64,000 bases of DNA from Streptomyces sp. NBC_00250 (GTDB taxonomy: Bacteria; Actinomycetota; Actinomycetes; Streptomycetales; Streptomycetaceae): the NCBI RefSeq assembly GCF_036192275.1, contig NZ_CP108088.1, positions 3,969,501 through 4,033,500 of the forward strand, read 5' to 3'. Each line of letters opens with the position of its first letter. Position 1 is the first letter of the stretch. The notes below the pieces were generated by a model that was given only the letters and a program-made list of their open reading frames with translations, did not search any database and was not told where the DNA came from. The position numbers and the translations under genes were made by a program. This document shows, piece by piece, positions 1 through 64,000 of this stretch.

Positions 1-417
1 GTTGAGCTCCATCAGCAGGACGCGGATGACGCTGGCCCGGTCCGGGATCTGGTCGGTGATGCCGAGCAGCTTCTCCACGCCGAGGCAGTACGCCGTCTCG
101 TTGTAGAACGAGGTGAGGTAGTCCATGCGCGTGACGAAGGTGGTGCCCTGCGTCCAGGTCCGGTACTCGAGGTTCTTCTCGATGCCGGTGTGGAGGTAGC
201 CGATGCCGCAGCGGGCCTCGGTGACGGTCTCGCCGTCGATCTCCAGGATGAGCCGGAGCACGCCGTGGGTGGACGGGTGCTGGGGGCCCATGTTGACGAT
301 GATGCGCTCGTCGTCGGCCTTGGCCGCCGACTGGACGACCTCTTCCCAGTCGCCGCCGGTCACCGTGTAGACGGTGCCTTCTGTGGTCTCTCGGGGAGAC
401 GCGTGGGACGTGGACAT
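1..417 (-). CDS. nuoD: NADH-quinone oxidoreductase subunit D (partial, N-terminal part)
   Basis: This is the 49-kDa subunit of the peripheral arm of complex I, which helps form the quinone-binding pocket. About 139 residues are present before the window ends. The stretch [13 protein letters not shown] is the family signature near the N terminus, followed by a [16 protein letters not shown] segment. The ATG (417-415) overlaps the TGA of nuoC by one base (TGATG), so the two are translationally coupled. The gene is fourth in the nuo operon reading leftwards. The C-terminal two thirds lie outside the window. Confidence 0.95.
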
Positions 418-1148
418 CAGCTGTACGACCTCCGCTGGTCCGGAGCCGGGATCTGGGCGCCCTTGTACTCGACGGCGATGCCGCCGAGGGGGTAGTCCTT
501 GCGCTGCGGGTGGCCCTGCCAGTCGTCCGGCATCATGATCCGGGTGAGGGCGGGGTGGCCGTCGAAGACGATGCCGAAGAAGTCGTACGTCTCGCGCTCG
601 TGCCAGTCGTTCGTCGGGTAGACGGCGACGAGGGACGGGATGTGCGGGTCGGCGTCGGGGGCCGACACCTCCAGGCGGATCAGCCGGCCGTGGGTGAGCG
701 AGCGCAGGTGGTAGACGGCGTGCAGCTCGCGGCCCTTGTCGCCCAGGTAGTGGACGCCGGAGACGCCGGTGCACAGCTCGAAGCGGAGCGCCGGGTCGTC
801 GCGGAGCGTGCGGGCGACGCGGACGAGGTGCTCCCGCTCGATGTGGAAGGTCAGCTCGTCGCGGTCGACGACCGTCTTCTCGATGGCGTTCTCGGGGAGC
901 AGGCCCTGCTCCTCCAGCGCGCCCTCGAGTTCGTCGGCGACCTCGTCGAACCAGCCGCCGTAGGGGCGGGAGGCCGCGCCGGGGAGCCGGATCGAGCGGA
1001 CGAGTCCGCCGTAGCCGGAAGTGTCGCCGCCGTTGTTGGCGCCGAACATCCCGCGCTGGACGCGGACCTCCTCGCCGTGTTCCCCGCGCTGCCCCGGCAG
1101 GTTCTGCGCGCTGAGGTCCTTCTCGGGATTGGGTGTCTCGTCGCTCAC
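417..1148 (-). CDS. nuoC: NADH-quinone oxidoreductase subunit C
   Basis: The 30-kDa subunit of complex I, a soluble peripheral-arm protein that packs against NuoD and NuoB. It has 243 residues from a GTG start. The first ~75 residues are a hydrophilic, Gly/Asn-containing extension common in actinobacteria. The conserved domain follows, with the segments [15 protein letters not shown] and [16 protein letters not shown] typical of the family. It is separate from NuoD, not a NuoCD fusion. It lies 115 bp downstream of nuoB and overlaps nuoD by one base. Identification is secure; the exact start is slightly less so. Confidence 0.95.
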
Positions 1149-1263
1149 TGTGCTGAACCGTTCCCTTCTCCGCCCGCGCTGGGGGCACCACCCGACGAAG
1201 GCAGGGGGAGCAGAGGTGCCGGCATCGTTGCTTTCTGCGGCCCGGCGGCCGCGCGTGCGTCGG

Positions 1264-1818
1264 TCACCTCAGCAGACCCTTCAACTCAATGGTCGGCAGC
1301 GCCTTGAGCGCCGCTTCCTCCGCCTCCCGGGCCGCCTCCTCGGCGTTCACGCCGAGCTTGGAGGTCTGGATCTTCTGGTGGAGCTTGAGGATCGCGTCGA
1401 GCAGCATCTCCGGGCGCGGCGGGCAGCCGGGCAGGTAGATGTCGACCGGCACGATGTGGTCGACGCCCTGGACGATCGCGTAGTTGTTGAACATGCCGCC
1501 CGAGGAGGCGCAGACGCCCATGGAGATGACCCACTTGGGGTTGGGCATCTGGTCGTAGACCTGCCTCAGGACGGGCGCCATCTTCTGGCTGACCCGGCCG
1601 GCGACGATCATCAGGTCGGCCTGGCGCGGTGAGCCGCGGAAGACCTCCATGCCGAAGCGGGCCAGGTCGTACCGGCCGGCTCCGGTGGTCATCATCTCGA
1701 TGGCGCAGCATGCGAGGCCGAAGGTCGCGGGGAACACGGACGCCTTGCGCACCCAACCCGCGGCCTGTTCGACCGTCGTCAGCAGAAAGCCGCTCGGGAG
1801 TTTCTCTTCGAGTCCCAT
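1264..1818 (-). CDS. nuoB: NADH-quinone oxidoreductase subunit B
   Basis: The PSST subunit of complex I, which binds the terminal [4Fe-4S] cluster N2 that hands electrons to quinone. The 184-residue protein begins [10 protein letters not shown]. It carries the tandem cysteines of [10 protein letters not shown] (about residues 37-38) and the later cysteines in [10 protein letters not shown] and PGCPPRPE that complete the cluster ligands. Length is normal for actinobacterial NuoB. It follows nuoA by 17 bp in the same operon. Confidence 0.97.
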
Positions 1819-1835
1819 AGGTGCCCCTCAGCCCC

Positions 1836-2195
1836 TCAGTCCCATTCCAGGCCGCCGCGACGCCACACATACGCGTAGGCGACGAAGACGGTGAGCACGA
1901 AGAGCAGCATCTCCACGAGCCCGAAAAGCCCCAGGGCGTCGAAGGTGACCGCCCAGGGGTAGAGGAAGACGATCTCGATGTCGAAGACGATGAAGAGCAT
2001 CGCCGTCAGGTAGTACTTGATCGGGAAGCGGCCGCCTCCGGCGGGAGTGGGCGTCGGTTCGATGCCGCACTCGTACGCCTCAAGCTTTGCCCTGTTGTAC
2101 CGCTTTGGCCCGATAAGCGTGGCCATGACCACGGAGAAGATCGCAAACCCCGCACCCAGGGCACCGAGCACGAGGACGGGCGCGTACGCATTCAC
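1836..2195 (-). CDS. nuoA: NADH-quinone oxidoreductase subunit A
   Basis: A small membrane subunit of complex I with three predicted transmembrane helices. The charged loop containing EAYECGIEPTP is the family hallmark. I chose the GTG at 2195 (119 residues, beginning VNAYAPVLVLG) rather than an upstream ATG at 2237, because the sequence GGAAGGAGCGAGGAGC sits just before the GTG and 119 residues is the usual length. It is the first gene of the nuo operon and has a Rex-type operator 67-84 bp upstream of the start. Confidence 0.93.
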   Translation of the reverse strand: MNAYAPVLVLGALGAGFAIFSVVMATLIGPKRYNRAKLEAYECGIEPTPTPAGGGRFPIKYYLTAMLFIVFDIEIVFLYPWAVTFDALGLFGLVEMLLFVLTVFVAYAYVWRRGGLEWD

Positions 2196-2261
2196 GCTCC
2201 TCGCTCCTTCCAGTCGTCCTTGACCGTTGGACCGCACCCCGGACCGTGAAAGATCGCCCCC

Positions 2262-2279
2262 ATGTGAGGCAGTTCACAA
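2262..2279 (-). promoter_or_regulatory. Rex operator-like site upstream of nuoA
   Basis: Positions 2262-2279 read ATGTGAGGCAGTTCACAA. The consensus for the NADH/NAD+-sensing repressor Rex is TTGTGAA-N4-TTCACAA, so this copy differs at two of 14 fixed positions. Rex is known to control nuoA-N in Streptomyces coelicolor. Position between promoter and start fits repression of the nuo operon when NADH/NAD+ is low. Confidence 0.75.
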
Positions 2280-2313
2280 GCCCGGCTGCCCCGCATCTTA
2301 TGCCCGCCCCTCT

Positions 2314-2327
2314 GTGATCTGCGACAC
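2314..2327 (-). promoter_or_regulatory. Crp-like sites upstream of nuoA
   Basis: GTGATCTGCGACAC at 2314-2327 fits the motif GTG-N6-GNCAC reported for Streptomyces Crp. A second copy with one mismatch, GTGATCTCCACCAC, lies at 2347-2360, exactly 33 bp (about three helical turns) further upstream of nuoA. Binding is inferred from motif and phasing only. Confidence 0.4.
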
Positions 2328-2360
2328 GGGGTACAGCAACGACTTTGTGATCTCCACCAC

Positions 2361-2864
2361 CTGACGAAGGATCATGAAGTCGGATGAGCGGTGATCTTGT
2401 TGCGCGAAGCGCCCAGGTGATCACCAGATGTGACATCCGGACCGGAAATCGCTGCTCGGAGGGGGTGTCGCACTATCAAGCGATGGCCACTACAGGCAAA
2501 TTGGTGATGGACGCATCCGGGTGATAAAGGATGCGCCTGTCGCCCGGTCGAGGGGCTCGGCGTACGGCAGTGGACGCGTGCGCGCTTTCACGAGCGTTCG
2601 CGAGACAGAAGTGTGACCTGCGCCACACTCCGGAGGGCCCGAAAAAGCAGGGCTTGGCCATCGGCGTCAAGAGGTGGTAAGCGTCGGGCAATTCGGACGT
2701 TTCAATGAAAACCCGTGATCAAGCGCCAGATGAGCCGTGCCCGTTTTGCCCGTTACGGCGTCAATAAGGGCGTCACAGAAGCGGATTAGGAGATTCCGAA
2801 CGTAACTGTGGCGCAACCCACGTTTCTTGAAGGGAACCGTGAAGCCCTGATAGCGGTTGTCCTC
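2361..2864. other. Intergenic leader of the NlpC/P60 gene
   Basis: About 500 bp without a convincing gene. It holds an inverted repeat GGTGATC...GATCACC around 2390-2424. A small hairpin GCATCC/GGATGC lies around 2512-2536, and a short AGTGTG/CACACT hairpin around 2609-2630. I looked for the c-di-AMP (ydaO) riboswitch that precedes many actinobacterial cell-wall hydrolase genes and did not find its conserved segments. Confidence 0.5.
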
Positions 2865-3752
2865 ATGTCCCACACCGCTCACATACCCAGCCACCGGAAG
2901 CCCCGCCGCAGCGCCTCGAAGCTCGCGCTGCGAGCCGGAGTTGCCGGTGGCGTCCTCGGCACCATCGCGGTGGCCGGTGCTGCCGGGCCGGCGAATGCCG
3001 AGCCGGTGACCGAGACCATCGAAATGCCCACCCTGGGCTCCCTCGAGGCCGGCACCGGTCTCGCCTCCGCCGTCGCCGCCTCCGCCGAGGCCTCCCAGCA
3101 GGAGGCGCTCGACCAGAGCCTCCAGACGCAGGAGAACCTGGCGCTGCAGAAGGCCGCCAAGGAAGCCAAGAAGGCCAAGGCCGAGGCCGACCGCAAGGCC
3201 GCCGCCGAGAAGGCCGAGAAGGCCCGCCTCAAGGCCGAGGCCGAGGCGAAGGCCGAGCAGGAGCGCAAGGAAGCCCAGGAGCGGGCCTCCCGCACCAGTG
3301 AGCGCACCCAGCTCGCCGCCACGTCCGCGAGCGACGACAGCTCCTCGGGCTCCGGCTCCTCGGCCGGTTCCAGCGACAGCCAGACGCAGGCCCCCTCCGG
3401 CTCCGCCGCCGCGATCGTGGCCTTCGCGCGCGCCCAGATCGGCGACTCGTACGTCACCGGCGGCACCGGCCCCAACTCCTGGGACTGCTCCGGCCTCGTC
3501 CAGGCCGCCTACCGCGAGGCCGGCATCGACCTGCCGCGCATCTCGTACGACCAGTCGAGCATGGGCACCTCCGTCTCCCTGAGCAACCTCCAGCCGGGCG
3601 ACATCCTGTACTGGGGCAGCCGCAGCGGCTCGTACCACGTCGCCATCTACGTCGGCGGCGGCAAGTACGTCGGCGCGCAGAACTCGTCGACCGGTGTCGT
3701 CGAGCGCTCCCTGGACTGGGACATGCCGTCGGGCGCGGTCCGCATCCTCTGA
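2865..3752 (+). CDS. Secreted NlpC/P60-family peptidoglycan hydrolase
   Basis: Predicted to cut peptide stems of peptidoglycan outside the cell. The 295-residue protein has an N-terminal signal peptide (twin-Arg-containing n-region, then hydrophobic segment ending PANA at about residue 45). A long Ala/Lys/Glu-rich coiled coil follows (about 75-150), then a Ser/Gly linker, then a C-terminal NlpC/P60 domain. The catalytic Cys is C208 in SWDCSGLV and the His is H258 in SYHVAIYVGG. I took the ATG at 2865 because it starts directly before the signal peptide; a GTG at 2808 would add 19 unlikely residues. It diverges from nuoA and ends at a shared terminator. Confidence 0.93.
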   Translation: MSHTAHIPSHRKPRRSASKLALRAGVAGGVLGTIAVAGAAGPANAEPVTETIEMPTLGSLEAGTGLASAVAASAEASQQEALDQSLQTQENLALQKAAKEAKKAKAEADRKAAAEKAEKARLKAEAEAKAEQERKEAQERASRTSERTQLAATSASDDSSSGSGSSAGSSDSQTQAPSGSAAAIVAFARAQIGDSYVTGGTGPNSWDCSGLVQAAYREAGIDLPRISYDQSSMGTSVSLSNLQPGDILYWGSRSGSYHVAIYVGGGKYVGAQNSSTGVVERSLDWDMPSGAVRIL

Positions 3753-3774
3753 TCGCCCGCACATCGTCGTAAGC

Positions 3775-3811
3775 GAAAGGCCGTCACTCCTCGGGGGAGC
3801 GACGGCCTTTC
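3775..3811. terminator. Bidirectional terminator
   Basis: A perfect 11-bp inverted repeat, GAAAGGCCGTC (3775-3785) and GACGGCCTTTC (3801-3811), with a 15-nt loop. It lies between the converging NlpC/P60 and permease genes. Confidence 0.85.
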
Positions 3812-3853
3812 GGCATGGACGGGTCCGGGTGCCCGTACGGCTTCAGGCTCGGG

Positions 3854-5098
3854 TCAGCGCCGCAGCGCCTCGGCCGGTTCGATCCGGGAGGCCCGCCAGG
3901 CCGGGTAGAGACCGGCCACCACCCCGGTGACCAGACCGATCAACGGGGCCGCGGCGACCGTCGCGGGATGGACGACCGGGGTCCAGTCCCGGACGAGCGC
4001 CACCCCGATCACCGTGCACACGCCCAGCGCCGTCCCGACGAGCCCGCCGACCGCGCCCAGGGCCCCGGACTCCGTGAGGAACTGGACGGTGATGTGGCGT
4101 CCCCGGGCGCCCAGGGCGCGCCGCAGACCGATCTCGCCGGTCCGCTCCAGGACCGCGACCAGGGTGGTGTTGGCGATGCCGACCGCGCCGATCACCAGAC
4201 AGGTCCCGGCGAGCAGCAGGAACAGCTGGTCGAGGTCGCCGGTGACGCCCGCCCGCAGCGTCCTCGGGTCCGGCGGCGGAACGGCCTTCAGATACTCCGG
4301 GTGGTCCGGGCGCAGCGCGACCGGCGCCTCGTCCGCGATCTGGCGGGCTGCCCCGGTCTCCGTGGCGACCAGCATCCTCGCCTCCCCGGCCCCGGGCGGC
4401 CCCCACATCCGCTCGGCGGTCGTCCGGGGCACGCTCACCGACATCAGCACGTCCGGCCTGCGCTCGACGTCGTCGACGATGCCGGCCACCACGAACGGCT
4501 CGTCCCCGATGAACACCGCGGGCCGGGTCTCCAGGGTGGTGATGCCGAGCCGGGCCGCGACGGCCGCCCCGATGACCGCGACCGGCTGCGCGTTCGCCGA
4601 GGCGAACTCGTCGTAGAGCCGGCCCTGCGCGAGGCGGGGGACGGCGGCCCGGAGCGCGCCGGGCGAGGCGGCGACCACGTCGACCGGTACGCCGTCCGCG
4701 CCGTCGCCCACGGGCGCGGCGCGCACGGTGACGTCGGGGCCGAGCCGGACCGTCCAGTAGACCCCGGCGTCCCGGACGCCGCCGAGCCGTCCGATCCGGG
4801 AGTCCGCGTCGGCGGGGAAACCGGGTCCGGCGAACTCGTCCTGTTCCCCGGCGATGTCCTCGACGGTGACCTCGGTGGCGGTGAGCAGGTCGAACCGGGC
4901 GTCGATCTGGGAGGACGTGGTCGCCGTCAGGCCGAGGATCGCGACGAAGGTACCGACGCCGAGGACCGTGCCGAGAGCGGTGAGCACCGACCGGCCGGGG
5001 CGTTGGAGCATGCCGGCGACGGCCTCGGAGAGCGCGTCGCGGGGAGCGAGGCGGGAGGGTTCGACGACCCGGCCTGGCCGGGGGCGGCGGCTTCTCAT
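3854..5098 (-). CDS. ABC transporter permease, MacB/FtsX family
   Basis: Membrane component of a MacAB-like export system. It has 414 residues from the ATG at 5098. The topology is typical of the family: one helix near residues 37-58, a large extracytoplasmic MacB_PCD-type domain, then three helices in the last ~130 residues. The FtsX core is seen in GIANTTLVAVLERTGEIGLRRALGA and the C-terminal AWRASRIEPAEALRR motif. Its start overlaps the preceding small ORF by four bases (ATGA). That ORF is what remains of the partner ATPase, so this permease may lack its own energiser. Confidence 0.9.
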   Translation of the reverse strand: MRSRRPRPGRVVEPSRLAPRDALSEAVAGMLQRPGRSVLTALGTVLGVGTFVAILGLTATTSSQIDARFDLLTATEVTVEDIAGEQDEFAGPGFPADADSRIGRLGGVRDAGVYWTVRLGPDVTVRAAPVGDGADGVPVDVVAASPGALRAAVPRLAQGRLYDEFASANAQPVAVIGAAVAARLGITTLETRPAVFIGDEPFVVAGIVDDVERRPDVLMSVSVPRTTAERMWGPPGAGEARMLVATETGAARQIADEAPVALRPDHPEYLKAVPPPDPRTLRAGVTGDLDQLFLLLAGTCLVIGAVGIANTTLVAVLERTGEIGLRRALGARGRHITVQFLTESGALGAVGGLVGTALGVCTVIGVALVRDWTPVVHPATVAAAPLIGLVTGVVAGLYPAWRASRIEPAEALRR

Positions 5099-5325
5099 GC
5101 GGGAGTCCGTTCCGCGCGGGGCACCGCCGAGTACACCGTCGAGAGCATCACGACGAACTCGCCGTGCCGGACGGCGAGTTCGCAGGGATTCGGGGTCTGG
5201 ACGGGCGGCGGGCCCGGGTAGGTGAGGCCGACCCGCCGGAACTGCGTGCCGGGGGCGTCCGGACGGGTCGGGGCGGGCGGCGGGCCGGGGTGCCGGTCCG
5301 GCCACCGCCGTACGAGTGGGGTCAC
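5095..5325 (-). pseudogene. Internally deleted ABC transporter ATPase (remnant, 76 residues)
   Basis: A short reading frame sits exactly where a MacB-type ATPase gene is expected. It overlaps the upstream adaptor gene by four bases (GTGA at 5325-5322) and the downstream permease by four bases (ATGA at 5098-5095). Residues ~29-60, with GLTYPGPPP and LAVRHGEFVVM, look like the first strands of an ABC ATPase just before Walker A. After FVVM the sequence jumps to LSTVYSAVPRAERTPA and stops. Walker A, Q-loop, signature, Walker B and H-loop are all absent. The frame is intact, as if about 180 residues were removed in frame. It could instead be an unrelated small coupled protein, but the family resemblance and position argue for a deletion. 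Confidence 0.65.
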
Positions 5326-6779
5326 TCCGGCCCCCGGCCGCCCTGAGCGGCACCGGTCGCGGCCACTCCGGTCACGACGTCGGCGCCCTCCGCGAGGCTC
5401 CCCGCGGTGAGCGGTACGACCTCGACGTAGCCGTCCCCGAGGGTGCCGGTCCGTACCTCGACGGGGGTCCGGCGCCCGTTCCCGTCGACGACGGTGACCA
5501 CGGTCCGGCCGTCCGCGCTCGCCGACACGGCGGTGACGGGGACGACGAGGGCCTCGCCGTCGGTGGAGGCCGCCTCGATCGTCAGCCGTACGTCCTGTCC
5601 GGCGAGGGCAGGGGGGATGTCCTTCTCGGGCACGGCGGTGAAGAGGAAGCCGGTGGGGCCGTTCGCGGGCGGAGCGCCGTCCTGCCCCTGGCCTTCGCCC
5701 TGGCCGCCGCCCTGCTTGGCGTCGGCGGCCGTACGTGTCGAGGCGACGGTCCGGACCTCGGCGGTGAGTTCGGCTCCGGTCACCTCGTCGAGGACGCGGA
5801 CCCTCTGGCCGGGCCGGACCATGCCCTTCTGGTGGTCCTGGAGGTGGCCCTGGGCGAGGAGCCGGCCGGAGGACAGGGTCAGCAGGGTGCCGGAGACCGG
5901 CGACCCGGGGGCCACGGCGGTGGACGCGACCCGGGCGGGGAACCGCTCCACGAAGACGACCTCCCCGGCCGGGACCATCGGCCCGGCGGTGGCCCACACC
6001 CTGCCGAGCGCGGTACGGGCTTCCGCCAGGTCCTCGGCGGCCCGGTCCCGGGCCTTGCGCAGGTTCTTGTTCCGGTTCTCGTCCTTGTTCTCGGCGAGCG
6101 CGTCCCGGGCGTCGTCGACGGCCCGTTCGGCGGCCGTCACGGCGTCACTCGCGGCGTCCACCCCCGCGCCGTCGTCGTCCACGGCCGGGCGCGGGTCGTA
6201 GCCGGCAGCGGCGTAGAACCCCTCCACGGCCCTCTTCGTCCCCGCGCCGAACGTTCCCTGCGGGTCGCCGCCCCGGTCGAAGCCGAGCCCGGCCAGCGCG
6301 GTCTGGAGCTGGGCCACGTCGTCGCCCGTCGCGCCCGGCTTGAGGTCCCGGTAGACGGGGAGACGGCCCGGGAGGACGAAGAGCGGGCGGCCCGATATCT
6401 CCAGGACGACCTGCCCCTTGCGCACCGCCGCACCCACGGCGACCGGTGTCTTGGTGACGACGGGCGTCCCGCCGTCCCCGCCCGAGACGACGGGCGCCAC
6501 CGGGACGGTCTGCCCGGCGACGACGGTGCCGCGCAGCACGACCGTCTCGCGCAGGACGCGGCGCTCGACGGGGGCGGTGAGGACGTCGGGCGGCGGCGGC
6601 GCGGCGTCTGCCGCGACCTGCGCGGGCGACGTGATCACCGTCCCGGCGAAGACACCGGCGGCGGTCAGCGCGACGGCCCCGACGACGAGCCCCCCGACCC
6701 AGAGGCGACCGCGCCGGGCGCGGCGCTCGGGGGTGGTGTCCGTGGCGATGCCCTTGTCCCTCTCGGAGTCCGTGTCCAT
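5322..6779 (-). CDS. Membrane-fusion/adaptor protein with peptidoglycan-binding domain
   Basis: HlyD/MacA-like adaptor for the MacAB-type operon, anchored in the membrane and reaching into the cell wall. The 485-residue protein has one transmembrane helix at about residues 27-48. A peptidoglycan_binding_1 repeat follows at about 145-200 (GDDVAQLQTALAGLGF...GTFGAGTKRAV). Next comes a charged coiled-coil segment, then beta-barrel and lipoyl-like strands to the C terminus. The start is the ATG at 6779, 10 bp after the upstream lipoprotein gene. It overlaps the ATPase remnant by GTGA. Confidence 0.85.
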   Translation of the reverse strand: MDTDSERDKGIATDTTPERRARRGRLWVGGLVVGAVALTAAGVFAGTVITSPAQVAADAAPPPPDVLTAPVERRVLRETVVLRGTVVAGQTVPVAPVVSGGDGGTPVVTKTPVAVGAAVRKGQVVLEISGRPLFVLPGRLPVYRDLKPGATGDDVAQLQTALAGLGFDRGGDPQGTFGAGTKRAVEGFYAAAGYDPRPAVDDDGAGVDAASDAVTAAERAVDDARDALAENKDENRNKNLRKARDRAAEDLAEARTALGRVWATAGPMVPAGEVVFVERFPARVASTAVAPGSPVSGTLLTLSSGRLLAQGHLQDHQKGMVRPGQRVRVLDEVTGAELTAEVRTVASTRTAADAKQGGGQGEGQGQDGAPPANGPTGFLFTAVPEKDIPPALAGQDVRLTIEAASTDGEALVVPVTAVSASADGRTVVTVVDGNGRRTPVEVRTGTLGDGYVEVVPLTAGSLAEGADVVTGVAATGAAQGGRGPE

Positions 6780-6789
6780 GCCTTCGGCC

Positions 6790-7251
6790 TCAGCCGGAGA
6801 CGGGCGCGGTGCCCAGGTTGTCCTCAGGGGCGACGGGGCTGCACTTGCGCATGACGGCGGAGTCGTTCATGTCCGACCCCTCGGGGAACTCACCGGTCTT
6901 CGGGTCCGGGTCGGGCCAGTCGGGGTACCCGTTGCGCCGGTAGCACTCCGCGACGCCCTGCGCCCTCTTCAACGCGTCTTGGTCCACGGGGAGTTCGAAG
7001 GGCAGAAGGCTCTTGCACTTCTCCTCGGCGTCGACCATCACCTTGCGGTCGACGGCGTCCTTGTCGACCACCCAGACGCCGGTGCTCTTCTCCCTGAGCT
7101 TCACCCCGTGCTCGCCGAGGCATTTGTTGTGCTCGGCGTAGGCGGCGTCGATCGGATCGACCGGGGCGGCCTGGGAGTCCTCCGGGCCGGCGGTGCAGCC
7201 GACGAGCGCGAGGCCGGCGAGGAGCAGCGGGATGGCCAGTACGCGTCTCAT
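6790..7251 (-). CDS. Lipoprotein of the MacAB-like operon
   Basis: A 153-residue predicted lipoprotein with a short signal and the lipobox LVGC (C19). The mature part has several cysteines (in NKCLGEHG, EKCKSLL, AECYRRNG and RKCSPVA), suggesting two disulphides. A second protein of similar style is encoded at 8127-9089. It is the first gene of the operon that continues with the adaptor (10 bp spacing), ATPase remnant and permease. Function is not recognised; a substrate-binding or accessory role in export is inferred only from position. Confidence 0.8.
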   Translation of the reverse strand: MRRVLAIPLLLAGLALVGCTAGPEDSQAAPVDPIDAAYAEHNKCLGEHGVKLREKSTGVWVVDKDAVDRKVMVDAEEKCKSLLPFELPVDQDALKRAQGVAECYRRNGYPDWPDPDPKTGEFPEGSDMNDSAVMRKCSPVAPEDNLGTAPVSG

Positions 7252-7677
7252 CGGTGCACGTCCTTCTGCCTTCTGCGGGGAGGCGGTCCCGGTGATGGAG
7301 CGCGGCGCTCGAAACCGGCGGCGCGGGGCGCCGCATGGCTCGGCGCGGAACGGGCCGGACGTCGTACGCGTGTCCGGACGGCGCCACTCTAATCACAGGG
7401 GGAAGAGGTCGTCACTTCCCAACTGCCATGTGATTCAAGCCTCTTGTTCACCTGCGGCCGGTAAAGGACGGTCGGCTCGGCCGCACTTGACATATTCGGT
7501 AGCGCCACCGAATCCGGCGGTACGGAGAGGATCCCTGGTGAACGGCCCGGAACGGCACGCCCAGCCCATGACCACTCTGCGTAGTGGTTGACCAACCACC
7601 CTGTGATCACATGGAATTCGCCCTCGGCTCAGCCAGGTTCTCACCCAGTTCTCCCTTCGCATCGAAAGGCAAGAACC
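7252..7677. promoter_or_regulatory. Divergent promoter region with inverted repeats
   Basis: A 426-bp spacer between divergent genes. A -35-like TTGACA occurs at 7487-7492 (+ strand). Immediately after it is an inverted repeat ATTCGGT (7494-7500)/ACCGAAT (7507-7513). Further on, ACCACT/AGTGGT (7572-7589) overlaps GTGGTT/AACCAC (7585-7600). A palindrome TGTGATCACA lies at 7603-7612. These look like protein-binding sites, but I cannot name the regulators. Confidence 0.45.
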
Positions 7678-8091
7678 TTGAAGAACACCGCTCTCCGCCG
7701 CACCCTCGGCACCTTCGTCGCTCTCGGCGCCCTCGGCGCGGGCGTTCTGGTGACCGCAGCTCCCGCCTCAGCGGCGAGCAAGGACGGCCACCTGGACTAC
7801 AACGAGTTCTCGCTGAACTGGGAAGACACCCAGGGCGGGGCCTGGACCGACTTCCAGTACGACGAGTCCCTCCTGAACAACGACCGCTTCGTCACGCCCG
7901 GCCCCGGCTCCGGAGCTGTCGTGGACAACAACTCCGAGTCGTACTTCAACTTCGGCAGCAGGACCTGGTACGTCTACACCGGCGCGGAAGCAAAGGGTGT
8001 CGAAGGCTGGATTCCCGCAGATCTCATGGGCAATTTCTCCACCACCTTCAAGAACCAGGTCTCGTCGATCTACAACAACGACGCCAACTAG
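7678..8091 (+). CDS. Small secreted protein, peptidase-inhibitor I36-like
   Basis: A 137-residue secreted protein from a TTG start at 7678, with GAAAGG about eight bases upstream and a signal peptide ending APASA. The mature part is acidic and aromatic. It ends with TFKNQVSSIYNN, which resembles the conserved end of the I36/streptomycin-type beta-gamma-crystallin fold (N-x-VSS-pattern). It has no cysteines, unlike the longer I36-like protein at 12456. An ATG at 7588 would add 30 non-signal residues and is less likely. The assignment to I36 is tentative; secretion is clear. Confidence 0.7.
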   Translation: MKNTALRRTLGTFVALGALGAGVLVTAAPASAASKDGHLDYNEFSLNWEDTQGGAWTDFQYDESLLNNDRFVTPGPGSGAVVDNNSESYFNFGSRTWYVYTGAEAKGVEGWIPADLMGNFSTTFKNQVSSIYNNDAN

Positions 8092-8126
8092 ACCAGTTCC
8101 CCAGGCAGCCCCACCCGGAGTCCTTC

Positions 8127-9089
8127 ATGCATCCCCGCCTCTTCCGTCCGGCCGTCGTACTCCTGCTGAGCGCCGGACTGCTGCTCACCGCCTGTTCGGC
8201 GGGCGGGCCGGCCGTCTCCGCCGATCCGAAGCCGCTGTCCGATCCGCTCACGGTGCCCGCCGCGCAGCTGGTGTACCCCTTGGATCCGTACAAGACGACG
8301 GCCGAGCAGATCCGCAGCCTGGAGAAGGCGCAGGACCTGCTGACGGCGGACTGCATGAAGCGGTTCGGGTTCACGTACCGGCCGCCGGTCCGGCCCGCGC
8401 CGCGCACCAGGAGCACGTCGTCGCGGTACGGGGTCACGGACGCGGCGGCAGCGGCCCGGTACGGGTACACCAGGCCCGGTGTGCCCGCCGAACCGGAGCC
8501 GGACACGAAGCCACTCCCCCCGGCCGAGCAACTGGCGCTGAGCGGCCCGCCGCTCAAGACCAAACCGGGGGGCGGTCTCGTCCTGCCCCCGCTCACCCTG
8601 GAGGAGTCGCGGAGGACCGACAGCGGCCGGACGCTCAACGGGCAAAAAGTGCCGGTCGGCGGCTGCGGCCGGGAGGGGCACCTCCGGCTCTACGCGGAGA
8701 AGAAGAGCCCCGAGGACCTGCTGTTCGTCTTCGGGATGGAGTCGGAGGCGTTCACCCGGGCCCAGAAGTCCCCGAAGGTCGACGCGGCCGTCAAGGCGTG
8801 GTCGGCCTGTATGGCGGAGAAGGGGTACCGCGTCTCCGATCCGATGGAATCGTCCGCCTCCCTCGGGCTGAATCCCGAGTCCCCCGCCGACCTCGGCAGC
8901 GCCAAGGCGATCACCATCGCGAAGCACGACGTGGCCTGCAAGAAGCGGACCGATCTGGTCGCCCTCTGGTACGCCGCCGAAGTCGGGTTCCAGAAGGAGC
9001 TCATGGAGAAGCACGCCGAGACCCTGAAGCAGGTCAAGGTGGAGACGGACGAGCGGATCAAGAAGGCGGCCTCGGTCAACGGCAGCTGA
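8127..9089 (+). CDS. Lipoprotein of unknown function
   Basis: A 320-residue predicted lipoprotein with the lipobox LTAC (C19). The mature region has Pro-rich segments in its first half and scattered cysteines (DCMKRFGF, GGCGREG, SACMAEKG, DVACKKR). The second half is a predicted helical region rich in Lys and Glu. It starts 35 bp after the secreted gene at 7678 and is probably cotranscribed. Cysteine context (CMxxxGF, ACMxxKGY) recalls the 6790 lipoprotein, suggesting a distant relationship. No function recognised. Confidence 0.75.
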   Translation: MHPRLFRPAVVLLLSAGLLLTACSAGGPAVSADPKPLSDPLTVPAAQLVYPLDPYKTTAEQIRSLEKAQDLLTADCMKRFGFTYRPPVRPAPRTRSTSSRYGVTDAAAAARYGYTRPGVPAEPEPDTKPLPPAEQLALSGPPLKTKPGGGLVLPPLTLEESRRTDSGRTLNGQKVPVGGCGREGHLRLYAEKKSPEDLLFVFGMESEAFTRAQKSPKVDAAVKAWSACMAEKGYRVSDPMESSASLGLNPESPADLGSAKAITIAKHDVACKKRTDLVALWYAAEVGFQKELMEKHAETLKQVKVETDERIKKAASVNGS

Positions 9090-9116
9090 GGGGCGCCGCC
9101 GGTCGGGCGTCGGCCG

Positions 9117-9980
9117 TCATTTCCGGAACGCCTCGATGATCCGGGCGTAGCTGTCGCCACCGTGGCCCGCCTCGACCGCGGCGCGCATCAGTTCCAGGTG
9201 CAGCTCCGGCAGCCGGTTGTCGATTCCGCGGGCCTCCGCCGCGTGCAGGAGGTGACTGATGGCGACCGTCTGGACGTCGATGGTGGCGTCCTCGCCCGGG
9301 TACTCCCCCGCGTCGATCTGCTCGGCGTACCCGGTCATGAACCAGGAGACCGTCTTCAGCCAGCGGGTGGCCACCGCCGTGAAGTCGCGGGCCGGCACCT
9401 CGTCCGCGCCCGCGAGGGCGGTCGCGTGCAGCCAGCCGCCGAAGACGGACCACATGAGGCCGAGGAGCCCCGCGTCGTAGAGCGAGGCACGGCCCGCGTC
9501 CGCGCCCAGGTCCACGGGGTCCCCGAGGACGGCGAGCGCCGCGCGGTGCTCGGCGAGGAGCTCGGGAGCGCCCGCGTACAGGATCATGTTGGCGCTGTCG
9601 CCGACGCCCGGCGGGGTCGTCATGACGGCACCGTCGAGGTAGCCGATGCCGTGCCCGGCCGCCCACTCCGCCTCCTCGCGGGCCTGCTCGGGCGTTCCGG
9701 TGGTGAGGTTGACGAGGACCCGGCCCCGCAGCGGCTCGGCCACGGGGGCGAGGAGTTCGCGTACGGCCGGGTAGTCGAGGACGCAGACCACGACGAGCTC
9801 GCTCGCGGTGACGGCCTCGGTGACGGTGGCGGCGCGCAGGGCGCCGCGGGCCACGAGGGCGTCGGCCTTCGCGGGGGTGCGGTTCCAGACGGTGGTGCGG
9901 TGGCCGGCGGTGAGGAAGGCGTCGGCGAGGGCGGAGCCCATCTGGCCGAGACCGATGACCGTGATGCTCTGTGCGTTCAT
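9117..9980 (-). CDS. NAD(P)-dependent oxidoreductase, imine reductase/beta-HAD family
   Basis: A 287-residue enzyme with an N-terminal Rossmann fold. The nucleotide motif GLGQMG starts near residue 10, and VWNRTPAKADAL follows, typical of the imine-reductase branch of the 3-hydroxyisobutyrate dehydrogenase family. The C-terminal helical domain contains LYDAGLLGLMW and HATALAGA, the long-helix region that forms the dimeric active site. The start is the ATG at 9980 (MNAQSITVIG). It diverges from the GlxA-type regulator gene at 10066 with 85 bp between, so that regulator may control it. The natural substrate is unknown. Confidence 0.85.
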   Translation of the reverse strand: MNAQSITVIGLGQMGSALADAFLTAGHRTTVWNRTPAKADALVARGALRAATVTEAVTASELVVVCVLDYPAVRELLAPVAEPLRGRVLVNLTTGTPEQAREEAEWAAGHGIGYLDGAVMTTPPGVGDSANMILYAGAPELLAEHRAALAVLGDPVDLGADAGRASLYDAGLLGLMWSVFGGWLHATALAGADEVPARDFTAVATRWLKTVSWFMTGYAEQIDAGEYPGEDATIDVQTVAISHLLHAAEARGIDNRLPELHLELMRAAVEAGHGGDSYARIIEAFRK

Positions 9981-10065
9981 GGGATCCACGCTCGCAGCGG
10001 CGGAATCCGGACGACAGTGGCAGGACCGACGGCGACCGCACGATTCCTGCCGTACGGTCGACGGC

Positions 10066-11061
10066 ATGAACGCAGGGGTTGTCGCCATCGCCGTCGTGCC
10101 GGACCGGCGGATCGGTACGTCGATGTGGGAGCTGTACGAACTCTCCCTGGCGTGCGGGGTCTTCGGCATCCCTCATCCCGACCTGGCCGACCCGTGGTAC
10201 GAGCTGCGGCTGTGCGGGGACGCCGGCGAGGGCGGGGTCTTCTCGCTGCGGACCGACCACGGTCTCGACGGGCTCGTGGGCGCGGACACCGTCATCGTGC
10301 CGTCCGTGCCCGACGCGGTCGTGGAGGACGGCGAGGAGGTGCCTGCCGAACTCGTCGAGGCGCTGCGCGCGGCCGCCGCCTCCGGCGCCCGGATGGTGTC
10401 GCTGTGCACCGGCGCCTTCGCGCTCGCCGCCGCCGGGATCCTCGACGGCCGCCGGGCGACCGCGCACTGGCAGCACACCGCGCAACTGGCGGCCCGGCAC
10501 CCCGAGGTGATCGTGGACGACTCGGTGCTCTACACGGACGAGGGATCGGTGCTGACCAGCGCCGGGGCCACCGCCGCGCTCGACCTCTGCCTGCACCTGG
10601 TGCGCACCGACCTCGGGGCGACGGTCGCCGGGCAGCTCGCCCGCCGGCTCGTCGTCCCGGCCCACCGTCCCGGCGGTCAGGCGCAGTTCATCGAGGCGCC
10701 GTTGCCGCCGAGCGACGACCACAGCCTGGGGCCCGTACTGCAGTGGGCGACCGAGCACCTGTCGGAGCCGCTGACCGTGGAGGAGCTGGCGCGGCGGGCC
10801 CGGATGAGCCCGCGCACCTTCCACCGGCGGGTGCGGGAGGAGTACGGGACCACCCCGCTGCAGTGGCTGCTCCAGCAGCGGGTGGCCCGCGCCCAGACCC
10901 TGCTGGAGTCGACCGACCTGCCGGTGGAGCTGGTCGGCGACCACAGCGGGCTGGGCTCGGCGGCCAATCTGCGCCGCCATTTCACCCGTGCCGTCGGGGT
11001 GTCCCCGTCGGGGTACCGGCAGACGTTCAGGCCTTCGGGGCCACCTTCGAGAGGCCGTTGA
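10066..11061 (+). CDS. GlxA-family transcriptional regulator (DJ-1/PfpI + AraC HTH)
   Basis: A 331-residue regulator. The N-terminal DJ-1/PfpI-like domain (to about residue 185) has the nucleophile-elbow segment SLCTGAFALAAAGILDG. The C-terminal domain carries two AraC-type helix-turn-helix units (about 220-320), seen in LTVEELARRARMSPRTFHRRV and LVGDHSGLGSAANLRRHFTRAVGVSPSGYR. It diverges from the imine-reductase-like gene. Its 3' end overlaps the converging menJ-like gene by 35 bp. A paralogue lies at 51073. The ligand is unknown. Confidence 0.92.
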   Translation: MNAGVVAIAVVPDRRIGTSMWELYELSLACGVFGIPHPDLADPWYELRLCGDAGEGGVFSLRTDHGLDGLVGADTVIVPSVPDAVVEDGEEVPAELVEALRAAAASGARMVSLCTGAFALAAAGILDGRRATAHWQHTAQLAARHPEVIVDDSVLYTDEGSVLTSAGATAALDLCLHLVRTDLGATVAGQLARRLVVPAHRPGGQAQFIEAPLPPSDDHSLGPVLQWATEHLSEPLTVEELARRARMSPRTFHRRVREEYGTTPLQWLLQQRVARAQTLLESTDLPVELVGDHSGLGSAANLRRHFTRAVGVSPSGYRQTFRPSGPPSRGR

Positions 11062-12310
11062 TGATGCGGTCCATGGCGTCGCCGCCCGTCGGGTCGGTGA
11101 GGTTGGCCAGCATCTTCAGCGTGAACTTCATGAGCATCGGGTGGGTCAGGCCGCGCTGGGTCGCGATCTTCATGACCTTCGGGTTGCCGATGAGCTTCAC
11201 GAAGGCGCGGCCGAGCGTGTAGTAGCCGCCGTAGGTGTCCTTGAGGACCTGCGGGTAGTTGTGCAGGGCCAGTTCGCGCTGGGCGGGGGTGGTGCGGGCG
11301 TGTGCCTGGACGATGACGTCGGCCGCGAGCTGGCCGGACTCCATGGCGTACGCGATGCCCTCGCCGTTGAACGGGTTGACGAGGCCGCCGGCGTCGCCGA
11401 CGAGCAGCAGGCCCTTGGTGTAGTGCGGCTGGCGGTTGAAGGCCATCGGGAGGGCGGCGCCGCGGATCGGCTGCGTCATGTTCTCGGGGGTGTAGCCCCA
11501 GTCCTCCGGCATCGAGGCGCACCAGGCCTTGAGGACCTCGCGCCAGTCCAGCTCGCGGAAGGCCTTGGAGGAGTTGAGGATGCCGAGGCCGACGTTGGAG
11601 GTGCCGTCGCCCATCGGGAAGATCCAGCCGTAGCCGGGCAGCAGCCGGTCCTGGGGGCCGCGGCGGTCCCACAGCTCCAGCCAGGACTCCAGGTAGTCGT
11701 CGTCGTGCCGGGGCGAGGTGAAGTAGGTGCGGACGGCGACGCCCATGGGGCGGTCCTCGCGCCGGTGCAGGCCCATCGCCAGGGAGATCCGGGTGGAGTT
11801 GCCGTCGGCGGCGACGACGAGCGGGGCGTGGAAGGTGACCTCCCGCTTGTCCTCGCCGAGCTTCGCGTGGACGCCGGTGATCCGGCCCGTGCGGTCGTCG
11901 ATGATCGGGGCGCCGACGTTGCAGCGCTCGTAGAGCCGGGCGCCGGCCTTCTGCGCCTGCCGGGCGAGCTGCTCGTCGAAGTCGTCGCGCTTGCGGACGA
12001 GTCCGTAGTCCGGGTAGGAGGCGAGCTCCGGCCAGTCGAGCTCCAGGCGGACGCCGCCGCCGATGATCCGCAGGCCCCTGTTCCGCAGCCAGCCGGCCTC
12101 TTCGGAGATGTCGATGCCCATGGAGACGAGCTGCTTGGTGGCGCGGGGGGTGAGGCCGTCACCGCAGACCTTCTCGCGGGGGAACGCGGTCTTCTCCAGG
12201 AGGAGGACGTCGAGCCCGGCCTTGGCGAGGTAGTACGCGGTGGTCGAGCCGGCCGGGCCCGCCCCGACGACGATCACATCTGCGCTGTGCTCGGAGAGGG
12301 GCTCGGTCAC
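11027..12310 (-). CDS. menJ: Geranylgeranyl reductase-family FAD protein, MenJ-like menaquinone reductase
   Basis: FAD-dependent reductase that probably saturates isoprenoid double bonds of the menaquinone side chain. The 427-residue protein has a dinucleotide-binding start (VVGAGPAGSTTAYYLA, residues ~14-30). It also has FPREKVCGDGLTPRA, typical of geranylgeranyl reductases, and the second FAD motif LLVGDAGGLVNPFNGEGI. It lies in a region with menG, mqnC and mqnA, which supports the quinone role; the symbol is by analogy with mycobacterial MenJ. A phytoene- or lipid-linked substrate is the alternative. It converges on the AraC gene with a 35-bp overlap. Confidence 0.82.
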   Translation of the reverse strand: MTEPLSEHSADVIVVGAGPAGSTTAYYLAKAGLDVLLLEKTAFPREKVCGDGLTPRATKQLVSMGIDISEEAGWLRNRGLRIIGGGVRLELDWPELASYPDYGLVRKRDDFDEQLARQAQKAGARLYERCNVGAPIIDDRTGRITGVHAKLGEDKREVTFHAPLVVAADGNSTRISLAMGLHRREDRPMGVAVRTYFTSPRHDDDYLESWLELWDRRGPQDRLLPGYGWIFPMGDGTSNVGLGILNSSKAFRELDWREVLKAWCASMPEDWGYTPENMTQPIRGAALPMAFNRQPHYTKGLLLVGDAGGLVNPFNGEGIAYAMESGQLAADVIVQAHARTTPAQRELALHNYPQVLKDTYGGYYTLGRAFVKLIGNPKVMKIATQRGLTHPMLMKFTLKMLANLTDPTGGDAMDRIINGLSKVAPKA

Positions 12311-12396
12311 GGCGGGGTCTCCCGGAATTCGGCGATGAGGACGTATCGCAGTCTATGGGGGCCGCTCGCGGTGGAACCGGAGGGTCGCCCCACTAC

Positions 12397-12412
12397 TTCA
12401 CCCCAGGGTGAA
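12397..12412. promoter_or_regulatory. Operator-like inverted repeat
   Basis: TTCACCC (12397-12403) and GGGTGAA (12406-12412), separated by CA, form a perfect 7-bp inverted repeat. It lies between the divergent menJ-like and I36-like genes. A regulator-binding site is plausible; nothing identifies the protein. Confidence 0.45.
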
Positions 12413-12455
12413 CACATGTTCCCCTGTGCCGTGCGTGATGGCACGATGATCATCC

Positions 12456-13184
12456 GTGACCGAACTCCGCATCGACATACGGCGGGGCGGGCTGATCACA
12501 GCCGCCCTCGCCCTCCTCTGCTCCCTGTTCTACGTGCTGCCCGCGAACGCGGAGACCACCGCCTTCGCCGACTGCCCGGCCGCCACGCTCTGCCTCTACT
12601 CCGGAACCAACGGGACCGGCGAACGGCGGGACTTCACCGGCCTGCAGAACCTGGAGAGCTACGACCCGACCTGGGACGGCAAGACCCTGTCGGCGAAGAA
12701 CAACACCGACCTCTGGGCCTGCGTCTACGGTGACCCCCGGTACGGCGGCGCCCTGCAGACCGTCAAGCCGACCTACAAGGACACCTACGCGGCCGGCGCC
12801 GTCCGCTCCCACAAGCTGGTCCCGACCCGCGCCCGCTGCTTCACCGGCTACGAGCGCTGCCCCGACAACCGGGTCTGCACGTTCCCCGAGCCCAACGGCC
12901 GCGGCGCGATGACCGTCCACCTCCCGAAGACCGACCCGACCACCCAGAACTACGGGAACAGCTACGCCGGCGGCGCCGCGCCCAAGTCCGTCTGGAACCG
13001 CACGCAGAAGCACGTCTGCTTCTACCCCGAGCCGACGTTCACCGGCAGCTGGACCGACCCGGTCGACTCCAAGAAGTACGGCGCGTACGTCGTCCTGCGC
13101 GGCGACAGCACCACCATCCCCGAGCCGTTCGTCAAGAACATCCACTCGCACGAGCTCGTCGACGGAACGGCGGAATGCCAGTGA
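12456..13184 (+). CDS. Secreted peptidase-inhibitor I36/crystallin-like protein
   Basis: A 242-residue secreted protein from a GTG start. The signal peptide ends near residue 32 (PANAE). The mature region appears to hold two crystallin-like modules with paired cysteines. The first has DCPAATLCLYSGTNGTGERRDF, typical of the I36 family. The second has CPDNRVCTFPEPNGRGAM and HVCFYPEPTFTG. I36 members include proteinase inhibitors; some related proteins are structural only. Its stop overlaps the start of the next gene (GTGA), so both secreted proteins are made from one transcript. Confidence 0.82.
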   Translation: MTELRIDIRRGGLITAALALLCSLFYVLPANAETTAFADCPAATLCLYSGTNGTGERRDFTGLQNLESYDPTWDGKTLSAKNNTDLWACVYGDPRYGGALQTVKPTYKDTYAAGAVRSHKLVPTRARCFTGYERCPDNRVCTFPEPNGRGAMTVHLPKTDPTTQNYGNSYAGGAAPKSVWNRTQKHVCFYPEPTFTGSWTDPVDSKKYGAYVVLRGDSTTIPEPFVKNIHSHELVDGTAECQ

Positions 13185-14620
13185 CCAGGAACCGCCTCCG
13201 GCCCTGGGTGGCCGTGGCCGCCGCGCTCGGCGCCGCCCTCACCCTCACCTCCCCCGCCGCGAACGCCGAAGAACCGGTGACCGCCCCGCTCGCCAAGTGG
13301 ACGGAGGGCGCGCCGGTCAAGATCGCCGCCGGTGTCACCCGCACCACCTGGACCGAGAACGTCGATCTCGTGAACGGAACGAGCCCCGACAACCGCGCCA
13401 AGCCCCGGATCCTCCAGATCGTCGAGATCGACCCCACCGCCGGGGCGCTCACCCTGGAGAGCACCATCGGAACGAACGGCGGATCGGCCGAGAAGGTGAT
13501 CGATCAGCTCGCCCAGGTCTCCGCCGCGACCCGCCACCCGTACGCGGGCGTCAACGGCGGCCTGTTCCAGCCGGAACCCGCCGGGGCCGGCGCCGCGGAC
13601 ACAGCGGCGCACTCCAGCGTCTCGGCCACCGACGGCGTCCTCCACAGCTCCAGCTGCTGGATGGGTGGCAAGGGCAGTACCGGTGCGGTGATCCAGTACG
13701 GCACCCCGTACATCACCAAGCTCCTCACCGACCTGAAGCTGATCGGGCCCTCCGGCGAGACCGTACGGATCGACGACTTCAACCGGACCCCGGGCCGACC
13801 GCCGCACTGCGCGCGCGACGCCGAGGACACCCTGGTGAGCACGAAGCCGTCCGTCTACACCGACCCCGACGAGATCGTCGTGTTCACCGACGACTACGGC
13901 CTTCCCGTGCCCAAGCCCGGAACCGACCCGAGCATCGTCGCCACCACCGACGCCGGCTTCGAGGTCGTCGTCGACGCGCACGGCGTCGTCACCAAGGTCG
14001 GCGAGGGCCGCGGCGGGACCGTCGTCCCGGCGGGCGGCCGCATCATCCAGGGCATCGGCACCGGGGCGCAGTGGCTCCGCGACCGGCTCGCCGTCGACGA
14101 CCGGGTGACGATCGACCAGAAGCTCCACGACGTCACCCAGGACCGCGACATCCCGTTGGACGACTCGGTCGACGTCGTCAGCTCCTTCCACCAGCTGCTG
14201 CGCAACGGAACGATCCCCACGGAGCTGCCCAACTCGTGCAGCGAGCCGAGGACCGGCAAGAACGGCACGACGCAGATCTGCATCGACTCGCGCACGGCGC
14301 TCGGCACCAACGTCTACGGCCGCCCGGTGCTCGTCACCCTCAGCGGCCAGACCACCGCGGACGGCGTGTACCCCGAGGCCAACGAGGACGGCGACTACCT
14401 GCGGAACTTCGCCACCCTCCTGAGCGACCCCGACCTCGGGATCATCGACGCCATCAACCTGGACGGCGGCGGCTCCACGACCCTGGTGACGCGGTCGCCG
14501 ACGGGCACGGCCGTGAACACGCCGCCGACGGACCGGGTGGGCGGCCAGTTCGTGCACCGGAAGGTGGCGGACTCGGTGTACACCGGCGTCGGCGGCTACG
14601 GCATGTACGCGAAGCCCTAG
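13181..14620 (+). CDS. Secreted phosphodiester glycosidase (NAGPA-domain) family protein
   Basis: A secreted protein of 479 residues. The signal peptide ends about PAANA. The body resembles the phosphodiester glycosidase/NAGPA family: GVNGGLFQP early, and the highly conserved DAINLDGGGSTTLV near residue 430. Such enzymes remove sugar caps from phosphodiester-linked glycans, for example in wall polymers. I chose the GTG at 13181 because it forms a GTGA overlap with the preceding gene; an in-frame ATG at 13175 is the alternative. The exact substrate is unknown. Confidence 0.85.
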   Translation: MTRNRLRPWVAVAAALGAALTLTSPAANAEEPVTAPLAKWTEGAPVKIAAGVTRTTWTENVDLVNGTSPDNRAKPRILQIVEIDPTAGALTLESTIGTNGGSAEKVIDQLAQVSAATRHPYAGVNGGLFQPEPAGAGAADTAAHSSVSATDGVLHSSSCWMGGKGSTGAVIQYGTPYITKLLTDLKLIGPSGETVRIDDFNRTPGRPPHCARDAEDTLVSTKPSVYTDPDEIVVFTDDYGLPVPKPGTDPSIVATTDAGFEVVVDAHGVVTKVGEGRGGTVVPAGGRIIQGIGTGAQWLRDRLAVDDRVTIDQKLHDVTQDRDIPLDDSVDVVSSFHQLLRNGTIPTELPNSCSEPRTGKNGTTQICIDSRTALGTNVYGRPVLVTLSGQTTADGVYPEANEDGDYLRNFATLLSDPDLGIIDAINLDGGGSTTLVTRSPTGTAVNTPPTDRVGGQFVHRKVADSVYTGVGGYGMYAKP

Positions 14621-14624
14621 GCGA

Positions 14625-15320
14625 CTACGCGGGCTTGAACCCCCGGTGGAGCGCCACGATCCCACCGGTCAGGTTCCGCCAGGCCACCTTCGACCAGCCG
14701 GCCTTCTGGAGCATCCCCGCCAGGGTCGGCTGGTCCGGCCACGAACGGATGGACTCGGCCAGGTACACGTACGCGTCCGGGTTCGAGGACACCGCACGGG
14801 CCACCGGCGGCAGCGCGCGCATCAGGTACTCCTCGTACACCGTGCGGAACGGCGCCCAGGTGGCGTGCGAGAACTCGGAGATGACGACCCGGCCGCCGGG
14901 CTTCGTCACCCGGTACAGCTCGCGCAGCGCCTGGTCCGTGTCCTGGATGTTCCGCAGGCCGAAGGAGATGGTGACGGCGTCGAAGACGTCGTCACGGAAC
15001 GGCAGCTTCGTGCCGTCGCCGGCCGTGAACGGCATCCACGGGTGGTTCTTCTTGCCGACCCGGAGCATCCCCAGCGAGAAGTCGCAGGGCACGACGTACG
15101 CGCCCGCGCGGGCGAAGGGCTGCGAGGAGGTGGCCGTACCGGCGGCCAGGTCGAGGATCTTCTGCGCGGGGCGGGCGTCGACCGCCTTGGCGACCTCCTT
15201 GCGCCAGCGCCGGTCCTGGCCCAGGGAGAGCACGTCGTTGGTGAGGTCGTAGTTCTCCGCCACGTCGTCGAACATCGAGGCGACTTCGTGCGGCTGCTTG
15301 TCCAGGGATGCTCGGGTCAC
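14625..15320 (-). CDS. menG: Demethylmenaquinone methyltransferase
   Basis: SAM-dependent C-methylation of demethylmenaquinone, the last step of menaquinone synthesis (UbiE/MenG family). The 231-residue protein has the family start [20 protein letters not shown]. The SAM-binding motif I is [10 protein letters not shown] (residues ~54-63). The ubiE signature follows in [13 protein letters not shown] and VISEFS. The start is GTG at 15320. It converges on the glycosidase gene only five bases away and diverges from the sigma factor gene. Confidence 0.95.
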
Positions 15321-15447
15321 CCGGCCATTGTGGCAGCCGCCGGAATCCCTCCTCGAACCGCTTCAACCTTTTGGGCCCGGCCGCTCTCAAGGAGGGGTGA
15401 GTGCACGACAGCGGCCGGCGCACGCCGGCGGGGAAGGCAGGGGTGCG

Positions 15448-16050
15448 ATGGCGGTACCGACCGAAGCGAGACCCGGATCAGCGACCGGGCCGGCGACCGA
15501 AGCGAGGCTTGGACCGGCCGGCAGCACGGCCGACGGAACCGTCACCGGGAGGGCCGACGCGACGGTCGCCGGGTTCGAGGACTTCGCGCGTGTCGCGCAG
15601 CAGCGGCTGTACCGCACGGCGTACCTGTTCTGCGGCGACCCCGAGACCGCCCGCGACCTGACTCAGACCACGCTGGCCAAGCTGTACCAGCACTGGCGGC
15701 GCGCGGGCACCGCCGAGCATCCACACGCGTACGCCAAGACCGTGCTGACCAGGACGTTCCTGGCGGAGCGGCGCCGGAGGCTGCGGGATCTGCTCGTCCT
15801 CACCCGGGCGGGGGGCACCGTGCCGGAGCCCGCCGCCGACCACACCGATCTGCGCGTCACCCTGCTCGCGGCGCTCGCCGAGCTGCCGCCGCGGGCCCGG
15901 GCGATGGTCGTGCTGCGCTACTGGGACGACCAGAGCGTGGCCTCCGTGGCGTCGCAGCTCCGGTGCAGCGAAGCCACCGTCAAGAGCCAGTGCTCGCGCT
16001 CGCTCGCCCGACTCCGCCTGCGCCTGGCCGACGCCGGGCTCACGATCTGA
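15448..16050 (+). CDS. SigE-family (ECF-type) RNA polymerase sigma factor
   Basis: A 200-residue sigma factor. Region 2 is DFARVAQQRLYRTAYLFCGDPETARDLTQTTLAKLYQHW (residues ~47-85). Region 4 is ELPPRARAMVVLRYWDDQSVASVASQLRCSEATVKSQCSRSLARLR (~145-190). The first ~40 residues are a low-complexity extension. The start ATG at 15448 has AAGGCAGGGG upstream. It is followed 14 bp later by a membrane protein gene that is probably its partner. Upstream, CAACC at 15364 with GCTCTC about 16 bp on could be an autoregulated ECF promoter. Confidence 0.9.
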   Translation: MAVPTEARPGSATGPATEARLGPAGSTADGTVTGRADATVAGFEDFARVAQQRLYRTAYLFCGDPETARDLTQTTLAKLYQHWRRAGTAEHPHAYAKTVLTRTFLAERRRRLRDLLVLTRAGGTVPEPAADHTDLRVTLLAALAELPPRARAMVVLRYWDDQSVASVASQLRCSEATVKSQCSRSLARLRLRLADAGLTI

Positions 16051-16064
16051 GGAAGGGGTCCGCT

Positions 16065-16895
16065 GTGGACACCGACGACACCACTCTGCTCCGCGACGCC
16101 ATGGACCGTACGACGGACGGCCTTCCCCCGCTGCCCGACCTCGCCCCGCTCGCCGTGCGCGAGGGGCGGCGGCGGAGGGCCCGGGCCCGGATCGCCGTCG
16201 CGACGACCGCGTTCGGCGTGGTCACGGCGGGGGCCCTCGGCCTCACGCTGCTGGCGGGGACGACCGGCCCGGGCGTGTCGATGCCCCCCGCCGGGGGCGC
16301 GCGGACGAGCTACCCCCCGGTGGTCGTGGAGGAGACGCCGGGCGTCACTCCGCCGGACAACCCCGAGGGGCTGTCCGGGCCCGAGCGGGAGCGCCGCGCG
16401 CAGCACCAGCAGAAGATGGCGGCGCTGCTGGACGAGCTGCTGCCCCCGAAGATCACCGGCATCAGCCCGGTGAAGGACCGGACGCCCGAGTACCGGATCA
16501 CGGCGGGCGGCGAGACCTTCCGCATGGTCGTGTCGGTGCGGCCGGACGATGACCGGGGCCGGTACTGCGAGAACAAGCCGAAGGACGCCCCCACCTGTGA
16601 GGAGGACACGCAGCTGAGGACCGGGCCGATCAGCGAGTCGAGGACCCGCAGGGTGACCGTGCAGTACTGGTACCGCAAGAGCGTGGTCGAGCTCTCCGTG
16701 TACGCCGGGAAGGCGGAGGTGCCGGTGACGGCGCGGCATCTGTTCGACGTCGCCAACGACCCGCGCTTCCTGGAGCTGGTGAAGGACGCGGACGCACGTC
16801 CGATGGAGGCGGAGGAGGGGCCGCGCAGCTCGGCCGACTTCTTCCCGGAAGGGCTTCCCGGAGCGCCCTCCGGGAAGGGTCAGCGGGCGCGGTAG
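16065..16895 (+). CDS. Membrane protein, probable partner of the adjacent sigma factor
   Basis: A 276-residue protein from a GTG start 14 bp downstream of the sigma factor gene. Residues 1-38 are cytoplasmic and acidic then basic. One transmembrane helix lies at about 40-66 (VATTAFGVVTAGALGLTLL). A Pro-rich linker and an extracytoplasmic domain with two cysteines (RYCENKPKDAPTCEE) follow. This layout matches the membrane proteins paired with SigE-family sigma factors in streptomycetes. An anti-sigma role is inferred from position; there is no recognisable ZAS motif. It overlaps the converging gene by 16 bp. Confidence 0.7.
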   Translation: MDTDDTTLLRDAMDRTTDGLPPLPDLAPLAVREGRRRRARARIAVATTAFGVVTAGALGLTLLAGTTGPGVSMPPAGGARTSYPPVVVEETPGVTPPDNPEGLSGPERERRAQHQQKMAALLDELLPPKITGISPVKDRTPEYRITAGGETFRMVVSVRPDDDRGRYCENKPKDAPTCEEDTQLRTGPISESRTRRVTVQYWYRKSVVELSVYAGKAEVPVTARHLFDVANDPRFLELVKDADARPMEAEEGPRSSADFFPEGLPGAPSGKGQRAR

Positions 16896-17479
16896 ACCAG
16901 CCGCCCGCCGATGACGGTGGCGACGCAGGTGGACGCGCCCAGGCGGGCCAGCGAGGCGCGGTCCGGGACGTCGAAGACGGCGAAGCGGGCCGGGCCTCCC
17001 GGGACCAGGCCGGGAAGCAGGACCAGCGGCGCCGGTGAGAAGGACGGCGGGCCGGGGAGCGTGTCGGGGCGCCGGCCGATGACGAGCCCGGCCCGGCGCA
17101 CGGCGTCCACGGCGCCCTGGCCGCGCAGTTCCCCGGCGACGCCGACGGTCCCGTGCGCCAGCATCCGCTGCACGCCGCGGCGCGCGGAGGCGCCCCGGCG
17201 GGAGGGATCCATCCGGAAGATCCGCTGCGCCCGCTCGCCGGGGATCGGCTCGGTGCCGAACCCCGCGGCCTCCCGGGGGTCCGGGTGGTACATGCCTTCG
17301 AGCAGCTCGGGGCCGTACGGGTTGAGGAGTCCGGGCGTGAGGATGCCGGGCCACTGCCGCACCCGCGCCTGGGGGCGCAGGGCGGCCAGGTCCTCGTACG
17401 GCCCGACGGCGGCGACGAGCGCGCCGTCGACCAGAACGGCGGTCTCGGGCGACGCCTCGGCGTAGTGGATCGTCAGCAC
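16880..17479 (-). CDS. Imidazolonepropionase-like domain protein next to mqnC
   Basis: A 199-residue protein resembling the outer beta-sandwich and start of an amidohydrolase-fold enzyme (LVDGALVAAVGPYEDLAALRP...PGILTPGLLNPYGPELLEG). It is less than half the length of true imidazolonepropionases and lacks the metal-binding HxH. The tail DRASLARLGASTCVATVIGGRLVYRAR is typical of the C-terminal sandwich of amidohydrolases. It is immediately downstream of mqnC (16 bp), suggesting a role linked to the futalosine pathway. Catalysis is doubtful without metal ligands. Confidence 0.7.
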   Translation of the reverse strand: MLTIHYAEASPETAVLVDGALVAAVGPYEDLAALRPQARVRQWPGILTPGLLNPYGPELLEGMYHPDPREAAGFGTEPIPGERAQRIFRMDPSRRGASARRGVQRMLAHGTVGVAGELRGQGAVDAVRRAGLVIGRRPDTLPGPPSFSPAPLVLLPGLVPGGPARFAVFDVPDRASLARLGASTCVATVIGGRLVYRAR

Positions 17480-17495
17480 GGTCGCGTCCGCTCCG

Positions 17496-18695
17496 TCAGT
17501 TGGCGTCGAGGAGCTTGAGTTCGGGGTGCGCCGTGCCGCCCTCGATCGCCGTGGACGAGATGTGCGAGGCGACGCGCTCGTCGACCGGGTCGTTCGCCGG
17601 GTCGGTGTGGACGACGAGGTGCTCGTAGGTGGTGCTGCGCTGCGCCGGGACGCGGTCCGCGGTGCGGATCATGTCGATCATCTCGCGCAGGTTGGAGCGG
17701 TGCTTGGCGCCGGCGGAGGAGACGACGTTCTCCTCCAGCATGATCGAGCCGAGGTCGTCCGCGCCGTAGTGCAGGGTGAGCTGGCCGATCTCCTTGCCCG
17801 TGGTGAGCCACGAGCCCTGGATGTGGGCGACGTTGTCGAGGAACAGCCGACCGATGGCGATCATCCGCAGGTACTCCAGGAGCGTGGCCTGCGTGCGGCC
17901 CTTGAGGTGGTTGTTCTCGGGCTGGTACGTGTACGGGATGAAGGCCCGGAAGCCGCCCGTCCGGTCCTGCACGTCACGGATCATGCGCAGGTGCTCGATC
18001 CGCTCGGCGTTGGTCTCGCCGGTGCCCATCAGCATGGTGGAGGTGGACTCGACGCCGAGGCCGTGGGCGATCTCCATGATCTCCAGCCAGCGCTCGCCGC
18101 TCTCCTTGAGCGGGGCGATGGCCTTGCGCGGCCGCTCCGGGAGCAGTTCGGCGCCGGCGCCCGCGAAGGAGTCGAGGCCGGCCGCGTGGATGCGGGTGAT
18201 GGCCTCCTCGACGGAGACGCCGCTGATCCGGGCCATGTGCTCGACCTCGGACGCGCCGAGGGAGTGGATGACCAGCTGCGGGAAGTCCTTCTTGATGGCG
18301 GCGAAGTGCTTCTCGTAGTACTCGACGCCGTAGTCCGGGTGGTGGCCGCCCTGGAACATGATCTGGGTGCCGCCGAGCTCTACGGTCTCCGCGCAGCGGC
18401 GCAGGATGTCGTCGAGGTCGCGGCTCCAGCCCTTCTTCGTGTCCTTGGGGGCGGCGTAGAAGGCACAGAACTTGCACGCCGTCACGCAGACGTTCGTGTA
18501 GTTGATGTTCCGCTCGATGATGTACGTCGCGATGTGCTCGGTCCCCGCGTACCGGCGGCGGCGCACGGCGTCGGCGGCGGAGCCGAGGGCGTGCAGGGGC
18601 GCCGAGCGGTAGAGGTCGAGCGCCTCCTCGGGGGTGATCCGGCCACCCGCGGCAGCGCGGTCGAGAACAGACTGGAGTTCGGCCTTCTCGGTCAC
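17496..18695 (-). CDS. mqnC: Cyclic dehypoxanthinyl futalosine synthase
   Basis: Radical SAM enzyme that cyclises dehypoxanthine futalosine in the futalosine route to menaquinone. It has 399 residues from a GTG at 18695, with GAAAGGGA as ribosome-binding site. The [4Fe-4S] ligands are C70, C74 and C77 in CVTACKFC. Other family segments are GGTQIMFQGGHHPDYG, STMLMGTGETNAERIEHL and FIPYTYQPENNHLKG. Its partners menG, mqnA and the menJ-like gene are nearby. An in-frame ATG further upstream (18812) would add an unconserved tail. Confidence 0.97.
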   Translation of the reverse strand: MTEKAELQSVLDRAAAGGRITPEEALDLYRSAPLHALGSAADAVRRRRYAGTEHIATYIIERNINYTNVCVTACKFCAFYAAPKDTKKGWSRDLDDILRRCAETVELGGTQIMFQGGHHPDYGVEYYEKHFAAIKKDFPQLVIHSLGASEVEHMARISGVSVEEAITRIHAAGLDSFAGAGAELLPERPRKAIAPLKESGERWLEIMEIAHGLGVESTSTMLMGTGETNAERIEHLRMIRDVQDRTGGFRAFIPYTYQPENNHLKGRTQATLLEYLRMIAIGRLFLDNVAHIQGSWLTTGKEIGQLTLHYGADDLGSIMLEENVVSSAGAKHRSNLREMIDMIRTADRVPAQRSTTYEHLVVHTDPANDPVDERVASHISSTAIEGGTAHPELKLLDAN

Positions 18696-18869
18696 CGGGT
18701 GTGTCCCTTTCGGAGGGGTTCTGACTGTCCGAACCAGCCTACGCCAGCGCTCCTCAGCGCCTCCGTCGGGTGGCGTGCGGGGGTGCGGCGTTAATAGGGA
18801 CGGTCCGGACACGGATAAAGGGGTGAATTACCGAACGGGGACGCGACGGCGAATTCCGGGAAGCCGACG

Positions 18870-18950
18870 GAAGGCCTCCGGGAGACCGACCGGAAGACCG
18901 ACCGGAAGACCGGCGGGAAGGCCGACCGGAAGACCGACCGGAAGCCGAAT
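18870..18950. repeat. Short direct repeats between mqnC and mqnA
   Basis: The spacer between mqnA and mqnC contains a run of imperfect repeats of GACCGGAAGACC-type units (period about 12 and 8 bases). No conserved gene is seen in the 281-bp spacer. Confidence 0.7.
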
Positions 18951-18976
18951 GGGGAACCCGGAAGGCGCGCGCCCCG

Positions 18977-19858
<882 letters not shown>

Positions 19859-20016
19859 CTAGACCCGTCTCGTACCGTGGGCATCGCCGGGGCACGCGCG
19901 TCAGCACACGGAGCGAGATCAAACATGCGAGTGACGTGATCTTTCCCTCTACCGTCCCGGGCGACCTGCGTGCTACGCTCAACGCAAGTTGCAGTTTGGT
20001 TTCCCTTGCAGTACAG

Positions 20017-20055
20017 AGCCTGCGGAGCATGTGACCCGCAGGCTTTTGTAGTTTT
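20017..20055 (+). terminator. Terminator-like stem-loop in the cold-shock gene leader
   Basis: AGCCTGCGG (20017-20025) and CCGCAGGCT (20036-20044) form a perfect 9-bp stem with a 10-nt loop. It is followed by TTTGTAGTTTT, unusually T-rich for this genome. It lies 56-94 bp upstream of the csp start codon. It may attenuate transcription of the leader, or end a short upstream transcript. Confidence 0.65.
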
Positions 20056-20110
20056 CAGACTTGTTTGCAGGTTCTGGAGCAGGGCGACCCTTTGGCCCAT
20101 AGGAGGGCTC

Positions 20111-20314
20111 ATGGCTACCGGAACCGTGAAGTGGTTCAACGCTGAAAAGGGCTTCGGCTTCATCGCCCAGGACGGCGGCGGCCCGGATGTCTTCGTCCAC
20201 TACTCCGCGATCAACGCGAACGGCTTCCGTTCGCTCGAGGAGAACCAGCTCGTGACCTTCGACGTCACGCAGGGCCCGAAGGGCCCGCAGGCGGAGAACG
20301 TCTCCCCGGCCTAA
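20111..20314 (+). CDS. Cold-shock domain protein
   Basis: A 67-residue single-OB-fold RNA chaperone. RNP1 is KGFGFIAQ (residues ~14-21) and RNP2 is VFVHYSAI (~28-35). It begins [14 protein letters not shown] and is preceded by the strong site AGGAGGG. The leader contains the terminator-like stem-loop at 20017-20055. A strong terminator follows. It stands alone, diverging from mqnA and converging on the M23 peptidase gene. Confidence 0.97.
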
Positions 20315-20353
20315 GGTGCCTGGGTCGGCGAAGCACGACTAGAGCAGTACCCA

Positions 20354-20392
20354 AGGAGCCCCGCTCCGTGCCTCGGCACGAGCGGGGCTCCT
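20354..20392 (+). terminator. Strong terminator after the cold-shock gene
   Basis: GGAGCCCCGCTC (20355-20366) pairs with GAGCGGGGCTCC (20380-20391), with an inner CGTGCC/GGCACG stem, then TGCCTTTCC. It probably serves both the cold-shock gene and the converging peptidase gene. Confidence 0.85.
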
Positions 20393-20450
20393 GCCTTTCC
20401 GTCCTGCCTTTCCGTCCTGCCTTCCGTCCTGCCTTCCGCCCTGCCGTTCA
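20392..20450. repeat. Tandem 12-13-bp repeat
   Basis: About four tandem copies of CCTTTCCGTCCTG, with slippage variants lacking a T, lie directly after the terminator and before the peptidase stop codon. Confidence 0.75.
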
Positions 20451-20469
20451 CCTGCCTGTCGGCGGCTTC

Positions 20470-21306
20470 TCAGCAGTTCGGGATGACGGTCCCGTTGTTG
20501 TCGCGGGCCTCGTCGTTGCCCCAGCGCGACAGGTAGTACGCGGATACGTACGCCCCGTGGCCGTTCTTCCCGGCGTACACGGTGTCGAGGTCGGTCTTCA
20601 GCCACCAGTGGTTGTAGTTCCCGGAGCCGTCACGGATCTCCTGGCCCCAGACCTTGCAGTAGACGTAGTTGGTGCCGGCGTTCAACACGCCCTGCGGGGA
20701 GGCGGTGTTCGCCTGGGCGTAGCCGGTGGCGTTGGCGAAGGTGTCGACCCAGTACTTTCCGCCTCCCCCGCCCGAGCAGCCGTTGTCGCTGGTCAGGGAC
20801 TTGGAGCCGTACGAGCCCGGGTAGGGCGCGAGCGAGGCGCCGTTGATCACGATCGGCTGCCCGACGCCGTTGTAGAGCTGCTCGTAGTGGATGTGGGCGC
20901 CGGAGCTGTTGCCCGTACTGCCGGTGGTGCCGATCTGCTGACCCTGGGCGACCGGGGCGCCGTTGGCGACGGAGTAGGCGTTCAGGTGGAAGTAGTACGT
21001 CTTCCAGCCGCCGCCGTGCTCGACCACGATGTAGTTGCCCGCGCCGGACGGCTGGGAGTAGCGGTAGGCGGTGCCGGACGCCGAGGCGAGGACCGGGGTG
21101 CCCGCGGTCGTACCGCCGTCGGAGCGGATGAAGTCGAGGGCCTGGCGGACCTCGGCCGAGTGGTGGCTGTAGGTCCAGGTCTGGCCGCAGGGGAAGGGCG
21201 CCTTGAAGAGCGGCGCGGCCTGGGCGGGGGTGGTGGTGACGAGCGCGGTGAGCAGGCCCGCGACGAGCGCGAGCAGGGTGCCGAGGGGGGTGATCCGGGC
21301 ACGCAT
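20470..21306 (-). CDS. Secreted M23 family metallopeptidase
   Basis: A secreted zinc endopeptidase of the lysostaphin/LytM type acting on peptidoglycan or peptides. The 278-residue protein has a signal peptide (ending TPAQA). The M23 domain shows SHHSAEVRQALDFIRSDGG (first His and Asp ligands), the Y-F-H-L segment, and GAHIHYEQL (HxH). A Gly linker near residue 185 leads to a ~95-residue C-terminal SH3-like region (YWVDTFANATGYAQ...). The ATG at 21306 is preceded by CCGGAGGACGC. It converges on the cold-shock gene. Confidence 0.92.
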   Translation of the reverse strand: MRARITPLGTLLALVAGLLTALVTTTPAQAAPLFKAPFPCGQTWTYSHHSAEVRQALDFIRSDGGTTAGTPVLASASGTAYRYSQPSGAGNYIVVEHGGGWKTYYFHLNAYSVANGAPVAQGQQIGTTGSTGNSSGAHIHYEQLYNGVGQPIVINGASLAPYPGSYGSKSLTSDNGCSGGGGGKYWVDTFANATGYAQANTASPQGVLNAGTNYVYCKVWGQEIRDGSGNYNHWWLKTDLDTVYAGKNGHGAYVSAYYLSRWGNDEARDNNGTVIPNC

Positions 21307-21457
21307 GCGTCCTCCGGTACGTGGGGGTTGGGGCCTGGGGACAGGGGTCGACGCGCGTTGACTAACGGGGAACGGACCACAGCGTGCCGGAAGATCGCGT
21401 CTCGCAGTAGACGGCGAAAACCACACCCCTACCGCGCGGCGTACGTAGTCTGGACAC

Positions 21458-21859
21458 ATGACCGAACGCAAACCGCCCGGAGTCAGCTTCGAGTCGTTCG
21501 TGGACAAGCAGATCCGCGAAGCGTCGGAGCGTGGAGAGTTCAGCCGTCTGTCCGGATTCGGGAAGCCTCTCCCCAACGACTCGGCCCCGTATGACGAGCT
21601 GTGGTGGATCAAGGGCAAGATGCACCGCGAGGGCGCGTCCGTGCTGCCGCCGTCGCTGGCCCTGCGCAAGGCGGCCGAGGACGCGGAGGAGGCGGTGGCC
21701 GCGGCGGTCTCGGAGAGCCAGGTCCGCCGGATCCTCGGGGAGATCAACACCAGGATCTCCGAGGCCCTGTTGCGCCCGCCGGCCGGTCCTCCGCTGAACC
21801 TGAAGCCGTTCGACGTCGAGGCGACGGTCGAGCGGTGGCGGGCGGAGCGGAGCGCGTAA
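21458..21859 (+). CDS. DUF1992 (DnaJ-C28-like conserved domain) protein
   Basis: A 133-residue cytoplasmic protein. It has the domain signature F-x-x-x-V-D-K-Q-I-R-E-A-S-E-R-G-E-F at residues ~11-28, followed by LSGFGKPLP. The family is widespread but of unknown function. It shares its name with the conserved domain of DNAJC28 and lacks a J domain. The gene is 33 bp upstream of a DinB-family gene on the same strand. Confidence 0.88.
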   Translation: MTERKPPGVSFESFVDKQIREASERGEFSRLSGFGKPLPNDSAPYDELWWIKGKMHREGASVLPPSLALRKAAEDAEEAVAAAVSESQVRRILGEINTRISEALLRPPAGPPLNLKPFDVEATVERWRAERSA

Positions 21860-21892
21860 CCCCTGCTCACTCGCCGTCGAGAGGAGCCCCTC

Positions 21893-22408
21893 ATGTCCCC
21901 CATGAACAGCGCCGGTCTGCTCGCCGACTCGTTCGGCCGGGTCCAGGAGGTCGTCCACGAGGCCGTGGAGGGCCTCACCGAGGACGAGCTCGCCGCCCGG
22001 ATCGATCCGGACGCCAACTCGATCGCCTGGCTGGTCTGGCACCTCACCCGGATCCAGGACGATCACCTCGCGGGCGCCTTCGACACGGACCAGCTGTGGG
22101 ACACGGACGGCTGGCGGGACCGTTTCGACCTGCCCTTCGGGAAGCGGGCGACCGGCTACGGTCAGACGAGCGCCCAGGTGGCCAAGGTGCGCGTCCCGGC
22201 GGAGCTGCTGCTCGGCTACTACGACGCGGTGCACGCGCGGACCCTCGACCTGGTGCGGCCGGTGACGAACGCGGACCTGGAGCGCATCGTCGACGCCGCC
22301 TGGGACCCGCCGGTCACCCTGGGCGTCCGGCTGGTGTCGGTGATCGCGGACGACCTCCAGCACGCGGGGCAGGCGGCGTTCGTACGGGGCGCGGTGGAGC
22401 GGCGGTAG
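21893..22408 (+). CDS. DinB-family (mycothiol-dependent transferase-like) protein
   Basis: A 171-residue four-helix protein of the DinB/DUF664 superfamily, many actinobacterial members of which are metal- and mycothiol-dependent transferases. Candidate metal ligands are the His of AWLVWHLTRIQDDH and the His of DDLQHAGQAAF near the C terminus. It probably shares a transcript with the DUF1992 gene. A second family member is encoded at 32178. The substrate is unknown. Confidence 0.82.
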   Translation: MSPMNSAGLLADSFGRVQEVVHEAVEGLTEDELAARIDPDANSIAWLVWHLTRIQDDHLAGAFDTDQLWDTDGWRDRFDLPFGKRATGYGQTSAQVAKVRVPAELLLGYYDAVHARTLDLVRPVTNADLERIVDAAWDPPVTLGVRLVSVIADDLQHAGQAAFVRGAVERR

Positions 22409-22516
22409 CGGCGCCGGGGAGACGGGGGCGCGGGCGGGGACACGGGCGACCGGCAGCAGCCGTTCCGTTCTCGGAGGCAGTCGCCGCGGACAGTCGGCTC
22501 GACGCACCCGCGGACG

Positions 22517-22535
22517 GCCGGATCGACGATCCGGC
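22517..22535. terminator. Hairpin, probable terminator
   Basis: GCCGGATC (22517-22524) and GATCCGGC (22528-22535) with loop GAC. It lies 109 bp after the DinB-like gene and could end its transcript. There is no T tract, as is common in Streptomyces. Confidence 0.5.
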
Positions 22536-22623
22536 GTTCAACCTGCCGGACCGACCGGCCAGTTCGACCCAACGACTCATTTGTTCGAGGCATTTGCACA
22601 ACCCCTGCCGTCGATCATGAGTC

Positions 22624-22655
22624 CAACCGGGCGTGGCGATCGCCACGCCCGGTTG
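22624..22655 (+). promoter_or_regulatory. Palindromic 5' stem-loop ahead of the first FG-GAP gene
   Basis: A 32-bp perfect palindrome whose arms are CAACCGGGCGTGGCGA and its complement. It ends 18 bp before the GTG start and is directly followed by the GGGGGGAA ribosome-binding site. The motif CATGAGTC precedes it (22616-22623). The same arrangement recurs before the third paralogue at 27342-27392. Confidence 0.75.
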
Positions 22656-22673
22656 CCTTGGGGGGAATTCACC

Positions 22674-24935
22674 GTGCAGCATCGTTCGTCCGCGCGCCGT
22701 CTCACAGCCGCAGTGACCGTCGTCCTCGCCGTCACCGCGGGTGCGGCCGTGACGGTCGCCCCGGCGACCGCCGCCCCCGTGGCCGGCCCGGCCGCCGCGC
22801 AGAAGACCGGGGTCACCGCCCCGATCATCGTCGACAACGACATCCAGGTCCTCAGCGCCGGCACCACCGGCTTCCTGAGCCGCCGGACCGTCAACGAGAA
22901 CTCCGAGTACCGCTGGACGAGTTACGCGGACGGCAGCACGAAGATCCTCGACGCCGACACCGCGTTCTTCGGCGGTGGTTCGGACGTCGTCTTCATGCGC
23001 AAGGCGACCGAAGACACCTACTACGTACGCGACATGGCCAACCCCACCTCCTACCTGTACGGCATCAGCGGCAGCGGCTACATCCTCGCCGGGGTCGCCG
23101 GGCGGACGCTGGTCATGACGCGGCGCGAAAGCAGCGGCGAGCTCGACGTCGTGCTGAAGAGGCTGAGCCCGGGGAGCGGTTCGGCGATCACCCTCGACGT
23201 ACCCCTCCCCACCGACGCGCGGATCCTCCGCGCCCAGGCCGCCACCCTGGACACGGCGCTGATCCTGTACGCCCGGGGTACCGGCGACGAGACCGAGCAC
23301 CACCTCGCCGCCGTCGACCTGGCCACCGGCCGGATCGCCGAGACCGTCGCCCTGGGCACCAGCGCGCCCAGGACCGGCGTCTTCCTCACGGACTCCCACT
23401 TCGCCTGGGTCGACAACCCCACCGGCACCGCCGCACGGCTCGTCACCGTCGCGCGCGGCGGTGGCGGCGACCGGTCGTCCTTCCCGCTGGGCACGACGCC
23501 CACGGGAGCCGCTCTCGACGCCGCCCCCGTCGGCGGCTGGGCGATCACCGTGCAGAAGGGCGGTGGTCTCTCCGAGTACCCGTCCGCGCAGTACCCGCTG
23601 GTCGCCCGCTCCCTGACCGCCCCCGGCAGCACCGTCAAGCTCCTGGACCACGTCGACTCGATGACCGCAGCGCCCGACGGCTCGGTCCTCGTGCGCGGCG
23701 GCTCCCTCGCCGACGGCGGCGAGGGCGTCTACAAGATCGCCCCCGGCGAGGGCGGAACGCCGGTCGCCACCCGCGTCGCCACCACCGGCAGGAAGACGGA
23801 ACTCGACCTCGCGTCCTCCTCCGTTCCGCCGGTGGTCGACCTCGACGCGAACGGCGGCAGGGCCGCCCTCACCTGGACCCTGTCCCGGTACAACGCGGAG
23901 GGAACCGTCACCCTGCGCCACGTCGCCACCGGCAGGAAGACTCAGCGGTCCTTCTCCGGCCACAACTACTCGTTCCGCGTCTCGGGCGGCAAGATCACCT
24001 TCGACTGGGACGGCCTGGCCGCCCAGAACGTCGGCGACCTGGCCGCCTTCGCGCCCAACGGTGACTACGTCTGGGAGCTGAGGGCCAAGCCGCTCAACGG
24101 CATCGGCCCGGACCTCGCGCGGACCGGCACCTTCAAGGTCGCCCGCAAGGCGGGTCCGCACGACTACACGGACAACGGCAGCCCCGATCTCCTCGCGCGC
24201 GACGCCTCGGGCCGCCTGTTCCGCGACGACACCGTCAAGACCTGGGCCTCCTCGGAGGTCTACTCGGTCGGGCGCGCGCAGATCGGCACCGGCTGGCAGA
24301 TCTACAACCAGCTGGAGGCCGTCGGCAACCTCGCGGGCGGTACGGCCGGCGACCTGGTCGCGCGCGACAAGGACGGCGTCCTGTGGCAGTACCTGGGCAA
24401 GGGCGACGGCACGTTCGCGCCCCGCACGAAGATCGGCTCCGGCTGGAACGCGTACGACAAGATCACCGGGGGCAGTGACCTCAACGGCGACGGGAAGTCC
24501 GACCTCCTCGCCACCGACACCTCCGGGAGCCTCTGGTACTACCGGGGCACCGGCGACTGGAAGGCCCCCTTCGCCACCCGCGTCCGGCTCGGCGGCGGCT
24601 GGGGGATCTACAACCAGATCACGGCCGTCGGAAACCTCGCCGGATCGGCCGCGGGCGACCTCGTCGCGCGCGACACCTCCGGCGTCCTGTGGCTCTACCA
24701 GGGCGACGGCAGCGGCAAGTTCACCACCCGCGTGAAGATCGGCACGGGCTGGGGCGGCTTCACCCACCTCGTCGCGGCCGGCGACGCCGACCGCGACGGC
24801 CGGGTGGACCTCTACGCCGCCGGGCCCTCCGGCTCCCGCCTCTACACGGGCACCGGCGACGCGACGAGCCCGTTCAAGCCGGGCGTCTTCACGTCCGTGC
24901 ACTCCGACGCCGCCCGGTTCGACTCGGTCTTCTGA
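22674..24935 (+). CDS. Secreted FG-GAP/VCBS-repeat protein, paralogue 1 of 4
   Basis: A 753-residue secreted protein from a GTG with GGGGGGAA upstream. The signal peptide ends near residue 37. Residues ~40-370 form an irregular repeat region that I read as a beta-propeller-like domain (LLDHVDSMTAAPDGSVLVRGG...GEGVYKI). A FlgD-like Ig segment follows (NGDYVWELRAKPLNGIGPD, ~462-480). The FG-GAP/VCBS repeats run from ~490 to the end, with Ca2+-loop motifs DLNGDGKSD and DADRDGRVD. Such proteins act in adhesion or as carriers on the surface; no catalytic motif is seen. First of four tandem paralogues. Confidence 0.88.
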   Translation: MQHRSSARRLTAAVTVVLAVTAGAAVTVAPATAAPVAGPAAAQKTGVTAPIIVDNDIQVLSAGTTGFLSRRTVNENSEYRWTSYADGSTKILDADTAFFGGGSDVVFMRKATEDTYYVRDMANPTSYLYGISGSGYILAGVAGRTLVMTRRESSGELDVVLKRLSPGSGSAITLDVPLPTDARILRAQAATLDTALILYARGTGDETEHHLAAVDLATGRIAETVALGTSAPRTGVFLTDSHFAWVDNPTGTAARLVTVARGGGGDRSSFPLGTTPTGAALDAAPVGGWAITVQKGGGLSEYPSAQYPLVARSLTAPGSTVKLLDHVDSMTAAPDGSVLVRGGSLADGGEGVYKIAPGEGGTPVATRVATTGRKTELDLASSSVPPVVDLDANGGRAALTWTLSRYNAEGTVTLRHVATGRKTQRSFSGHNYSFRVSGGKITFDWDGLAAQNVGDLAAFAPNGDYVWELRAKPLNGIGPDLARTGTFKVARKAGPHDYTDNGSPDLLARDASGRLFRDDTVKTWASSEVYSVGRAQIGTGWQIYNQLEAVGNLAGGTAGDLVARDKDGVLWQYLGKGDGTFAPRTKIGSGWNAYDKITGGSDLNGDGKSDLLATDTSGSLWYYRGTGDWKAPFATRVRLGGGWGIYNQITAVGNLAGSAAGDLVARDTSGVLWLYQGDGSGKFTTRVKIGTGWGGFTHLVAAGDADRDGRVDLYAAGPSGSRLYTGTGDATSPFKPGVFTSVHSDAARFDSVF

Positions 24936-24960
24936 TCGCCCTCGTCAACCGCTCCACCGA

Positions 24961-25076
24961 ATCGCTGCATCGCTGCATCGCTGCATCGCTGCATCAGCGA
25001 ACTCCGGACCACCGGACCACCGGACCGCCGAACCGCCGAACCGCCTCGATCACCGGATCACCGGATCACCGCAAGG
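24961..25076. repeat. Two adjacent 8-bp tandem repeat arrays
   Basis: Four perfect copies of ATCGCTGC (24961-24992) are followed by about eight degenerate copies of CGGACCAC/CGAACCGC/CGGATCAC-type octamers up to the ribosome-binding site of the second FG-GAP gene. The octamer period is shared although the two unit sequences differ. Confidence 0.85.
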
Positions 25077-25084
25077 GAAGACCT

Positions 25085-27313
25085 TTGACCCACCTGATCT
25101 CCGGCCGCCGTCTGGCCGCCGCCATCCTCACCGTCTCCACCGTCACCGCTGTCGCCGGCACGCTCGTCACGGCCCCTGCCCTCGCCGCCCCGGCCCTCGC
25201 CCCGGCCCTCGCGCCCGCCGCGGTCACGGCCGGGACCGAGGCCTCGCTCTCGCTCCCGGCGGACGCCGAGATCGTGAGCGCCGGCACCAACGGCTTCCTG
25301 ACCGCACGGCCCGACGGCTCCGGCGGCAAGACCTTCGCCTGGACGAACATCGCCGACGGGACCACCACCCCGCTGCCCGGCCAGTTCGGTTACGACACCG
25401 GCTCGGACACCGCCGTCACCAGCGACGGCCGTACGTACATGCTGCGCGACATGAACGGGCCGGGCTCGTTCCACACGAGCATCGACCTGAAGACCGCCCT
25501 CGGCGAGGACGCCGTCTTCGTCGGCGCGTCCGGCACCCTGCTGTTCGCGACGAAGCCGGACGCCCGCGGCAAGCTCGACCTGTACCGGGTCAGCAAGCCG
25601 TACGACTCCGTCGTCAAGCAGAAGATCTCGTACGGCAGCCAGAACACCGGCTTCAAGATCCTCGGTTCCGGCGGCAACGAGGTCTTCATCCTCGGCTCGG
25701 ACTACGACGGGTTGGCGACGCGCTACTTCTCCACGACGTACAAGCTGAACGGCAGCGGTCCGTTCGGCCTCTACGACTACACGAAGCCCGTGGGCGCGTG
25801 GGCGGCCAACGCGACCGGCAGCGTGTCCCCGGCGTACCTGGCGTGGACCGAGCGCGCGAACGGCACGACCGAAGCCTCCGTGTACAACCGCACGGCGTAC
25901 ACCACGACACGCTTCCCCCTGGGCACCGACGAGAACGTCACCGTCGCCGGCACCGTCGGCGACTGGCTCCTCTACGGACTGCCCGGCGGCGCCACGGCGA
26001 CCTCGCCGAACCCGCTGCACGCCCTGACCGCCCGCTCCATCACGGGCACCGCCAAGGTCAAGCTCCTCGACCACATCACCTCCTCCGCCGTCGCGCCCGA
26101 CGGCAGCCTGCTCGTGCGCGGCGGTTCCGCCACCGAGGGCGAAGGCCTGTACCGGATCACCGAATTCGGCGGCGAACCGTACGTCACCCAGGTCGCGACG
26201 ACCGGGCAGCCGACGTCCGTCCGGGTGACCGTCGACAACGTCCCGACGGTGGTGGACCTCGACAAGAACGGCACCACGGTCCCGATGCGGTGGAGCCTGT
26301 CCCGCACCAACGTGGTCATGGACGTCACCCTCACGCACGGCCTGACCGGCAAGAAGTTCACCCAGCGCCTGACCCAGCCGTCCTCCCCCGCCCTCATCAC
26401 CTGGAACGGGCTCCTGGACGGCATCAGCGCCCCGAACGGCGACTACACGTGGACGGTCACCGCCAAGCCGCTCAACGGCATCGGCACCGCCGGGTACGAC
26501 TCCGGGAACCTCAGGGTCGTCCGGAAGGCCAACCCGCACGACTTCAACGACAACGGCTCGACGGACGTCCTCGCCCGCGACGCCTCGGGCGCCCTGTGGC
26601 GGGACGACCTCTTCGACTGGCCGGTGTCCGGCCAGATCACCACCGCCCGGCGTACGAAGATCGGCACCGGCTGGCAGACGTACAAGCAGATCGAGTCCGT
26701 CGGCAACATCGCGGGCAGCGCACACGGCGACCTGATCGCCCTCGACGGCGCCGGCTACCTCTGGCACTACCTCGGCAAGGGCGACGGCACCCTCGCGACC
26801 CGCGCCAAGGTCGGCAGCGGCTGGGGCGGCTACAACAAGCTCGCCGGCGGCTCCGATCTGACCGGTGACGGCCGCGCCGACCTCCTCGCCACGGACGCCT
26901 CGGGCGTGCTGTGGTTCTACAAGGGCACGGGCAGCTCCACGGCCCCCTTCGCCACCCGTGTGCGCGTCGGCAGCGGCTGGGGCGGCTACAACCAGCTCAC
27001 CGCCGTCGGGAACATCGCCGGGACGGCCGCCGGGGACCTCGTCGCCCGCGACACCGCCGGCGTCCTCTGGCTCTACCAGGGCAACGGCACCGGCGGCTTC
27101 GCCACCCGCGTGAGGATCGGCAGCGGCTGGGGCGCCTTCTCCCAGCTCGTCGGCGCCGGCGACGTCGACAACGACGGCCGCCCGGACCTGATCGCGTACG
27201 GGGCGGGCGGCACGTACGTCTACCGGTCCACGGGCTCGGCCACGGCTCCCTTCAGCCGGATGACGACCAACCTGTACCCGGGCGAGGGCACCAAGTTCAC
27301 CTCGGTCTCCTGA
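25085..27313 (+). CDS. Secreted FG-GAP/VCBS-repeat protein, paralogue 2 of 4
   Basis: A 742-residue secreted protein starting at TTG (25085), with AAGGGAAG upstream. The signal peptide is rich in Ala and Pro (ALAAPALAPALAPAA). It has the same layout as its neighbours: N-terminal propeller-like domain, FlgD-like segment NGDYTWTVTAKPLNGIGTAG, then four to five repeats of the form DLxARDxxGVLWLYxGxG. Calcium-loop motifs DLTGDGRAD and DVDNDGRPD are present. The TTG is the first in-frame start next to the signal peptide; an ATG in that position is absent. Confidence 0.87.
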   Translation: MTHLISGRRLAAAILTVSTVTAVAGTLVTAPALAAPALAPALAPAAVTAGTEASLSLPADAEIVSAGTNGFLTARPDGSGGKTFAWTNIADGTTTPLPGQFGYDTGSDTAVTSDGRTYMLRDMNGPGSFHTSIDLKTALGEDAVFVGASGTLLFATKPDARGKLDLYRVSKPYDSVVKQKISYGSQNTGFKILGSGGNEVFILGSDYDGLATRYFSTTYKLNGSGPFGLYDYTKPVGAWAANATGSVSPAYLAWTERANGTTEASVYNRTAYTTTRFPLGTDENVTVAGTVGDWLLYGLPGGATATSPNPLHALTARSITGTAKVKLLDHITSSAVAPDGSLLVRGGSATEGEGLYRITEFGGEPYVTQVATTGQPTSVRVTVDNVPTVVDLDKNGTTVPMRWSLSRTNVVMDVTLTHGLTGKKFTQRLTQPSSPALITWNGLLDGISAPNGDYTWTVTAKPLNGIGTAGYDSGNLRVVRKANPHDFNDNGSTDVLARDASGALWRDDLFDWPVSGQITTARRTKIGTGWQTYKQIESVGNIAGSAHGDLIALDGAGYLWHYLGKGDGTLATRAKVGSGWGGYNKLAGGSDLTGDGRADLLATDASGVLWFYKGTGSSTAPFATRVRVGSGWGGYNQLTAVGNIAGTAAGDLVARDTAGVLWLYQGNGTGGFATRVRIGSGWGAFSQLVGAGDVDNDGRPDLIAYGAGGTYVYRSTGSATAPFSRMTTNLYPGEGTKFTSVS

Positions 27314-27349
27314 CGTTGTTGTACAACCGTTCGAACCCTTCATGAGTCA

Positions 27350-27379
27350 TGTGGACGTGGTGATCACGCCACGTCCACA
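27350..27379 (+). promoter_or_regulatory. 5' stem-loop ahead of the third FG-GAP gene
   Basis: TGTGGACGTGG (27350-27360) and CCACGTCCACA (27369-27379) with loop TGATCACG. CATGAGTC lies just before it (27341-27348) and GGGGGGAA (27385-27392) just after, as for paralogue 1. The arms differ in sequence from those at 22624, but the architecture is the same. Confidence 0.72.
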
Positions 27380-27398
27380 CCTCTGGGGGGAACACACG

Positions 27399-29645
27399 TT
27401 GTCCGTCGAGCGCACCTACCGGACCCGTCTCGCCGCCGCCGTCACCGTCGCCCTCGCCGTCACCCTGGGCACGCTGACGGCCGGCCCGGCACTGGCGACC
27501 ACCGCGACCGTCGCCGGGACGGCTGCCGCCACCGCCGCACAGCAGGACGCCATCGCGCTCCTTCCCGACTCCGCCGTCCTCGGCAACGGCCCGTCGGGCT
27601 TCCTGACGCGCCACCGCGACAGCTTCGACACGGGGGACGTGTACCGCTGGACCCGGTACGAGGACGGCGTCACCACCGTCCTCCCCGCGGGCAAGTACAC
27701 GGGCAGCGCCCAGTCGGACGTGATCGTGAAGATCGAGGGGGCCACGTACAAGCTGTACGACATGGCCACCGGCGCCGCGCCCGTCGTGATCGACACCAGC
27801 TCCCTGGGCACGTCCGCCAAGTTCGTACAGCCGGCCGGCTCCACCCTCGTCATGGAGGCCCCGCGAGCCGGCGGAGGCACCGACGTCCACCTGGTCTCCA
27901 AGCCCGGCGACACCCTCGTGGACCGCACGGTCTCCGGGCTCCCCGCGACCGCCGCCGTCCGCTGGTACGACCGGCCCTCGCCCGGCACCCTGGTCATCCG
28001 CCACGGCGCGTCCTGGTCGAGCACCCTGAACGTGGCCCTGGTCGACATCGCCACCGCCCGCGTCGTGGAGGACCGGGTCCTCACGGCGGGCAACTACGAC
28101 ACCAAGGTGACCGCGTCCGCCACGCACCTGGCCTGGGCGGAGTACGACAGCGCCGAGAGCGCGACGCTCCAGGTGGCCCGGCGGGGTCAGGAAGGCACGA
28201 CGCGCCTCCCCCTCGGGAAGGGGCCGCTCTCGGTCGGCTTCCTGGGCGAGGACTGGCTGGCGTACGCCGTGTCCGGAGGGACGCGGGCCCTCTCCCCGAA
28301 CCCCCTCCACTCCCTGACCGTCCGCTCCCTGACCGGCGACCGGACGGTGAAGCTCCTCGACACCGTGAGCCAGATCCACAGCGACGTCGACGGCGGCCTC
28401 CTGGTCCAGGGCGGCACGATCGAGCACGGCGAGGGCCTCTACCGGATCACCCCCGGCCAGGACGGCGCCACCCCGACCGCCACCCTCGTGGCGAGCACCG
28501 GCCGCCCCATCGTCCTCGAACTCGCCGACCAGATCGTCCCCGCCACCATCGACTTCGGCACCCGCGACGCGAACCTGATCTGGCAGTTCGCCGGCCCCGC
28601 CGACGCGGCGCTGACCGTCGAGCTGAAGCACACCGCGACGGGGAAGAAGCGGATCCTCACCACCACCCTGAACCAGCAGGGACGGGCCAACGTGTGGTGG
28701 GACGGCACGTTCGGCGACCTCAGGGCCGCGCACAACGGCGACTACACCTGGCGCATGACGGCGGTGCCCAGGAACGGCATCGGCCCGTCGGTCGAGAGGA
28801 CGGGCGTCCTCAAGGTCGCCGGCAAGCAGGCGCCGCACGACTTCACGGACAGCAGCTCGCCGGACCTGGTCTACCGCAGCGGCGGCCACCTCCTCTTCTA
28901 CGACGCCCGCCAGGTGTTCGCCTCCGGCCAGGTGCTCGACTCCACCCAGGAGGAGACGCTCGCGGAGGCGATCATCGGAGGCGGCTGGGACACGTACGAC
29001 CAGATCGTCACGCCCGGCAACATCGGCGGCACCCCGCACGCCGACCTGATCGGCCGGGACAAGACCGGCGTGCTCTGGTCCTACGCGGGCACCGGCAAGG
29101 CCGCCGAACCCTTCGCCCCACGCACCAGGGTCGGCGGCGGCTGGGGCATCTACAAGGCGTTCGCGGGCGGCAGCGACGTCACCGGCGACGGCCGTTCCGA
29201 CCTCCTCGCCACCGACACGGCCGGCACCCTCTGGCTCTACAAGGGCACCGGTTCCACCACCGCCCCCTTCGCGACGCGCGTGAAGGTCGGCGGCGGCTGG
29301 GGCGTCTACAACAAGCTCGTCGCCACGGGCAACATCGGCGGCGGCCCCGCCGGAGACCTCGTCGCCCGCGACACCGCCGGCGTCCTCTGGCTCTACCTCG
29401 GCAAGGGCGACGGCACCTTCGCCGCCCGCACCCGGATCGGCTCCGGCTGGAACCGGTACGACGAGATCGTCGCCATCGGCGACGCCGACCGCGACGGCCG
29501 CCCCGACCTCATGGCCAACGACAGCGTGGGCGGCGGGAGCGAAAGCCTCAGCCTCTACAAGGGCACCGGCGACTGGCGCGCGCCCTTCACGAGCCGGGCG
29601 GTCGTCGACACGCCCGTCGAACTCACCAACATGCCGCTGCTCTGA
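27399..29645 (+). CDS. Secreted FG-GAP/VCBS-repeat protein, paralogue 3 of 4
   Basis: A 748-residue secreted protein from a TTG start (27399) placed 6 bp after GGGGGGAA. Signal peptide ends around PALA. N-terminal propeller-like region, FlgD-like segment NGDYTWRMTAVPRNGIGPSVERTG, then FG-GAP/VCBS repeats with DVTGDGRSD and DADRDGRPD loops. The last repeat has a Gly/Ser insertion (SVGGGSESLS). It is followed after only 26 bp by paralogue 4, so those two are surely cotranscribed. Confidence 0.87.
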   Translation: MSVERTYRTRLAAAVTVALAVTLGTLTAGPALATTATVAGTAAATAAQQDAIALLPDSAVLGNGPSGFLTRHRDSFDTGDVYRWTRYEDGVTTVLPAGKYTGSAQSDVIVKIEGATYKLYDMATGAAPVVIDTSSLGTSAKFVQPAGSTLVMEAPRAGGGTDVHLVSKPGDTLVDRTVSGLPATAAVRWYDRPSPGTLVIRHGASWSSTLNVALVDIATARVVEDRVLTAGNYDTKVTASATHLAWAEYDSAESATLQVARRGQEGTTRLPLGKGPLSVGFLGEDWLAYAVSGGTRALSPNPLHSLTVRSLTGDRTVKLLDTVSQIHSDVDGGLLVQGGTIEHGEGLYRITPGQDGATPTATLVASTGRPIVLELADQIVPATIDFGTRDANLIWQFAGPADAALTVELKHTATGKKRILTTTLNQQGRANVWWDGTFGDLRAAHNGDYTWRMTAVPRNGIGPSVERTGVLKVAGKQAPHDFTDSSSPDLVYRSGGHLLFYDARQVFASGQVLDSTQEETLAEAIIGGGWDTYDQIVTPGNIGGTPHADLIGRDKTGVLWSYAGTGKAAEPFAPRTRVGGGWGIYKAFAGGSDVTGDGRSDLLATDTAGTLWLYKGTGSTTAPFATRVKVGGGWGVYNKLVATGNIGGGPAGDLVARDTAGVLWLYLGKGDGTFAARTRIGSGWNRYDEIVAIGDADRDGRPDLMANDSVGGGSESLSLYKGTGDWRAPFTSRAVVDTPVELTNMPLL

Positions 29646-29671
29646 CCGCTGCGGACCGAGAAAGCAGAGCC

Positions 29672-31957
29672 TTGAACCACAGACGAAACACCCGGTACCG
29701 GCTCGCCGCGGCCGTCGCCGTCACCCTCGCCGTCACGGCGGGCACGACGGCGACGGCCGCGCCGACCCCCCCGGCCTTCTCCACCACGGCGGGCGCGAAG
29801 CAAGGCACGGGCCGGCAGGACGCCCTCACCATGCCGGCCGGCACCCGGGTCGTCAGCAACGGCACCACGGGCTTCCTGGCGTCCCACAGGGAAGGCACGA
29901 CGTCCGTCTACACCTGGACGCTGCACGAGAGTGGCGCCCAGACGCGACTGCCCGGGCAGTCGTACGCGGGAATCAACGGCACGGACATCGTCATCCGCGC
30001 CTCGGACAACACACGCACGTACATCGACATGTCCACGGGCACCGAGCTGACGACCTTCGACATCGGTGCACTCGGCGGGACCTACACCACGCACCTGTAC
30101 CTGGACACCGGGCTCGTCGCGTCGACGACCGTGGACAACGTACGGGAACCGCATCTGTTCAGCCGGGACGAGCAGGGCGGGCTCATCGACCGCAAGGTGA
30201 CCGGCCTGCCCGCGGAGGCCACCTACCTGAGGTTCGAGTCCGGCATGCCGGGCACCTTCCTCGTCCACTACCTCACGCGGGCGGGCGGCGTCGACCGGTT
30301 CCGGGTGGCGCTCGTGGACACCGCCTCCGCTTCGGTCGTCGAGACGTACGACACCCTCAAGACCACCGACCGGACCGCCTCGGCCGTGTCGCCGACCCAT
30401 GTGGCGTGGACCGAGTGGGACACCCACTACGGGGCGACCCTCGCCGTCGTCCGGCGGGGCGGCACGGAGATCCGACGGACGCCGATCGGCGAGGCGTTGC
30501 GGGGCACGACCGTGCGGCTGATGGGCGACTGGGTCGCCGTCGGCGCGACCAACGGTGGCGAGGCCACCACCACCCGCGTCCTGACCGCCGCCGACTACCG
30601 GCTGACCGCGCACCCGCTGGACGGCGGCGACCCGGTCCCTCTCCTCGACCACGTCGCCAACACCGCCCAGTCCCCCGACGGAGACCTCATCGCCACCGGA
30701 GGCACCGTCGAGAAGGGCGAGGGGCTCTACCGGATCGCCCTGGACCCGGCCACCGGCAAGCCCACCGCGTCCCTCCTCGTGACCACCGGCGTGCCCACGG
30801 CCCTCACCCTCACGGCGGAGAACCCGCCTCCGAGCGGCGTGTTCGACCTCGACCGCAACGGCGGCTCGCTGAATGCGTCGTGGATGTTCAGCCGGCACAA
30901 CGCGTCCGTCAGCCTCGTCCTCACCCACACCGCCTCCGGTAGGCAGTGGTCCTCGACCGTTGCCATGGTCTCCCCGACGATCCCCTTCCCCTTCACGTGG
31001 AAAGGCATCTTCAGCAAGGACCGCCTCCCCGCGTACAACGGGGACTACACCTGGAACATGACCGCGAAGCCCGCCAACGGCATCGGCCCCGACGTCGTCC
31101 GCACGGGCGGCTTCACCCTGACCCGCGCGCCGGAGCCACACGACTTCAACGACAACGGCAGCCCCGACCTGCTGGTCCGCAACTCGACGGGCCACCTGAC
31201 CGCGTTCGACGGCGGGCACGTCCTGGCCCTCCCCGAGACCAGCGTGTACCAGCCGTCGGTCCTCGGCACCGGCTGGAACACCTACGACCTGATCACCGCC
31301 ACCGGTGACATCGGCGGCACGACGGCCGGCGACCTGGTCGGCCGGGACAAGACCGGCCTCCTCTGGCTCCACCAGGGCAACGGCAAGGGCCTCCTTCCCC
31401 GCATGAAGGTCGGCGGCGGCTGGCAGATCTACAACAGGCTCACCGCCGGCTCCGACCTCACCGGCGACGGCCGCCCCGACCTCCTCGCCACCGACACCGC
31501 CGGCGTCCTCTGGCTCTACAAGGCCACAGGCACCGCCACCGCGCCCTTCGCCCAGCGCGTGAAGCTCGGCGGCGGCTGGGGCGCCTACAACGAGATCACC
31601 GCCACCGGCGACATCGGCGGCGCCCCTGCCGGTGACCTCGTCGCCCGTGACAAGGACGGCGTCCTCTGGCTCTACCTCGGCAAGGGCGACGGCACGTTCG
31701 CGCCCCGCACCAGGATCGGCTCCGGCTGGAAGGCGTACACCAAGCTCATCGGCATCGGTGACACCGACGGCGACGGCAAGAACGACCTGGTCGCGTACGA
31801 CGAGAAGAGCGCCCCGCACAGCAACCTCTACGTGTACAAGGCCACGGGAAATTGGCGGGCCCCCTTCGCGACCGGCCAGCCGCTCATCAACCACGACATG
31901 TACTACCGGGGCAGCGATGGACTGGGGTTGGCCACCGGCGGGCACCGCGTCTACTGA
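29672..31957 (+). CDS. Secreted FG-GAP/VCBS-repeat protein, paralogue 4 of 4
   Basis: A 761-residue secreted protein, again with a TTG start (29672). The signal peptide is RYRLAAAVAVTLAVTAG...TAAP. Domain order is as in the other three. FlgD-like segment NGDYTWNMTAKPANGIGPDVVRTG; repeats with DLTGDGRPD and DTDGDGKND. It diverges most at the C terminus, ending RGSDGLGLATGGHRVY. The upstream site AGAAAG is weak, consistent with translation partly dependent on the gene before it. Confidence 0.86.
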   Translation: MNHRRNTRYRLAAAVAVTLAVTAGTTATAAPTPPAFSTTAGAKQGTGRQDALTMPAGTRVVSNGTTGFLASHREGTTSVYTWTLHESGAQTRLPGQSYAGINGTDIVIRASDNTRTYIDMSTGTELTTFDIGALGGTYTTHLYLDTGLVASTTVDNVREPHLFSRDEQGGLIDRKVTGLPAEATYLRFESGMPGTFLVHYLTRAGGVDRFRVALVDTASASVVETYDTLKTTDRTASAVSPTHVAWTEWDTHYGATLAVVRRGGTEIRRTPIGEALRGTTVRLMGDWVAVGATNGGEATTTRVLTAADYRLTAHPLDGGDPVPLLDHVANTAQSPDGDLIATGGTVEKGEGLYRIALDPATGKPTASLLVTTGVPTALTLTAENPPPSGVFDLDRNGGSLNASWMFSRHNASVSLVLTHTASGRQWSSTVAMVSPTIPFPFTWKGIFSKDRLPAYNGDYTWNMTAKPANGIGPDVVRTGGFTLTRAPEPHDFNDNGSPDLLVRNSTGHLTAFDGGHVLALPETSVYQPSVLGTGWNTYDLITATGDIGGTTAGDLVGRDKTGLLWLHQGNGKGLLPRMKVGGGWQIYNRLTAGSDLTGDGRPDLLATDTAGVLWLYKATGTATAPFAQRVKLGGGWGAYNEITATGDIGGAPAGDLVARDKDGVLWLYLGKGDGTFAPRTRIGSGWKAYTKLIGIGDTDGDGKNDLVAYDEKSAPHSNLYVYKATGNWRAPFATGQPLINHDMYYRGSDGLGLATGGHRVY

Positions 31958-31992
31958 CGGTCCCCCCGACGCGGCGGCGGGACGGTCGCCCG

Positions 31993-32177
31993 TCAGGACC
32001 TGCCCTGGCTCCGCTGAGCGGAACCAGTCGCCCAGACCGTCTTGCCGACGCAGCGGTCCTTGACGCCCCACGTCGTCGCGAGGGCGGCTACTGCAATCCC
32101 CGCGAGCAGCAGCCCGTAGCCGCCCTCCTCCGGTAAACGCCTCGACACGGTCGCGGTGATCGGGGACCCTTCGGGCG
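31993..32177 (-). pseudogene. C-terminal remnant of an anti-sigma-type HATPase protein
   Basis: On the minus strand the spacer encodes EEGGYGLLLAGIAVAALATTWGVKDRCVGKTVWA and then a stop at 31993. This matches the G2-box and C-terminal strand of the RsbW-like ATP-binding proteins that are abundant in Streptomyces (compare GRGLELVDGLADRWG in the intact protein at 57674). The N-terminal half, with the N-box, is missing, and a DinB-family gene begins on the opposite strand at the break. Recognition rests on a ~40-residue stretch. Confidence 0.55.
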
Positions 32178-32684
32178 ATGACCAGAATCAGCGACACGCC
32201 TCCCGCGTGGGACGAGCGCACTCAGCTCACCACGTTCCTCGACTACGCACGTGACACCGCCCGCGCCAAGTGCGAGGGCGTCTCCGTGGAGAACGCCCGC
32301 AAGGCGCCTCTGCCGGGTTCGCCTCTGATGACCATGAGCGGGGTGATCAACCACCTCCGCTGGGTCGAGTACTACTGGTTCCAGGTGGTCTTCCTCGGCG
32401 AGGAGGACCAGGGTCCCTGGACCGACGAGGATCCCGACCGCGAGATGCGTGTCGCGGTCGACTTCCCGCTCCCACAGCTGCTCGACGAGTACACCGAACA
32501 GAGCTCCCGCTACCGTGAGTTGGTCGCCGGGAAGGACCTGGACACCCCCGCCGTGCGGCCCATCCGCGACGGCCGCCACGTCGACCTCCGCTGGATCGTC
32601 CTCCACCTCGTCGAGGAGACGTCCCGCCACAACGGCCACCTGGACATCCTGCGCGAGCTGCTCGACGGGACGACCGGCGCCTAG
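32178..32684 (+). CDS. DinB-family (DUF664) protein
   Basis: A 168-residue helical protein of the DinB/DUF664 family. Likely metal ligands are the His in MSGVINHLRWVEYYW (about residue 60) and two His in ETSRHNGHLDILREL near the C terminus. It could be a mycothiol-dependent transferase or a stress protein. It begins beside the HATPase remnant on the other strand and is followed 10 bp later by a HAD hydrolase gene on the same strand. Confidence 0.85.
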   Translation: MTRISDTPPAWDERTQLTTFLDYARDTARAKCEGVSVENARKAPLPGSPLMTMSGVINHLRWVEYYWFQVVFLGEEDQGPWTDEDPDREMRVAVDFPLPQLLDEYTEQSSRYRELVAGKDLDTPAVRPIRDGRHVDLRWIVLHLVEETSRHNGHLDILRELLDGTTGA

Positions 32685-32694
32685 CATCGGGTGC

Positions 32695-33330
32695 ATGACC
32701 AGCGAGTTCGTTCTCTTCGACGTCGACGGCACCCTCATGGACGCCGTCGCCAACCAGCGCCGCGTCTGGCACGAGTGGGCCGCGCGGTACGGGCTCGACG
32801 GGGACGAGGTGTACGCCGTCGCGCTCCGGACGCGGCCGGTCGAGACGTTCGCGACCGTGGTCCCGGGGCAGGACCCGGACGAGTGCCTCGCCCTGCTGCA
32901 CGCGCTGGAGGACGAGGACGTCCGTACGGGGACGTACGCGGCCTTCGACGGGGCCGCCGAACTGCTCGGCGCCCTGCCGGAAGGCCGGTGGGCGCTGGTG
33001 ACGTCGAACTACGAGCACCGGGTGCGGGGACGGTTCGAGCGCACCGGGCTCCCGATGCCCGGACTCGTCGTGGACGCGGCCTCGGTGGCCGAGGGGAAGC
33101 CGTCCCCTGTCCCGTACCTGCTCGCCGCCGAGAAGATGGGCGCGGACCCGGCGGACTGCCTGGTGATCGAGGACGCGCCGTCCGGCGTCCGCTCCGGCCT
33201 GGCGGCCGGGATGACCGTCTGGACGGTCAACACGGAGGCCCCGCACCCGGACGCCCACCGCCACTTCCCGACCCTCGCGGAGGCCGCGCCGCACATCCTG
33301 GGCGCCCTCGCCGAGGCCGTTCTCAGGTAG
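32695..33330 (+). CDS. HAD-superfamily phosphatase (GPP/beta-PGM-like)
   Basis: A 211-residue soluble HAD hydrolase. Motif I is FDVDGTLMD (Asp nucleophile at about residue 9), motif II is the Ser/Thr of ALVTSNYEHRV, motif III Lys is in AEGKPSPVPYLLAAEKMG, and motif IV is VIEDAPSGVRSGLAAGM. The helical cap between motifs I and II suggests small phosphorylated sugars or polyols as substrate. It starts 10 bp after the DinB gene. Confident family, unknown substrate. Confidence 0.9.
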   Translation: MTSEFVLFDVDGTLMDAVANQRRVWHEWAARYGLDGDEVYAVALRTRPVETFATVVPGQDPDECLALLHALEDEDVRTGTYAAFDGAAELLGALPEGRWALVTSNYEHRVRGRFERTGLPMPGLVVDAASVAEGKPSPVPYLLAAEKMGADPADCLVIEDAPSGVRSGLAAGMTVWTVNTEAPHPDAHRHFPTLAEAAPHILGALAEAVLR

Positions 33331-33393
33331 CACCGGCGGCCGGGGCCGGGGCTGAGTGGAATACATCCCTGCGGTGGCCGGTTGGAGCGGGAC

Positions 33394-33954
33394 GTGCAAC
33401 GCGACCTGGAGCCGTCCGGCGGCATACATCCCCTGCTTGCGGGACGGTTCAGCCCCTACCGGTTCGACCCGACGGCCACCGTCGACGACCACTCCCTGGG
33501 CCTGCTGCTGGAAGCCGCGCGGTGGGCGCCGTCCGCCGGGAACTCCCAGCCATGGGGCTTCTTCACCGGCCGGCCCGGCGAGCCGGACCACGAGCGGGTG
33601 GTCCGCCACCTCGCGCCCAGCTCGGCCCGGTGGGCGACGAACGCGGGGCTGCTCGTCGTCACTCTGACGCGGCGCCGTGTGGACGATTCCGAGCTGCTCT
33701 ACTCCGAGTTCGCGGACTACGACCTCGGCCAGGCCATCGCCCACATGACCGTCCAGGCCGAGGCGATGGGACTGGCCTCCCACCAGTTCCGGGCCTTCGA
33801 CCTGGAAGGCCTCACCAAGGAGCTGAGCCCGAACCCGGGCTGGGAGATCGTCTCCATGGTCGCACTGGGGAAGGCGGCCGACGAGCCACTGGAGAGCCGC
33901 GACCGGCGCAGCGTCGCCGATCTGCTCGCGGCGCCTTGGGCGCTGTCGGAGTAG
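33394..33954 (+). CDS. Nitroreductase-family protein
   Basis: A 186-residue FMN-binding oxidoreductase. The phosphate-binding and FMN segment LLLEAARWAPSAGNSQPWGFF lies near residues 38-58; DLGQAIAHMTVQAEAMGLAS and GWEIVSMVALGKAADE are the usual C-terminal parts. I prefer the GTG at 33394, preceded by GGAGCGGGAC, over a TTG at 33382. A short direct repeat (GGAATACATCCC at 33358 and GGCATACATCCC at 33421) flanks the start region. The usual N-terminal Arg-Arg-Ser motif is altered. Confidence 0.85.
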   Translation: MQRDLEPSGGIHPLLAGRFSPYRFDPTATVDDHSLGLLLEAARWAPSAGNSQPWGFFTGRPGEPDHERVVRHLAPSSARWATNAGLLVVTLTRRRVDDSELLYSEFADYDLGQAIAHMTVQAEAMGLASHQFRAFDLEGLTKELSPNPGWEIVSMVALGKAADEPLESRDRRSVADLLAAPWALSE

Positions 33955-33980
33955 GGGGCGGCTCGGTCGGGGCGGTCGGG

Positions 33981-34037
33981 GCGATCGGCGCGATCGGCGC
34001 GATCGGCGCGATCGGCGCGATCGGCGCGATCGGCGCG
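33981..34037. repeat. 9-bp tandem repeat array
   Basis: Six perfect tandem copies of GCGATCGGC (33981-34034) plus GCG, preceded by two degenerate copies (GGTCGGGGC). It starts just after the nitroreductase stop codon. The unit contains GATC and CGATCG. It could vary in copy number by slippage. Confidence 0.9.
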
Positions 34038-34081
34038 GGTCTTGGGGTTCTTGGGGTGGGCCGGGTTCGTGGGCTTCTGGT

Positions 34082-34440
34082 GGGACCGCCCTCTTTCCGA
34101 GAGTCGCTCCTTCCGGCGGTGCGTCAAGGGCGCTCCCTGCGGTCGCGTCGCTGCGCGATGGCCTTCGGCCACCCTTGACCCACCACCTCCAGGAGCGAAA
34201 GACCTCTCGGAGGGCGGTCCGGGGGGCGGGGTCACCGCCGGGCCCCGGGCAGTATCCGGGGACGGCGTGCGTCTGCCGGCCGGTGGGTGGGGGCTTGGTT
34301 CGCGGCCGGGGTGGGTGGGCACCCTTCCCGCCGGTTGGGGGTGCGCTGCCGTGCGATGGGGCAGTCGGGCTCGGCTTGGCGGCCGACGGTAGACCGTGGT
34401 CGGGCTTCAGGCCCCGCTGGTCACTTCCGGTGGGTGTGGG
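34082..34440 (+). repeat. Inverted-repeat element, left copy (~360 bp)
   Basis: This segment is clearly related, in opposite orientation, to 35144-35503. Shared blocks include CCGCCCTCTTTCCGAG, GCGTCAAGGGCGCTCC, GTCGCGTCG, CACCCTTGACCC, CTCGGAGGGCGG and TTCAGGCCCCGCTGGTC, in the same order. Its first ~150 bp are themselves palindromic (GGACCGCCCTC...GAGGGCGGTCC; GTCAAGGG...CCCTTGAC), able to form a long stem. No credible protein is encoded. By eye, roughly two thirds or more of positions match between copies. Confidence 0.85.
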
Positions 34441-34578
34441 AGTGGAAACCCTGCATTACTCCGAGTAGCACGTCTCGGAATAACCCCCACAGCGGGCAAT
34501 GCGGCTATTTCGGGCGGAGGAACTGCAGGAAACTTTCGCCGGGTCATGCGGAGGTCGCTCGGGCGGGCGGTAGTCGGG

Positions 34579-35022
34579 TCAGCTCGCCTGGCTGGTCAGG
34601 ACGCAGTTCGGATAGTCGTTGTCCGGATCACCGATGGCGGCCCAGAGCTTCAGGACCTTGCCTTGCTTCAAGGCGGAGTAGGCGTCGGCCTTCGTCCCCC
34701 GCAGTTCGGGGTGATCGGCATCGAAGGACACATGGAGGAAGCTTTGCTCCTTATTGGAGCCGAGCCTCCAGGTGCCTGTTCCGGACCAGGCCAGGTCATC
34801 CTCCCAGCCGACGGCGATGCAGATCTTGTCGGCTACGAACGTCCCGTCCTTCTTCAGCGTGAGAGTGCCGTCATCGGCATCGGTCCACGTGGTCACGAGT
34901 TCGGCCGGCTTCAAAATGACCGGTTCGCCTTCGGGCGGCGGCATGACGGTGAACCTGCCGCAGGCCGTCAGAGCGAGGGTCGCGGCGGCCAGGATCAGCG
35001 CGGTACGGCGGTAACGCAACAC
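34579..35022 (-). CDS. Lipoprotein between the inverted repeats
   Basis: A 147-residue predicted lipoprotein with lipobox LTAC (C21). The mature part reads like a small beta-barrel (LVTTWTDADDGTLTLKKDGTFVADKICIAV...GTGTWRLG) with two further cysteines, one near the C terminus (NCVLTSQAS). Codon use is visibly less GC-rich than in neighbouring genes (many Ala/Gly/Lys codons ending in A or T), which suggests a separate origin. It lies between two inverted ~360 bp repeats and has a palindromic operator upstream. No function recognised. Confidence 0.8.
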   Translation of the reverse strand: MLRYRRTALILAAATLALTACGRFTVMPPPEGEPVILKPAELVTTWTDADDGTLTLKKDGTFVADKICIAVGWEDDLAWSGTGTWRLGSNKEQSFLHVSFDADHPELRGTKADAYSALKQGKVLKLWAAIGDPDNDYPNCVLTSQAS

Positions 35023-35101
35023 ACTCCACCCCTAGCGGGTTCCGCAGGCCGCCCGCGCGGCCGGTGGACTCGGGAACCCACGCCGTACCCTGGCACGGAC
35101 T

Positions 35102-35115
35102 TTGAACATGTTCAA
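35102..35115. promoter_or_regulatory. Palindromic operator upstream of the lipoprotein
   Basis: TTGAACATGTTCAA at 35102-35115 is a perfect 14-bp palindrome, 80 bp upstream of the lipoprotein start. Its form suits a MarR- or TetR-type dimer. It stands out in GC-rich surroundings. Confidence 0.6.
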
Positions 35116-35143
35116 GTCTCAGTCCGGGGCATGGCCCCAGCGG

Positions 35144-35503
35144 CTCCCACCACCCACGAACACAGACCAGCGGGGCCTGAATGCCCGCCGATCGACGGCC
35201 TCAGCCCGCTGAGCCGAGCCCGGCTGCCCCATTGCACTGCCGCGCACCCCGACCGACGGGACTTCACCCACCGGCCCTTGCCGCTGGCCAAGCCCCCACC
35301 CACCGGCCGCCAGACGCACACCCGCCCCGGACACTGCCCGAAGCTCTGCGGAGGCCCCGCCCCCGGCCGCCCTCCGAGTGTGAAAAGGCGGCCTCCGCCG
35401 CCGGGTCAAGGGTGGGCGCAGCCCATCGGCGAAGCCGACGCGACGAAGGAGCGCCCTTGACGCGGTGGTGGAGGCCGCCACACTCGGAAAGAGGGCGGCC
35501 GCA
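35144..35503 (-). repeat. Inverted-repeat element, right copy (~360 bp)
   Basis: Counterpart of 34082-34440 in reverse orientation. The palindromic part (about 35360-35503) keeps the long stem although its arms have changed: GAGTGTG...GGCGGCCTCC pairs with GGAGGCCGCC...CACACTC here, where the left copy has GAGAG...CGCTCC pairing with GGAGCG...CTCTC. The pairing is kept while the bases differ. It ends about 110 bp upstream of the kinase gene. Confidence 0.85.
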
Positions 35504-35615
35504 CCCGCACCCTCCAGGAACGTCCACCCCCGCACCCCGTCCGTTCAACCACAGTACGGAAACAACCACTTGGCTTCGATTCAGATCGCAAACACCCTCC
35601 GCTACGCTGAGGCCC

Positions 35616-37628
35616 ATGCAGGGGGAATTGGAAAACAACTCTAATTTGGGCAGTCTGGACGGCAGTGGGGCCATGCCTCTGGAACCGGGTGATCCCCGGC
35701 AGATCGGCGCCTTCAGGCTGCTCGGTGTCCTCGGGTCCGGCGGGATGGGGCGGGTCTATCTCGGCGCCGTGCCGGGGAAGTTCGCGGCGGTGAAGCGGGT
35801 TCTTCCCGTGCTCGCCGAGGACGCCGACTTCCTCAGCCACTTCGGGCACGAGCTCGACAACCTCGCCCGGCTCCCCGCCGGCGCCAACACCAAGCTGCTC
35901 GCCAGCGACCGGACGGCCAAGCCTCCGTGGTTCGCGACCGAGTACATCCCGGGCATCACCCTCAACGAGGCCATCCGTCTGAACGGCGGCCCGCTTCTCG
36001 GCGAGGCCCTCTGGCGGCTCCTCCGCGAGGCCGCCGTCGGGCTCGGTGTCGTCCACGGCGCCGACATGGTGCACCGCGACCTCAAGCCGTCCAACGTCAT
36101 GCTCACCTCCTCCGGCCTCTCCCTCATCGACTTCGGTGTGGCCCGCGCCGCCGACCAGAGCCGTCTCACCAAGACCGGCATGGTCATCGGCACCCCCGCC
36201 TACATGGCCCCCGAGCAGGCCGTCGCCGACCGCCGACTGACCGGCGCCGCCGACGTCTTCGCCCTCGGCAGCCTCCTCCTCTACGCGGCCAACGGCCGCC
36301 CTCCCTTCGGCGACGGCTCCGGCCCCGACCTGCTCTACCGCGTCGTCCACGCCGAGCCCGAGTTCGGCCGGCTCACCGAGACCGACCCCGAGCTCGCCGC
36401 GCTCATCAAGACCTGCCTCTCCAAGGACCCTGCGGACCGCCCCTCGGCCGCCGAGCTCGTCGAGCGCACCACCGAGCGCGCCGAGGGCGCGCTCTGGCCG
36501 GCCGTCGTCGGTGAGCGCATCGCCGAGCGGGCCGCCTTCGCCGCCGTGTCGCCCACCGCCGAGCAGCTGGCGGAGCTCGCGAAGGCGGAGCCCGCCGAGG
36601 ACGTCGCCACCGCTTCCCTCACTCCGCAGGCGGGCTCGAAGGAGCCCGCGACCGCCTCGCCCGATCCGCTCTCCGTCACCGGTTCCGGCGCTCGCAGCCC
36701 GCGCGAGAAGCGGCGCAACCGGTTCGTCATGCTCGCCGTACCCGTCGTCGTGGCGACCGGCACCACCCTGACCGTGGCTCTGGGCCCGTACGAGATCGGG
36801 CGTCTCGGCGCCGCCCCGAGCCCCTCGTCCTCGGCGCCGTCGTCCGTGGCCTCGCAGCCGGCGAACGTACAGCCGTCGACGTCCGCGTCCGGGTCGCCGT
36901 CCTCCAAGACCCCGCCCGGTTCCAAGCCCCCCTCGTCCAAGCCGCCGGGCACCTCCCCCGGCGCGCCTCCCCCGCCGGCCGACGGCGGTGGTGGTGACGT
37001 GGGCGGAACCGGCACCCTGCCCGGCGGTGGTGGTGGCGGGAACGGCTCCGGCAGCGGCGGTGGCAGCGGCTCCGGGGGTGGGTCCACCCCCTCCGACCCG
37101 TCCGGTGGTGGCTCCAACCCCACCGACCCCGGCGGCGGCACCACGACCCGTCCTCCCGCCCCCAAGCCGACGCAGACCACCAAGAAGCCCGCGCCCCCGC
37201 CGGCCACGGGCGGCTCGACCCCCTCGGGGACGTACTCCATCGAGAGCGTCTCCAACGGGGAGTGCATCGCCGAGTCCAACCCCGGGTACGCCATCCTGGC
37301 CAACACCGCCCCGTGCGGCGAACCGGCCAGCAGCGGCACGATCTCCTACTCCTGGAACTACGTGTCCGGCGCGAACGGCACCTTCCGACTGGTCAACAAG
37401 CATTCCGGCCACTGCCTCCAGCCGGGCGGGACACCCGGCTTCACGGCCAAGGTCTGCAACGGCTCCAGCACCCAGTCGTGGAAGATCAACACCAGTACGT
37501 CCGCCGGCATGACCATCAAGAACATGAACAGCGGCGACTGCATGTACGCCGGACCGCCGTTCATGATGTTGTACGCCTGCGACGCGAGCAACGAGGGCCA
37601 GCTCTGGAGGAACGTCTCCCCCGTCTGA
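35616..37628 (+). CDS. Membrane Ser/Thr protein kinase with C-terminal ricin-type lectin domain
   Basis: A 670-residue PknB-type (Hanks) kinase. The glycine loop is LGSGGMGRVYLG (~39-50), the ATP Lys is K60 in FAAVKRV, and the catalytic loop is HRDLKPSN (H153, D155). DFG lies in LIDFGVARAAD, followed by GTPAYMAPEQ. One transmembrane helix occurs at ~368-390. A Ser/Pro/Gly-rich wall-spanning linker (~395-535) then leads to an extracellular ricin-B/beta-trefoil-like domain (~540-670: SNGECIAE, NKHSGHCLQPGG, CNGSSTQSWKI, ACDASNEGQLWRNV). The lectin domain suggests it senses carbohydrate or wall fragments. The start at 35616 is preferred; ATG 35673 is possible. Confidence 0.92.
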   Translation: MQGELENNSNLGSLDGSGAMPLEPGDPRQIGAFRLLGVLGSGGMGRVYLGAVPGKFAAVKRVLPVLAEDADFLSHFGHELDNLARLPAGANTKLLASDRTAKPPWFATEYIPGITLNEAIRLNGGPLLGEALWRLLREAAVGLGVVHGADMVHRDLKPSNVMLTSSGLSLIDFGVARAADQSRLTKTGMVIGTPAYMAPEQAVADRRLTGAADVFALGSLLLYAANGRPPFGDGSGPDLLYRVVHAEPEFGRLTETDPELAALIKTCLSKDPADRPSAAELVERTTERAEGALWPAVVGERIAERAAFAAVSPTAEQLAELAKAEPAEDVATASLTPQAGSKEPATASPDPLSVTGSGARSPREKRRNRFVMLAVPVVVATGTTLTVALGPYEIGRLGAAPSPSSSAPSSVASQPANVQPSTSASGSPSSKTPPGSKPPSSKPPGTSPGAPPPPADGGGGDVGGTGTLPGGGGGGNGSGSGGGSGSGGGSTPSDPSGGGSNPTDPGGGTTTRPPAPKPTQTTKKPAPPPATGGSTPSGTYSIESVSNGECIAESNPGYAILANTAPCGEPASSGTISYSWNYVSGANGTFRLVNKHSGHCLQPGGTPGFTAKVCNGSSTQSWKINTSTSAGMTIKNMNSGDCMYAGPPFMMLYACDASNEGQLWRNVSPV

Positions 37629-37639
37629 CCGGCCACGGC

Positions 37640-38050
37640 CTACGCCAGGCGCCCGGCGGCGGCTCCCGTGAAGACGGGGACCGTCGCCTCCCCCTCCTGC
37701 CGGAAGGCGACCCGCAGCTCCATCCCGATCCGGAGCTCCGCCTCCGGGACGTCCACGACCTCGGTCATCATGCGCGGCCCCTCGGCCAGGTCGACGACCG
37801 CCGCCACGTACGGCACCCGCTCCCCGAAGGGCGGGAGGTCGTTCCGGTGGACGACCGACCAGGTGTAGAGGGTCGCGCGGCCGCTCGCCCGCTCCCAGGT
37901 GACGTCCTCGCTCCAGCAGTGCGGGCAGAACTCGCGCGGGTAGTGGTGGACCCGGTCGCAGGCCGCGCAGTGGCGCAGGAGGAGGAGGCCCTCCGCGGCG
38001 GCGTCCCAGTAGGGGCGGGTGAACGCGTCGATGTCGGGGGCGGCCGTCAC
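37640..38050 (-). CDS. Zn-ribbon/OB-fold acyl-CoA-associated protein (DUF35)
   Basis: A 136-residue protein. The N-terminal rubredoxin-like zinc ribbon has CAACDRVHHYPREFCPHC (two CxxC pairs), followed by an OB fold (ASGRATLYTWSVVHR...VPYVAAVVDLAEGPRMM). DUF35 proteins partner thiolases or MaoC-type hydratases in CoA-dependent catabolism. It overlaps the DoxX gene by GTGA and converges on the kinase gene 11 bp away. It belongs to the group of genes with the CTGACG-N3-CGTCAG operator (site at 38531). Confidence 0.88.
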   Translation of the reverse strand: MTAAPDIDAFTRPYWDAAAEGLLLLRHCAACDRVHHYPREFCPHCWSEDVTWERASGRATLYTWSVVHRNDLPPFGERVPYVAAVVDLAEGPRMMTEVVDVPEAELRIGMELRVAFRQEGEATVPVFTGAAAGRLA

Positions 38051-38499
38051 AGGAACAGTCCGATCGCGTGGTCGAGGGACCAGGTCTGCCAGGACATGGC
38101 GAAGAGGGCGACGAGGGAGATGAGGGCCATCATCGCGTTCTGCCCCTGCTCGGCCCAGTCGTGGATCATGAGGACGAGGTAGAGCAGGTTGAGGAGCAGG
38201 CCGCCGATCAGGGCGATCGGGGTCAGGAAGCCGACCACCAGGCCCAGTCCGAGGGCCAGTTCGGCGTAGACGACGACGTACGCCATGAGCTTGGGGCGCG
38301 GTGCGACGACCGCGTCGAAGCCCTTCTTGACCGGCGGCCACTTGTGTTTGCCGGCCACGTCGGCGGCCCAGGCTATGCCGGTGCCGCGCTCGAACCAGCC
38401 CTTCCTGTCCTTGTGGCGCCAGCTCTCCAGCCACCACAGGCCGAGGCCGATGCGGAGGACGGCGAGCCATTCGGCGCCGGTGAGCCAGACGGTCTGCAT
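38047..38499 (-). CDS. DoxX-family membrane protein
   Basis: A 150-residue integral membrane protein with four predicted helices; typical DoxX segments are LRIGLGLWWLESWRHK and ELALGLGLVVGFLTPIALIGGLLLN. DoxX family members are often linked to oxidative or redox steps, but the role is not settled. Starts at ATG 38499, 32 bp downstream of the 38531 palindrome (in its own direction), and is coupled to the OB-fold gene. Confidence 0.88.
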   Translation of the reverse strand: MQTVWLTGAEWLAVLRIGLGLWWLESWRHKDRKGWFERGTGIAWAADVAGKHKWPPVKKGFDAVVAPRPKLMAYVVVYAELALGLGLVVGFLTPIALIGGLLLNLLYLVLMIHDWAEQGQNAMMALISLVALFAMSWQTWSLDHAIGLFL

Positions 38500-38530
38500 G
38501 CGCGCTCCCCTTCGTGGGACACCACTCGAT

Positions 38531-38545
38531 CTGACGGTACGTCAG
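38531..38545. promoter_or_regulatory. Catabolic regulon operator, site 1
   Basis: CTGACGGTACGTCAG: perfect inverted repeat CTGACG-N3-CGTCAG. It lies between the divergent DoxX/OB-fold operon and the flavin monooxygenase gene. The same motif occurs at five promoter regions in this window. Confidence 0.75.
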
Positions 38546-38668
38546 TTCAGCGCAGGGTCCGGCCCTGCGCAAGAGGTCGGTCGACGTGCAGTCGACGTGA
38601 CCGATTCGCAACCGAAATCCCTCTTGACCGAGACCCACAGCGTGTACACGTCATTACGCTCAGCATTC

Positions 38669-39838
38669 ATGGCCACCACCCCCCTTGCACTCTCTCCACA
38701 GGTCGACCACCCCGTGTACGTCATCGGCGCGGGCCCCGGCGGGCTCGCCGTCGCCGCCGCCCTGCGCGGGCGCGGCGTCCGGGCGGTCGTCCTGGAGAAG
38801 TCCGACGCCGTCGGCGCCTCCTGGCGCGCCCACTACGACCGACTGCGGCTGCACACCACCCGGCGGCTCTCCGCCCTCCCCGGGCTGAAGATCCCCCGCT
38901 CCTTCGGGCGGTGGGTCGCCCGCGCCGACGTGGTGCGCTACCTGGAGAAGTACGCCGAGAAGCACGAGCTGGAGATCGTGACGGGCGTCGAGGTCTTCCG
39001 GGTCGAGCGGTCCGGCTCGGACTGGGTCCTGCACGCGACCGGCGGGCGCCGGCTCGTCGGGCGGGCGGTCGTCGTGGCCACCGGCTACAACCACACCCCG
39101 CGCCTGCCCGAGTGGCCCGGCCTGGACGCGTACGCGAGCGGGGGCGCCGGCGCGGGCGCGCTGCTCCACGCCCGGGACTACCGCAACCCCGAGCCGTACG
39201 CCGGGAAGGACGTCCTCGTCGTCGGCATCGGCAACACCGGGGCCGAGATCGCCGCCGACCTCGCCGAGGGCGGTGCCGAACGGGTACGGCTCGCGGTGCG
39301 GACCGTCCCGCACATCGTGCGGCGCACGACGGCCGGCTGGCCCGCCCAGCGCAACGGCATCCTGGTGCGCCGCCTGCCGACCGGTCTCGTCGACCGACTG
39401 GGCGCCCTGATCGCCCGGGTCGGGATGCCGGACCTCTCCGAGTACGGGCTGCCCCGGCCGGACACGGGTCTCGCCTCACGCACGCGGGAGGGTGCGATAC
39501 CGGTGCAGGACGTGGGCCTGATCGACGCGGTGCGGGCGGGGAAGGTCGAGATCGTCGCGGCCGTCGAGGCCTTCGAGGACGGCGACGTGATCCTCACGGA
39601 CGGCACCCGGATCGCCCCCGACGTGGTGATCGCGGCGACCGGCTACCGGCGCGCCCTGGAGCCGCTCGTCGGGCACCTGGACGTGCTCGACGGGCGCGGG
39701 CGTCCGGTGGTGCACGGGGCGCGCTGTCCGCGCGAGGCGCCCGGCCTGTACTTCACGGGGTTCACGAACCCGATCAGCGGGATGCTCCGCGAGCTGGCGA
39801 TCGACGCGGAGAAGATCGCGCGACGCATCGCCCGGTGA
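38669..39838 (+). CDS. Flavin-containing monooxygenase (YUCCA-like)
   Basis: A 389-residue FAD/NAD(P)H enzyme. The FAD motif is VIGAGPGGLAVAAAL (residues ~13-27) and the NADPH motif is VVGIGNTGAEIAADLA (~185-200). LHARDYRNPEPYAGKDVLV resembles the YUCCA/FMO linker, and ATGYRRAL is the conserved C-terminal ATG-Y segment. The ATG at 38669 follows the shared operator region. It may hydroxylate an amine-, sulphur- or ketone-bearing substrate of the catabolic set; the substrate is not predictable here. Confidence 0.88.
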   Translation: MATTPLALSPQVDHPVYVIGAGPGGLAVAAALRGRGVRAVVLEKSDAVGASWRAHYDRLRLHTTRRLSALPGLKIPRSFGRWVARADVVRYLEKYAEKHELEIVTGVEVFRVERSGSDWVLHATGGRRLVGRAVVVATGYNHTPRLPEWPGLDAYASGGAGAGALLHARDYRNPEPYAGKDVLVVGIGNTGAEIAADLAEGGAERVRLAVRTVPHIVRRTTAGWPAQRNGILVRRLPTGLVDRLGALIARVGMPDLSEYGLPRPDTGLASRTREGAIPVQDVGLIDAVRAGKVEIVAAVEAFEDGDVILTDGTRIAPDVVIAATGYRRALEPLVGHLDVLDGRGRPVVHGARCPREAPGLYFTGFTNPISGMLRELAIDAEKIARRIAR

Positions 39839-39954
39839 CCGGCGGGCACCCGGGCCCCGAGGCCACGCCCACCGGGGGTGAGTGGCCGGTCGGCCACCCC
39901 GCCCGACCGCCCCCACCCGGCCACGCCCTCACAACCGCCACCTCACACCTATTC

Positions 39955-39993
39955 CTGACTGGCCGTCAGTTCTGTAATCTGACTGAGCGTCAG
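39955..39993 (+). promoter_or_regulatory. Catabolic regulon operator, sites 2a and 2b
   Basis: Two copies in tandem: CTGACTGGCCGTCAG (39955-39969) and CTGACTGAGCGTCAG (39979-39993), starts 24 bp apart. Both have one changed base in the left half (T for G). They sit 35-73 bp upstream of the ADP-forming acyl-CoA ligase start. Confidence 0.72.
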
Positions 39994-40027
39994 GTGTATA
40001 CGGATGGGTGAAGGGCGGGCGGAACAC

Positions 40028-42250
40028 ATGCTTGGATCGACTCACGGCACCTTCACCACCGATCTCCGCGCCCGCGTGGTCGCCTGCGGGGAGTCGCCCC
40101 GCACGACCGTGCACGGCGTCACCGCCGCCCCCGGCGACCAGGACGTCAGCGGGCGCCCGCTGCACGCGCCCGTGCCCGACCTCGACCGGTTCTTCCGTCC
40201 CGAGTCCGTCGCCGTCGTCGGCGCGTCCGACACCGAGGGGCGACCCAACACCGGGATCACCCGGCAGCTGCTCGCCTGGGCCGAGCGGGTCGGCGCCCGG
40301 CTCGTGCCCGTGCACCCGACCCGTACCAGCGTGTTCGGGATCGACTGCGTGCCCTCCGTCGGCGCGCTCACCGAACCCGTCGACCTCGCCGTCCTCCTCG
40401 TCGCCGACCCGCTGCCCGTCATCGAGGAACTCGCCGAGACCAAGGTGAAGTTCGCGGTCGCGTTCGCCTCCGGCTTCGCCGAGACCGGCGAGGCCGGCGC
40501 CGCCGCGCAGGAACGTCTCGCCGCCGCCGTGCGCCGCTCCGGACTCCGCCTCCTCGGCCCCAACACCAACCTCAACGCCTTCGAGCGCTTCCGCGAGGAC
40601 CTCGAAGGCCCCGCCGTCGCCCTCATCACCCAGTCCGGCCATCAGGGGCGGCCCGTCTTCACCCTCCAGGAGCTCGGCGTCCGCCTCTCCCACTGGGCGC
40701 CCACCGGCAACGAGGCCGACCTGGAGACCTCCGACTTCATCTCGTACTTCGCCGGACGGCCCGAGGTCGGCGCCATCGCCTGCTACGTCGAGGGGCTCAA
40801 GGACGGCCGCTCCTTCCTCCTCGCCGCCGACCGGGCCGCCCGCCACGGCGTCCCCGTCGTCGCCGTGAAGGTCGGCCGCACCGAGACCGGGGCCCGTACC
40901 GCCGCCTCCCACACCGGCAAGCTCACCGGCGCCGACCAGGTCGTCGACGCCGCCATGCGCCAGTACGGAGTCATCCGGGTCGACGGGCTCGACCAGCTCC
41001 AGGACACCGCGACCCTGCTCGCCCGCGCCCGCCGCCCGCAGGCCGACGGCGTCGTCGTCTACTCGATCTCCGGCGGTACCGGCGCCCACTTCGCCGACCT
41101 CGCCACCGAGGCGGGCCTCCGGCTGCCCACCCTCCCGGACGCCAAGCAGGACGAACTCCACCAGTGGATCCCGGAGTACCTGAGCGTCGCCAACCCCGTC
41201 GACAACGGCGGACACCCGGTCGGCGACTGGCGCGGCCGAAAGATCATCGACGCGATCCTCGCCGACCCCTCCGTCGGGGTGCTGATCTGTCCGATCACCG
41301 GGCCCTTCCCTCCCATGAGCGACAAGCTCGCCCAGGACCTCGTCGACGCCGCAGAGGCGACGGACAAGCTGGTGTGCGTGGTGTGGGGGTCCCCGGTCGG
41401 GACGGAGGAGGCCTACCGGACGACCCTCCTCGGCTCCTCCCGGGTCGCCACCTTCCGCACCTTCGCCAACTGCATCGGCGCCGTGAAGGCCTACCTCGAC
41501 CACCACCGCTTCACCACCGGATACCGCTCCCCCTTCGACGAGGCCCCCCGCACCCCTTCCCCCTCCTTCCGCAAGGCCCAGGCCCTCATGCGGCCCGGCC
41601 GGCGGCTCAGCGAGCACGCGGCGAAGCAGCTCCTGCGGGCGTACGGGATACGGGTGCCCCGCGAGCAGCTCGTCACCAGCGCGGCGGCGGCCGTGCGGGC
41701 CGCCGGGCTCGTCGGCTACCCGGTGGTGATGAAGGCCTCGGGCGCACAGCTCGCCCACAAGACGGAGCTGGGCCTGGTGAAGGTCGGGCTGACCTCGGCG
41801 AGCCAGGTCCGGGACGCGTACCGCGACCTCACCGACATCGCCCGCTTCGAGTCCATCGACCTCGACGGGATCCTGGTCTGCCAGATGGTCGGGCGCGGGG
41901 TCGAGATGGTGGTGGGCGTGACCCGCGACGACCTGTTCGGCCCGACGGTCACGGTCGGCCTCGGCGGGGTCCTGGTGGAGGTCCTCGACGACACGGCCGT
42001 ACGGGTCCCGCCCTTCGGGGAGCACGAGGCCCGCTCGATGCTCGCCGAGCTGCGCGGCCGTGCCCTTCTCGACGGGGTACGGGGTGCGCCGCCGGCCGAC
42101 GTGGACGCGCTCGTCGAGGTGGTGCTGCGGGTGCAGCGGATGGCCCTCGAACTCGACGGCGACCTCGCCGAACTCGACATCAACCCGCTGATGGTGCTGC
42201 CGCGGGGCCAGGGCGCGGTGGCCCTGGACGCGCTGGCGGTCTGCCGCTGA
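40028..42250 (+). CDS. Acetate-CoA ligase (ADP-forming)-family protein
   Basis: A 740-residue fusion of alpha and beta parts. The N-terminal CoA-binding domain begins near residue 45 (FFRPESVAVVGASDTEGRPNTG). The ligase CoA domain has ALITQSGHQGRPVF, with His in the phosphohistidine loop. The C-terminal ATP-grasp domain (~510-735) has GYPVVMKASGAQLAHKTELGLVKVGL and ends AELDINPLMVLP. It makes an acyl-CoA from acid, ATP and CoA; the acid is unknown. I chose ATG 40028 (GGGCGGAACAC upstream) over ATG 40004. It is followed 20 bp later by an enoyl-CoA hydratase gene. Confidence 0.9.
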   Translation: MLGSTHGTFTTDLRARVVACGESPRTTVHGVTAAPGDQDVSGRPLHAPVPDLDRFFRPESVAVVGASDTEGRPNTGITRQLLAWAERVGARLVPVHPTRTSVFGIDCVPSVGALTEPVDLAVLLVADPLPVIEELAETKVKFAVAFASGFAETGEAGAAAQERLAAAVRRSGLRLLGPNTNLNAFERFREDLEGPAVALITQSGHQGRPVFTLQELGVRLSHWAPTGNEADLETSDFISYFAGRPEVGAIACYVEGLKDGRSFLLAADRAARHGVPVVAVKVGRTETGARTAASHTGKLTGADQVVDAAMRQYGVIRVDGLDQLQDTATLLARARRPQADGVVVYSISGGTGAHFADLATEAGLRLPTLPDAKQDELHQWIPEYLSVANPVDNGGHPVGDWRGRKIIDAILADPSVGVLICPITGPFPPMSDKLAQDLVDAAEATDKLVCVVWGSPVGTEEAYRTTLLGSSRVATFRTFANCIGAVKAYLDHHRFTTGYRSPFDEAPRTPSPSFRKAQALMRPGRRLSEHAAKQLLRAYGIRVPREQLVTSAAAAVRAAGLVGYPVVMKASGAQLAHKTELGLVKVGLTSASQVRDAYRDLTDIARFESIDLDGILVCQMVGRGVEMVVGVTRDDLFGPTVTVGLGGVLVEVLDDTAVRVPPFGEHEARSMLAELRGRALLDGVRGAPPADVDALVEVVLRVQRMALELDGDLAELDINPLMVLPRGQGAVALDALAVCR

Positions 42251-42270
42251 ACCGCCCTGGGAGACCGGTC

Positions 42271-43056
42271 ATGACCGATGTACTGCACGCCGTCGAGAAC
42301 GGCGTCTCGTGGATCACCCTCAACCGCCCCGAGGCGATGAACGCGGTCACCTGGGACCAGCGGGAGCGGATCATCGCCCTGCTCGCCGAGGCCTCCGCGG
42401 ACCCGGACGTCCGGGCGGTGGTCCTCACCGCCACCGGGCGCGGCTTCTGCGCGGGCGCGGACCTGCGGGGTGCGCCGGCCGCCGGGGAAAGGGTGGTGGG
42501 GGACGTGGCCCGGATGATCCGGCTCGGGGCGCAGCGCTTCATCGGGGCCGTACTGGACTGCGAGAAGCCGGTGATCGCGGCGGTGAACGGGACGGCGGCG
42601 GGGATCGGCGCGCACCTCGCCTTCGCCTGCGACCTGGTCCTGGCGTCGGAGTCGGCGAAGTTCATCGAGGTGTTCGTGCGGCGTGGGCTCGTCCCGGACG
42701 GCGGCGGGGCGTATCTGCTGCCGCGGCTGATCGGGCCGCAGCGGGCGAAGGAGTTGATGTTCTTCGGGGACGCGGTGCCGGCGGCGGAGGCGTACGGCAT
42801 GGGTCTGGTGAACCGGGTCGTCCCGGCCGAGGACCTGGAGAAGACGGCCCGGGAGTGGGCGGAGCGGCTGGCCCAGGGGCCGACGCGGGCGCTCGCCCTG
42901 ACGAAGCAGCTCGTGAACGCGTCGCTGGATGTGGACCGTTCCGTCGCGTTCGCGGCGGAGGCGACGGCGCAGGAGATGAACATGACGACGCGGGACGCGC
43001 AGGAAGGGGTGGCGAGCTTCGTGGAGCGGCGGGAGGCGCGGTACGAGGGGCGGTAG
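42271..43056 (+). CDS. Enoyl-CoA hydratase/isomerase family protein
   Basis: A 261-residue crotonase-fold enzyme. The oxyanion-hole segments are GRGFCAGADLRG and AVNGTAAGIGAHLAFACDLVLAS. The first catalytic acid position of classical hydratases (E in the G-A-x-E motif) is not obvious here. The second region reads FVRRGLVPDGGGAYLLPRLIG, where Asp replaces the usual Glu, as in isomerase-type members. It is cotranscribed with the ADP-forming ligase gene. Confidence 0.9.
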   Translation: MTDVLHAVENGVSWITLNRPEAMNAVTWDQRERIIALLAEASADPDVRAVVLTATGRGFCAGADLRGAPAAGERVVGDVARMIRLGAQRFIGAVLDCEKPVIAAVNGTAAGIGAHLAFACDLVLASESAKFIEVFVRRGLVPDGGGAYLLPRLIGPQRAKELMFFGDAVPAAEAYGMGLVNRVVPAEDLEKTAREWAERLAQGPTRALALTKQLVNASLDVDRSVAFAAEATAQEMNMTTRDAQEGVASFVERREARYEGR

Positions 43057-43128
43057 CGAAGGCTGTCCCACCGGGGCTTTATCGTGTGAGCCGCATATGC
43101 CACACACTGCCGCTCCGGGGGGAACGGA

Positions 43129-46100
43129 ATGCCCAACTCCGCGCGCTCGCGCGAGGGATCCGAAGGTTCTGGAAGATCCAGAAAATCCGGAAGATCCCGT
43201 ACATCCCGTAGATCACTTCTGCTCGTCCCGGCCCTGCTGACGGCGCTCCTGAGCCCAATGCTCCCGGCGGGCACGGCCCTGGCGGCGACGCCTACGCCGA
43301 CGCCGTCGCCCGCGACCGCGGCTCCGGCTCAGGGCGCGACGGCGCCCGCGCCCGAGACGTCCGCTCCCGAGCCGTCCCCGACGACGGACCCGACGGCCGC
43401 GCCGACGCCGACCGTCGAACCGACGCCGAACCCGACGAAGCCGACGGACCCGACCGACGAGCCGACCGCCGAGCCGACGCCCAGCACCGAGCCCACCGCC
43501 GACACCTGCCCCGCCCTGCCGCTCGCCCCCCTGGGCGAGCCCGGCGACGCGGCCGAGCAGGTCACCATCGAGCCGGACGGCACCGTCTGCTTCACCGTCA
43601 CCGTGGAGCAGCCCGGCACGCACCGCATCCTCATCGACGGCAGCTACGACACCCACCCTGCGCTGTACGCGGGTGAGGACAGGGTGGCGTGCCAGGCCTG
43701 GGTCTACAAGGACGCCTGGTGCGACCTGGCCGTCGGCCGGTACACGCTCAAGCTCACCAACTCCGACTGGCAGACCGCCCAGAACCGGGTCTCTCTCGTC
43801 CCGCTCATGGCCACCGCCCAGGGCGACTGCCCCGCCGTGCCCGGCACGGCCTACGACACGGCACCGGCGACCGGCACGGGCGCCGGCCCGCTGGGCGTCG
43901 TCTGCCACTCCTTCACCGCCGCCCCGGGCGAGCGGATCACGAAGGAGCTGCAGCGCGTCGCCTACGGCGACTCCTTCGCCTGGATCTCCGACGCGACCGG
44001 CAAGCGCCTCTGCGTGGACCGCAACCAGGACGACTCCGAGGGCTGCGTCCTGCCCGAGGGCACCAGCGGCTACCGCGTCTACGGGGTCGTCGACGACGAG
44101 GGGGACGGCACCCGCGCCCCCTACACCCTGAAGGTCCGCCGGCTGTCCGACCCGAAGGGCTGCGTCACCGTCGCCCCGTCCGTCTACGGCACCCCGCCGG
44201 ACCGGTCCGGGCCCGCGACCGGCTGCAAGACCGTCACGCCCACCGTGTCCGGCCGCTACGACGTGCGGGCCGTGAGCGAGGACGGCCACCGCAACAGCGT
44301 CTCCGTGTACGCGCAGGACGGCACCTACGCCTGCCTGAGCTACGAAACGCTCTGCGCGCTCACCGCGGGCACGACGTACACCGTCCTCACCGACGACACC
44401 GTCCAGTTCTTCGGCGGCGAGTCCGCCGCGGGCTGCGTGGACGGGGTCACGCTCGCCGCCGCGTACCGCGGCACGTTCTCCGCCCCGGGTGAGGTCGACT
44501 GCCTGAACCTGCCGCTGCCGCAGGGCGCGCACGTCGCCATCCAGTCGGACCGCTCCACCGAGATCAAGGTGTACGACGGCACCGGCGCCGAGCAGTGCCT
44601 CTACGCCACGAACCTGTGGGACGCCACCTGCACGCTCGGCGGCACCGCCCCCTACCGCGCGGTCGTCACCGACGAGGACCCGGCCGAGGGCGGCGACGGC
44701 TACGGCCTCGTCGTCCACCGGACCGACGCGCCCTCCGCCTGCCGGACCTTCACCGCCGGTGATTTCAGCGCGGCCCCGGCCCGGTCGGTCGTGAAGACCG
44801 GTGGCGGCGTGTTCGCCGACTGCCTGACGATCCCCGCCGACGCCCACTCCCCCAACGAGCTGTTCCAGATCGCCAAGGGCGCCGGCGACTCGTCCGCCGA
44901 GGCCGTCGTGGTGGACGCGAACGGCAGGGTCAGCTGCGAGATCCGCACGTACTACGGCACCTTCTCGGTCTGCGACCTGACCCCCGGCCTCGCCCACACG
45001 GTCCTCGTCCAGGGCCGTGACATGACCGCCGAGACCGTGCTCACCCGCCAGGACGTCACCGCCACCGCGCGCGGCTGCGTCACCACCCCGGCCGTCGCCG
45101 CCGGCGGCCCGTCCACCGGGGGTGTTCCGGCCGCGCCCGGCACCTTCCAGTGCCGCAAGGTCACGACGTCCGCCGCCGGGGACACCCTGCACCTTGACGT
45201 GCGGGACACGAACGACGCCGTCCGGCTCATGGCGTTCGACGCCAAGGGCGACGTGGTCTGCGACTACTTCGCCAAGGGCTGCGCAGCCACCGGTTCCGCC
45301 GCCTACCAGGTGCTCCTCCAGGTCCCGGCGGGCGGCACCGCGACCGCCGCCTACCGGCTCGACGCCGCCCGCATCGGCACGCCCGCCGGGCCCGCCCCGG
45401 AGTGCACCAAGGTCGCGAACGTGGCCTACGGCTTCGGTCCGCTCACCGGCACCCTCAGCGACCAGCACTCCACGCTGTGCTGGGCGCTCCCGACCGGCGA
45501 GGGCGACGACTTCAACGTGGCGTTCACCCCGGCCGGGACCTTCCAGTCCATGCCTCGGCCCCGGATGTACGACCGGACCAGCCGGGTGAACTTCTGCGGC
45601 GGCTGGTACACGAGCGAGGGCGAGATCTACAAGTGCGGTCTGCCCGGCAGCGGCTCCGCGAAGACGGCCAAGCCGACCACCCTCGTGATCGGCCTGCCGG
45701 AGAAGCCCGCGCAGGCCTCGACGCCGGTCAAGGCGCAGTTCTCCTGTGACCGCTACATCTGCGGCCCCGACGAACGCACCGTCGGCACCGTCGGCCCGGC
45801 CACGGTCGGCCGGGGCAAGATCTCCATGACCGTCTCCGGCTCGGCGCTGCACAGCTCCGCCAAGGTCGTCGTGACGAACGGGTCCTTCCGGGCCGAGTCC
45901 ACCACCCTCTCCGTCGCGCCGGACCGGCGCAGCATGACGGTGGGCCTGGACCTGACGAACGCGCCGCTCGGCTCGCTGAGCACCAGCGTGTACGCGTTCG
46001 GCGCGCAGTTCATGAAGCCGTCGGTGACCGTCGTCGCCGCCCTCCGCAACACCGCCGCGCCCGGGATCTCCGGTACGGCGGTCGACGGCGGGAAGGTGAC

Positions 46101-46854
46101 GGCGAAGGCCGGTTCGTGGTCGCTTCCGGTGGACTCGCTCGCGTACCAGTGGCGGGCGAACGGGGTCGCGATCGCGGGGGCCACGGCCTCCACGTACACG
46201 ATCCCCTTCACGCTCCAGGGCAAGCAGCTCTCTCTGGCCGTGATCGCGCGGAAGGCCGGGCACCCGACGCTCACCGCGGTCACGGGCTCGGTGGTCGTGA
46301 AGGGCATCGCCCCGAAGGTCACCAAGGCGCCCTCCGTGTCCGGCACCGTCCGGGTCGGGAGCAAGGTGTCGGCCGTCGTCGGCACCTGGTCGCCCGCGCC
46401 GAGCTCGTACGCCTACCAGTGGCGGGCGAACGGCGTGGCCATCCCGGGGGCCACGGGGTCCTCGTACGTGCCCGTCGCGTCCGTCCTCGGCAAGAAGCTC
46501 ACGGTGACCGTGACGGCCCACCGCACCGGGCACCTCAGCGGGGCCTCCACGACGGCCGGTTACACGGTCGCCACCGGCCTCGCGCCGAAGGCGACCACCG
46601 CTCCGTACGTCACCGGCACGGTGAAGGTCGGGCGGACGCTCACCCTGAACCGGGGGGCGTGGACGCCGGCGCCGACCTCGTACGCGTACCAGTGGTACGC
46701 GAACGGGCGGGCGATCAGCGGGGCGACCCGTGGCACGTTCACCCCGACCAAGGCCCAGCGTGGGACCCGGATCACCGTCAAGGTGACCGCCCACCGGACC
46801 GGGCACACCTCGGGCACCGCCTGGACCCGGTCGACGGGGGCCGTCGCCGGCTGA
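43129..46854 (+). CDS. Large secreted protein with Ig-like C-terminal repeats
   Basis: A 1241-residue exported protein. The unusually long n-region is Ser/Arg-rich (GRSRKSGRSRTSRRS) and ends in SRRSLLL, compatible with a Tat signal. A Pro/Thr-rich linker (~55-125) leads to a long region (~125-960) of cysteine-paired beta modules, many with C at module ends. Three Ig-like repeats of ~85 residues close the protein (nt 46048-46854), each with YQWxANGxAIxGAT and G-K-x-L-x-x-x-V-x-A-x-R-x-G-H. Start ATG follows GGGGGGAACGGA. A surface or matrix role is likely; no enzyme motif is seen. Confidence 0.85.
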   Translation: MPNSARSREGSEGSGRSRKSGRSRTSRRSLLLVPALLTALLSPMLPAGTALAATPTPTPSPATAAPAQGATAPAPETSAPEPSPTTDPTAAPTPTVEPTPNPTKPTDPTDEPTAEPTPSTEPTADTCPALPLAPLGEPGDAAEQVTIEPDGTVCFTVTVEQPGTHRILIDGSYDTHPALYAGEDRVACQAWVYKDAWCDLAVGRYTLKLTNSDWQTAQNRVSLVPLMATAQGDCPAVPGTAYDTAPATGTGAGPLGVVCHSFTAAPGERITKELQRVAYGDSFAWISDATGKRLCVDRNQDDSEGCVLPEGTSGYRVYGVVDDEGDGTRAPYTLKVRRLSDPKGCVTVAPSVYGTPPDRSGPATGCKTVTPTVSGRYDVRAVSEDGHRNSVSVYAQDGTYACLSYETLCALTAGTTYTVLTDDTVQFFGGESAAGCVDGVTLAAAYRGTFSAPGEVDCLNLPLPQGAHVAIQSDRSTEIKVYDGTGAEQCLYATNLWDATCTLGGTAPYRAVVTDEDPAEGGDGYGLVVHRTDAPSACRTFTAGDFSAAPARSVVKTGGGVFADCLTIPADAHSPNELFQIAKGAGDSSAEAVVVDANGRVSCEIRTYYGTFSVCDLTPGLAHTVLVQGRDMTAETVLTRQDVTATARGCVTTPAVAAGGPSTGGVPAAPGTFQCRKVTTSAAGDTLHLDVRDTNDAVRLMAFDAKGDVVCDYFAKGCAATGSAAYQVLLQVPAGGTATAAYRLDAARIGTPAGPAPECTKVANVAYGFGPLTGTLSDQHSTLCWALPTGEGDDFNVAFTPAGTFQSMPRPRMYDRTSRVNFCGGWYTSEGEIYKCGLPGSGSAKTAKPTTLVIGLPEKPAQASTPVKAQFSCDRYICGPDERTVGTVGPATVGRGKISMTVSGSALHSSAKVVVTNGSFRAESTTLSVAPDRRSMTVGLDLTNAPLGSLSTSVYAFGAQFMKPSVTVVAALRNTAAPGISGTAVDGGKVTAKAGSWSLPVDSLAYQWRANGVAIAGATASTYTIPFTLQGKQLSLAVIARKAGHPTLTAVTGSVVVKGIAPKVTKAPSVSGTVRVGSKVSAVVGTWSPAPSSYAYQWRANGVAIPGATGSSYVPVASVLGKKLTVTVTAHRTGHLSGASTTAGYTVATGLAPKATTAPYVTGTVKVGRTLTLNRGAWTPAPTSYAYQWYANGRAISGATRGTFTPTKAQRGTRITVKVTAHRTGHTSGTAWTRSTGAVAG

Positions 46855-46875
46855 TCCCGCGGTCGTACGAACGAA

Positions 46876-46916
46876 GAGCCCCCGGGGCGGCGGTCCTGCC
46901 GTCACCCCGGGGGCTC
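46876..46916 (+). terminator. Terminator after the large secreted protein
   Basis: GAGCCCCCGGGG (46876-46887) pairs with CCCCGGGGGCTC (46905-46916), with a 17-nt loop. It lies 21 bp past the stop codon and 22 bp before the next operator. Confidence 0.88.
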
Positions 46917-46938
46917 TCGTCGTGCAGGGGCTTCCTAT

Positions 46939-46953
46939 CTGACGCATCGTCAG
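46939..46953 (+). promoter_or_regulatory. Catabolic regulon operator, site 3
   Basis: CTGACGCATCGTCAG, a perfect copy of the motif, 18 bp upstream of the flavin reductase start. Such closeness suggests it overlaps the transcription start. Confidence 0.75.
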
Positions 46954-46970
46954 TTTCAATGGGTGATGTG

Positions 46971-47567
46971 ATGGGACACGCGGGGATGGCGGCCACCGCC
47001 GTCCGACACCTGAGAGCGGCCGGTTCGCCGACGGCCGTGGAACCACTGCCCCGGCCGGTACTGCGCGCGGTACGGGAGGACGAGCGACCGCCCGTCGACC
47101 CGGCCGAATTCCGCCGCGTGCTCGGCCACTTCGCGAGCGGGGTCACGATCGTGACCGCCCTCGACCCGGAAGGACCGGCCGGGTTCGCCTGCCAGTCCTT
47201 CGCCTCCCTCTCCCTCGACCCGCCCCTGGTCGCCTTCATGGTCGCCCGTACGTCGACCACCTGGCCCAGGATCGCGGGGGCGGGCACCTTCTGCGTCAAC
47301 ATCCTCGGCGCCGACCAGGGCCCGCTGTGCCGGTCGTTCGCGGTGAGCGGCGCGGACAAGTTCGCGGGCGTGGACTGGACCCCGGCCCCGACCACGGGCT
47401 CACCCCGGCTGTCCGGCGCACCCGCCTGGCTGGACTGTGCGATCACCGCCGTGCACACCGGGGGCGACCACCTGATCGTGGTGGGGAGGGTGGAGTCGCT
47501 GGGCGCCGAGGAGGACGGGGACCCGCTGCTGTTCCACCGGGGGAGGTTCGGACGGCTGAGCTCGTAG
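46971..47567 (+). CDS. Flavin reductase-family FMN-binding protein
   Basis: A 198-residue split-barrel flavin reductase of the HpaC/DIM6 type. Segments FRRVLGHFASGVTIVTA, FACQSFASLSLDPPLVAFMVAR and FCVNILGADQ are typical. It probably supplies reduced flavin to a monooxygenase; the two-component partner is not adjacent. Several in-frame starts exist (46959, 46968, 46971, 46986); I took 46971. The operator at 46939 ties it to the catabolic genes. Confidence 0.88.
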   Translation: MGHAGMAATAVRHLRAAGSPTAVEPLPRPVLRAVREDERPPVDPAEFRRVLGHFASGVTIVTALDPEGPAGFACQSFASLSLDPPLVAFMVARTSTTWPRIAGAGTFCVNILGADQGPLCRSFAVSGADKFAGVDWTPAPTTGSPRLSGAPAWLDCAITAVHTGGDHLIVVGRVESLGAEEDGDPLLFHRGRFGRLSS

Positions 47568-47613
47568 TCCTCAGCGTGGGGGCGCACCCCGACCCGGACC
47601 CCCGCGCGGGGCC

Positions 47614-48210
47614 TCAGGCGTCGATCACGCCCGTGTACAGGCCGAGGGTGCAGAGCAGGAACACGGTCAGCACCGTGACCGTCCCCCACACCAGCAGCGC
47701 CACGAAGTAGCCCCGCCGCGCGTGGCGCGTGACGAGCACCGCCGCGGCCAGGCACACCGTGGCCACCAGCCAGCCCGGCCCTTCGGCGAGCGGCCACAGC
47801 AGGGCCCCGGCGGCGGTCGACAGGAGCAGTTGCCAGCCGGTCGGGCGGCCACCCGCCCGGCGCGTCAGGGCCTCGCCGAGGAGCACGATCGGCAGCACGA
47901 GCGCGGCGGAGACCGCGAACGCCGGAAGCAGCCAGAACACCGCGAGGAACGGGAGCGCGAGGAGGGTCAGCGCGCTGAGGCGCTCCTCGCCCGGCTCCGG
48001 CTGCCCGGCGTCACCGAACACGACGAGCAGGATCAGGGCGAGCGCCGCCTCCAGGGCCAGCGCGAGCACCGAGGCCCACAACATCCGGCCGTACGTGCGC
48101 CCCTCGCCACGCCCGCCCGAGTCCCGCCCGCTCGCATCCCGAACGCCCGCATCCCGCCCGCTCGCATCCTGAACGCCCACGTCACGCACGCCCACGTCTC
48201 GACCGCTCAT
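47614..48210 (-). CDS. Integral membrane protein of unknown function
   Basis: A 198-residue protein with four to five predicted transmembrane helices from about residue 42 on. Its N-terminal ~38 residues are a repeat of RDVGVRDxS-type units (GVRDVGVQDASGRDAGVRDASGRD). The DNA there is a tandem repeat of about 27 bp near 48118-48205, so copy number may vary between strains. Not recognised as a known family. It starts 24 bp from the end of the neighbouring MFS gene on the same strand and may be cotranscribed. Confidence 0.65.
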   Translation of the reverse strand: MSGRDVGVRDVGVQDASGRDAGVRDASGRDSGGRGEGRTYGRMLWASVLALALEAALALILLVVFGDAGQPEPGEERLSALTLLALPFLAVFWLLPAFAVSAALVLPIVLLGEALTRRAGGRPTGWQLLLSTAAGALLWPLAEGPGWLVATVCLAAAVLVTRHARRGYFVALLVWGTVTVLTVFLLCTLGLYTGVIDA

Positions 48211-48233
48211 GTGCGATCACCCCCTGCCGACCA

Positions 48234-49562
48234 TCATGCTCCGGCCAGGGACAACGTCTCCTTCCGGGGTCGGCGGATCACCAGGGCCATCAGCGCCGCC
48301 GCGGCGCACAGCGCACCCGAGGCGTACCAGACGACGTCGTACGAGCCGAAGACGTCGCGGGCCACTCCGCCGGCGAAGGCGACGGCCGCCGCGCCGACCT
48401 GGTGGGAGGCGAGGACCCAGCCGAAGACGATCGCCGAGTCCTCGCCGTAGTGCTCGCGGCACAGGGCGATCGTCGGCGGGACCGTGGCCACCCAGTCCAG
48501 GCCGTAGAAGACGATGAAGAACAGCATCGGCGGGTGCACGGACGGCGCGAGCAGAATCGGCAGGAACAGGAGCGAGACGCCGCGGAGCGCGTAGTAGACC
48601 GCGAGGAGGCGGCGGGCCTCGAAGCGGTCGGTGAACCAGCCCGAGGCGATCGTGCCGACGACGTCGAAGACCCCGATGACCGCGAGCAGTCCGGCCGCCG
48701 CCGTCACCGGCATCCCGTGGTCGTGGGCCGCCGGCACGAAGTGGGTCTTCACCAGACCGTTCGTGGACGCGCCGCAGATCGCGAACGTGCCCGCCAGGAG
48801 CCAGAACGGGCCGGTGCGGGCCGCCTTGAACAGGACCGTGACCGCGCGGCGGGCTGCGCCCGTGACGGGCGCGGGCTTCTCCGCGTACTCCCCGCCGTAC
48901 GGGGCGAGTCCGACGTCCGCCGGGTGGTCGCGGAGCAGCAGCCACACGAAGGGGACCACCGCGAGGGCGGCGAGCGCCACCGTCACGGCCGCCGGACGCC
49001 AGCCGTGGTGCTCGACCAGCCAGGAGAGCAGCGGCAGGAAGACGAGCTGCCCGGAGGCCCCGGCGGCGGTGAGGATGCCGGTCACCAGGCCCCGGCGGGC
49101 CACGAACCAGCGGTTGGTGACGGTCGCGGCGAAGGCGAGGGCCATCGAGCCGCTGCCGAGCCCGACGAGCACGCCCCAGAAGAGGACGAGTTGCCAGGCC
49201 GCCGTCATCCACACGGTGAGCACCGAGCCGAGCGCGATGACCGACAGGGCGACCGCCACGATCCGGCGGATGCCGAAGCGGTCCATGAGGGCGGCGGCGA
49301 AGGGGGCCGTGAGGCCGTAGAGGGCGAGGTTCACCGAGACGGCGAAGCCGATCGTGCCCCGCGACCAGTCGAACTCCTTGTGCAGCGGTTCGATCAGCAG
49401 GCCCGGGAGGGACGCGAACGCCGCCGCGCCGATGATCGTGACGAAGGTGACCGCCGCGACGAACCACGCGCGATGGACTCGGGGGGTACGGGGGACGCGG
49501 GGGGTCTGCCCGTCGGGCGTACGGGCGGGCGTCTCGGTTGTCTGGGCCATGCCATCGAGCAT
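48234..49562 (-). CDS. MFS transporter (12 TM)
   Basis: A 442-residue major-facilitator protein with about 12 predicted helices. The loop 2-3 motif reads AALMDRFGIRRIVAVAL, and a central cytoplasmic loop divides two six-helix halves. Resembles oxalate/formate- or monocarboxylate-type permeases (ASLPGLLIEPLHKEFDWSRGTIGFAVS). The start at 49562 has AGGACGG upstream; ATG 49550 is also possible. Substrate unknown. Confidence 0.88.
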   Translation of the reverse strand: MLDGMAQTTETPARTPDGQTPRVPRTPRVHRAWFVAAVTFVTIIGAAAFASLPGLLIEPLHKEFDWSRGTIGFAVSVNLALYGLTAPFAAALMDRFGIRRIVAVALSVIALGSVLTVWMTAAWQLVLFWGVLVGLGSGSMALAFAATVTNRWFVARRGLVTGILTAAGASGQLVFLPLLSWLVEHHGWRPAAVTVALAALAVVPFVWLLLRDHPADVGLAPYGGEYAEKPAPVTGAARRAVTVLFKAARTGPFWLLAGTFAICGASTNGLVKTHFVPAAHDHGMPVTAAAGLLAVIGVFDVVGTIASGWFTDRFEARRLLAVYYALRGVSLLFLPILLAPSVHPPMLFFIVFYGLDWVATVPPTIALCREHYGEDSAIVFGWVLASHQVGAAAVAFAGGVARDVFGSYDVVWYASGALCAAAALMALVIRRPRKETLSLAGA

Positions 49563-49760
49563 CCCGGTCCGTCCTGGGTCCGACCATTGGCCCGGACGAC
49601 AGCTTTCAAACGGATCGAGCCACGGATCGGGCCGACAGCCGGGCCGCGGACCGGGCTGACGGCCGGCGAACTGTCGGGCCCCGGCCGGGTCGCGGATCGG
49701 GCCCGGCCGGGTCGCGTATCGGGCCCCGGTCGGGACACGGGCCGGAGGCCGCGCTGCCGC

Positions 49761-51008
49761 TCACACCCTCGGCAACGTCCTGATCGGGCGTACGACGAGC
49801 AGCGCGGCCACCACGAGGACCGCGATCCCCGCCCCCGTCAGCAGCACCGCCTCCGTGCCGACCGCCGCCGCCACCGGCCCCGACAGGGTGCGGCCGACGC
49901 CCATCATCAGGAGCGAGCCGGCCACGTCGTACGCGTGCATCCGGTTCAGGGCCTCCTGCGGGACGTGGGTCTGCACGGCCGTCGACCACATCACCAGCCA
50001 GAAGGCGAAGGCCGCCCCGCCGATGAACTGGCCCGCGCCGAGCAGCACCGCGGGCGCGCCCAGGCCGAGAAGGGCGAGGTTCACGGGGAGGCCGAGGAGG
50101 GCGACGGCGCCCGCCGCGAGGGGTCTGCGGGGGCGCAGCCGGAGGGCGAGCAGGCCGCCGACGGCGCTGCCCGCGCCGTTGACGGCCATGAGGACGCCGT
50201 AGGTGGCCGAGCCGTGGTCCTCGGTGACGAGGCTCGCGGTGAGCGGCACCATGGGTCCGGCGACGGTCAGTCCGTACACCGTCCAGATGGCGATGACTCC
50301 CCAGAGCCAGTTCCTGGCCTTGAACTCGCGCCAGCCTCCTGCGAGCTCGGCGCCGAGGGAGTCGCGCCGCAGGGAGTCGGACGGGATCGGGGCGATCCGC
50401 ATCAGGGCGAGGCAGAGGGCGCTGACGGCGAAGGTCATGCCGTTGACGGCGAAGGCGGCGCCCGCGTTCCACACGGCGACGAGCACGCCCGCCGCCGCGG
50501 GTCCGGCCATGATCATGAGGGCTTCGACGACACGGAGGACGGCGTTGGCGCGCTGCACGTCGGGGGCGATGCGCGGGATGGTGGAGGCGACACCGGGCTG
50601 GAAGAGGGCGGCGCCGACGCCACTGAGGACGGAGAGGGTGTAGACCGCCCAGAGCGGTGGGCCGCCGAGGGTGAAGGTGACGGCGAGGACGGCCGCTCCG
50701 GGCAGCCGCAGCAGATCCGCGAGGATCATCATGCGGCGGGCGGTGAAGCGGTCGGCGAGGACGCCGCCGAAGAGGACGAAGAGCGCGAAGGCGGCCGTCC
50801 AGCCGCCGAGCGCGTAGCCGACGGTGGCGCCGGAGTGGCCGGCGCCGAGGAGTCCGGCGGCGAAGGCGACCGGGACCATGCCCTCGCCGAAGACGGCGAC
50901 TCCCCGGGCGACGAAGAAGAGCCGGAAGTTACGGTTCCACAGTGCGGGCGGCTCGGCCGGGGCGGGAATCCGCTCGGCGGCCTCAGACTTGTACGTGTTG
51001 TCCGTCAC
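49761..51008 (-). CDS. MFS transporter (multidrug-type)
   Basis: A 415-residue permease from a GTG at 51008 (AGGTCAGC upstream). It begins with WNRNFRLFFVARGVAVFGEGMVPVAFA, typical of the enterobactin-exporter-like/DHA3 branch, and has the motif FGGVLADRFTARRMMILADL. About 12 helices. It diverges from the GlxA-type regulator at 51073, only 64 bp apart, so that regulator may control it. Substrate unknown. Confidence 0.88.
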   Translation of the reverse strand: MTDNTYKSEAAERIPAPAEPPALWNRNFRLFFVARGVAVFGEGMVPVAFAAGLLGAGHSGATVGYALGGWTAAFALFVLFGGVLADRFTARRMMILADLLRLPGAAVLAVTFTLGGPPLWAVYTLSVLSGVGAALFQPGVASTIPRIAPDVQRANAVLRVVEALMIMAGPAAAGVLVAVWNAGAAFAVNGMTFAVSALCLALMRIAPIPSDSLRRDSLGAELAGGWREFKARNWLWGVIAIWTVYGLTVAGPMVPLTASLVTEDHGSATYGVLMAVNGAGSAVGGLLALRLRPRRPLAAGAVALLGLPVNLALLGLGAPAVLLGAGQFIGGAAFAFWLVMWSTAVQTHVPQEALNRMHAYDVAGSLLMMGVGRTLSGPVAAAVGTEAVLLTGAGIAVLVVAALLVVRPIRTLPRV

Positions 51009-51072
51009 GGACAGCTGACCTATCACCCGTGTGGTCTGGACCACCAGTGAATATCCGGAGGGAGCACCGCCC

Positions 51073-52167
51073 GTGCCCTCGTCACCGAGGCCGACCGTCC
51101 CGTCCCCGCACCGCGTCGCCGTGCTCGCGCTGCCCGGTCTGCTCCCCTTCGAACTGGGCATCCCGCACCGCATCTTCGGCCGTGCGCACGACGCCGAGGG
51201 GCGGCTGCTGTACGAGATCGTGACCTGCGCGCCGGTCGCCGGCCCGGTGCCGACGGACGCGGACTTCTCGATCCACGTCGAGCACGGCCCGGAGGCCCTC
51301 GCCACCGCCGACACCGTCGTCGTACCGGCCTCGTACGAGCTGGGTCCGGTCTACGACGAGGGCCGGCTCACCGACGAACTGGCCGCCGCGCTCGCCCACA
51401 TCCGGCCCGGCACCCGGCTCGTCTCCATCTGCACCGGCGGGTACGTGCTCGCCGCCGCCGGGTACCTCGACGGACGCCCGGCCACCACCCACTGGTCCTC
51501 TGCCGAGCACTTCCAGCGGCTCTTCCCGCGCGTACGGGTCGACGCGGACGTGCTGTTCGTCGACGACGGCGACGTCCTCACCTCGGCGGGCGTGGCCGCC
51601 GGGATCGACCTGTGCCTGCACATCGTGCGCCGCGACCACGGCACGGCGGTCGCCAACGACGTCGCCCGCAGGACCGTCGTACCGCCGCACCGGGACGGCG
51701 GTCAGGCCCAGTACATCGAGCGGCCCCTGCCGGAGGCCGGCACCCACACCACGACCACCGCGCGGGCCTGGGCGCTCGCCCACCTCCACGAGCCGATCCA
51801 GCTGCGGGACCTGGCCGAGAAGGAGGCGATGAGCGTACGGACGTTCACCCGCCGCTTCCGCGACGAGGTGGGCATCAGCCCCGGCCAGTGGCTCACCCAG
51901 CAGCGGGTCGAACGCGCCCGGCACCTCCTGGAGTCCACCGGCCTGCCCGTCGACCGGGTCGCGCAGGACGCCGGCTTCGGCACGGCGCAGTCGCTGCGGG
52001 TGCACCTGATGGGCGCGATCGGGGTGACACCGACGTCCTACCGGCGGACGTTCCGCACGGCCGCGTCGGCGTCCTCGGAGGCCGCTTCGGAGGCCGCGGA
52101 GGCCGCTTCGGAGGCCGCGGAGGCCGCTTCGGAGGCCGCGGAGGCCGCTTGGGACGCCTCCTCCTGA
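51073..52167 (+). CDS. GlxA-family transcriptional regulator with Ala/Glu-repeat tail
   Basis: A 364-residue DJ-1/PfpI + AraC regulator. The DJ-1 elbow is SICTGGYVLAAAGYLDG. The AraC helix-turn-helix pair lies at ~225-325 (IQLRDLAEKEAMSVRTFTRRFRDEVGISPGQWL and RVAQDAGFGTAQSLRVHLMGAIGVTPTSYRRTF). A tail of SEAAEAA repeats follows, encoded by a 21-bp tandem repeat. The GTG at 51073 has GGAGGGAGC upstream. The tail overlaps the converging MFS gene. Related to the regulator at 10066. Confidence 0.9.
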   Translation: MPSSPRPTVPSPHRVAVLALPGLLPFELGIPHRIFGRAHDAEGRLLYEIVTCAPVAGPVPTDADFSIHVEHGPEALATADTVVVPASYELGPVYDEGRLTDELAAALAHIRPGTRLVSICTGGYVLAAAGYLDGRPATTHWSSAEHFQRLFPRVRVDADVLFVDDGDVLTSAGVAAGIDLCLHIVRRDHGTAVANDVARRTVVPPHRDGGQAQYIERPLPEAGTHTTTTARAWALAHLHEPIQLRDLAEKEAMSVRTFTRRFRDEVGISPGQWLTQQRVERARHLLESTGLPVDRVAQDAGFGTAQSLRVHLMGAIGVTPTSYRRTFRTAASASSEAASEAAEAASEAAEAASEAAEAAWDASS

Positions 52168-53339
52168 GAGTCCGGCGTCTCCCGCAGGAGCCGCCGCTCC
52201 CCCACCGCGCCGGCCGCCGTGAGCAGCACGGTCAGACCGACCCCGCAGAGGATCGCCGTCGACGGGGCGACGACCTTGAGCAGGCCGCCCGCCAGGGTGC
52301 CGCTCGCCGCGTAACCGGCGCCGACGGCCGCGTACATCACCGAGTACCCGGCGGCGAGCGCGGACGGCGGCAGGAGCTGCCGAAGGGCCAGGTTCCGGGT
52401 GAGCATGGCAGGGGCCTGGAGGAGCCCGGCGACGACGAGGGCCACGGCGATCGCCGCCGCCCAGGGCAGGAGGGCGACCAGGGCGACGCCCGAGGCCACC
52501 GCGAGGACCAGGACGAGGGACTGGACGGCGAGCGGGCCCGGCCAGTGCCCCCGCAGGCCGTACACGAACGCGCCGACCGCCGAACCGATCGAGAACCCGG
52601 CGAGCAGGGGCCCCGCCCAGCCGATGCCGATCCCGCGCTGTTCGAGCAGGGCGGGCAGGATCAGTTCGGCGAGCGCGAGCAGGGTCAGGCTCGCCGCCCC
52701 CAGGACGTACACCGGCCAGGCCCGCAGCAGCGACCGCCGCAGCGACGTGCCGTCCTCCTTGGCCGCCTGCTGCCAGCCGGACGGCAGCGCCCACAGGCCG
52801 GGGACGGACACGGCCATCAGCACCCCCATGAGCAGCAGGGGTACGGCGGGGTCGACGCCGAGCGCGAGGCCGGTGGCGAGGGCGGGAGCGGCGGCCCAGA
52901 TGCCGAAGGTCAGCACCGACTCCATGCTCATCGCCTGGGTCACGGCCCGCTCGGGGACGAGGCTGGTGAGGAGCGCGCGCAGCCCGCCGGGCACGGCGGC
53001 GGGCCCGGCGCCGGCGATCAGGGCGAGGGCTGCGAGCACGACGGGATGCGCCCCGGGCACGAGTCCGAGACCCGCGAACCCGGCGGCCCCGACCGCGAGT
53101 CCGGCGACGAGCTGCGGCCGGGCCCGCTCGGCGTTCATCCGCAGTCCGAGGACGGGCGCGGCGATGATCTCCCCGATGACGTACGCGGCGGCGAGCACGG
53201 CCCCGAGCGAGTACCCGCCGGGCCGCTCCCGGACGAGGAACACGAGGGCGAGGGGCGCCATGGCGACGGGCAGCCGGCCGGCGACGGTGACGGCGGACCA
53301 GGCGAGAACGGGACGGGTGGCGAGCTCGCGATAGGACAT
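52038..53339 (-). CDS. MFS transporter with repeat-encoded C-terminal tail
   Basis: A 433-residue permease with about 12 helices (TRPVLAWSAVTVAGRLPVAMAPLALVFLVRER at the start). It resembles MFS proteins of actinobacteria without a known substrate. The last ~40 residues are a hydrophilic SEAASAA repeat, encoded by the same 21-bp DNA repeat that encodes the tail of the regulator on the other strand. Start at ATG 53339. Confidence 0.85.
   Translation of the reverse strand: MSYRELATRPVLAWSAVTVAGRLPVAMAPLALVFLVRERPGGYSLGAVLAAAYVIGEIIAAPVLGLRMNAERARPQLVAGLAVGAAGFAGLGLVPGAHPVVLAALALIAGAGPAAVPGGLRALLTSLVPERAVTQAMSMESVLTFGIWAAAPALATGLALGVDPAVPLLLMGVLMAVSVPGLWALPSGWQQAAKEDGTSLRRSLLRAWPVYVLGAASLTLLALAELILPALLEQRGIGIGWAGPLLAGFSIGSAVGAFVYGLRGHWPGPLAVQSLVLVLAVASGVALVALLPWAAAIAVALVVAGLLQAPAMLTRNLALRQLLPPSALAAGYSVMYAAVGAGYAASGTLAGGLLKVVAPSTAILCGVGLTVLLTAAGAVGERRLLRETPDSQEEASQAASAASEAASAASEAASAASEAASEDADAAVRNVRR
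52078..52150. repeat. 21-bp tandem repeat coding on both strands
   Basis: About three and a half tandem copies of GAGGCCGCTTCGGAGGCCGC+G. On the plus strand they give SEAAEAA in the regulator tail; on the minus strand they give SEAASAA in the transporter tail. Both frames stay open because the unit is a multiple of three. Confidence 0.85.
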
Positions 53340-53506
53340 GCTCAGGACCGTAACGACGCACACCCGTGAGGCCCACCTCGTTTTCCCACCTCGTTGTCGG
53401 GGGCGCTCACCTTCTCCGCCCTCTCCGGCGTCCTGCTCCACAGACTCCTGCCCGCCACCACCCCCGGTCGGACCACCGGCCCGGGCTTCCGACGCGAGGT
53501 CGACGC

Positions 53507-54466
53507 ATGAAGCACACCACCAACCCCCGCCATGTGATCTTCGGCTCCGGTGCCGTCGGTACGGCCGTCGCCGAGGCGCTGGTCCGTCAGGGGGAGTCCG
53601 TACGCGTCGTCAACCGGTCCGGCCGGGCGGACGTCCCCGACGGTGTCGAGGTGGCGGCCGGTGACGCGGCCGATCCCGCGTTCACCACCGCCGTCGCGGC
53701 CGGCGCGGCCGTCGTCTACCAGGCCCTCAACCCGCCCTACCACCGCTGGCAGCAGGAGTTCCCCGCCCTCCAGGCCGGCGTGCTCGCCGCGGCCGAGGCG
53801 AGCGGCGCCCGGATGGTCTCGATGGACAACGTCTACAGCTACGGGCCGCCCGGGGGCCGGCCGTTCACCGAGGAGACCCCCGACGCCGCGACCACCCGCA
53901 AGGGCCGCCTCCGGGGCCGGATGGCCCAGGATCTGCTCGCCGCCCACCGGGCCGGGCGCGTGGAGGTGGCGATCGGGCGCGCCTCCGACTACTTCGGGCC
54001 GCGCGGCGGCGCCCAGTCCAACCTCGGTGACCTCGTCGTCCCGGCCCTCCTCGCCGGCCGCACCGCCACCGTCCTGGGCGATCCGGACCAGCCCCACACC
54101 TACACCTACATCCCCGACATCGGGGAGGCGCTCGCCCTCCTCGGCCGGCACCCCGACGCTCCGGGCCGCGTCTGGCACCTCCCCAACGACCCGCGCACCC
54201 GCACGACCCGCGAACTCGTCGACCTGGCCCACCGCGCCACCGGCCGCCCCGGTGCCGCCCGCCTGCGCCGGATGCCGACGGCGGCGCTGTACGTGATGGG
54301 CGCGGTCAACCGGACCGTGCGCGAGCTGATCGAGATGCGCTACGAGTTCGCGGAGCCGTTCGTCGTCGACTCCGCGCTCGTCAAGGAGCGGCTCGGCGCC
54401 GTCGCCACGCCGGTCGAGGAGGCCCTGGACCGGACGGTGGCGGCGTACCGCGCGCTCAGAAAGTGA
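53507..54466 (+). CDS. NAD-dependent epimerase/dehydratase-family (extended SDR-like) protein
   Basis: A 319-residue Rossmann-fold protein. The nucleotide motif is IFGSGAVGTAVAEAL (~11-25), and the catalytic-type region is MDNVYSYG with a Tyr but no classical YxxxK. FGPRGGAQSNLGD and TYIPDIGEALALLG follow, as in atypical SDRs acting on sugar nucleotides or quinones. Its ATG overlaps the TGA of a short upstream frame (see findings). The 3' end overlaps the alcohol dehydrogenase gene by 11 bp. Confidence 0.82.
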   Translation: MKHTTNPRHVIFGSGAVGTAVAEALVRQGESVRVVNRSGRADVPDGVEVAAGDAADPAFTTAVAAGAAVVYQALNPPYHRWQQEFPALQAGVLAAAEASGARMVSMDNVYSYGPPGGRPFTEETPDAATTRKGRLRGRMAQDLLAAHRAGRVEVAIGRASDYFGPRGGAQSNLGDLVVPALLAGRTATVLGDPDQPHTYTYIPDIGEALALLGRHPDAPGRVWHLPNDPRTRTTRELVDLAHRATGRPGAARLRRMPTAALYVMGAVNRTVRELIEMRYEFAEPFVVDSALVKERLGAVATPVEEALDRTVAAYRALRK

Positions 54467-55505
54467 GGACCCCCCGGGCCACCTTCCCCGCCTCCGCGTC
54501 CTCCACCGCCCTCGCGAACTCCTCCACCGGGTAGGTGGCGGTGACGAGTTCGTCGAGGAGGAGGCGGCCCGACAGGTACAGCTCGGCGTAGAGCGGGATG
54601 TCGCGCTGCGGGCGGGAGGAGCCGTACCGGCAGCCCAGGATCGACTTGTCGAGGAACATCGCGGCCGGCAGGAAGCTCGCCTCCGCCTTCGGTGCCGTCA
54701 TGCCGAGGAGGATCGCCTGGCCGCGCCGGTCGAGGAGCTCGATGGCCGTACGGACGAGGCCGACGTGTCCGACGCACTCGAAGACGTGGTCGGCCCCGGT
54801 GGGCAGGAGGTCCCGTACGCCGTCCGTCGACGTCAGGAAGTGGCTCGCGCCGAACTGCCGGGCCACCACCTCCTTCGCCGGGTTCGTGTCCACCGCCACG
54901 ATCGTCCGCGCGCCCGCGATCCGGGCCCCCTGGATGACGTTGAGCCCGATCCCGCCCGTGCCGATGACGACGACCGTGTCACCCCGGTCGACCTTCGCCC
55001 GGTTGAGTACGGCCCCGACGCCGGTGAGGACGCCGCAGCCCATGAGGGCGGCGGAGGTGAGGGGGATGTCCTGGGGGATCTTCACCGCCTGGACCGCTTT
55101 CACGACGGTCCGCTCGGCGAACGACGAGTTCGACGCGAACTGGTAGAGCGGCCGGCCACCCCGCGAGAACGGCTGCCCCGGCATCCCGATGGCCTTCCGG
55201 CACATGGTGGGCCGCCCCCGGTCGCAGTCCGCGCAGGCCCCGCAGTTCGCGAGCGTCGAGAGGGCCACGTGGTCGCCGGGGACCACGTGCGTGACCCCCG
55301 GACCGACCGCCTCCACCACCCCCGCGCCCTCGTGCCCGAGGACGACGGGAGGCGGGAAGGGGATCGTCCCGTCGACGACCGAGAGATCGCTGTGGCACAG
55401 CCCGGCCGCCGCGATCGCGACCAGCACCTCCCCGGCGCCGGGGTCCCGTACCTCCAGGTCGTCGACGACCTGGACCTGCTTCCCGTCGAACACCACGCCC
55501 CTCAT
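54456..55505 (-). CDS. Zn-dependent alcohol dehydrogenase (MDR family)
   Basis: A 349-residue NAD(P)-dependent dehydrogenase. The catalytic zinc ligands are C37 and H38 region (AGLCHSDLSV) and the GHEGAGVVE helix. The structural zinc site has four cysteines (NCGACADCDRGRPTMC). The cofactor motif is GTGGIGLNVIQGA. It resembles the mycothiol/formaldehyde- or aryl-alcohol-dehydrogenase branch. ATGA overlap with the upstream SDR gene. Part of the operon headed by the operator at 56492. Confidence 0.92.
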   Translation of the reverse strand: MRGVVFDGKQVQVVDDLEVRDPGAGEVLVAIAAAGLCHSDLSVVDGTIPFPPPVVLGHEGAGVVEAVGPGVTHVVPGDHVALSTLANCGACADCDRGRPTMCRKAIGMPGQPFSRGGRPLYQFASNSSFAERTVVKAVQAVKIPQDIPLTSAALMGCGVLTGVGAVLNRAKVDRGDTVVVIGTGGIGLNVIQGARIAGARTIVAVDTNPAKEVVARQFGASHFLTSTDGVRDLLPTGADHVFECVGHVGLVRTAIELLDRRGQAILLGMTAPKAEASFLPAAMFLDKSILGCRYGSSRPQRDIPLYAELYLSGRLLLDELVTATYPVEEFARAVEDAEAGKVARGVLTF

Positions 55506-56470
55506 GAGCCGTTCTCCTTGCTCGCGTCGGTACGGGTGCTCGTGCCGGGGCCCGTGCCCGTGTTGGGGCGGTCGCCCGCCGCCGCGGCCCGTGCCATCTC
55601 CTCCAGGCGCGCCAGCATCGGCATCGGGTCCACGCCCACCGTCCCCGGCAGGAAGTCCGCGATCCGTTCCGGGGTCCAGGCGCCGCCCTCCGCGTACCCG
55701 GCCCGCAGCTCCCTGGGCTGCGCCCAGACCGCGATCTTCGGGCCGGCGATCGTGTAGACCTGGCCGGTGATCTTCTCCTCGCGGGCGCGCTCGGAGAGCA
55801 GGTAGACGACGAGCGCCGCCACGTCCTCCGGCTCCCCGATCTCCTTCAGCTCCATCGGGACGTTCGCCGACATCCGGGTCCGCGCCACCGGCGCCACCGC
55901 GTTCGCCGTCACCCCGTACTTGTGGAGGCCGAGCGCCGCCGACCGTACGAGGGAGATGATCCCGCCCTTGGCCGCCGAGTAGTTGGCCTGGGCGACCGAC
56001 CCCTGGTGGTTGCCGCTCGTGAAGCCGATGAGGGTCCCCGTACCCTGCCGCCGCATGACCGCCGAGGCCGCCCGGAAGACCGTGAACGTGCCTTTCAGGT
56101 GGGTCGCGACGACCGGGTCCCACTCCTCCTCGGACATGTTGAACAGCATCCGCTCGCGCAGGATGCCCGCCACGCACACGACGCCGTCGAGGCGTCCGTA
56201 CTCCGCGAGGGCGACGTCGACGATCCGCTGTCCGCCCGCCATCGTCGAGATGTCGTCGGCGACCGCGACGGCTGCACCACCCGCCGCCTCGATCTCCTTC
56301 ACGACGGAGAGGGCGATTTCCGAGGTCGGTTCACCGCCCTCGATCGACACCCCGTAGTCGTTGACGACGACCTTCGCGCCCTCCGCCGCGCACGCGAGGG
56401 CCACGGCGCGGCCGATGCCCCGTCCCGCGCCCGTCACGGCGACGACCTTGCCAGCCAAGAAGTTCCCCAC
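55502..56470 (-). CDS. SDR-family NAD(P)-dependent oxidoreductase
   Basis: A 322-residue classical SDR with a C-terminal extension. Nucleotide motif TGAGRGIGRAVALACAAEG; active site SG/Y-S-A-A-K-G (Tyr-x-x-x-Lys). It resembles 3-hydroxyacyl-CoA dehydrogenases of the 17-beta-HSD4 type. I chose the GTG at 56470 (preceded by GGGAGGGGCC), which places the palindromic operator (56492) upstream; the more distant ATG at 56512 would put the operator inside the gene. Confidence 0.9.
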   Translation of the reverse strand: MGNFLAGKVVAVTGAGRGIGRAVALACAAEGAKVVVNDYGVSIEGGEPTSEIALSVVKEIEAAGGAAVAVADDISTMAGGQRIVDVALAEYGRLDGVVCVAGILRERMLFNMSEEEWDPVVATHLKGTFTVFRAASAVMRRQGTGTLIGFTSGNHQGSVAQANYSAAKGGIISLVRSAALGLHKYGVTANAVAPVARTRMSANVPMELKEIGEPEDVAALVVYLLSERAREEKITGQVYTIAGPKIAVWAQPRELRAGYAEGGAWTPERIADFLPGTVGVDPMPMLARLEEMARAAAAGDRPNTGTGPGTSTRTDASKENGS

Positions 56471-56491
56471 GCCCGGCCCCTCCCGCAGTTT

Positions 56492-56540
56492 CTGACGGTC
56501 CGTTAGATTCATTCGTCGTCAGGATTCTACGACCCGTCAG
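56492..56540. promoter_or_regulatory. Catabolic regulon operator, site 4
   Basis: CTGACGGTCCGTTAG (56492-56506), one mismatch in the right half, lies between the divergent SDR operon and cyclase gene. A second, weak copy keeps only the right half (CGTCAG, 56535-56540) plus ACG in the left. Confidence 0.68.
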
Positions 56541-56570
56541 ATACGTGAGAACAAGACCCCGGAGGCCCCG

Positions 56571-57497
56571 ATGTCTCTGCCCGCCGCATTCCACGAGATC
56601 GCCAAGCGCGTCAACAACTGGGGCCGTTGGGGCCAGGACGACGAGATCGGCACCCTCAACCTCGTCACGGACGAGGTCGTACGGGACGCCGCCGCCACCG
56701 TCCGCACCGGTCTGCGCATCCCCCTCGCCGTCGACCTCAAGCAGGACGGCGTCCAGACCGGCATGATCCCCGGCCGCGTCAACCCGCTCCACGTCATGGT
56801 CCAGATCAACCAGGAGCTCTTCGGCCCCGGCACGGTCGCCACCAGCGACGACGCCGTGACCCTCGGCCTCCAGGCCGGCACCCACTGGGACGCCCTGACC
56901 CATGTCTCCCACTCGGGCCACCTCTACAACGGCCGCCCGGCCGCCACCATCACCCCGCACGGCCGCTCCGAGTTCAGCGGCATCCACACGGCCCGGCACA
57001 TCGTGAGCCGCGGGGTCCTGCTCGACGTGGCCGCCGCCAAGGGCCTGGACCGGCTGCCGGGCGACCACGCCGTCACCCCCGAGGACCTGGACGAGGCCGC
57101 CGAGTTCGGCGGGGTGACCGTACGGTCCGGCGACATCGTGCTCGTACGGACGGGTCAGATGCAGCTGTACGCGGCCGGGGACCGGCACGGGTACGCCTTC
57201 CCGTCGCCGGGGCTCTCGATCCGCACGCCGGAGTGGTTCCACGCCCGGGACGTCGCGGCCGTCGCCAACGACACCCTCACCTTCGAGATCTTCCCGCCGG
57301 AGATCGAGGACCTGTGGCTGCCCGTGCACGCCCTCGACCTGGTCGAGATGGGGATGCTCCAGGGGCAGAACTGGAATCTGGAATCTCTGTCCACAGCCTG
57401 TGCACAAGAGCGGCGCCATGCGTTCCTGCTCTCGGCGATGCCCGAACCCTTCGTGGGCGGTACCGGTACACCGGTGGCACCGGTCGCCATCCTCTGA
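56571..57497 (+). CDS. Cyclase-family protein (putative metal-dependent hydrolase)
   Basis: A 308-residue member of the kynurenine formamidase/cyclase family. The metal-binding motif is GLQAGTHWDALTHVSHSG (HxxxDxxxH-like). LRLPGDH- and RTGQ-type segments (IVLVRTGQMQLYAAGD) follow. Such enzymes hydrolyse amide, ester or ring-opened intermediates. It diverges from the SDR/alcohol dehydrogenase operon and shares its operator region. Substrate unknown. Confidence 0.87.
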   Translation: MSLPAAFHEIAKRVNNWGRWGQDDEIGTLNLVTDEVVRDAAATVRTGLRIPLAVDLKQDGVQTGMIPGRVNPLHVMVQINQELFGPGTVATSDDAVTLGLQAGTHWDALTHVSHSGHLYNGRPAATITPHGRSEFSGIHTARHIVSRGVLLDVAAAKGLDRLPGDHAVTPEDLDEAAEFGGVTVRSGDIVLVRTGQMQLYAAGDRHGYAFPSPGLSIRTPEWFHARDVAAVANDTLTFEIFPPEIEDLWLPVHALDLVEMGMLQGQNWNLESLSTACAQERRHAFLLSAMPEPFVGGTGTPVAPVAIL

Positions 57498-57600
57498 GCC
57501 GGTACATCACGCGCTTCACGGGCTTCACGGGTGGCGGTGCGCTCGCGCGCGCCCCGAGCACGGCACGGCGCCGCCGCCACCCGGCCGCGACCCGCACACG

Positions 57601-57621
57601 CCGAGGGCACACGGCCCTCGG
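57601..57621. terminator. Hairpin between converging genes
   Basis: CCGAGGGC (57601-57608) and GCCCTCGG (57614-57621) with a 5-nt loop, between the cyclase gene and the converging HATPase gene. Confidence 0.65.
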
Positions 57622-57673
57622 CTCCCCTCGCCACGAATCGCTCACACCAGAGTGGGCAAAACGCCACGAATCG

Positions 57674-58153
57674 TCAACAGCGCACCCGGCCGGGGGACAC
57701 GGAAGCCGTCGGACCCTGACCCGGCCGCGCACCCTGACCCGGGCCCGGCGAAGGCGCGGCGGGAGCCGCCCGGTCCACCTCGCACCAGATGCTCTTGCCG
57801 GCGCCCTCGGGCTGCCAGCCCCACCGGTCCGCGAGGCCGTCGACCAGCTCCAGGCCGCGCCCGTTGGTGTCCTCGCCCTCGGCGTGCCGGGGCTGCGGCG
57901 GGCGGTCGCTCGTGTCGGCCACCTCGACCCGCACCCCGCCCTCCGCCGCGAACAGCATCCGCAGCACGGCCGGACAGCCGGTGTGCACCACGGCGTTGGT
58001 CACGAGCTCGGAGATGATCAGCACCAGCGTCTCGGCCAGCGGCTCGTCGTCCCCTATGCCCGAGCCGGCGAGCCGTGACCGGGCCCACCTCCGGGCTCGC
58101 CCCACCTCCGCCGGGTCCGGCCCGACCTCCAACTGAACCTGAAGCACCTGCAC
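57674..58153 (-). CDS. ATP-binding anti-sigma-factor-type protein (RsbW-like HATPase)
   Basis: A 159-residue GHKL-fold protein. N-box ELVTNAVVHTG (~49-59), D-box VEVADTSDRPP, G2 region GRGLELVDGLADRWG. The last ~30 residues are Pro/Gly-rich. Streptomyces has many such single-domain serine kinases, which bind sigma factors or anti-anti-sigma proteins. Start GTG at 58153. No sigma factor gene is adjacent. An apparent remnant of a sister gene lies at 31993-32177. Confidence 0.88.
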   Translation of the reverse strand: MQVLQVQLEVGPDPAEVGRARRWARSRLAGSGIGDDEPLAETLVLIISELVTNAVVHTGCPAVLRMLFAAEGGVRVEVADTSDRPPQPRHAEGEDTNGRGLELVDGLADRWGWQPEGAGKSIWCEVDRAAPAAPSPGPGQGARPGQGPTASVSPGRVRC

Positions 58154-58565
58154 CGCTCACACCATCCGAACCGGCGGACACATCGCCTCGCGCCTCACAG
58201 CCATCGACGCCCTTACAGAACGTGATTCCCTTGTGAGACAGCATGGTTGACGTACAGTCACCGCAACAAGCGCTTCGGGCATATTCCAGCGCGAAGGAGT
58301 ACGCGTAGTCCATACTGTGCGACGCACGCTGCGGGGAGTCGAACAGGAGCGCGCGGGGCGCCTCCTCGGGGCGCGAGCGGCGCGCATTCCCGGGCCCGGA
58401 GTCACCTCAGGGGCGACACCGGGACGATCCGGGCCAACGAGCACTCGCATCCCACGGAGCGTACCGGAGCCGGAGGCCGACTCCGGGCCGTGACGGCCCC
58501 GCCCAAGGACACAGACAGGTATCAACATTCCGTGACCCGACGGGCGCGGAGAGCGATGCCGGACG
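58154..58565. other. Spacer upstream of the HATPase gene
   Basis: About 410 bp with no credible gene. A promoter for the minus-strand gene probably lies here. A weak hairpin-like repeat TGACGTACAGTCA occurs near 58247-58260. I see nothing else of note. Confidence 0.4.
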
Positions 58566-59429
58566 TCACAGTCCGGCGGCCACCGCCTCCTCGGCGCGCG
58601 CGGCGGGCAGCCGCAGCTCGGCCCGCACCCAGGCCCGCTTGAGATGCAGGTGGACGTCCGCCTCCCAGGTGAACCCCATGCCGCCGTGCACCTGCAGGCA
58701 GTCGCGGGCGTTTCCGGTCGCGGCCTCGTCGGCGAGGAGCTTGGCCCCGGCGATCTCGACGGGGTCGACGGTGAGGGAGGCGGCCCGGACGGCGGCGCGG
58801 GCGAGTTCGGTACGGACGAGCATCCCGGCGCAGAGATGCTTGACGGCCTGGAACCCCCCGATCACCTGCCCGAACTGCTCCCGCTCGCGGGCGTGGGAAA
58901 CGGCCGCCTCGGTGGTCCGCTCAGCACTCCCGACTTGTTCGGCGGCGGTGAGCAGAACGGCTTCGAGAGCGGTCGCGCCCGCGTTGCCGGGCACGCGGTG
59001 CAGCGGGGTCAGCGGATCCACCGACCGCATCGGTACGGCCCCGGAGGCGTCCCCGACCACCGCGTCCGCCTCGTCCAGCCAAGGGACCAGCCCCTCCTCC
59101 ACCGCGGTGACGACCACGTCCCCCTCCGCGGCGCCCGGCACGACCCCCGCCGCCATGTGCGTGGCCACCAGCGGGCCCGGCAGCAGCGCCCGTCCCGCCT
59201 CCTCGAACACCAGCACCGCCTCGGGGAGGCCGAGCCCCACGCCGCCGTCCTCCTCCGGGACCCGCAGCGCGAAGAATCCCGCCGCCCCGAGCTCCCGCCA
59301 CAGCGCCCGGTCCAGCGCACCGCCCGCGTCCACGGCGGCCCGCAGGGCCTCCCGGTCGAAGCGGCCTTCGAGGAGGTCGCGTACGCCTCGGCGCAGGGCC
59401 CGCTGGTCCTCGGTGAGTCGGAAGTCCAT
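58566..59429 (-). CDS. Acyl-CoA dehydrogenase-family protein, short subunit
   Basis: A 287-residue acyl-CoA dehydrogenase-fold protein, shorter than the usual ~380, beginning MDFRLTEDQRALRRGV. The C-terminal region has GGFQAVKHLCAG and LQVHGGMGFTWEADVHLHLKRA. Short members like this pair with a longer subunit as heteromers (alpha2beta2), as in steroid side-chain degradation. It overlaps the upstream subunit if the GTG at 59441 (GTGA) is used; I took ATG 59429. Confidence 0.85.
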   Translation of the reverse strand: MDFRLTEDQRALRRGVRDLLEGRFDREALRAAVDAGGALDRALWRELGAAGFFALRVPEEDGGVGLGLPEAVLVFEEAGRALLPGPLVATHMAAGVVPGAAEGDVVVTAVEEGLVPWLDEADAVVGDASGAVPMRSVDPLTPLHRVPGNAGATALEAVLLTAAEQVGSAERTTEAAVSHAREREQFGQVIGGFQAVKHLCAGMLVRTELARAAVRAASLTVDPVEIAGAKLLADEAATGNARDCLQVHGGMGFTWEADVHLHLKRAWVRAELRLPAARAEEAVAAGL

Positions 59430-59437
59430 GGCGGGGG

Positions 59438-60574
59438 TCACCGGCCCTTCGGCAGGCCGAGGATGCGCTCGGCGACGATGTTGCGCTGGATCTGGGAGGT
59501 GCCGGCCGCGATCGTGTACGAGAGCGAGGACAGCCGGTCCAGGGTCCAGTCGCGGCCGAGGTCGAGCGCGTCGGGGCCGAGGACGGCGGCGGCGGCCTCG
59601 TACAGCTCCTGGCGGGCGTGCGAGTAGTGCAGTTTGAAGACGGAGCCGCCCGCGCCGGGCACCCCGCCGGTCGCCTGGGCCTCGCTGACGTTGGCCTGGA
59701 CGATCCGCCACAGGGCCTGGAACTCGGCGGAGAGCCTACCGAGGCGGCGTCGCAGGACGGGGTCGTCCCAGGTGCCGTTCTTCCGGGCGGTGCGGGCGAG
59801 TTCGCCGAGGAGGCGGCGGCAGGCGACGACCTCGCCGACGAAGGCGGTGCCGCGTTCGAAGGAGAGGGTGACCATGGTGACGCGCCACCCGTCGTTCTCC
59901 TCGCCGACCCGGTTCTCGACGGGCACGCGCACCTCGTCGAGGAAGACCTCCGCGAACTCCGCCGAACCCGCGAGGGTGCGCAGCGGCCGGACGGTGATGC
60001 CGGGGGCGTCCATGGGCATCGCGAGCCAGGTGATGCCCCGGTGTCTGGACGGCGCGTCCGGGTCCGTCCGTACGAGCAGCTCGCACCAGTCGGCGACCTC
60101 GGCGTGCGAGGTCCAGATCTTCTGGCCGGTGACGACGTACGCGTCCCCGTCCCGTACCGCCCGGGTGCGGAGCGAGGCGAGGTCGGAGCCGGCGCCGGGT
60201 TCGCTGAAGCCCTGGCACCAGACCTCGTCGCCGCGCAGGACCGGCGGCAGCCAGCGGGCGCGCTGTTCGGGCGTGCCCTCGGCGGCGATGGTCGGGCCCG
60301 CGTGGAGGAGTCCGACGAAGTTGGCGCCGACGTAGGGCGCCCCGGCGAGTTCGGTCTCCTCCAGGAAGATCAGCCGCTGGGTCGGGGAGGCGTCCCACTG
60401 GACGTCGGCGTACCCGGCGTCGTACAGCCTGCGCTGCCAGCCGCAGTCGTACGCCCGGCGCGCGGGCCAGTCCAGGGGGTCGGGTTTCGGCGGGAGGCCG
60501 GGCAGTTCCCGGGTGAGCCAGGCCTTGAGGCGGGCGCGGAACTCCTCTTCCTCGTCGGTGCAGGAGAGGTCCAT
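59438..60574 (-). CDS. Acyl-CoA dehydrogenase-family protein, long subunit
   Basis: A 378-residue flavoprotein. FAD/substrate segments are WCQGFSEPGAGSDLASLRTRA and GQKIWTSHAEVADWCELLVRT, and the C terminus is GTSQIQRNIVAERILGLP. It is the partner of the short subunit encoded next. It starts at ATG 60574, overlapping the amidohydrolase stop by one base (TGATG). Forms an operon amidohydrolase - long subunit - short subunit. Confidence 0.93.
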   Translation of the reverse strand: MDLSCTDEEEEFRARLKAWLTRELPGLPPKPDPLDWPARRAYDCGWQRRLYDAGYADVQWDASPTQRLIFLEETELAGAPYVGANFVGLLHAGPTIAAEGTPEQRARWLPPVLRGDEVWCQGFSEPGAGSDLASLRTRAVRDGDAYVVTGQKIWTSHAEVADWCELLVRTDPDAPSRHRGITWLAMPMDAPGITVRPLRTLAGSAEFAEVFLDEVRVPVENRVGEENDGWRVTMVTLSFERGTAFVGEVVACRRLLGELARTARKNGTWDDPVLRRRLGRLSAEFQALWRIVQANVSEAQATGGVPGAGGSVFKLHYSHARQELYEAAAAVLGPDALDLGRDWTLDRLSSLSYTIAAGTSQIQRNIVAERILGLPKGR

Positions 60575-61794
60575 CAGACGGCGTCCCGCCCGAAGTCGAC
60601 GCCCCGGTCGAAGTCGAGGTCGAGCATGCGGATGGCGTTGCCGCGCATCAGCTTGTAGATCGTCTCGTCGTCGAGGCCCTGGACGTGGTCGAGGGCGACT
60701 TCCTTGGTGTGCGGGAAGGTGGAGTCGACGTGCGGGTAGTCGGTCTCGAAGGTGGCGTTGTCCCGCCCCACCACGTCCAGCGACGCGATGCCGTGCTTGT
60801 CGCGGAAGAAGCAGCAGAAGATCTGCCGGTAGTAGTACGTGGACGGCGGTTCGGGGATGAGGTCGCGGACGCCGCCCCAGGCGCGGTGCTCCTCCCACAC
60901 GTCGTCGGCGCGTTCGAGGGCGTACGGGATCCATCCCATCTGGCCCTCGCTGTAGGCGAGCTTGAGCCGGGGGAACTTCACGAGGACGCCGCTGAAGAGG
61001 AAGTCCATCATCGAGGCCATCGCGTTGTTGAAGCTGAGGGAGGCCTGGACGGCGGGCGGGGCGTCGGGGGAGGCGGCGGGCATCTGGCTGCTGGAGCCGA
61101 TGTGCATGTTGACCACCGTGCCGGTCTCCTGGCAGACGGCGAAGAAGGGGTCCCAGTAGCCGGAGTGGATCGAGGGGAGTCCGAGGTGGGTGGGGATCTC
61201 GGAGAAGGTGACGGCCTTGACGCCGCGGGCGGCGTTGCGCCTGATCTCGGCGACGGCGAGGTCGATGTCCCAGAGCGGGATGATGCAGAGCGGGATGAGC
61301 CGGCCGCCGCTGTCGCCGCACCACTCGTCGACCATCCAGTCGTTGTAGGCGCGCACGCAGGCGAGGGCGACCTCCTTGTCGTGGGCCTCGGCGAAGGTCT
61401 GGCCGCAGAAGCGGGGGAAGGTGGGGAAGCAGAGGGAGGCCTCGACGTGGTTGAGGTCCATGTCGGCGAGGCGGGCCTTGGCGTCCCAGCAGCCGCGCCG
61501 CATCTCGGCCCGGGTGATGCCTTCGAGGGTCATGTCGTCGCGGTCGAAGCCGACGGCGGCGATGTTGCGCTTGTACGGGAACTTGAGGTCCTCGTAGATC
61601 CACCAGTCGGTCGGCGGTCCGTCCGGGTCCATCGTGATCTGGTACTTGCCGGCGACGTAGGCGAGCTCGCCGATGCCGGCCGTGAGGGGCTGGGGGCCGC
61701 GGTCGCGGTACTTCTTCGGGAGCCAGGTCTCGAAGAGGTGGGCGGGCTCGATCACGTGGTCGTCGACGCTGATGATGCGGGGCAGTTCCGTCAT
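60574..61794 (-). CDS. Amidohydrolase-family (amidohydrolase_2) protein
   Basis: A 406-residue TIM-barrel metal-dependent hydrolase or decarboxylase. It begins with ISVDDHVIEPAHLFETWLPKKY, containing the D-x-H ligand. Later segments are DMDLNHVEASLCFPTFPRF, TVVNMHIGSSSQ (His ligand) and FETDYPHVDSTFPHT (Asp). Related proteins include ACMS-decarboxylase-like enzymes, so decarboxylation or ring hydrolysis of a CoA pathway intermediate is possible. ATG 61794 has GGAGGGG upstream. Operators at 61822 and 61908 lie in the divergent promoter region. Confidence 0.9.
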   Translation of the reverse strand: MTELPRIISVDDHVIEPAHLFETWLPKKYRDRGPQPLTAGIGELAYVAGKYQITMDPDGPPTDWWIYEDLKFPYKRNIAAVGFDRDDMTLEGITRAEMRRGCWDAKARLADMDLNHVEASLCFPTFPRFCGQTFAEAHDKEVALACVRAYNDWMVDEWCGDSGGRLIPLCIIPLWDIDLAVAEIRRNAARGVKAVTFSEIPTHLGLPSIHSGYWDPFFAVCQETGTVVNMHIGSSSQMPAASPDAPPAVQASLSFNNAMASMMDFLFSGVLVKFPRLKLAYSEGQMGWIPYALERADDVWEEHRAWGGVRDLIPEPPSTYYYRQIFCCFFRDKHGIASLDVVGRDNATFETDYPHVDSTFPHTKEVALDHVQGLDDETIYKLMRGNAIRMLDLDFDRGVDFGRDAV

Positions 61795-61821
61795 GACCCC
61801 TCCATGTCTCTCATGGCGTTT

Positions 61822-61836
61822 CTGATGGACCGTCAG
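61822..61836. promoter_or_regulatory. Catabolic regulon operator, site 5
   Basis: CTGATGGACCGTCAG, one mismatch (T for C in the left half), 28 bp upstream of the amidohydrolase start. A further CTGA...TCAG repeat follows at 61839-61851. Confidence 0.7.
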
Positions 61837-61907
61837 ATCTGACGGCATCAGGCTAGCCGCGCACCCCTGGACCGACAAGCGCCCGGCCTCTACGCTCACC
61901 GCACGAT

Positions 61908-61922
61908 CTGACGGAACGTCAG
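61908..61922. promoter_or_regulatory. Catabolic regulon operator, site 6
   Basis: CTGACGGAACGTCAG, a perfect copy, 17 bp upstream of the CoA-ligase start codon and close to the expected transcription start. Confidence 0.75.
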
Positions 61923-61938
61923 CCAAGAGGGGTAACGG

Positions 61939-63453
61939 ATGACCGAGACCGCACACGCCCTGGGCGAGTCCCGCACGCTCTGGGAACTCGTCGAACGCCG
62001 CGCCGCCCTCACCCCCGACCGGCCCGTCCTCCTCCAGGGAGACCGCGTCCTCACCTTCGAGGGCCTGCGCGAGCGCGCCGAGCGCTGCGCCGCCGGGCTC
62101 CACACCATGGGGGTGCGCCCCGGCACGGTCGTCGCCTGGCAGCTGCCCACCCGCATCGAGACCGCGGTGCTCTCCTTCGCGCTCGCCCGCATCGGAGCCG
62201 TACAGACGCCCGTGATCCCCTTCTACCGGGACAAGGAGGTCGGCTTCGCGCTGCGCGAGTCCAAGGCCGAGTTCTTCGCCGTTCCCGGAATCTGGCGCGG
62301 ATTCGACCATACGGAGATGGCCCGGCGGCTCGGCGCGCACGGCGTCTTCGAGGCGTACGGCCCCGATTCCCTCCCCGACGGCGACCCGGCGGTCCTTCCC
62401 CCGCCGCCGTCCTCCGGGACCGACGTCCGCTGGATCTACTGGACGTCCGGCACGACCTCCGACCCCAAGGGCGTCCTGCACACCGACCGCTCGCTCCTCG
62501 CGGGCGGCTCCTGCCTCGCCCACGCGCTCCATCTCACCTCGTCCGACGTCGGCTCGATGGCCTTCCCGTACGCGCACATCGCCGGGCCCGACTACACGGT
62601 GATGCTGCTGCTGTACGGATTCCCGGCCGTCATGTTCGAACAGTTCGCGCTGCCGGACGCCCTGGACGAGTACCGCCGGCACGGGGTCACGGTGGCCGGC
62701 GGATCCACCGCCTTCTACGCGATGTTCCTCGCCGAGCAGCGCAAACAGCCGGACGAGCCGGTCATCCCCACCCTGCGGCTGCTCGCGGGCGGCGGAGCGC
62801 CGAAGCCGCCGGAGATCTACCACTCCGTACGGAAGGAGCTGGGCTGCCAACTCACCCACGGGTACGGCATGACCGAGGTCCCCATGATCACCATGGGCGC
62901 CCCCGACGACACCCCCGAGAACCTCGCGACCACCGAGGGCCGCCCGCCCGCCGGCATGGAGATCCGGATCACCGGTTCCGGGGAGGTACGGCTCCGCGGA
63001 GAGGCCGTCTGCCGGGGCTATCTGGACCCGGCGCAGACGGCCGCCGCCTTCGACGAGGACGGCTTCCTCATCACCGGCGACGTCGGACACCTCACCCCGA
63101 GCGGGCATCTCGTCCTCACCGGCCGGATCAAGGACATCATCATCCGCAAGGGCGAGAACATCTCGGCCAAGGAGATCGAGGACCTCCTCCACCGGCACCC
63201 GGACATCGGCGACACGGCCGTCATAGGCCTCCCGGACGCCGAGCGCGGCGAACGCGTCTGCGCCGTCGTCGAACAGCCCCCGGGCGCCGCCCCGCTGACC
63301 CTCCCGGCGGTCACTGCCTTCCTCCGCGAGGCGGGCCTCTCGGTCCACAAACTGCCGGAACAGCTGGAGGTGGTGGCCGAACTCCCCCGCAACGAGACCC
63401 TGCGGAAGGTGCTGAAGTACAAACTCAGGGAGCGGTTCGGCCGCTCTCTATAA
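61939..63453 (+). CDS. AMP-forming acyl-CoA ligase (ANL superfamily)
   Basis: A 504-residue enzyme that activates a carboxylic acid with ATP and CoA. Motif A3 is YWTSGTTSDPKGVLHTDRS (P-loop, ~170-188). YGMTEVPM is A5, and TGDVGHLTPSGHLVLTGRIKDIIIRKGENISAKEIEDLL covers A7-A8. The A10 lysine is in RNETLRKVLKYKLRE. Length is in the normal range. It resembles ligases for medium-chain or aromatic acids. It is divergent from the acyl-CoA dehydrogenase operon and shares the operators at 61822 and 61908. Confidence 0.94.
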   Translation: MTETAHALGESRTLWELVERRAALTPDRPVLLQGDRVLTFEGLRERAERCAAGLHTMGVRPGTVVAWQLPTRIETAVLSFALARIGAVQTPVIPFYRDKEVGFALRESKAEFFAVPGIWRGFDHTEMARRLGAHGVFEAYGPDSLPDGDPAVLPPPPSSGTDVRWIYWTSGTTSDPKGVLHTDRSLLAGGSCLAHALHLTSSDVGSMAFPYAHIAGPDYTVMLLLYGFPAVMFEQFALPDALDEYRRHGVTVAGGSTAFYAMFLAEQRKQPDEPVIPTLRLLAGGGAPKPPEIYHSVRKELGCQLTHGYGMTEVPMITMGAPDDTPENLATTEGRPPAGMEIRITGSGEVRLRGEAVCRGYLDPAQTAAAFDEDGFLITGDVGHLTPSGHLVLTGRIKDIIIRKGENISAKEIEDLLHRHPDIGDTAVIGLPDAERGERVCAVVEQPPGAAPLTLPAVTAFLREAGLSVHKLPEQLEVVAELPRNETLRKVLKYKLRERFGRSL

Positions 63454-63454
63454 T
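63449..63454 (+). promoter_or_regulatory. -10 element of the nuclease-like gene
   Basis: TATAAT at 63449-63454, a perfect sigma-70-type -10 that is rare in this GC content, overlaps the stop codon of the CoA-ligase gene. A transcript from it would begin near 63460 with the hairpin at 63466. Confidence 0.5.
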
Positions 63455-63465
63455 CCCCGGGATCC

Positions 63466-63489
63466 TTCCGCGAGTTCCCACTCGCGGAA
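63466..63489 (+). promoter_or_regulatory. 5' stem-loop of the nuclease-like gene
   Basis: TTCCGCGAGT (63466-63475) and ACTCGCGGAA (63480-63489), loop TCCC. It directly precedes GAGGGGGAATCAC and the ATG, the same arrangement as at 22624 and 27350. Confidence 0.7.
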
Positions 63490-63505
63490 CCTGAGGGGGA
63501 ATCAC

Positions 63506-64000
63506 ATGAGAAGACGACCCATCGCTTTCGCGGCGGGACTGGCGGCCGTCGCCGGCCTGCTGCTCGGCATACCGGCGGCGAGCCCGGCGACGGCAGCGAC
63601 AGCGCCGACGACGACCGCGCCCTACGCCGATGAAGTACGTGTCATCAGCTGGAACATCTGCGGCGAGGCCGGCAGCGACCGCGGGAAGATCGGCTACTGC
63701 CCGTACCGCAACGAGCCCGGTCTCAAGATGGACGAGGTCAAGAAGCTCGTCGACGCCCACCAGGCGAACGTCGTGATGCTCCAGGAGGCCTGCGGCTACG
63801 AGGGCGCGACGCCCCCGGCCGGTGCCGAGAAGAGTCACATGGCGCTGCTCGCCGCCCGCCTCGGCGCCGGCTGGTCCCTCGCGCACGCCGCCGGGAACAG
63901 GGCCAAGGACTACACCGACGCGACCAACACCTCGCTCAACCCCGTATCGAATTGCCGCGGCACCGCTCTGGGCGGCACGGTCGGCGTCCTGCTCGCCGTC
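63506..64000 (+). CDS. Secreted endonuclease/exonuclease/phosphatase-family protein (partial)
   Basis: The first 165 residues are present. The signal peptide starts MRRRPIAF and ends about PATA. The EEP fold start is VRVISWNICGEAG (N of the first metal site), and VVMLQEACGYEG gives the catalytic Glu. It is likely an exported DNase, sphingomyelinase-like or phosphodiesterase enzyme. The C-terminal catalytic half lies beyond the window. Confidence 0.87.
   Translation, partial: MRRRPIAFAAGLAAVAGLLLGIPAASPATAATAPTTTAPYADEVRVISWNICGEAGSDRGKIGYCPYRNEPGLKMDEVKKLVDAHQANVVMLQEACGYEGATPPAGAEKSHMALLAARLGAGWSLAHAAGNRAKDYTDATNTSLNPVSNCRGTALGGTVGVLLAV

Follow-up and report, generated by a model that had tools for sequence, protein, structure and literature searches.

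A shared palindrome at dispersed CoA-catabolic promoters of a Streptomyces genome and a PF19352 TetR protein as its candidate repressor

EthR of Mycobacterium tuberculosis has one monooxygenase gene as its target and a long operator different from the palindrome considered here, CTGACG-N3-CGTCAG; the operator of KstR2 is a palindrome that also differs from it. In mycolic-acid actinobacteria, the KstR2 regulon for the steroid C/D rings places ipdAB, ipdC, echA20, ipdF, and acyl-CoA dehydrogenases under TetR-type control. KstR2 is described as the HIP-CoA repressor in the accessible part of one report (PMC5380842). In Streptomyces, the TetR protein SCO3201 has been tied to fad-type genes, and the available portion of the source gives its palindrome as TGGCAGATTCTGCCA (PMC7324645). 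CTGACG-N3-CGTCAG was not found in the published literature in the written motif forms searched.

The window, i.e., the whole 64,000-nucleotide stretch of Streptomyces sp. NBC_00250 analysed here, contains seven copies of this palindrome with at most one mismatch (three perfect and four with one mismatch) and no others at this threshold. They lie at five promoter regions and are all intergenic, and each has a start codon no more than about 70 bp away. The preliminary description had listed seven copies at five promoter regions and three different spacers in the perfect ones, and both statements proved accurate. In 100 dinucleotide shuffles of the window, the mean was 0.62 sites and the maximum was 3. 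With up to three mismatches, 48 copies were counted versus 75 expected, so the signal is limited to near-perfect copies. The sites and the genes next to them are as follows.

37640..38050, minus strand: ChsH2-type zinc-ribbon/OB-fold protein (Pfam PF01796, PF12172)
38047..38499, minus strand: DoxX-like small membrane protein (label of the preliminary description; unmatched in Pfam and NCBIfam at E up to 1e-5)
38531..38545: putative operator, perfect (CTGACG GTA CGTCAG), flanked on the left by the DoxX-like/OB-fold pair and on the right by the FMO-like gene
38714..39838, plus strand: FMO-like flavoprotein (PF13738, PF00743), adjoining a site and not the regulator gene
39955..39969: putative operator, one mismatch, distal member of a pair 24 bp apart upstream of the ADP-forming CoA ligase
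39979..39993: putative operator, one mismatch, proximal member of the same pair
40028..42250 (start could be 40004), plus strand: ADP-forming acyl-CoA ligase (PF13549, PF13607, PF13380)
42271..43056, plus strand: enoyl-CoA hydratase family protein (PF00378)
46939..46953: putative operator, perfect, spacer CAT, upstream of the flavin reductase
46971..47567, plus strand: flavin reductase (PF01613); start by eye at GTG 46968 or ATG 46971, in frame, and at 47118 by the gene caller
54456..55505, minus strand: zinc alcohol dehydrogenase, downstream of the SDR gene (PF08240, PF00107)
55502..56470, minus strand: short-chain dehydrogenase, SDR (PF13561)
56492..56506: putative operator, one mismatch, divergent SDR/cyclase promoter
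56571..57497, plus strand: cyclase-family protein (PF04199; solved homologue 5ibz, an uncharacterized protein)
58566..59441, minus strand: acyl-CoA dehydrogenase (best NCBIfam match IpdE2, 151.5 bits, cut-off 450)
59438..60574, minus strand: acyl-CoA dehydrogenase (best NCBIfam match PimC large subunit, below cut-off)
60574..61794, minus strand: amidohydrolase-superfamily protein (closest solved relatives DitZ, 8uyr, and PtmU3, 6omp)
61822..61836: putative operator, one mismatch, start of the PtmU3-like/acyl-CoA dehydrogenase operon
61908..61922: putative operator, perfect, spacer GAA, upstream of the CoA ligase
61939..63453, plus strand: AMP-forming CoA ligase (best NCBIfam match cyclohexanecarboxylate-CoA ligase, below cut-off)

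None of the NCBIfam matches listed for the ten window proteins scanned reached its cut-off, and three of the proteins had no match.

Genome-wide, 19 perfect palindromes were found versus 0 for the reversed control. Copies with at most one mismatch numbered 120 versus 34 for the control palindrome, and a good part of those outside the window may therefore be due to chance. Seventeen of the 19 perfect sites are intergenic (binomial P 9e-12, given that 17% of the DNA examined is non-coding); equal frequency inside genes, which the preliminary description had named as grounds for giving up its claim, was thus not observed. In our reading, 13 of the 19 face clear CoA or redox catabolic genes. Two face less clear genes, namely those of a DUF7064 protein resembling the Rv3169 family (L025) and a DAP_DH_C oxidoreductase (L028), and four have no CoA or redox gene facing them (L017, L018, L019, and the plasmid locus L029).

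Three of the five window promoters (39955/39979, 56492, and 61822/61908) were footprinted in relatives. There were 31 matches, one of which (G029) yielded no locus; loci counts include the window's own locus, and site positions assume that the match starts at base 1501 of each locus. At the promoter of the ADP-forming CoA ligase, a site with at most one mismatch is present in 22 of 22 loci and a second one with at most two in 21 of 22. The SDR/cyclase promoter retains a site with at most one mismatch in 30 of 30 loci, as does the 61822/61908 promoter, where two sites with at most two mismatches also occur in 30 of 30. As had been suggested from the window, the arms are kept while the centre is mostly free, and paired sites persist while their spacers change. 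At the cyclase site even the spacer shows little variation (1.59 bits), so that this site is less informative than the others. In the spacer and flank profile, from which the f3 loci and L287 were excluded, sites were chosen by at most two arm mismatches, which raises the apparent conservation of the arms; the flanks are A/T-biased in streptomycete promoters. Sites are kept whether the units are clustered or dispersed. The exact 19-bp form of the motif lies upstream of DoxX-like genes, recognized by their N-termini, in 15 of 120 loci. A tally of genes near to and far from sites left out Streptomyces loci, together with 18 loci that belong to other phyla or carry a Bifidobacterium or Schaalia label. 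It covered 62 sites, of which 55 were intergenic, and 56 near genes; 60 of the 125 far genes were sampled at random, and each tally lists 25 families.

A regulator of the TetR type encoded elsewhere in the genome had been anticipated, and sequence comparisons now point to one. The proposed candidate is a single-copy protein (G000:C1:5279090-5279734, minus strand) in which PF00440 and PF19352 (TetR_C_38) both score over their cut-offs; it co-occurs with the sites, lies near the units in most relatives compared, and carries the motif at its own start. A PF19352 TetR was found in 39 of 41 genomes searched. The AlphaFold model of the candidate is all-helical and is predicted to have the EthR fold; EthR is the closest solved relative at about 19% identity, other TetRs ranking level with it in a single-sequence search. 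FadR and DesT with acyl-CoA are structural neighbours lower in the match lists, and the NCBIfam matches, taken to E 1e-3, include no KstR or KstR2 model. No paper on PF19352 or TetR_C_38 was found in the literature. By gene order, SCO4499 is more likely to be the neighbouring TetR L186_8343 than the candidate itself. The accessible part of PMC4991794 lists SCO4499 as a TetR. The TetR genes at L017 and L018 were dropped as regulators, as the perfect sites at these loci are placed at the end of a gene or well away from the start, and the two TetRs were not found beside sites elsewhere.

In the genus, the site at the start of the PF19352 TetR gene is present in 25 of 25 cases with 2 mismatches of 12; it overlaps the start codon, so part of this conservation is coding. 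Two other families, f14 and f16, have such a site in 5 of 5 loci with 0-1 mismatch, and f3 has it in 4 of 8 loci. It was not found in the other four f3 loci, in L093 or L300, or in the part of two f20 loci that was scanned; these f20 loci have 1-mismatch sites upstream of the TetR starts as called. In f14 and f16, the TetR gene adjoins steroid-ring (ipdAB-type) genes: in L295 (f16), it has sites and stands beside genes for IpdA/IpdB homologues, a crotonase, and acyl-CoA dehydrogenases, and IpdA/IpdB homologues beside the TetR were also recognized by reading in L293, L294, L296, and L299.

We estimate at roughly 0.8 the probability that the seven palindromes are operators of one unlinked PF19352 TetR repressor with a cyclic acyl-CoA or related ligand as its inducer. 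The best reading is that this EthR-fold repressor, released by a cyclic acyl-CoA, controls alicyclic or terpenoid-type catabolism. The operator would be approximately WYCTGACG-N3-CGTCAGNT, with the core CTGAC-N5-GTCAG. A TetR dimer would occupy both CTGAC half-sites and block transcription until the CoA thioester of an alicyclic or terpenoid-type acid, or a related hydrophobic ligand, binds the EthR-like C-terminal domain and releases it. CoA ligases, acyl-CoA dehydrogenases, a PtmU3/DitZ-like diiron enzyme, dehydrogenases, hydratases, thiolases, and redox partners would then be switched on together.

The alicyclic or terpenoid-type substrate class rests on homology. The 60574..61794 protein aligns to DitZ and PtmU3 with the D-x-H, H, E, and D-x-x-H positions kept, which by eye correspond to diiron ligands. 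According to the available portion of one source, such ligands are described for AibH2, and PtmU3, a beta-hydroxylase of diterpenoid biosynthesis that accepts CoA-ligated substrates, is stated to have similar ones (PMC7782822). No paper describing the role of DitZ was found in the literature. The earlier label "amidohydrolase" is right as to superfamily, but a PtmU3/DitZ-type diiron enzyme is more likely. Similarly, the dispersed acyl-CoA and redox units of the preliminary description stand, but the set looks closer to alicyclic, steroid, or terpenoid-type CoA catabolism than to general acyl-CoA catabolism. The same regulator might instead respond to a straight-chain fatty acyl-CoA, as FadR-type TetRs do, and govern general fatty-acid oxidation. 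The acyl-CoA dehydrogenases, hydratases, thiolases, and CoA ligases of the set would suit this alternative, as would FadR and DesT among the structural neighbours. It is nevertheless unlikely, given the ChsH2-type OB folds, PtmU3/DitZ-like enzymes, luciferase-fold oxidoreductases, and cyclase-family protein in the same set, a CoA ligase closest to the cyclohexanecarboxylate family, and the IpdAB homologues adjoining the f16 TetR.

Whether a single TetR serves all units is addressed by its distribution. Leaving family f15 aside, PF19352 is present in 21 of 23 genomes with at least five core sites versus 18 of 169 others; the 19-bp-motif figure still includes one f15 genome, G123. At least five sites occur in two genomes lacking a PF19352 match, G188 (68% complete) and G190, and strong matches accompany few or no sites in G060 (0), G069 (0), G094 (1), and G191 (1). 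No more than 70 kb separates the PF19352 gene from the window's units in 13 of the 17 same-genus genomes compared (of 25, G000 included; G001, G002, G003, G007, G009, G013, G016, and G019 were excluded because they lack one of the genes or have it on a different contig). In G000 itself, the window is 1.25 Mb away. This distance would fit several paralogous TetRs that share the CTGAC half-site and each control part of the set, the PF19352 TetR controlling only nearby units; so would the TetR_N domains of this genome, of which at least 132 were matched (scores cover 150 of 333 candidates), and an unrelated TetR, encoded in a Pirellulaceae bin (L130), with a perfect 19-bp copy at its own start. 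Such a division of control is less probable still, in view of the proximity in most relatives, the retention of sites in clustered and dispersed units alike, the PF19352 TetR in five of the seven motif loci with a profile-detected TetR, and the class-wide co-occurrence with PF19352, the only TetR family compared this way.

Family f15 was rejected as the strongest co-occurrence support. Its genomes carry 109-218 perfect palindromes that are not placed as operators: in 400 kb of G051, sampled as 20 regions, most of them chosen because they bear sites, 28 perfect sites comprise 10 inside genes, 9 convergent, 9 tandem, and 0 divergent, and the spacing over 73 listed places is indistinguishable from random. 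The core motif alone is therefore no proof of this regulon. That the palindromes are a repeat or terminator-like element lying between genes by chance, as this genome-wide f15 element at gene ends, in tandem gaps, and inside genes might suggest, is highly improbable for the window, where every site is near a gene start, and for streptomycete promoters, with their A/T-biased flanks and paired sites kept as spacers change.

With one PF19352 repressor as the preferred reading, the analysis yields a putative operator, a candidate for its repressor, and about a dozen promoters predicted to form one regulon, in a genus from which drugs are produced. This regulon unites enzymes that have no assigned substrate (PtmU3/DitZ-like, luciferase-fold, cyclase-family, and ChsH2-like), so the inducer of one repressor would indicate the substrate class of all of them. 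The ipdAB link in other families suggests a second mode of controlling steroid-type ring degradation, and the repressor-operator pair could serve as a cyclic acyl-CoA sensor. More tentatively, and with rather more doubt than confidence, an actinobacteria-wide regulon may be envisaged, in which one EthR-fold TetR and one operator govern polycyclic terpenoid or steroid-like CoA-ester catabolism through PtmU3/DitZ-type diiron hydroxylases, ChsH2-type parts, and luciferase-fold oxidoreductases. Such a regulon would occur in nearly every streptomycete and would replace KstR2 where other families have ipdAB.

CTGACG-N3-CGTCAG is unlike the SCO3201 operator as given in the accessible part of its source (PMC7324645), and the Streptomyces TetR operators in the available portion of PMC3511530 also differ from it. 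The f16 locus resembles the KstR2 system in the genes beside its PF19352 TetR. The candidate has EthR as its closest solved relative, and unlike the KstR2 regulon, the streptomycete set is dispersed, with many of its genes not belonging to the ipd set. It also differs from EthR, in that a 15-19 bp palindrome is here associated with a predicted regulon of many promoters.

Within the window (bases 3969501–4033500 of a contig of 9.16 Mb; genome size, 9.27 Mb), a scan for CTGACG-N3-CGTCAG at no more than one mismatch returned exactly the seven copies of the preliminary description. As it had claimed, they serve five promoter regions, and all of them (7/7) are intergenic:

38531: DoxX-like and FMO-like genes
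39955 and 39979: ADP-forming ligase
46939: flavin reductase
56492: SDR and cyclase
61822 and 61908: CoA ligase and operon

One hundred shuffles of the window gave a mean of 0.62 copies at this stringency and never more than three. No excess of the palindrome was present in the window at up to three mismatches; thus, the signal resides in the near-perfect copies. Elsewhere in the window, nested imperfect inverted repeats (34072–35512; arms of 98, 68, 65, 31, and 26 nt, 75–88% complementary) enclose a small minus-strand gene (34579–35022) and are adjoined by a nine-base tandem repeat (33950–34039).

The genome of NBC_00250 contains 19 perfect palindromes against none for the reversed control, and 120 copies with at most one mismatch against 34. 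The motif is not equally frequent inside genes: inspection of the sequence around every perfect copy places 17 of the 19 between genes, whereas non-coding sequence makes up 17% of the DNA examined (P = 9e-12). By reading, 13 of the 19 face clear CoA or redox genes (the window's own units included), two face less clear ones, and four face nothing relevant. Besides the window's units, the clear gene types are as follows:

luciferase-fold oxidoreductases
short-chain dehydrogenase
MaoC hydratase
ferredoxin-reductase-type flavoprotein
ChsH2-type zinc ribbon, whose neighbor reads as a thiolase
CoA ligase
Amidohydro_2 protein

Sites that are perfect or differ at one base accompany four luciferase-fold oxidoreductase genes of this genome, in loci L016, L020, and L022; chemistry based on F420 or FMN may therefore be required by the regulon.

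Among 40 relatives, perfect copies range from 0 to 32 per genome (control, 0–2). Footprinting covered orthologous loci of three window promoters, the window's own locus included. Every locus of the three sets keeps a site at no more than one mismatch (cyclase promoter, 30/30; CoA-ligase promoter, 30/30; ADP-forming-ligase promoter, 22/22), against 0.03–0.08 loci per set predicted from shuffled half-site palindromes. Two sites at up to two mismatches are found in 30/30 CoA-ligase and 21/22 ADP-forming-ligase loci. Across 20–21 genus loci per promoter, the arms hold 1.7–2.0 bits per base, although site picking favors arm conservation; spacer freedom is unaffected by picking. Spacer information is 0.34–0.75 at the four ligase-promoter sites, in line with the suggested free center, and 1.59 at the cyclase site, whose left flank (1.64) is likewise well conserved within the genus. 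The profile of 92 distinct sites is W-Y-CTGAC(g)-N3-CGTCAG-N-T, with the inner G as the weakest arm position.

A contig scan for ATCTGACG-N3-CGTCAGAT returned at least 120 stretches. Among the matches listed, many belong to Streptomyces, Acidimicrobiia, Microthrixaceae, and other actinobacterial bins; copies in Bacteroidales, Clostridiales, Ruegeria, and similar taxa lie mostly within genes and are chance-like; and in 15 of 120 loci a DoxX-like gene, recognized by its N-terminus, has an exact 19-bp copy upstream. Of the 62 sites retained for counting beyond Streptomyces, 55 are intergenic, and the 56 adjoining genes include acyl-CoA dehydrogenase (8), Amidohydro_2 (8), AMP-binding (5), and short-chain dehydrogenase (5). 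Amidohydro_2 is among the commonest families beside the motif in other actinobacteria; the product of window 60574–61794 is an amidohydrolase-superfamily protein. In a set of 60 genes lying far from the sites in those loci, neither acyl-CoA dehydrogenase nor Amidohydro_2 has more than one member, judged from the 25 of 79 families listed. Since AMP-binding and luciferase-fold proteins (three each) also occur among the distant genes, the neighborhoods of the sites are themselves somewhat enriched in such genes. In a Pirellulaceae bin, a perfect 19-bp copy lies at the start of an unrelated TetR gene (L130:6185–6970), which may be accidental or may mark another regulator whose operator is similar.

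Five genomes of family f15 (G051, G073, G091, G107, and G123; loci L193–L207 and L304–L323) carry 109–218 perfect 15-bp copies each (control, 0–1), and all five have a PF19352 match. The three f15 TetRs read (L290–L292) have the same recognition helix; two of them were aligned, and their C-terminal halves have diverged. Of the 28 perfect copies inspected in G051, some sit within genes and the others at convergent ends or in tandem gaps; divergent gaps contain none. The copies often supply a stop codon. Here the palindrome is put to another use, and these genomes were left out of the support for the regulon; the copies may have a genome-wide role, e.g., SlmA-like.

The proposed regulator of NBC_00250 is its single-copy PF19352 TetR (5279090–5279734, minus strand), which shares 92% identity with its counterpart in Streptomyces sp. 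NRRL F-2664. Sites, conservation, proximity, and co-occurrence were all obtained by computation. We infer binding, repression, and induction: most likely, a dimeric repressor would sit on the operators and be released by a cyclic acyl-CoA, perhaps the product of one of the regulated CoA ligases.

For the protein encoded at window 60574–61794, the nearest matches are DitZ (E 3e-58) and PtmU3 (E 2e-37); residues matching the diiron ligands, judged by eye, are retained in the alignment. The window also encodes a ChsH2-type OB fold and, below NCBIfam cut-offs, IpdE2-like and PimC-like dehydrogenases and a cyclohexanecarboxylate-type CoA ligase. Together, these sequence matches point to ring-shaped acids being degraded as CoA esters, with a class of substrate predicted rather than one compound.

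TetR control of CoA catabolism is of an already known kind; with the terms used, no published description of this regulator, operator, or regulon was found in the open-licence literature, outside which most subscription papers lie. In locus L295 (family f16), the PF19352 TetR stands among sites with homologs of IpdA (6co6, E 3e-95) and IpdB (E 7e-73), a crotonase above the PRK07938 cut-off, acyl-CoA dehydrogenases, and a FabK-type protein that is below its cut-off and fits IpdC. Loci L293 (family f14), L294, L296, and L299 have similar gene content by reading alone, IpdA and IpdB included. Such genes are described as the regulon of KstR2, which serves breakdown of the final two rings of steroids (PMC5380842). 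The grouping of steroid C/D-ring genes of the IpdAB type with the PF19352 TetR and its sites in these f14 and f16 loci suggests that a different repressor occupies the place held by KstR2 in mycobacteria.
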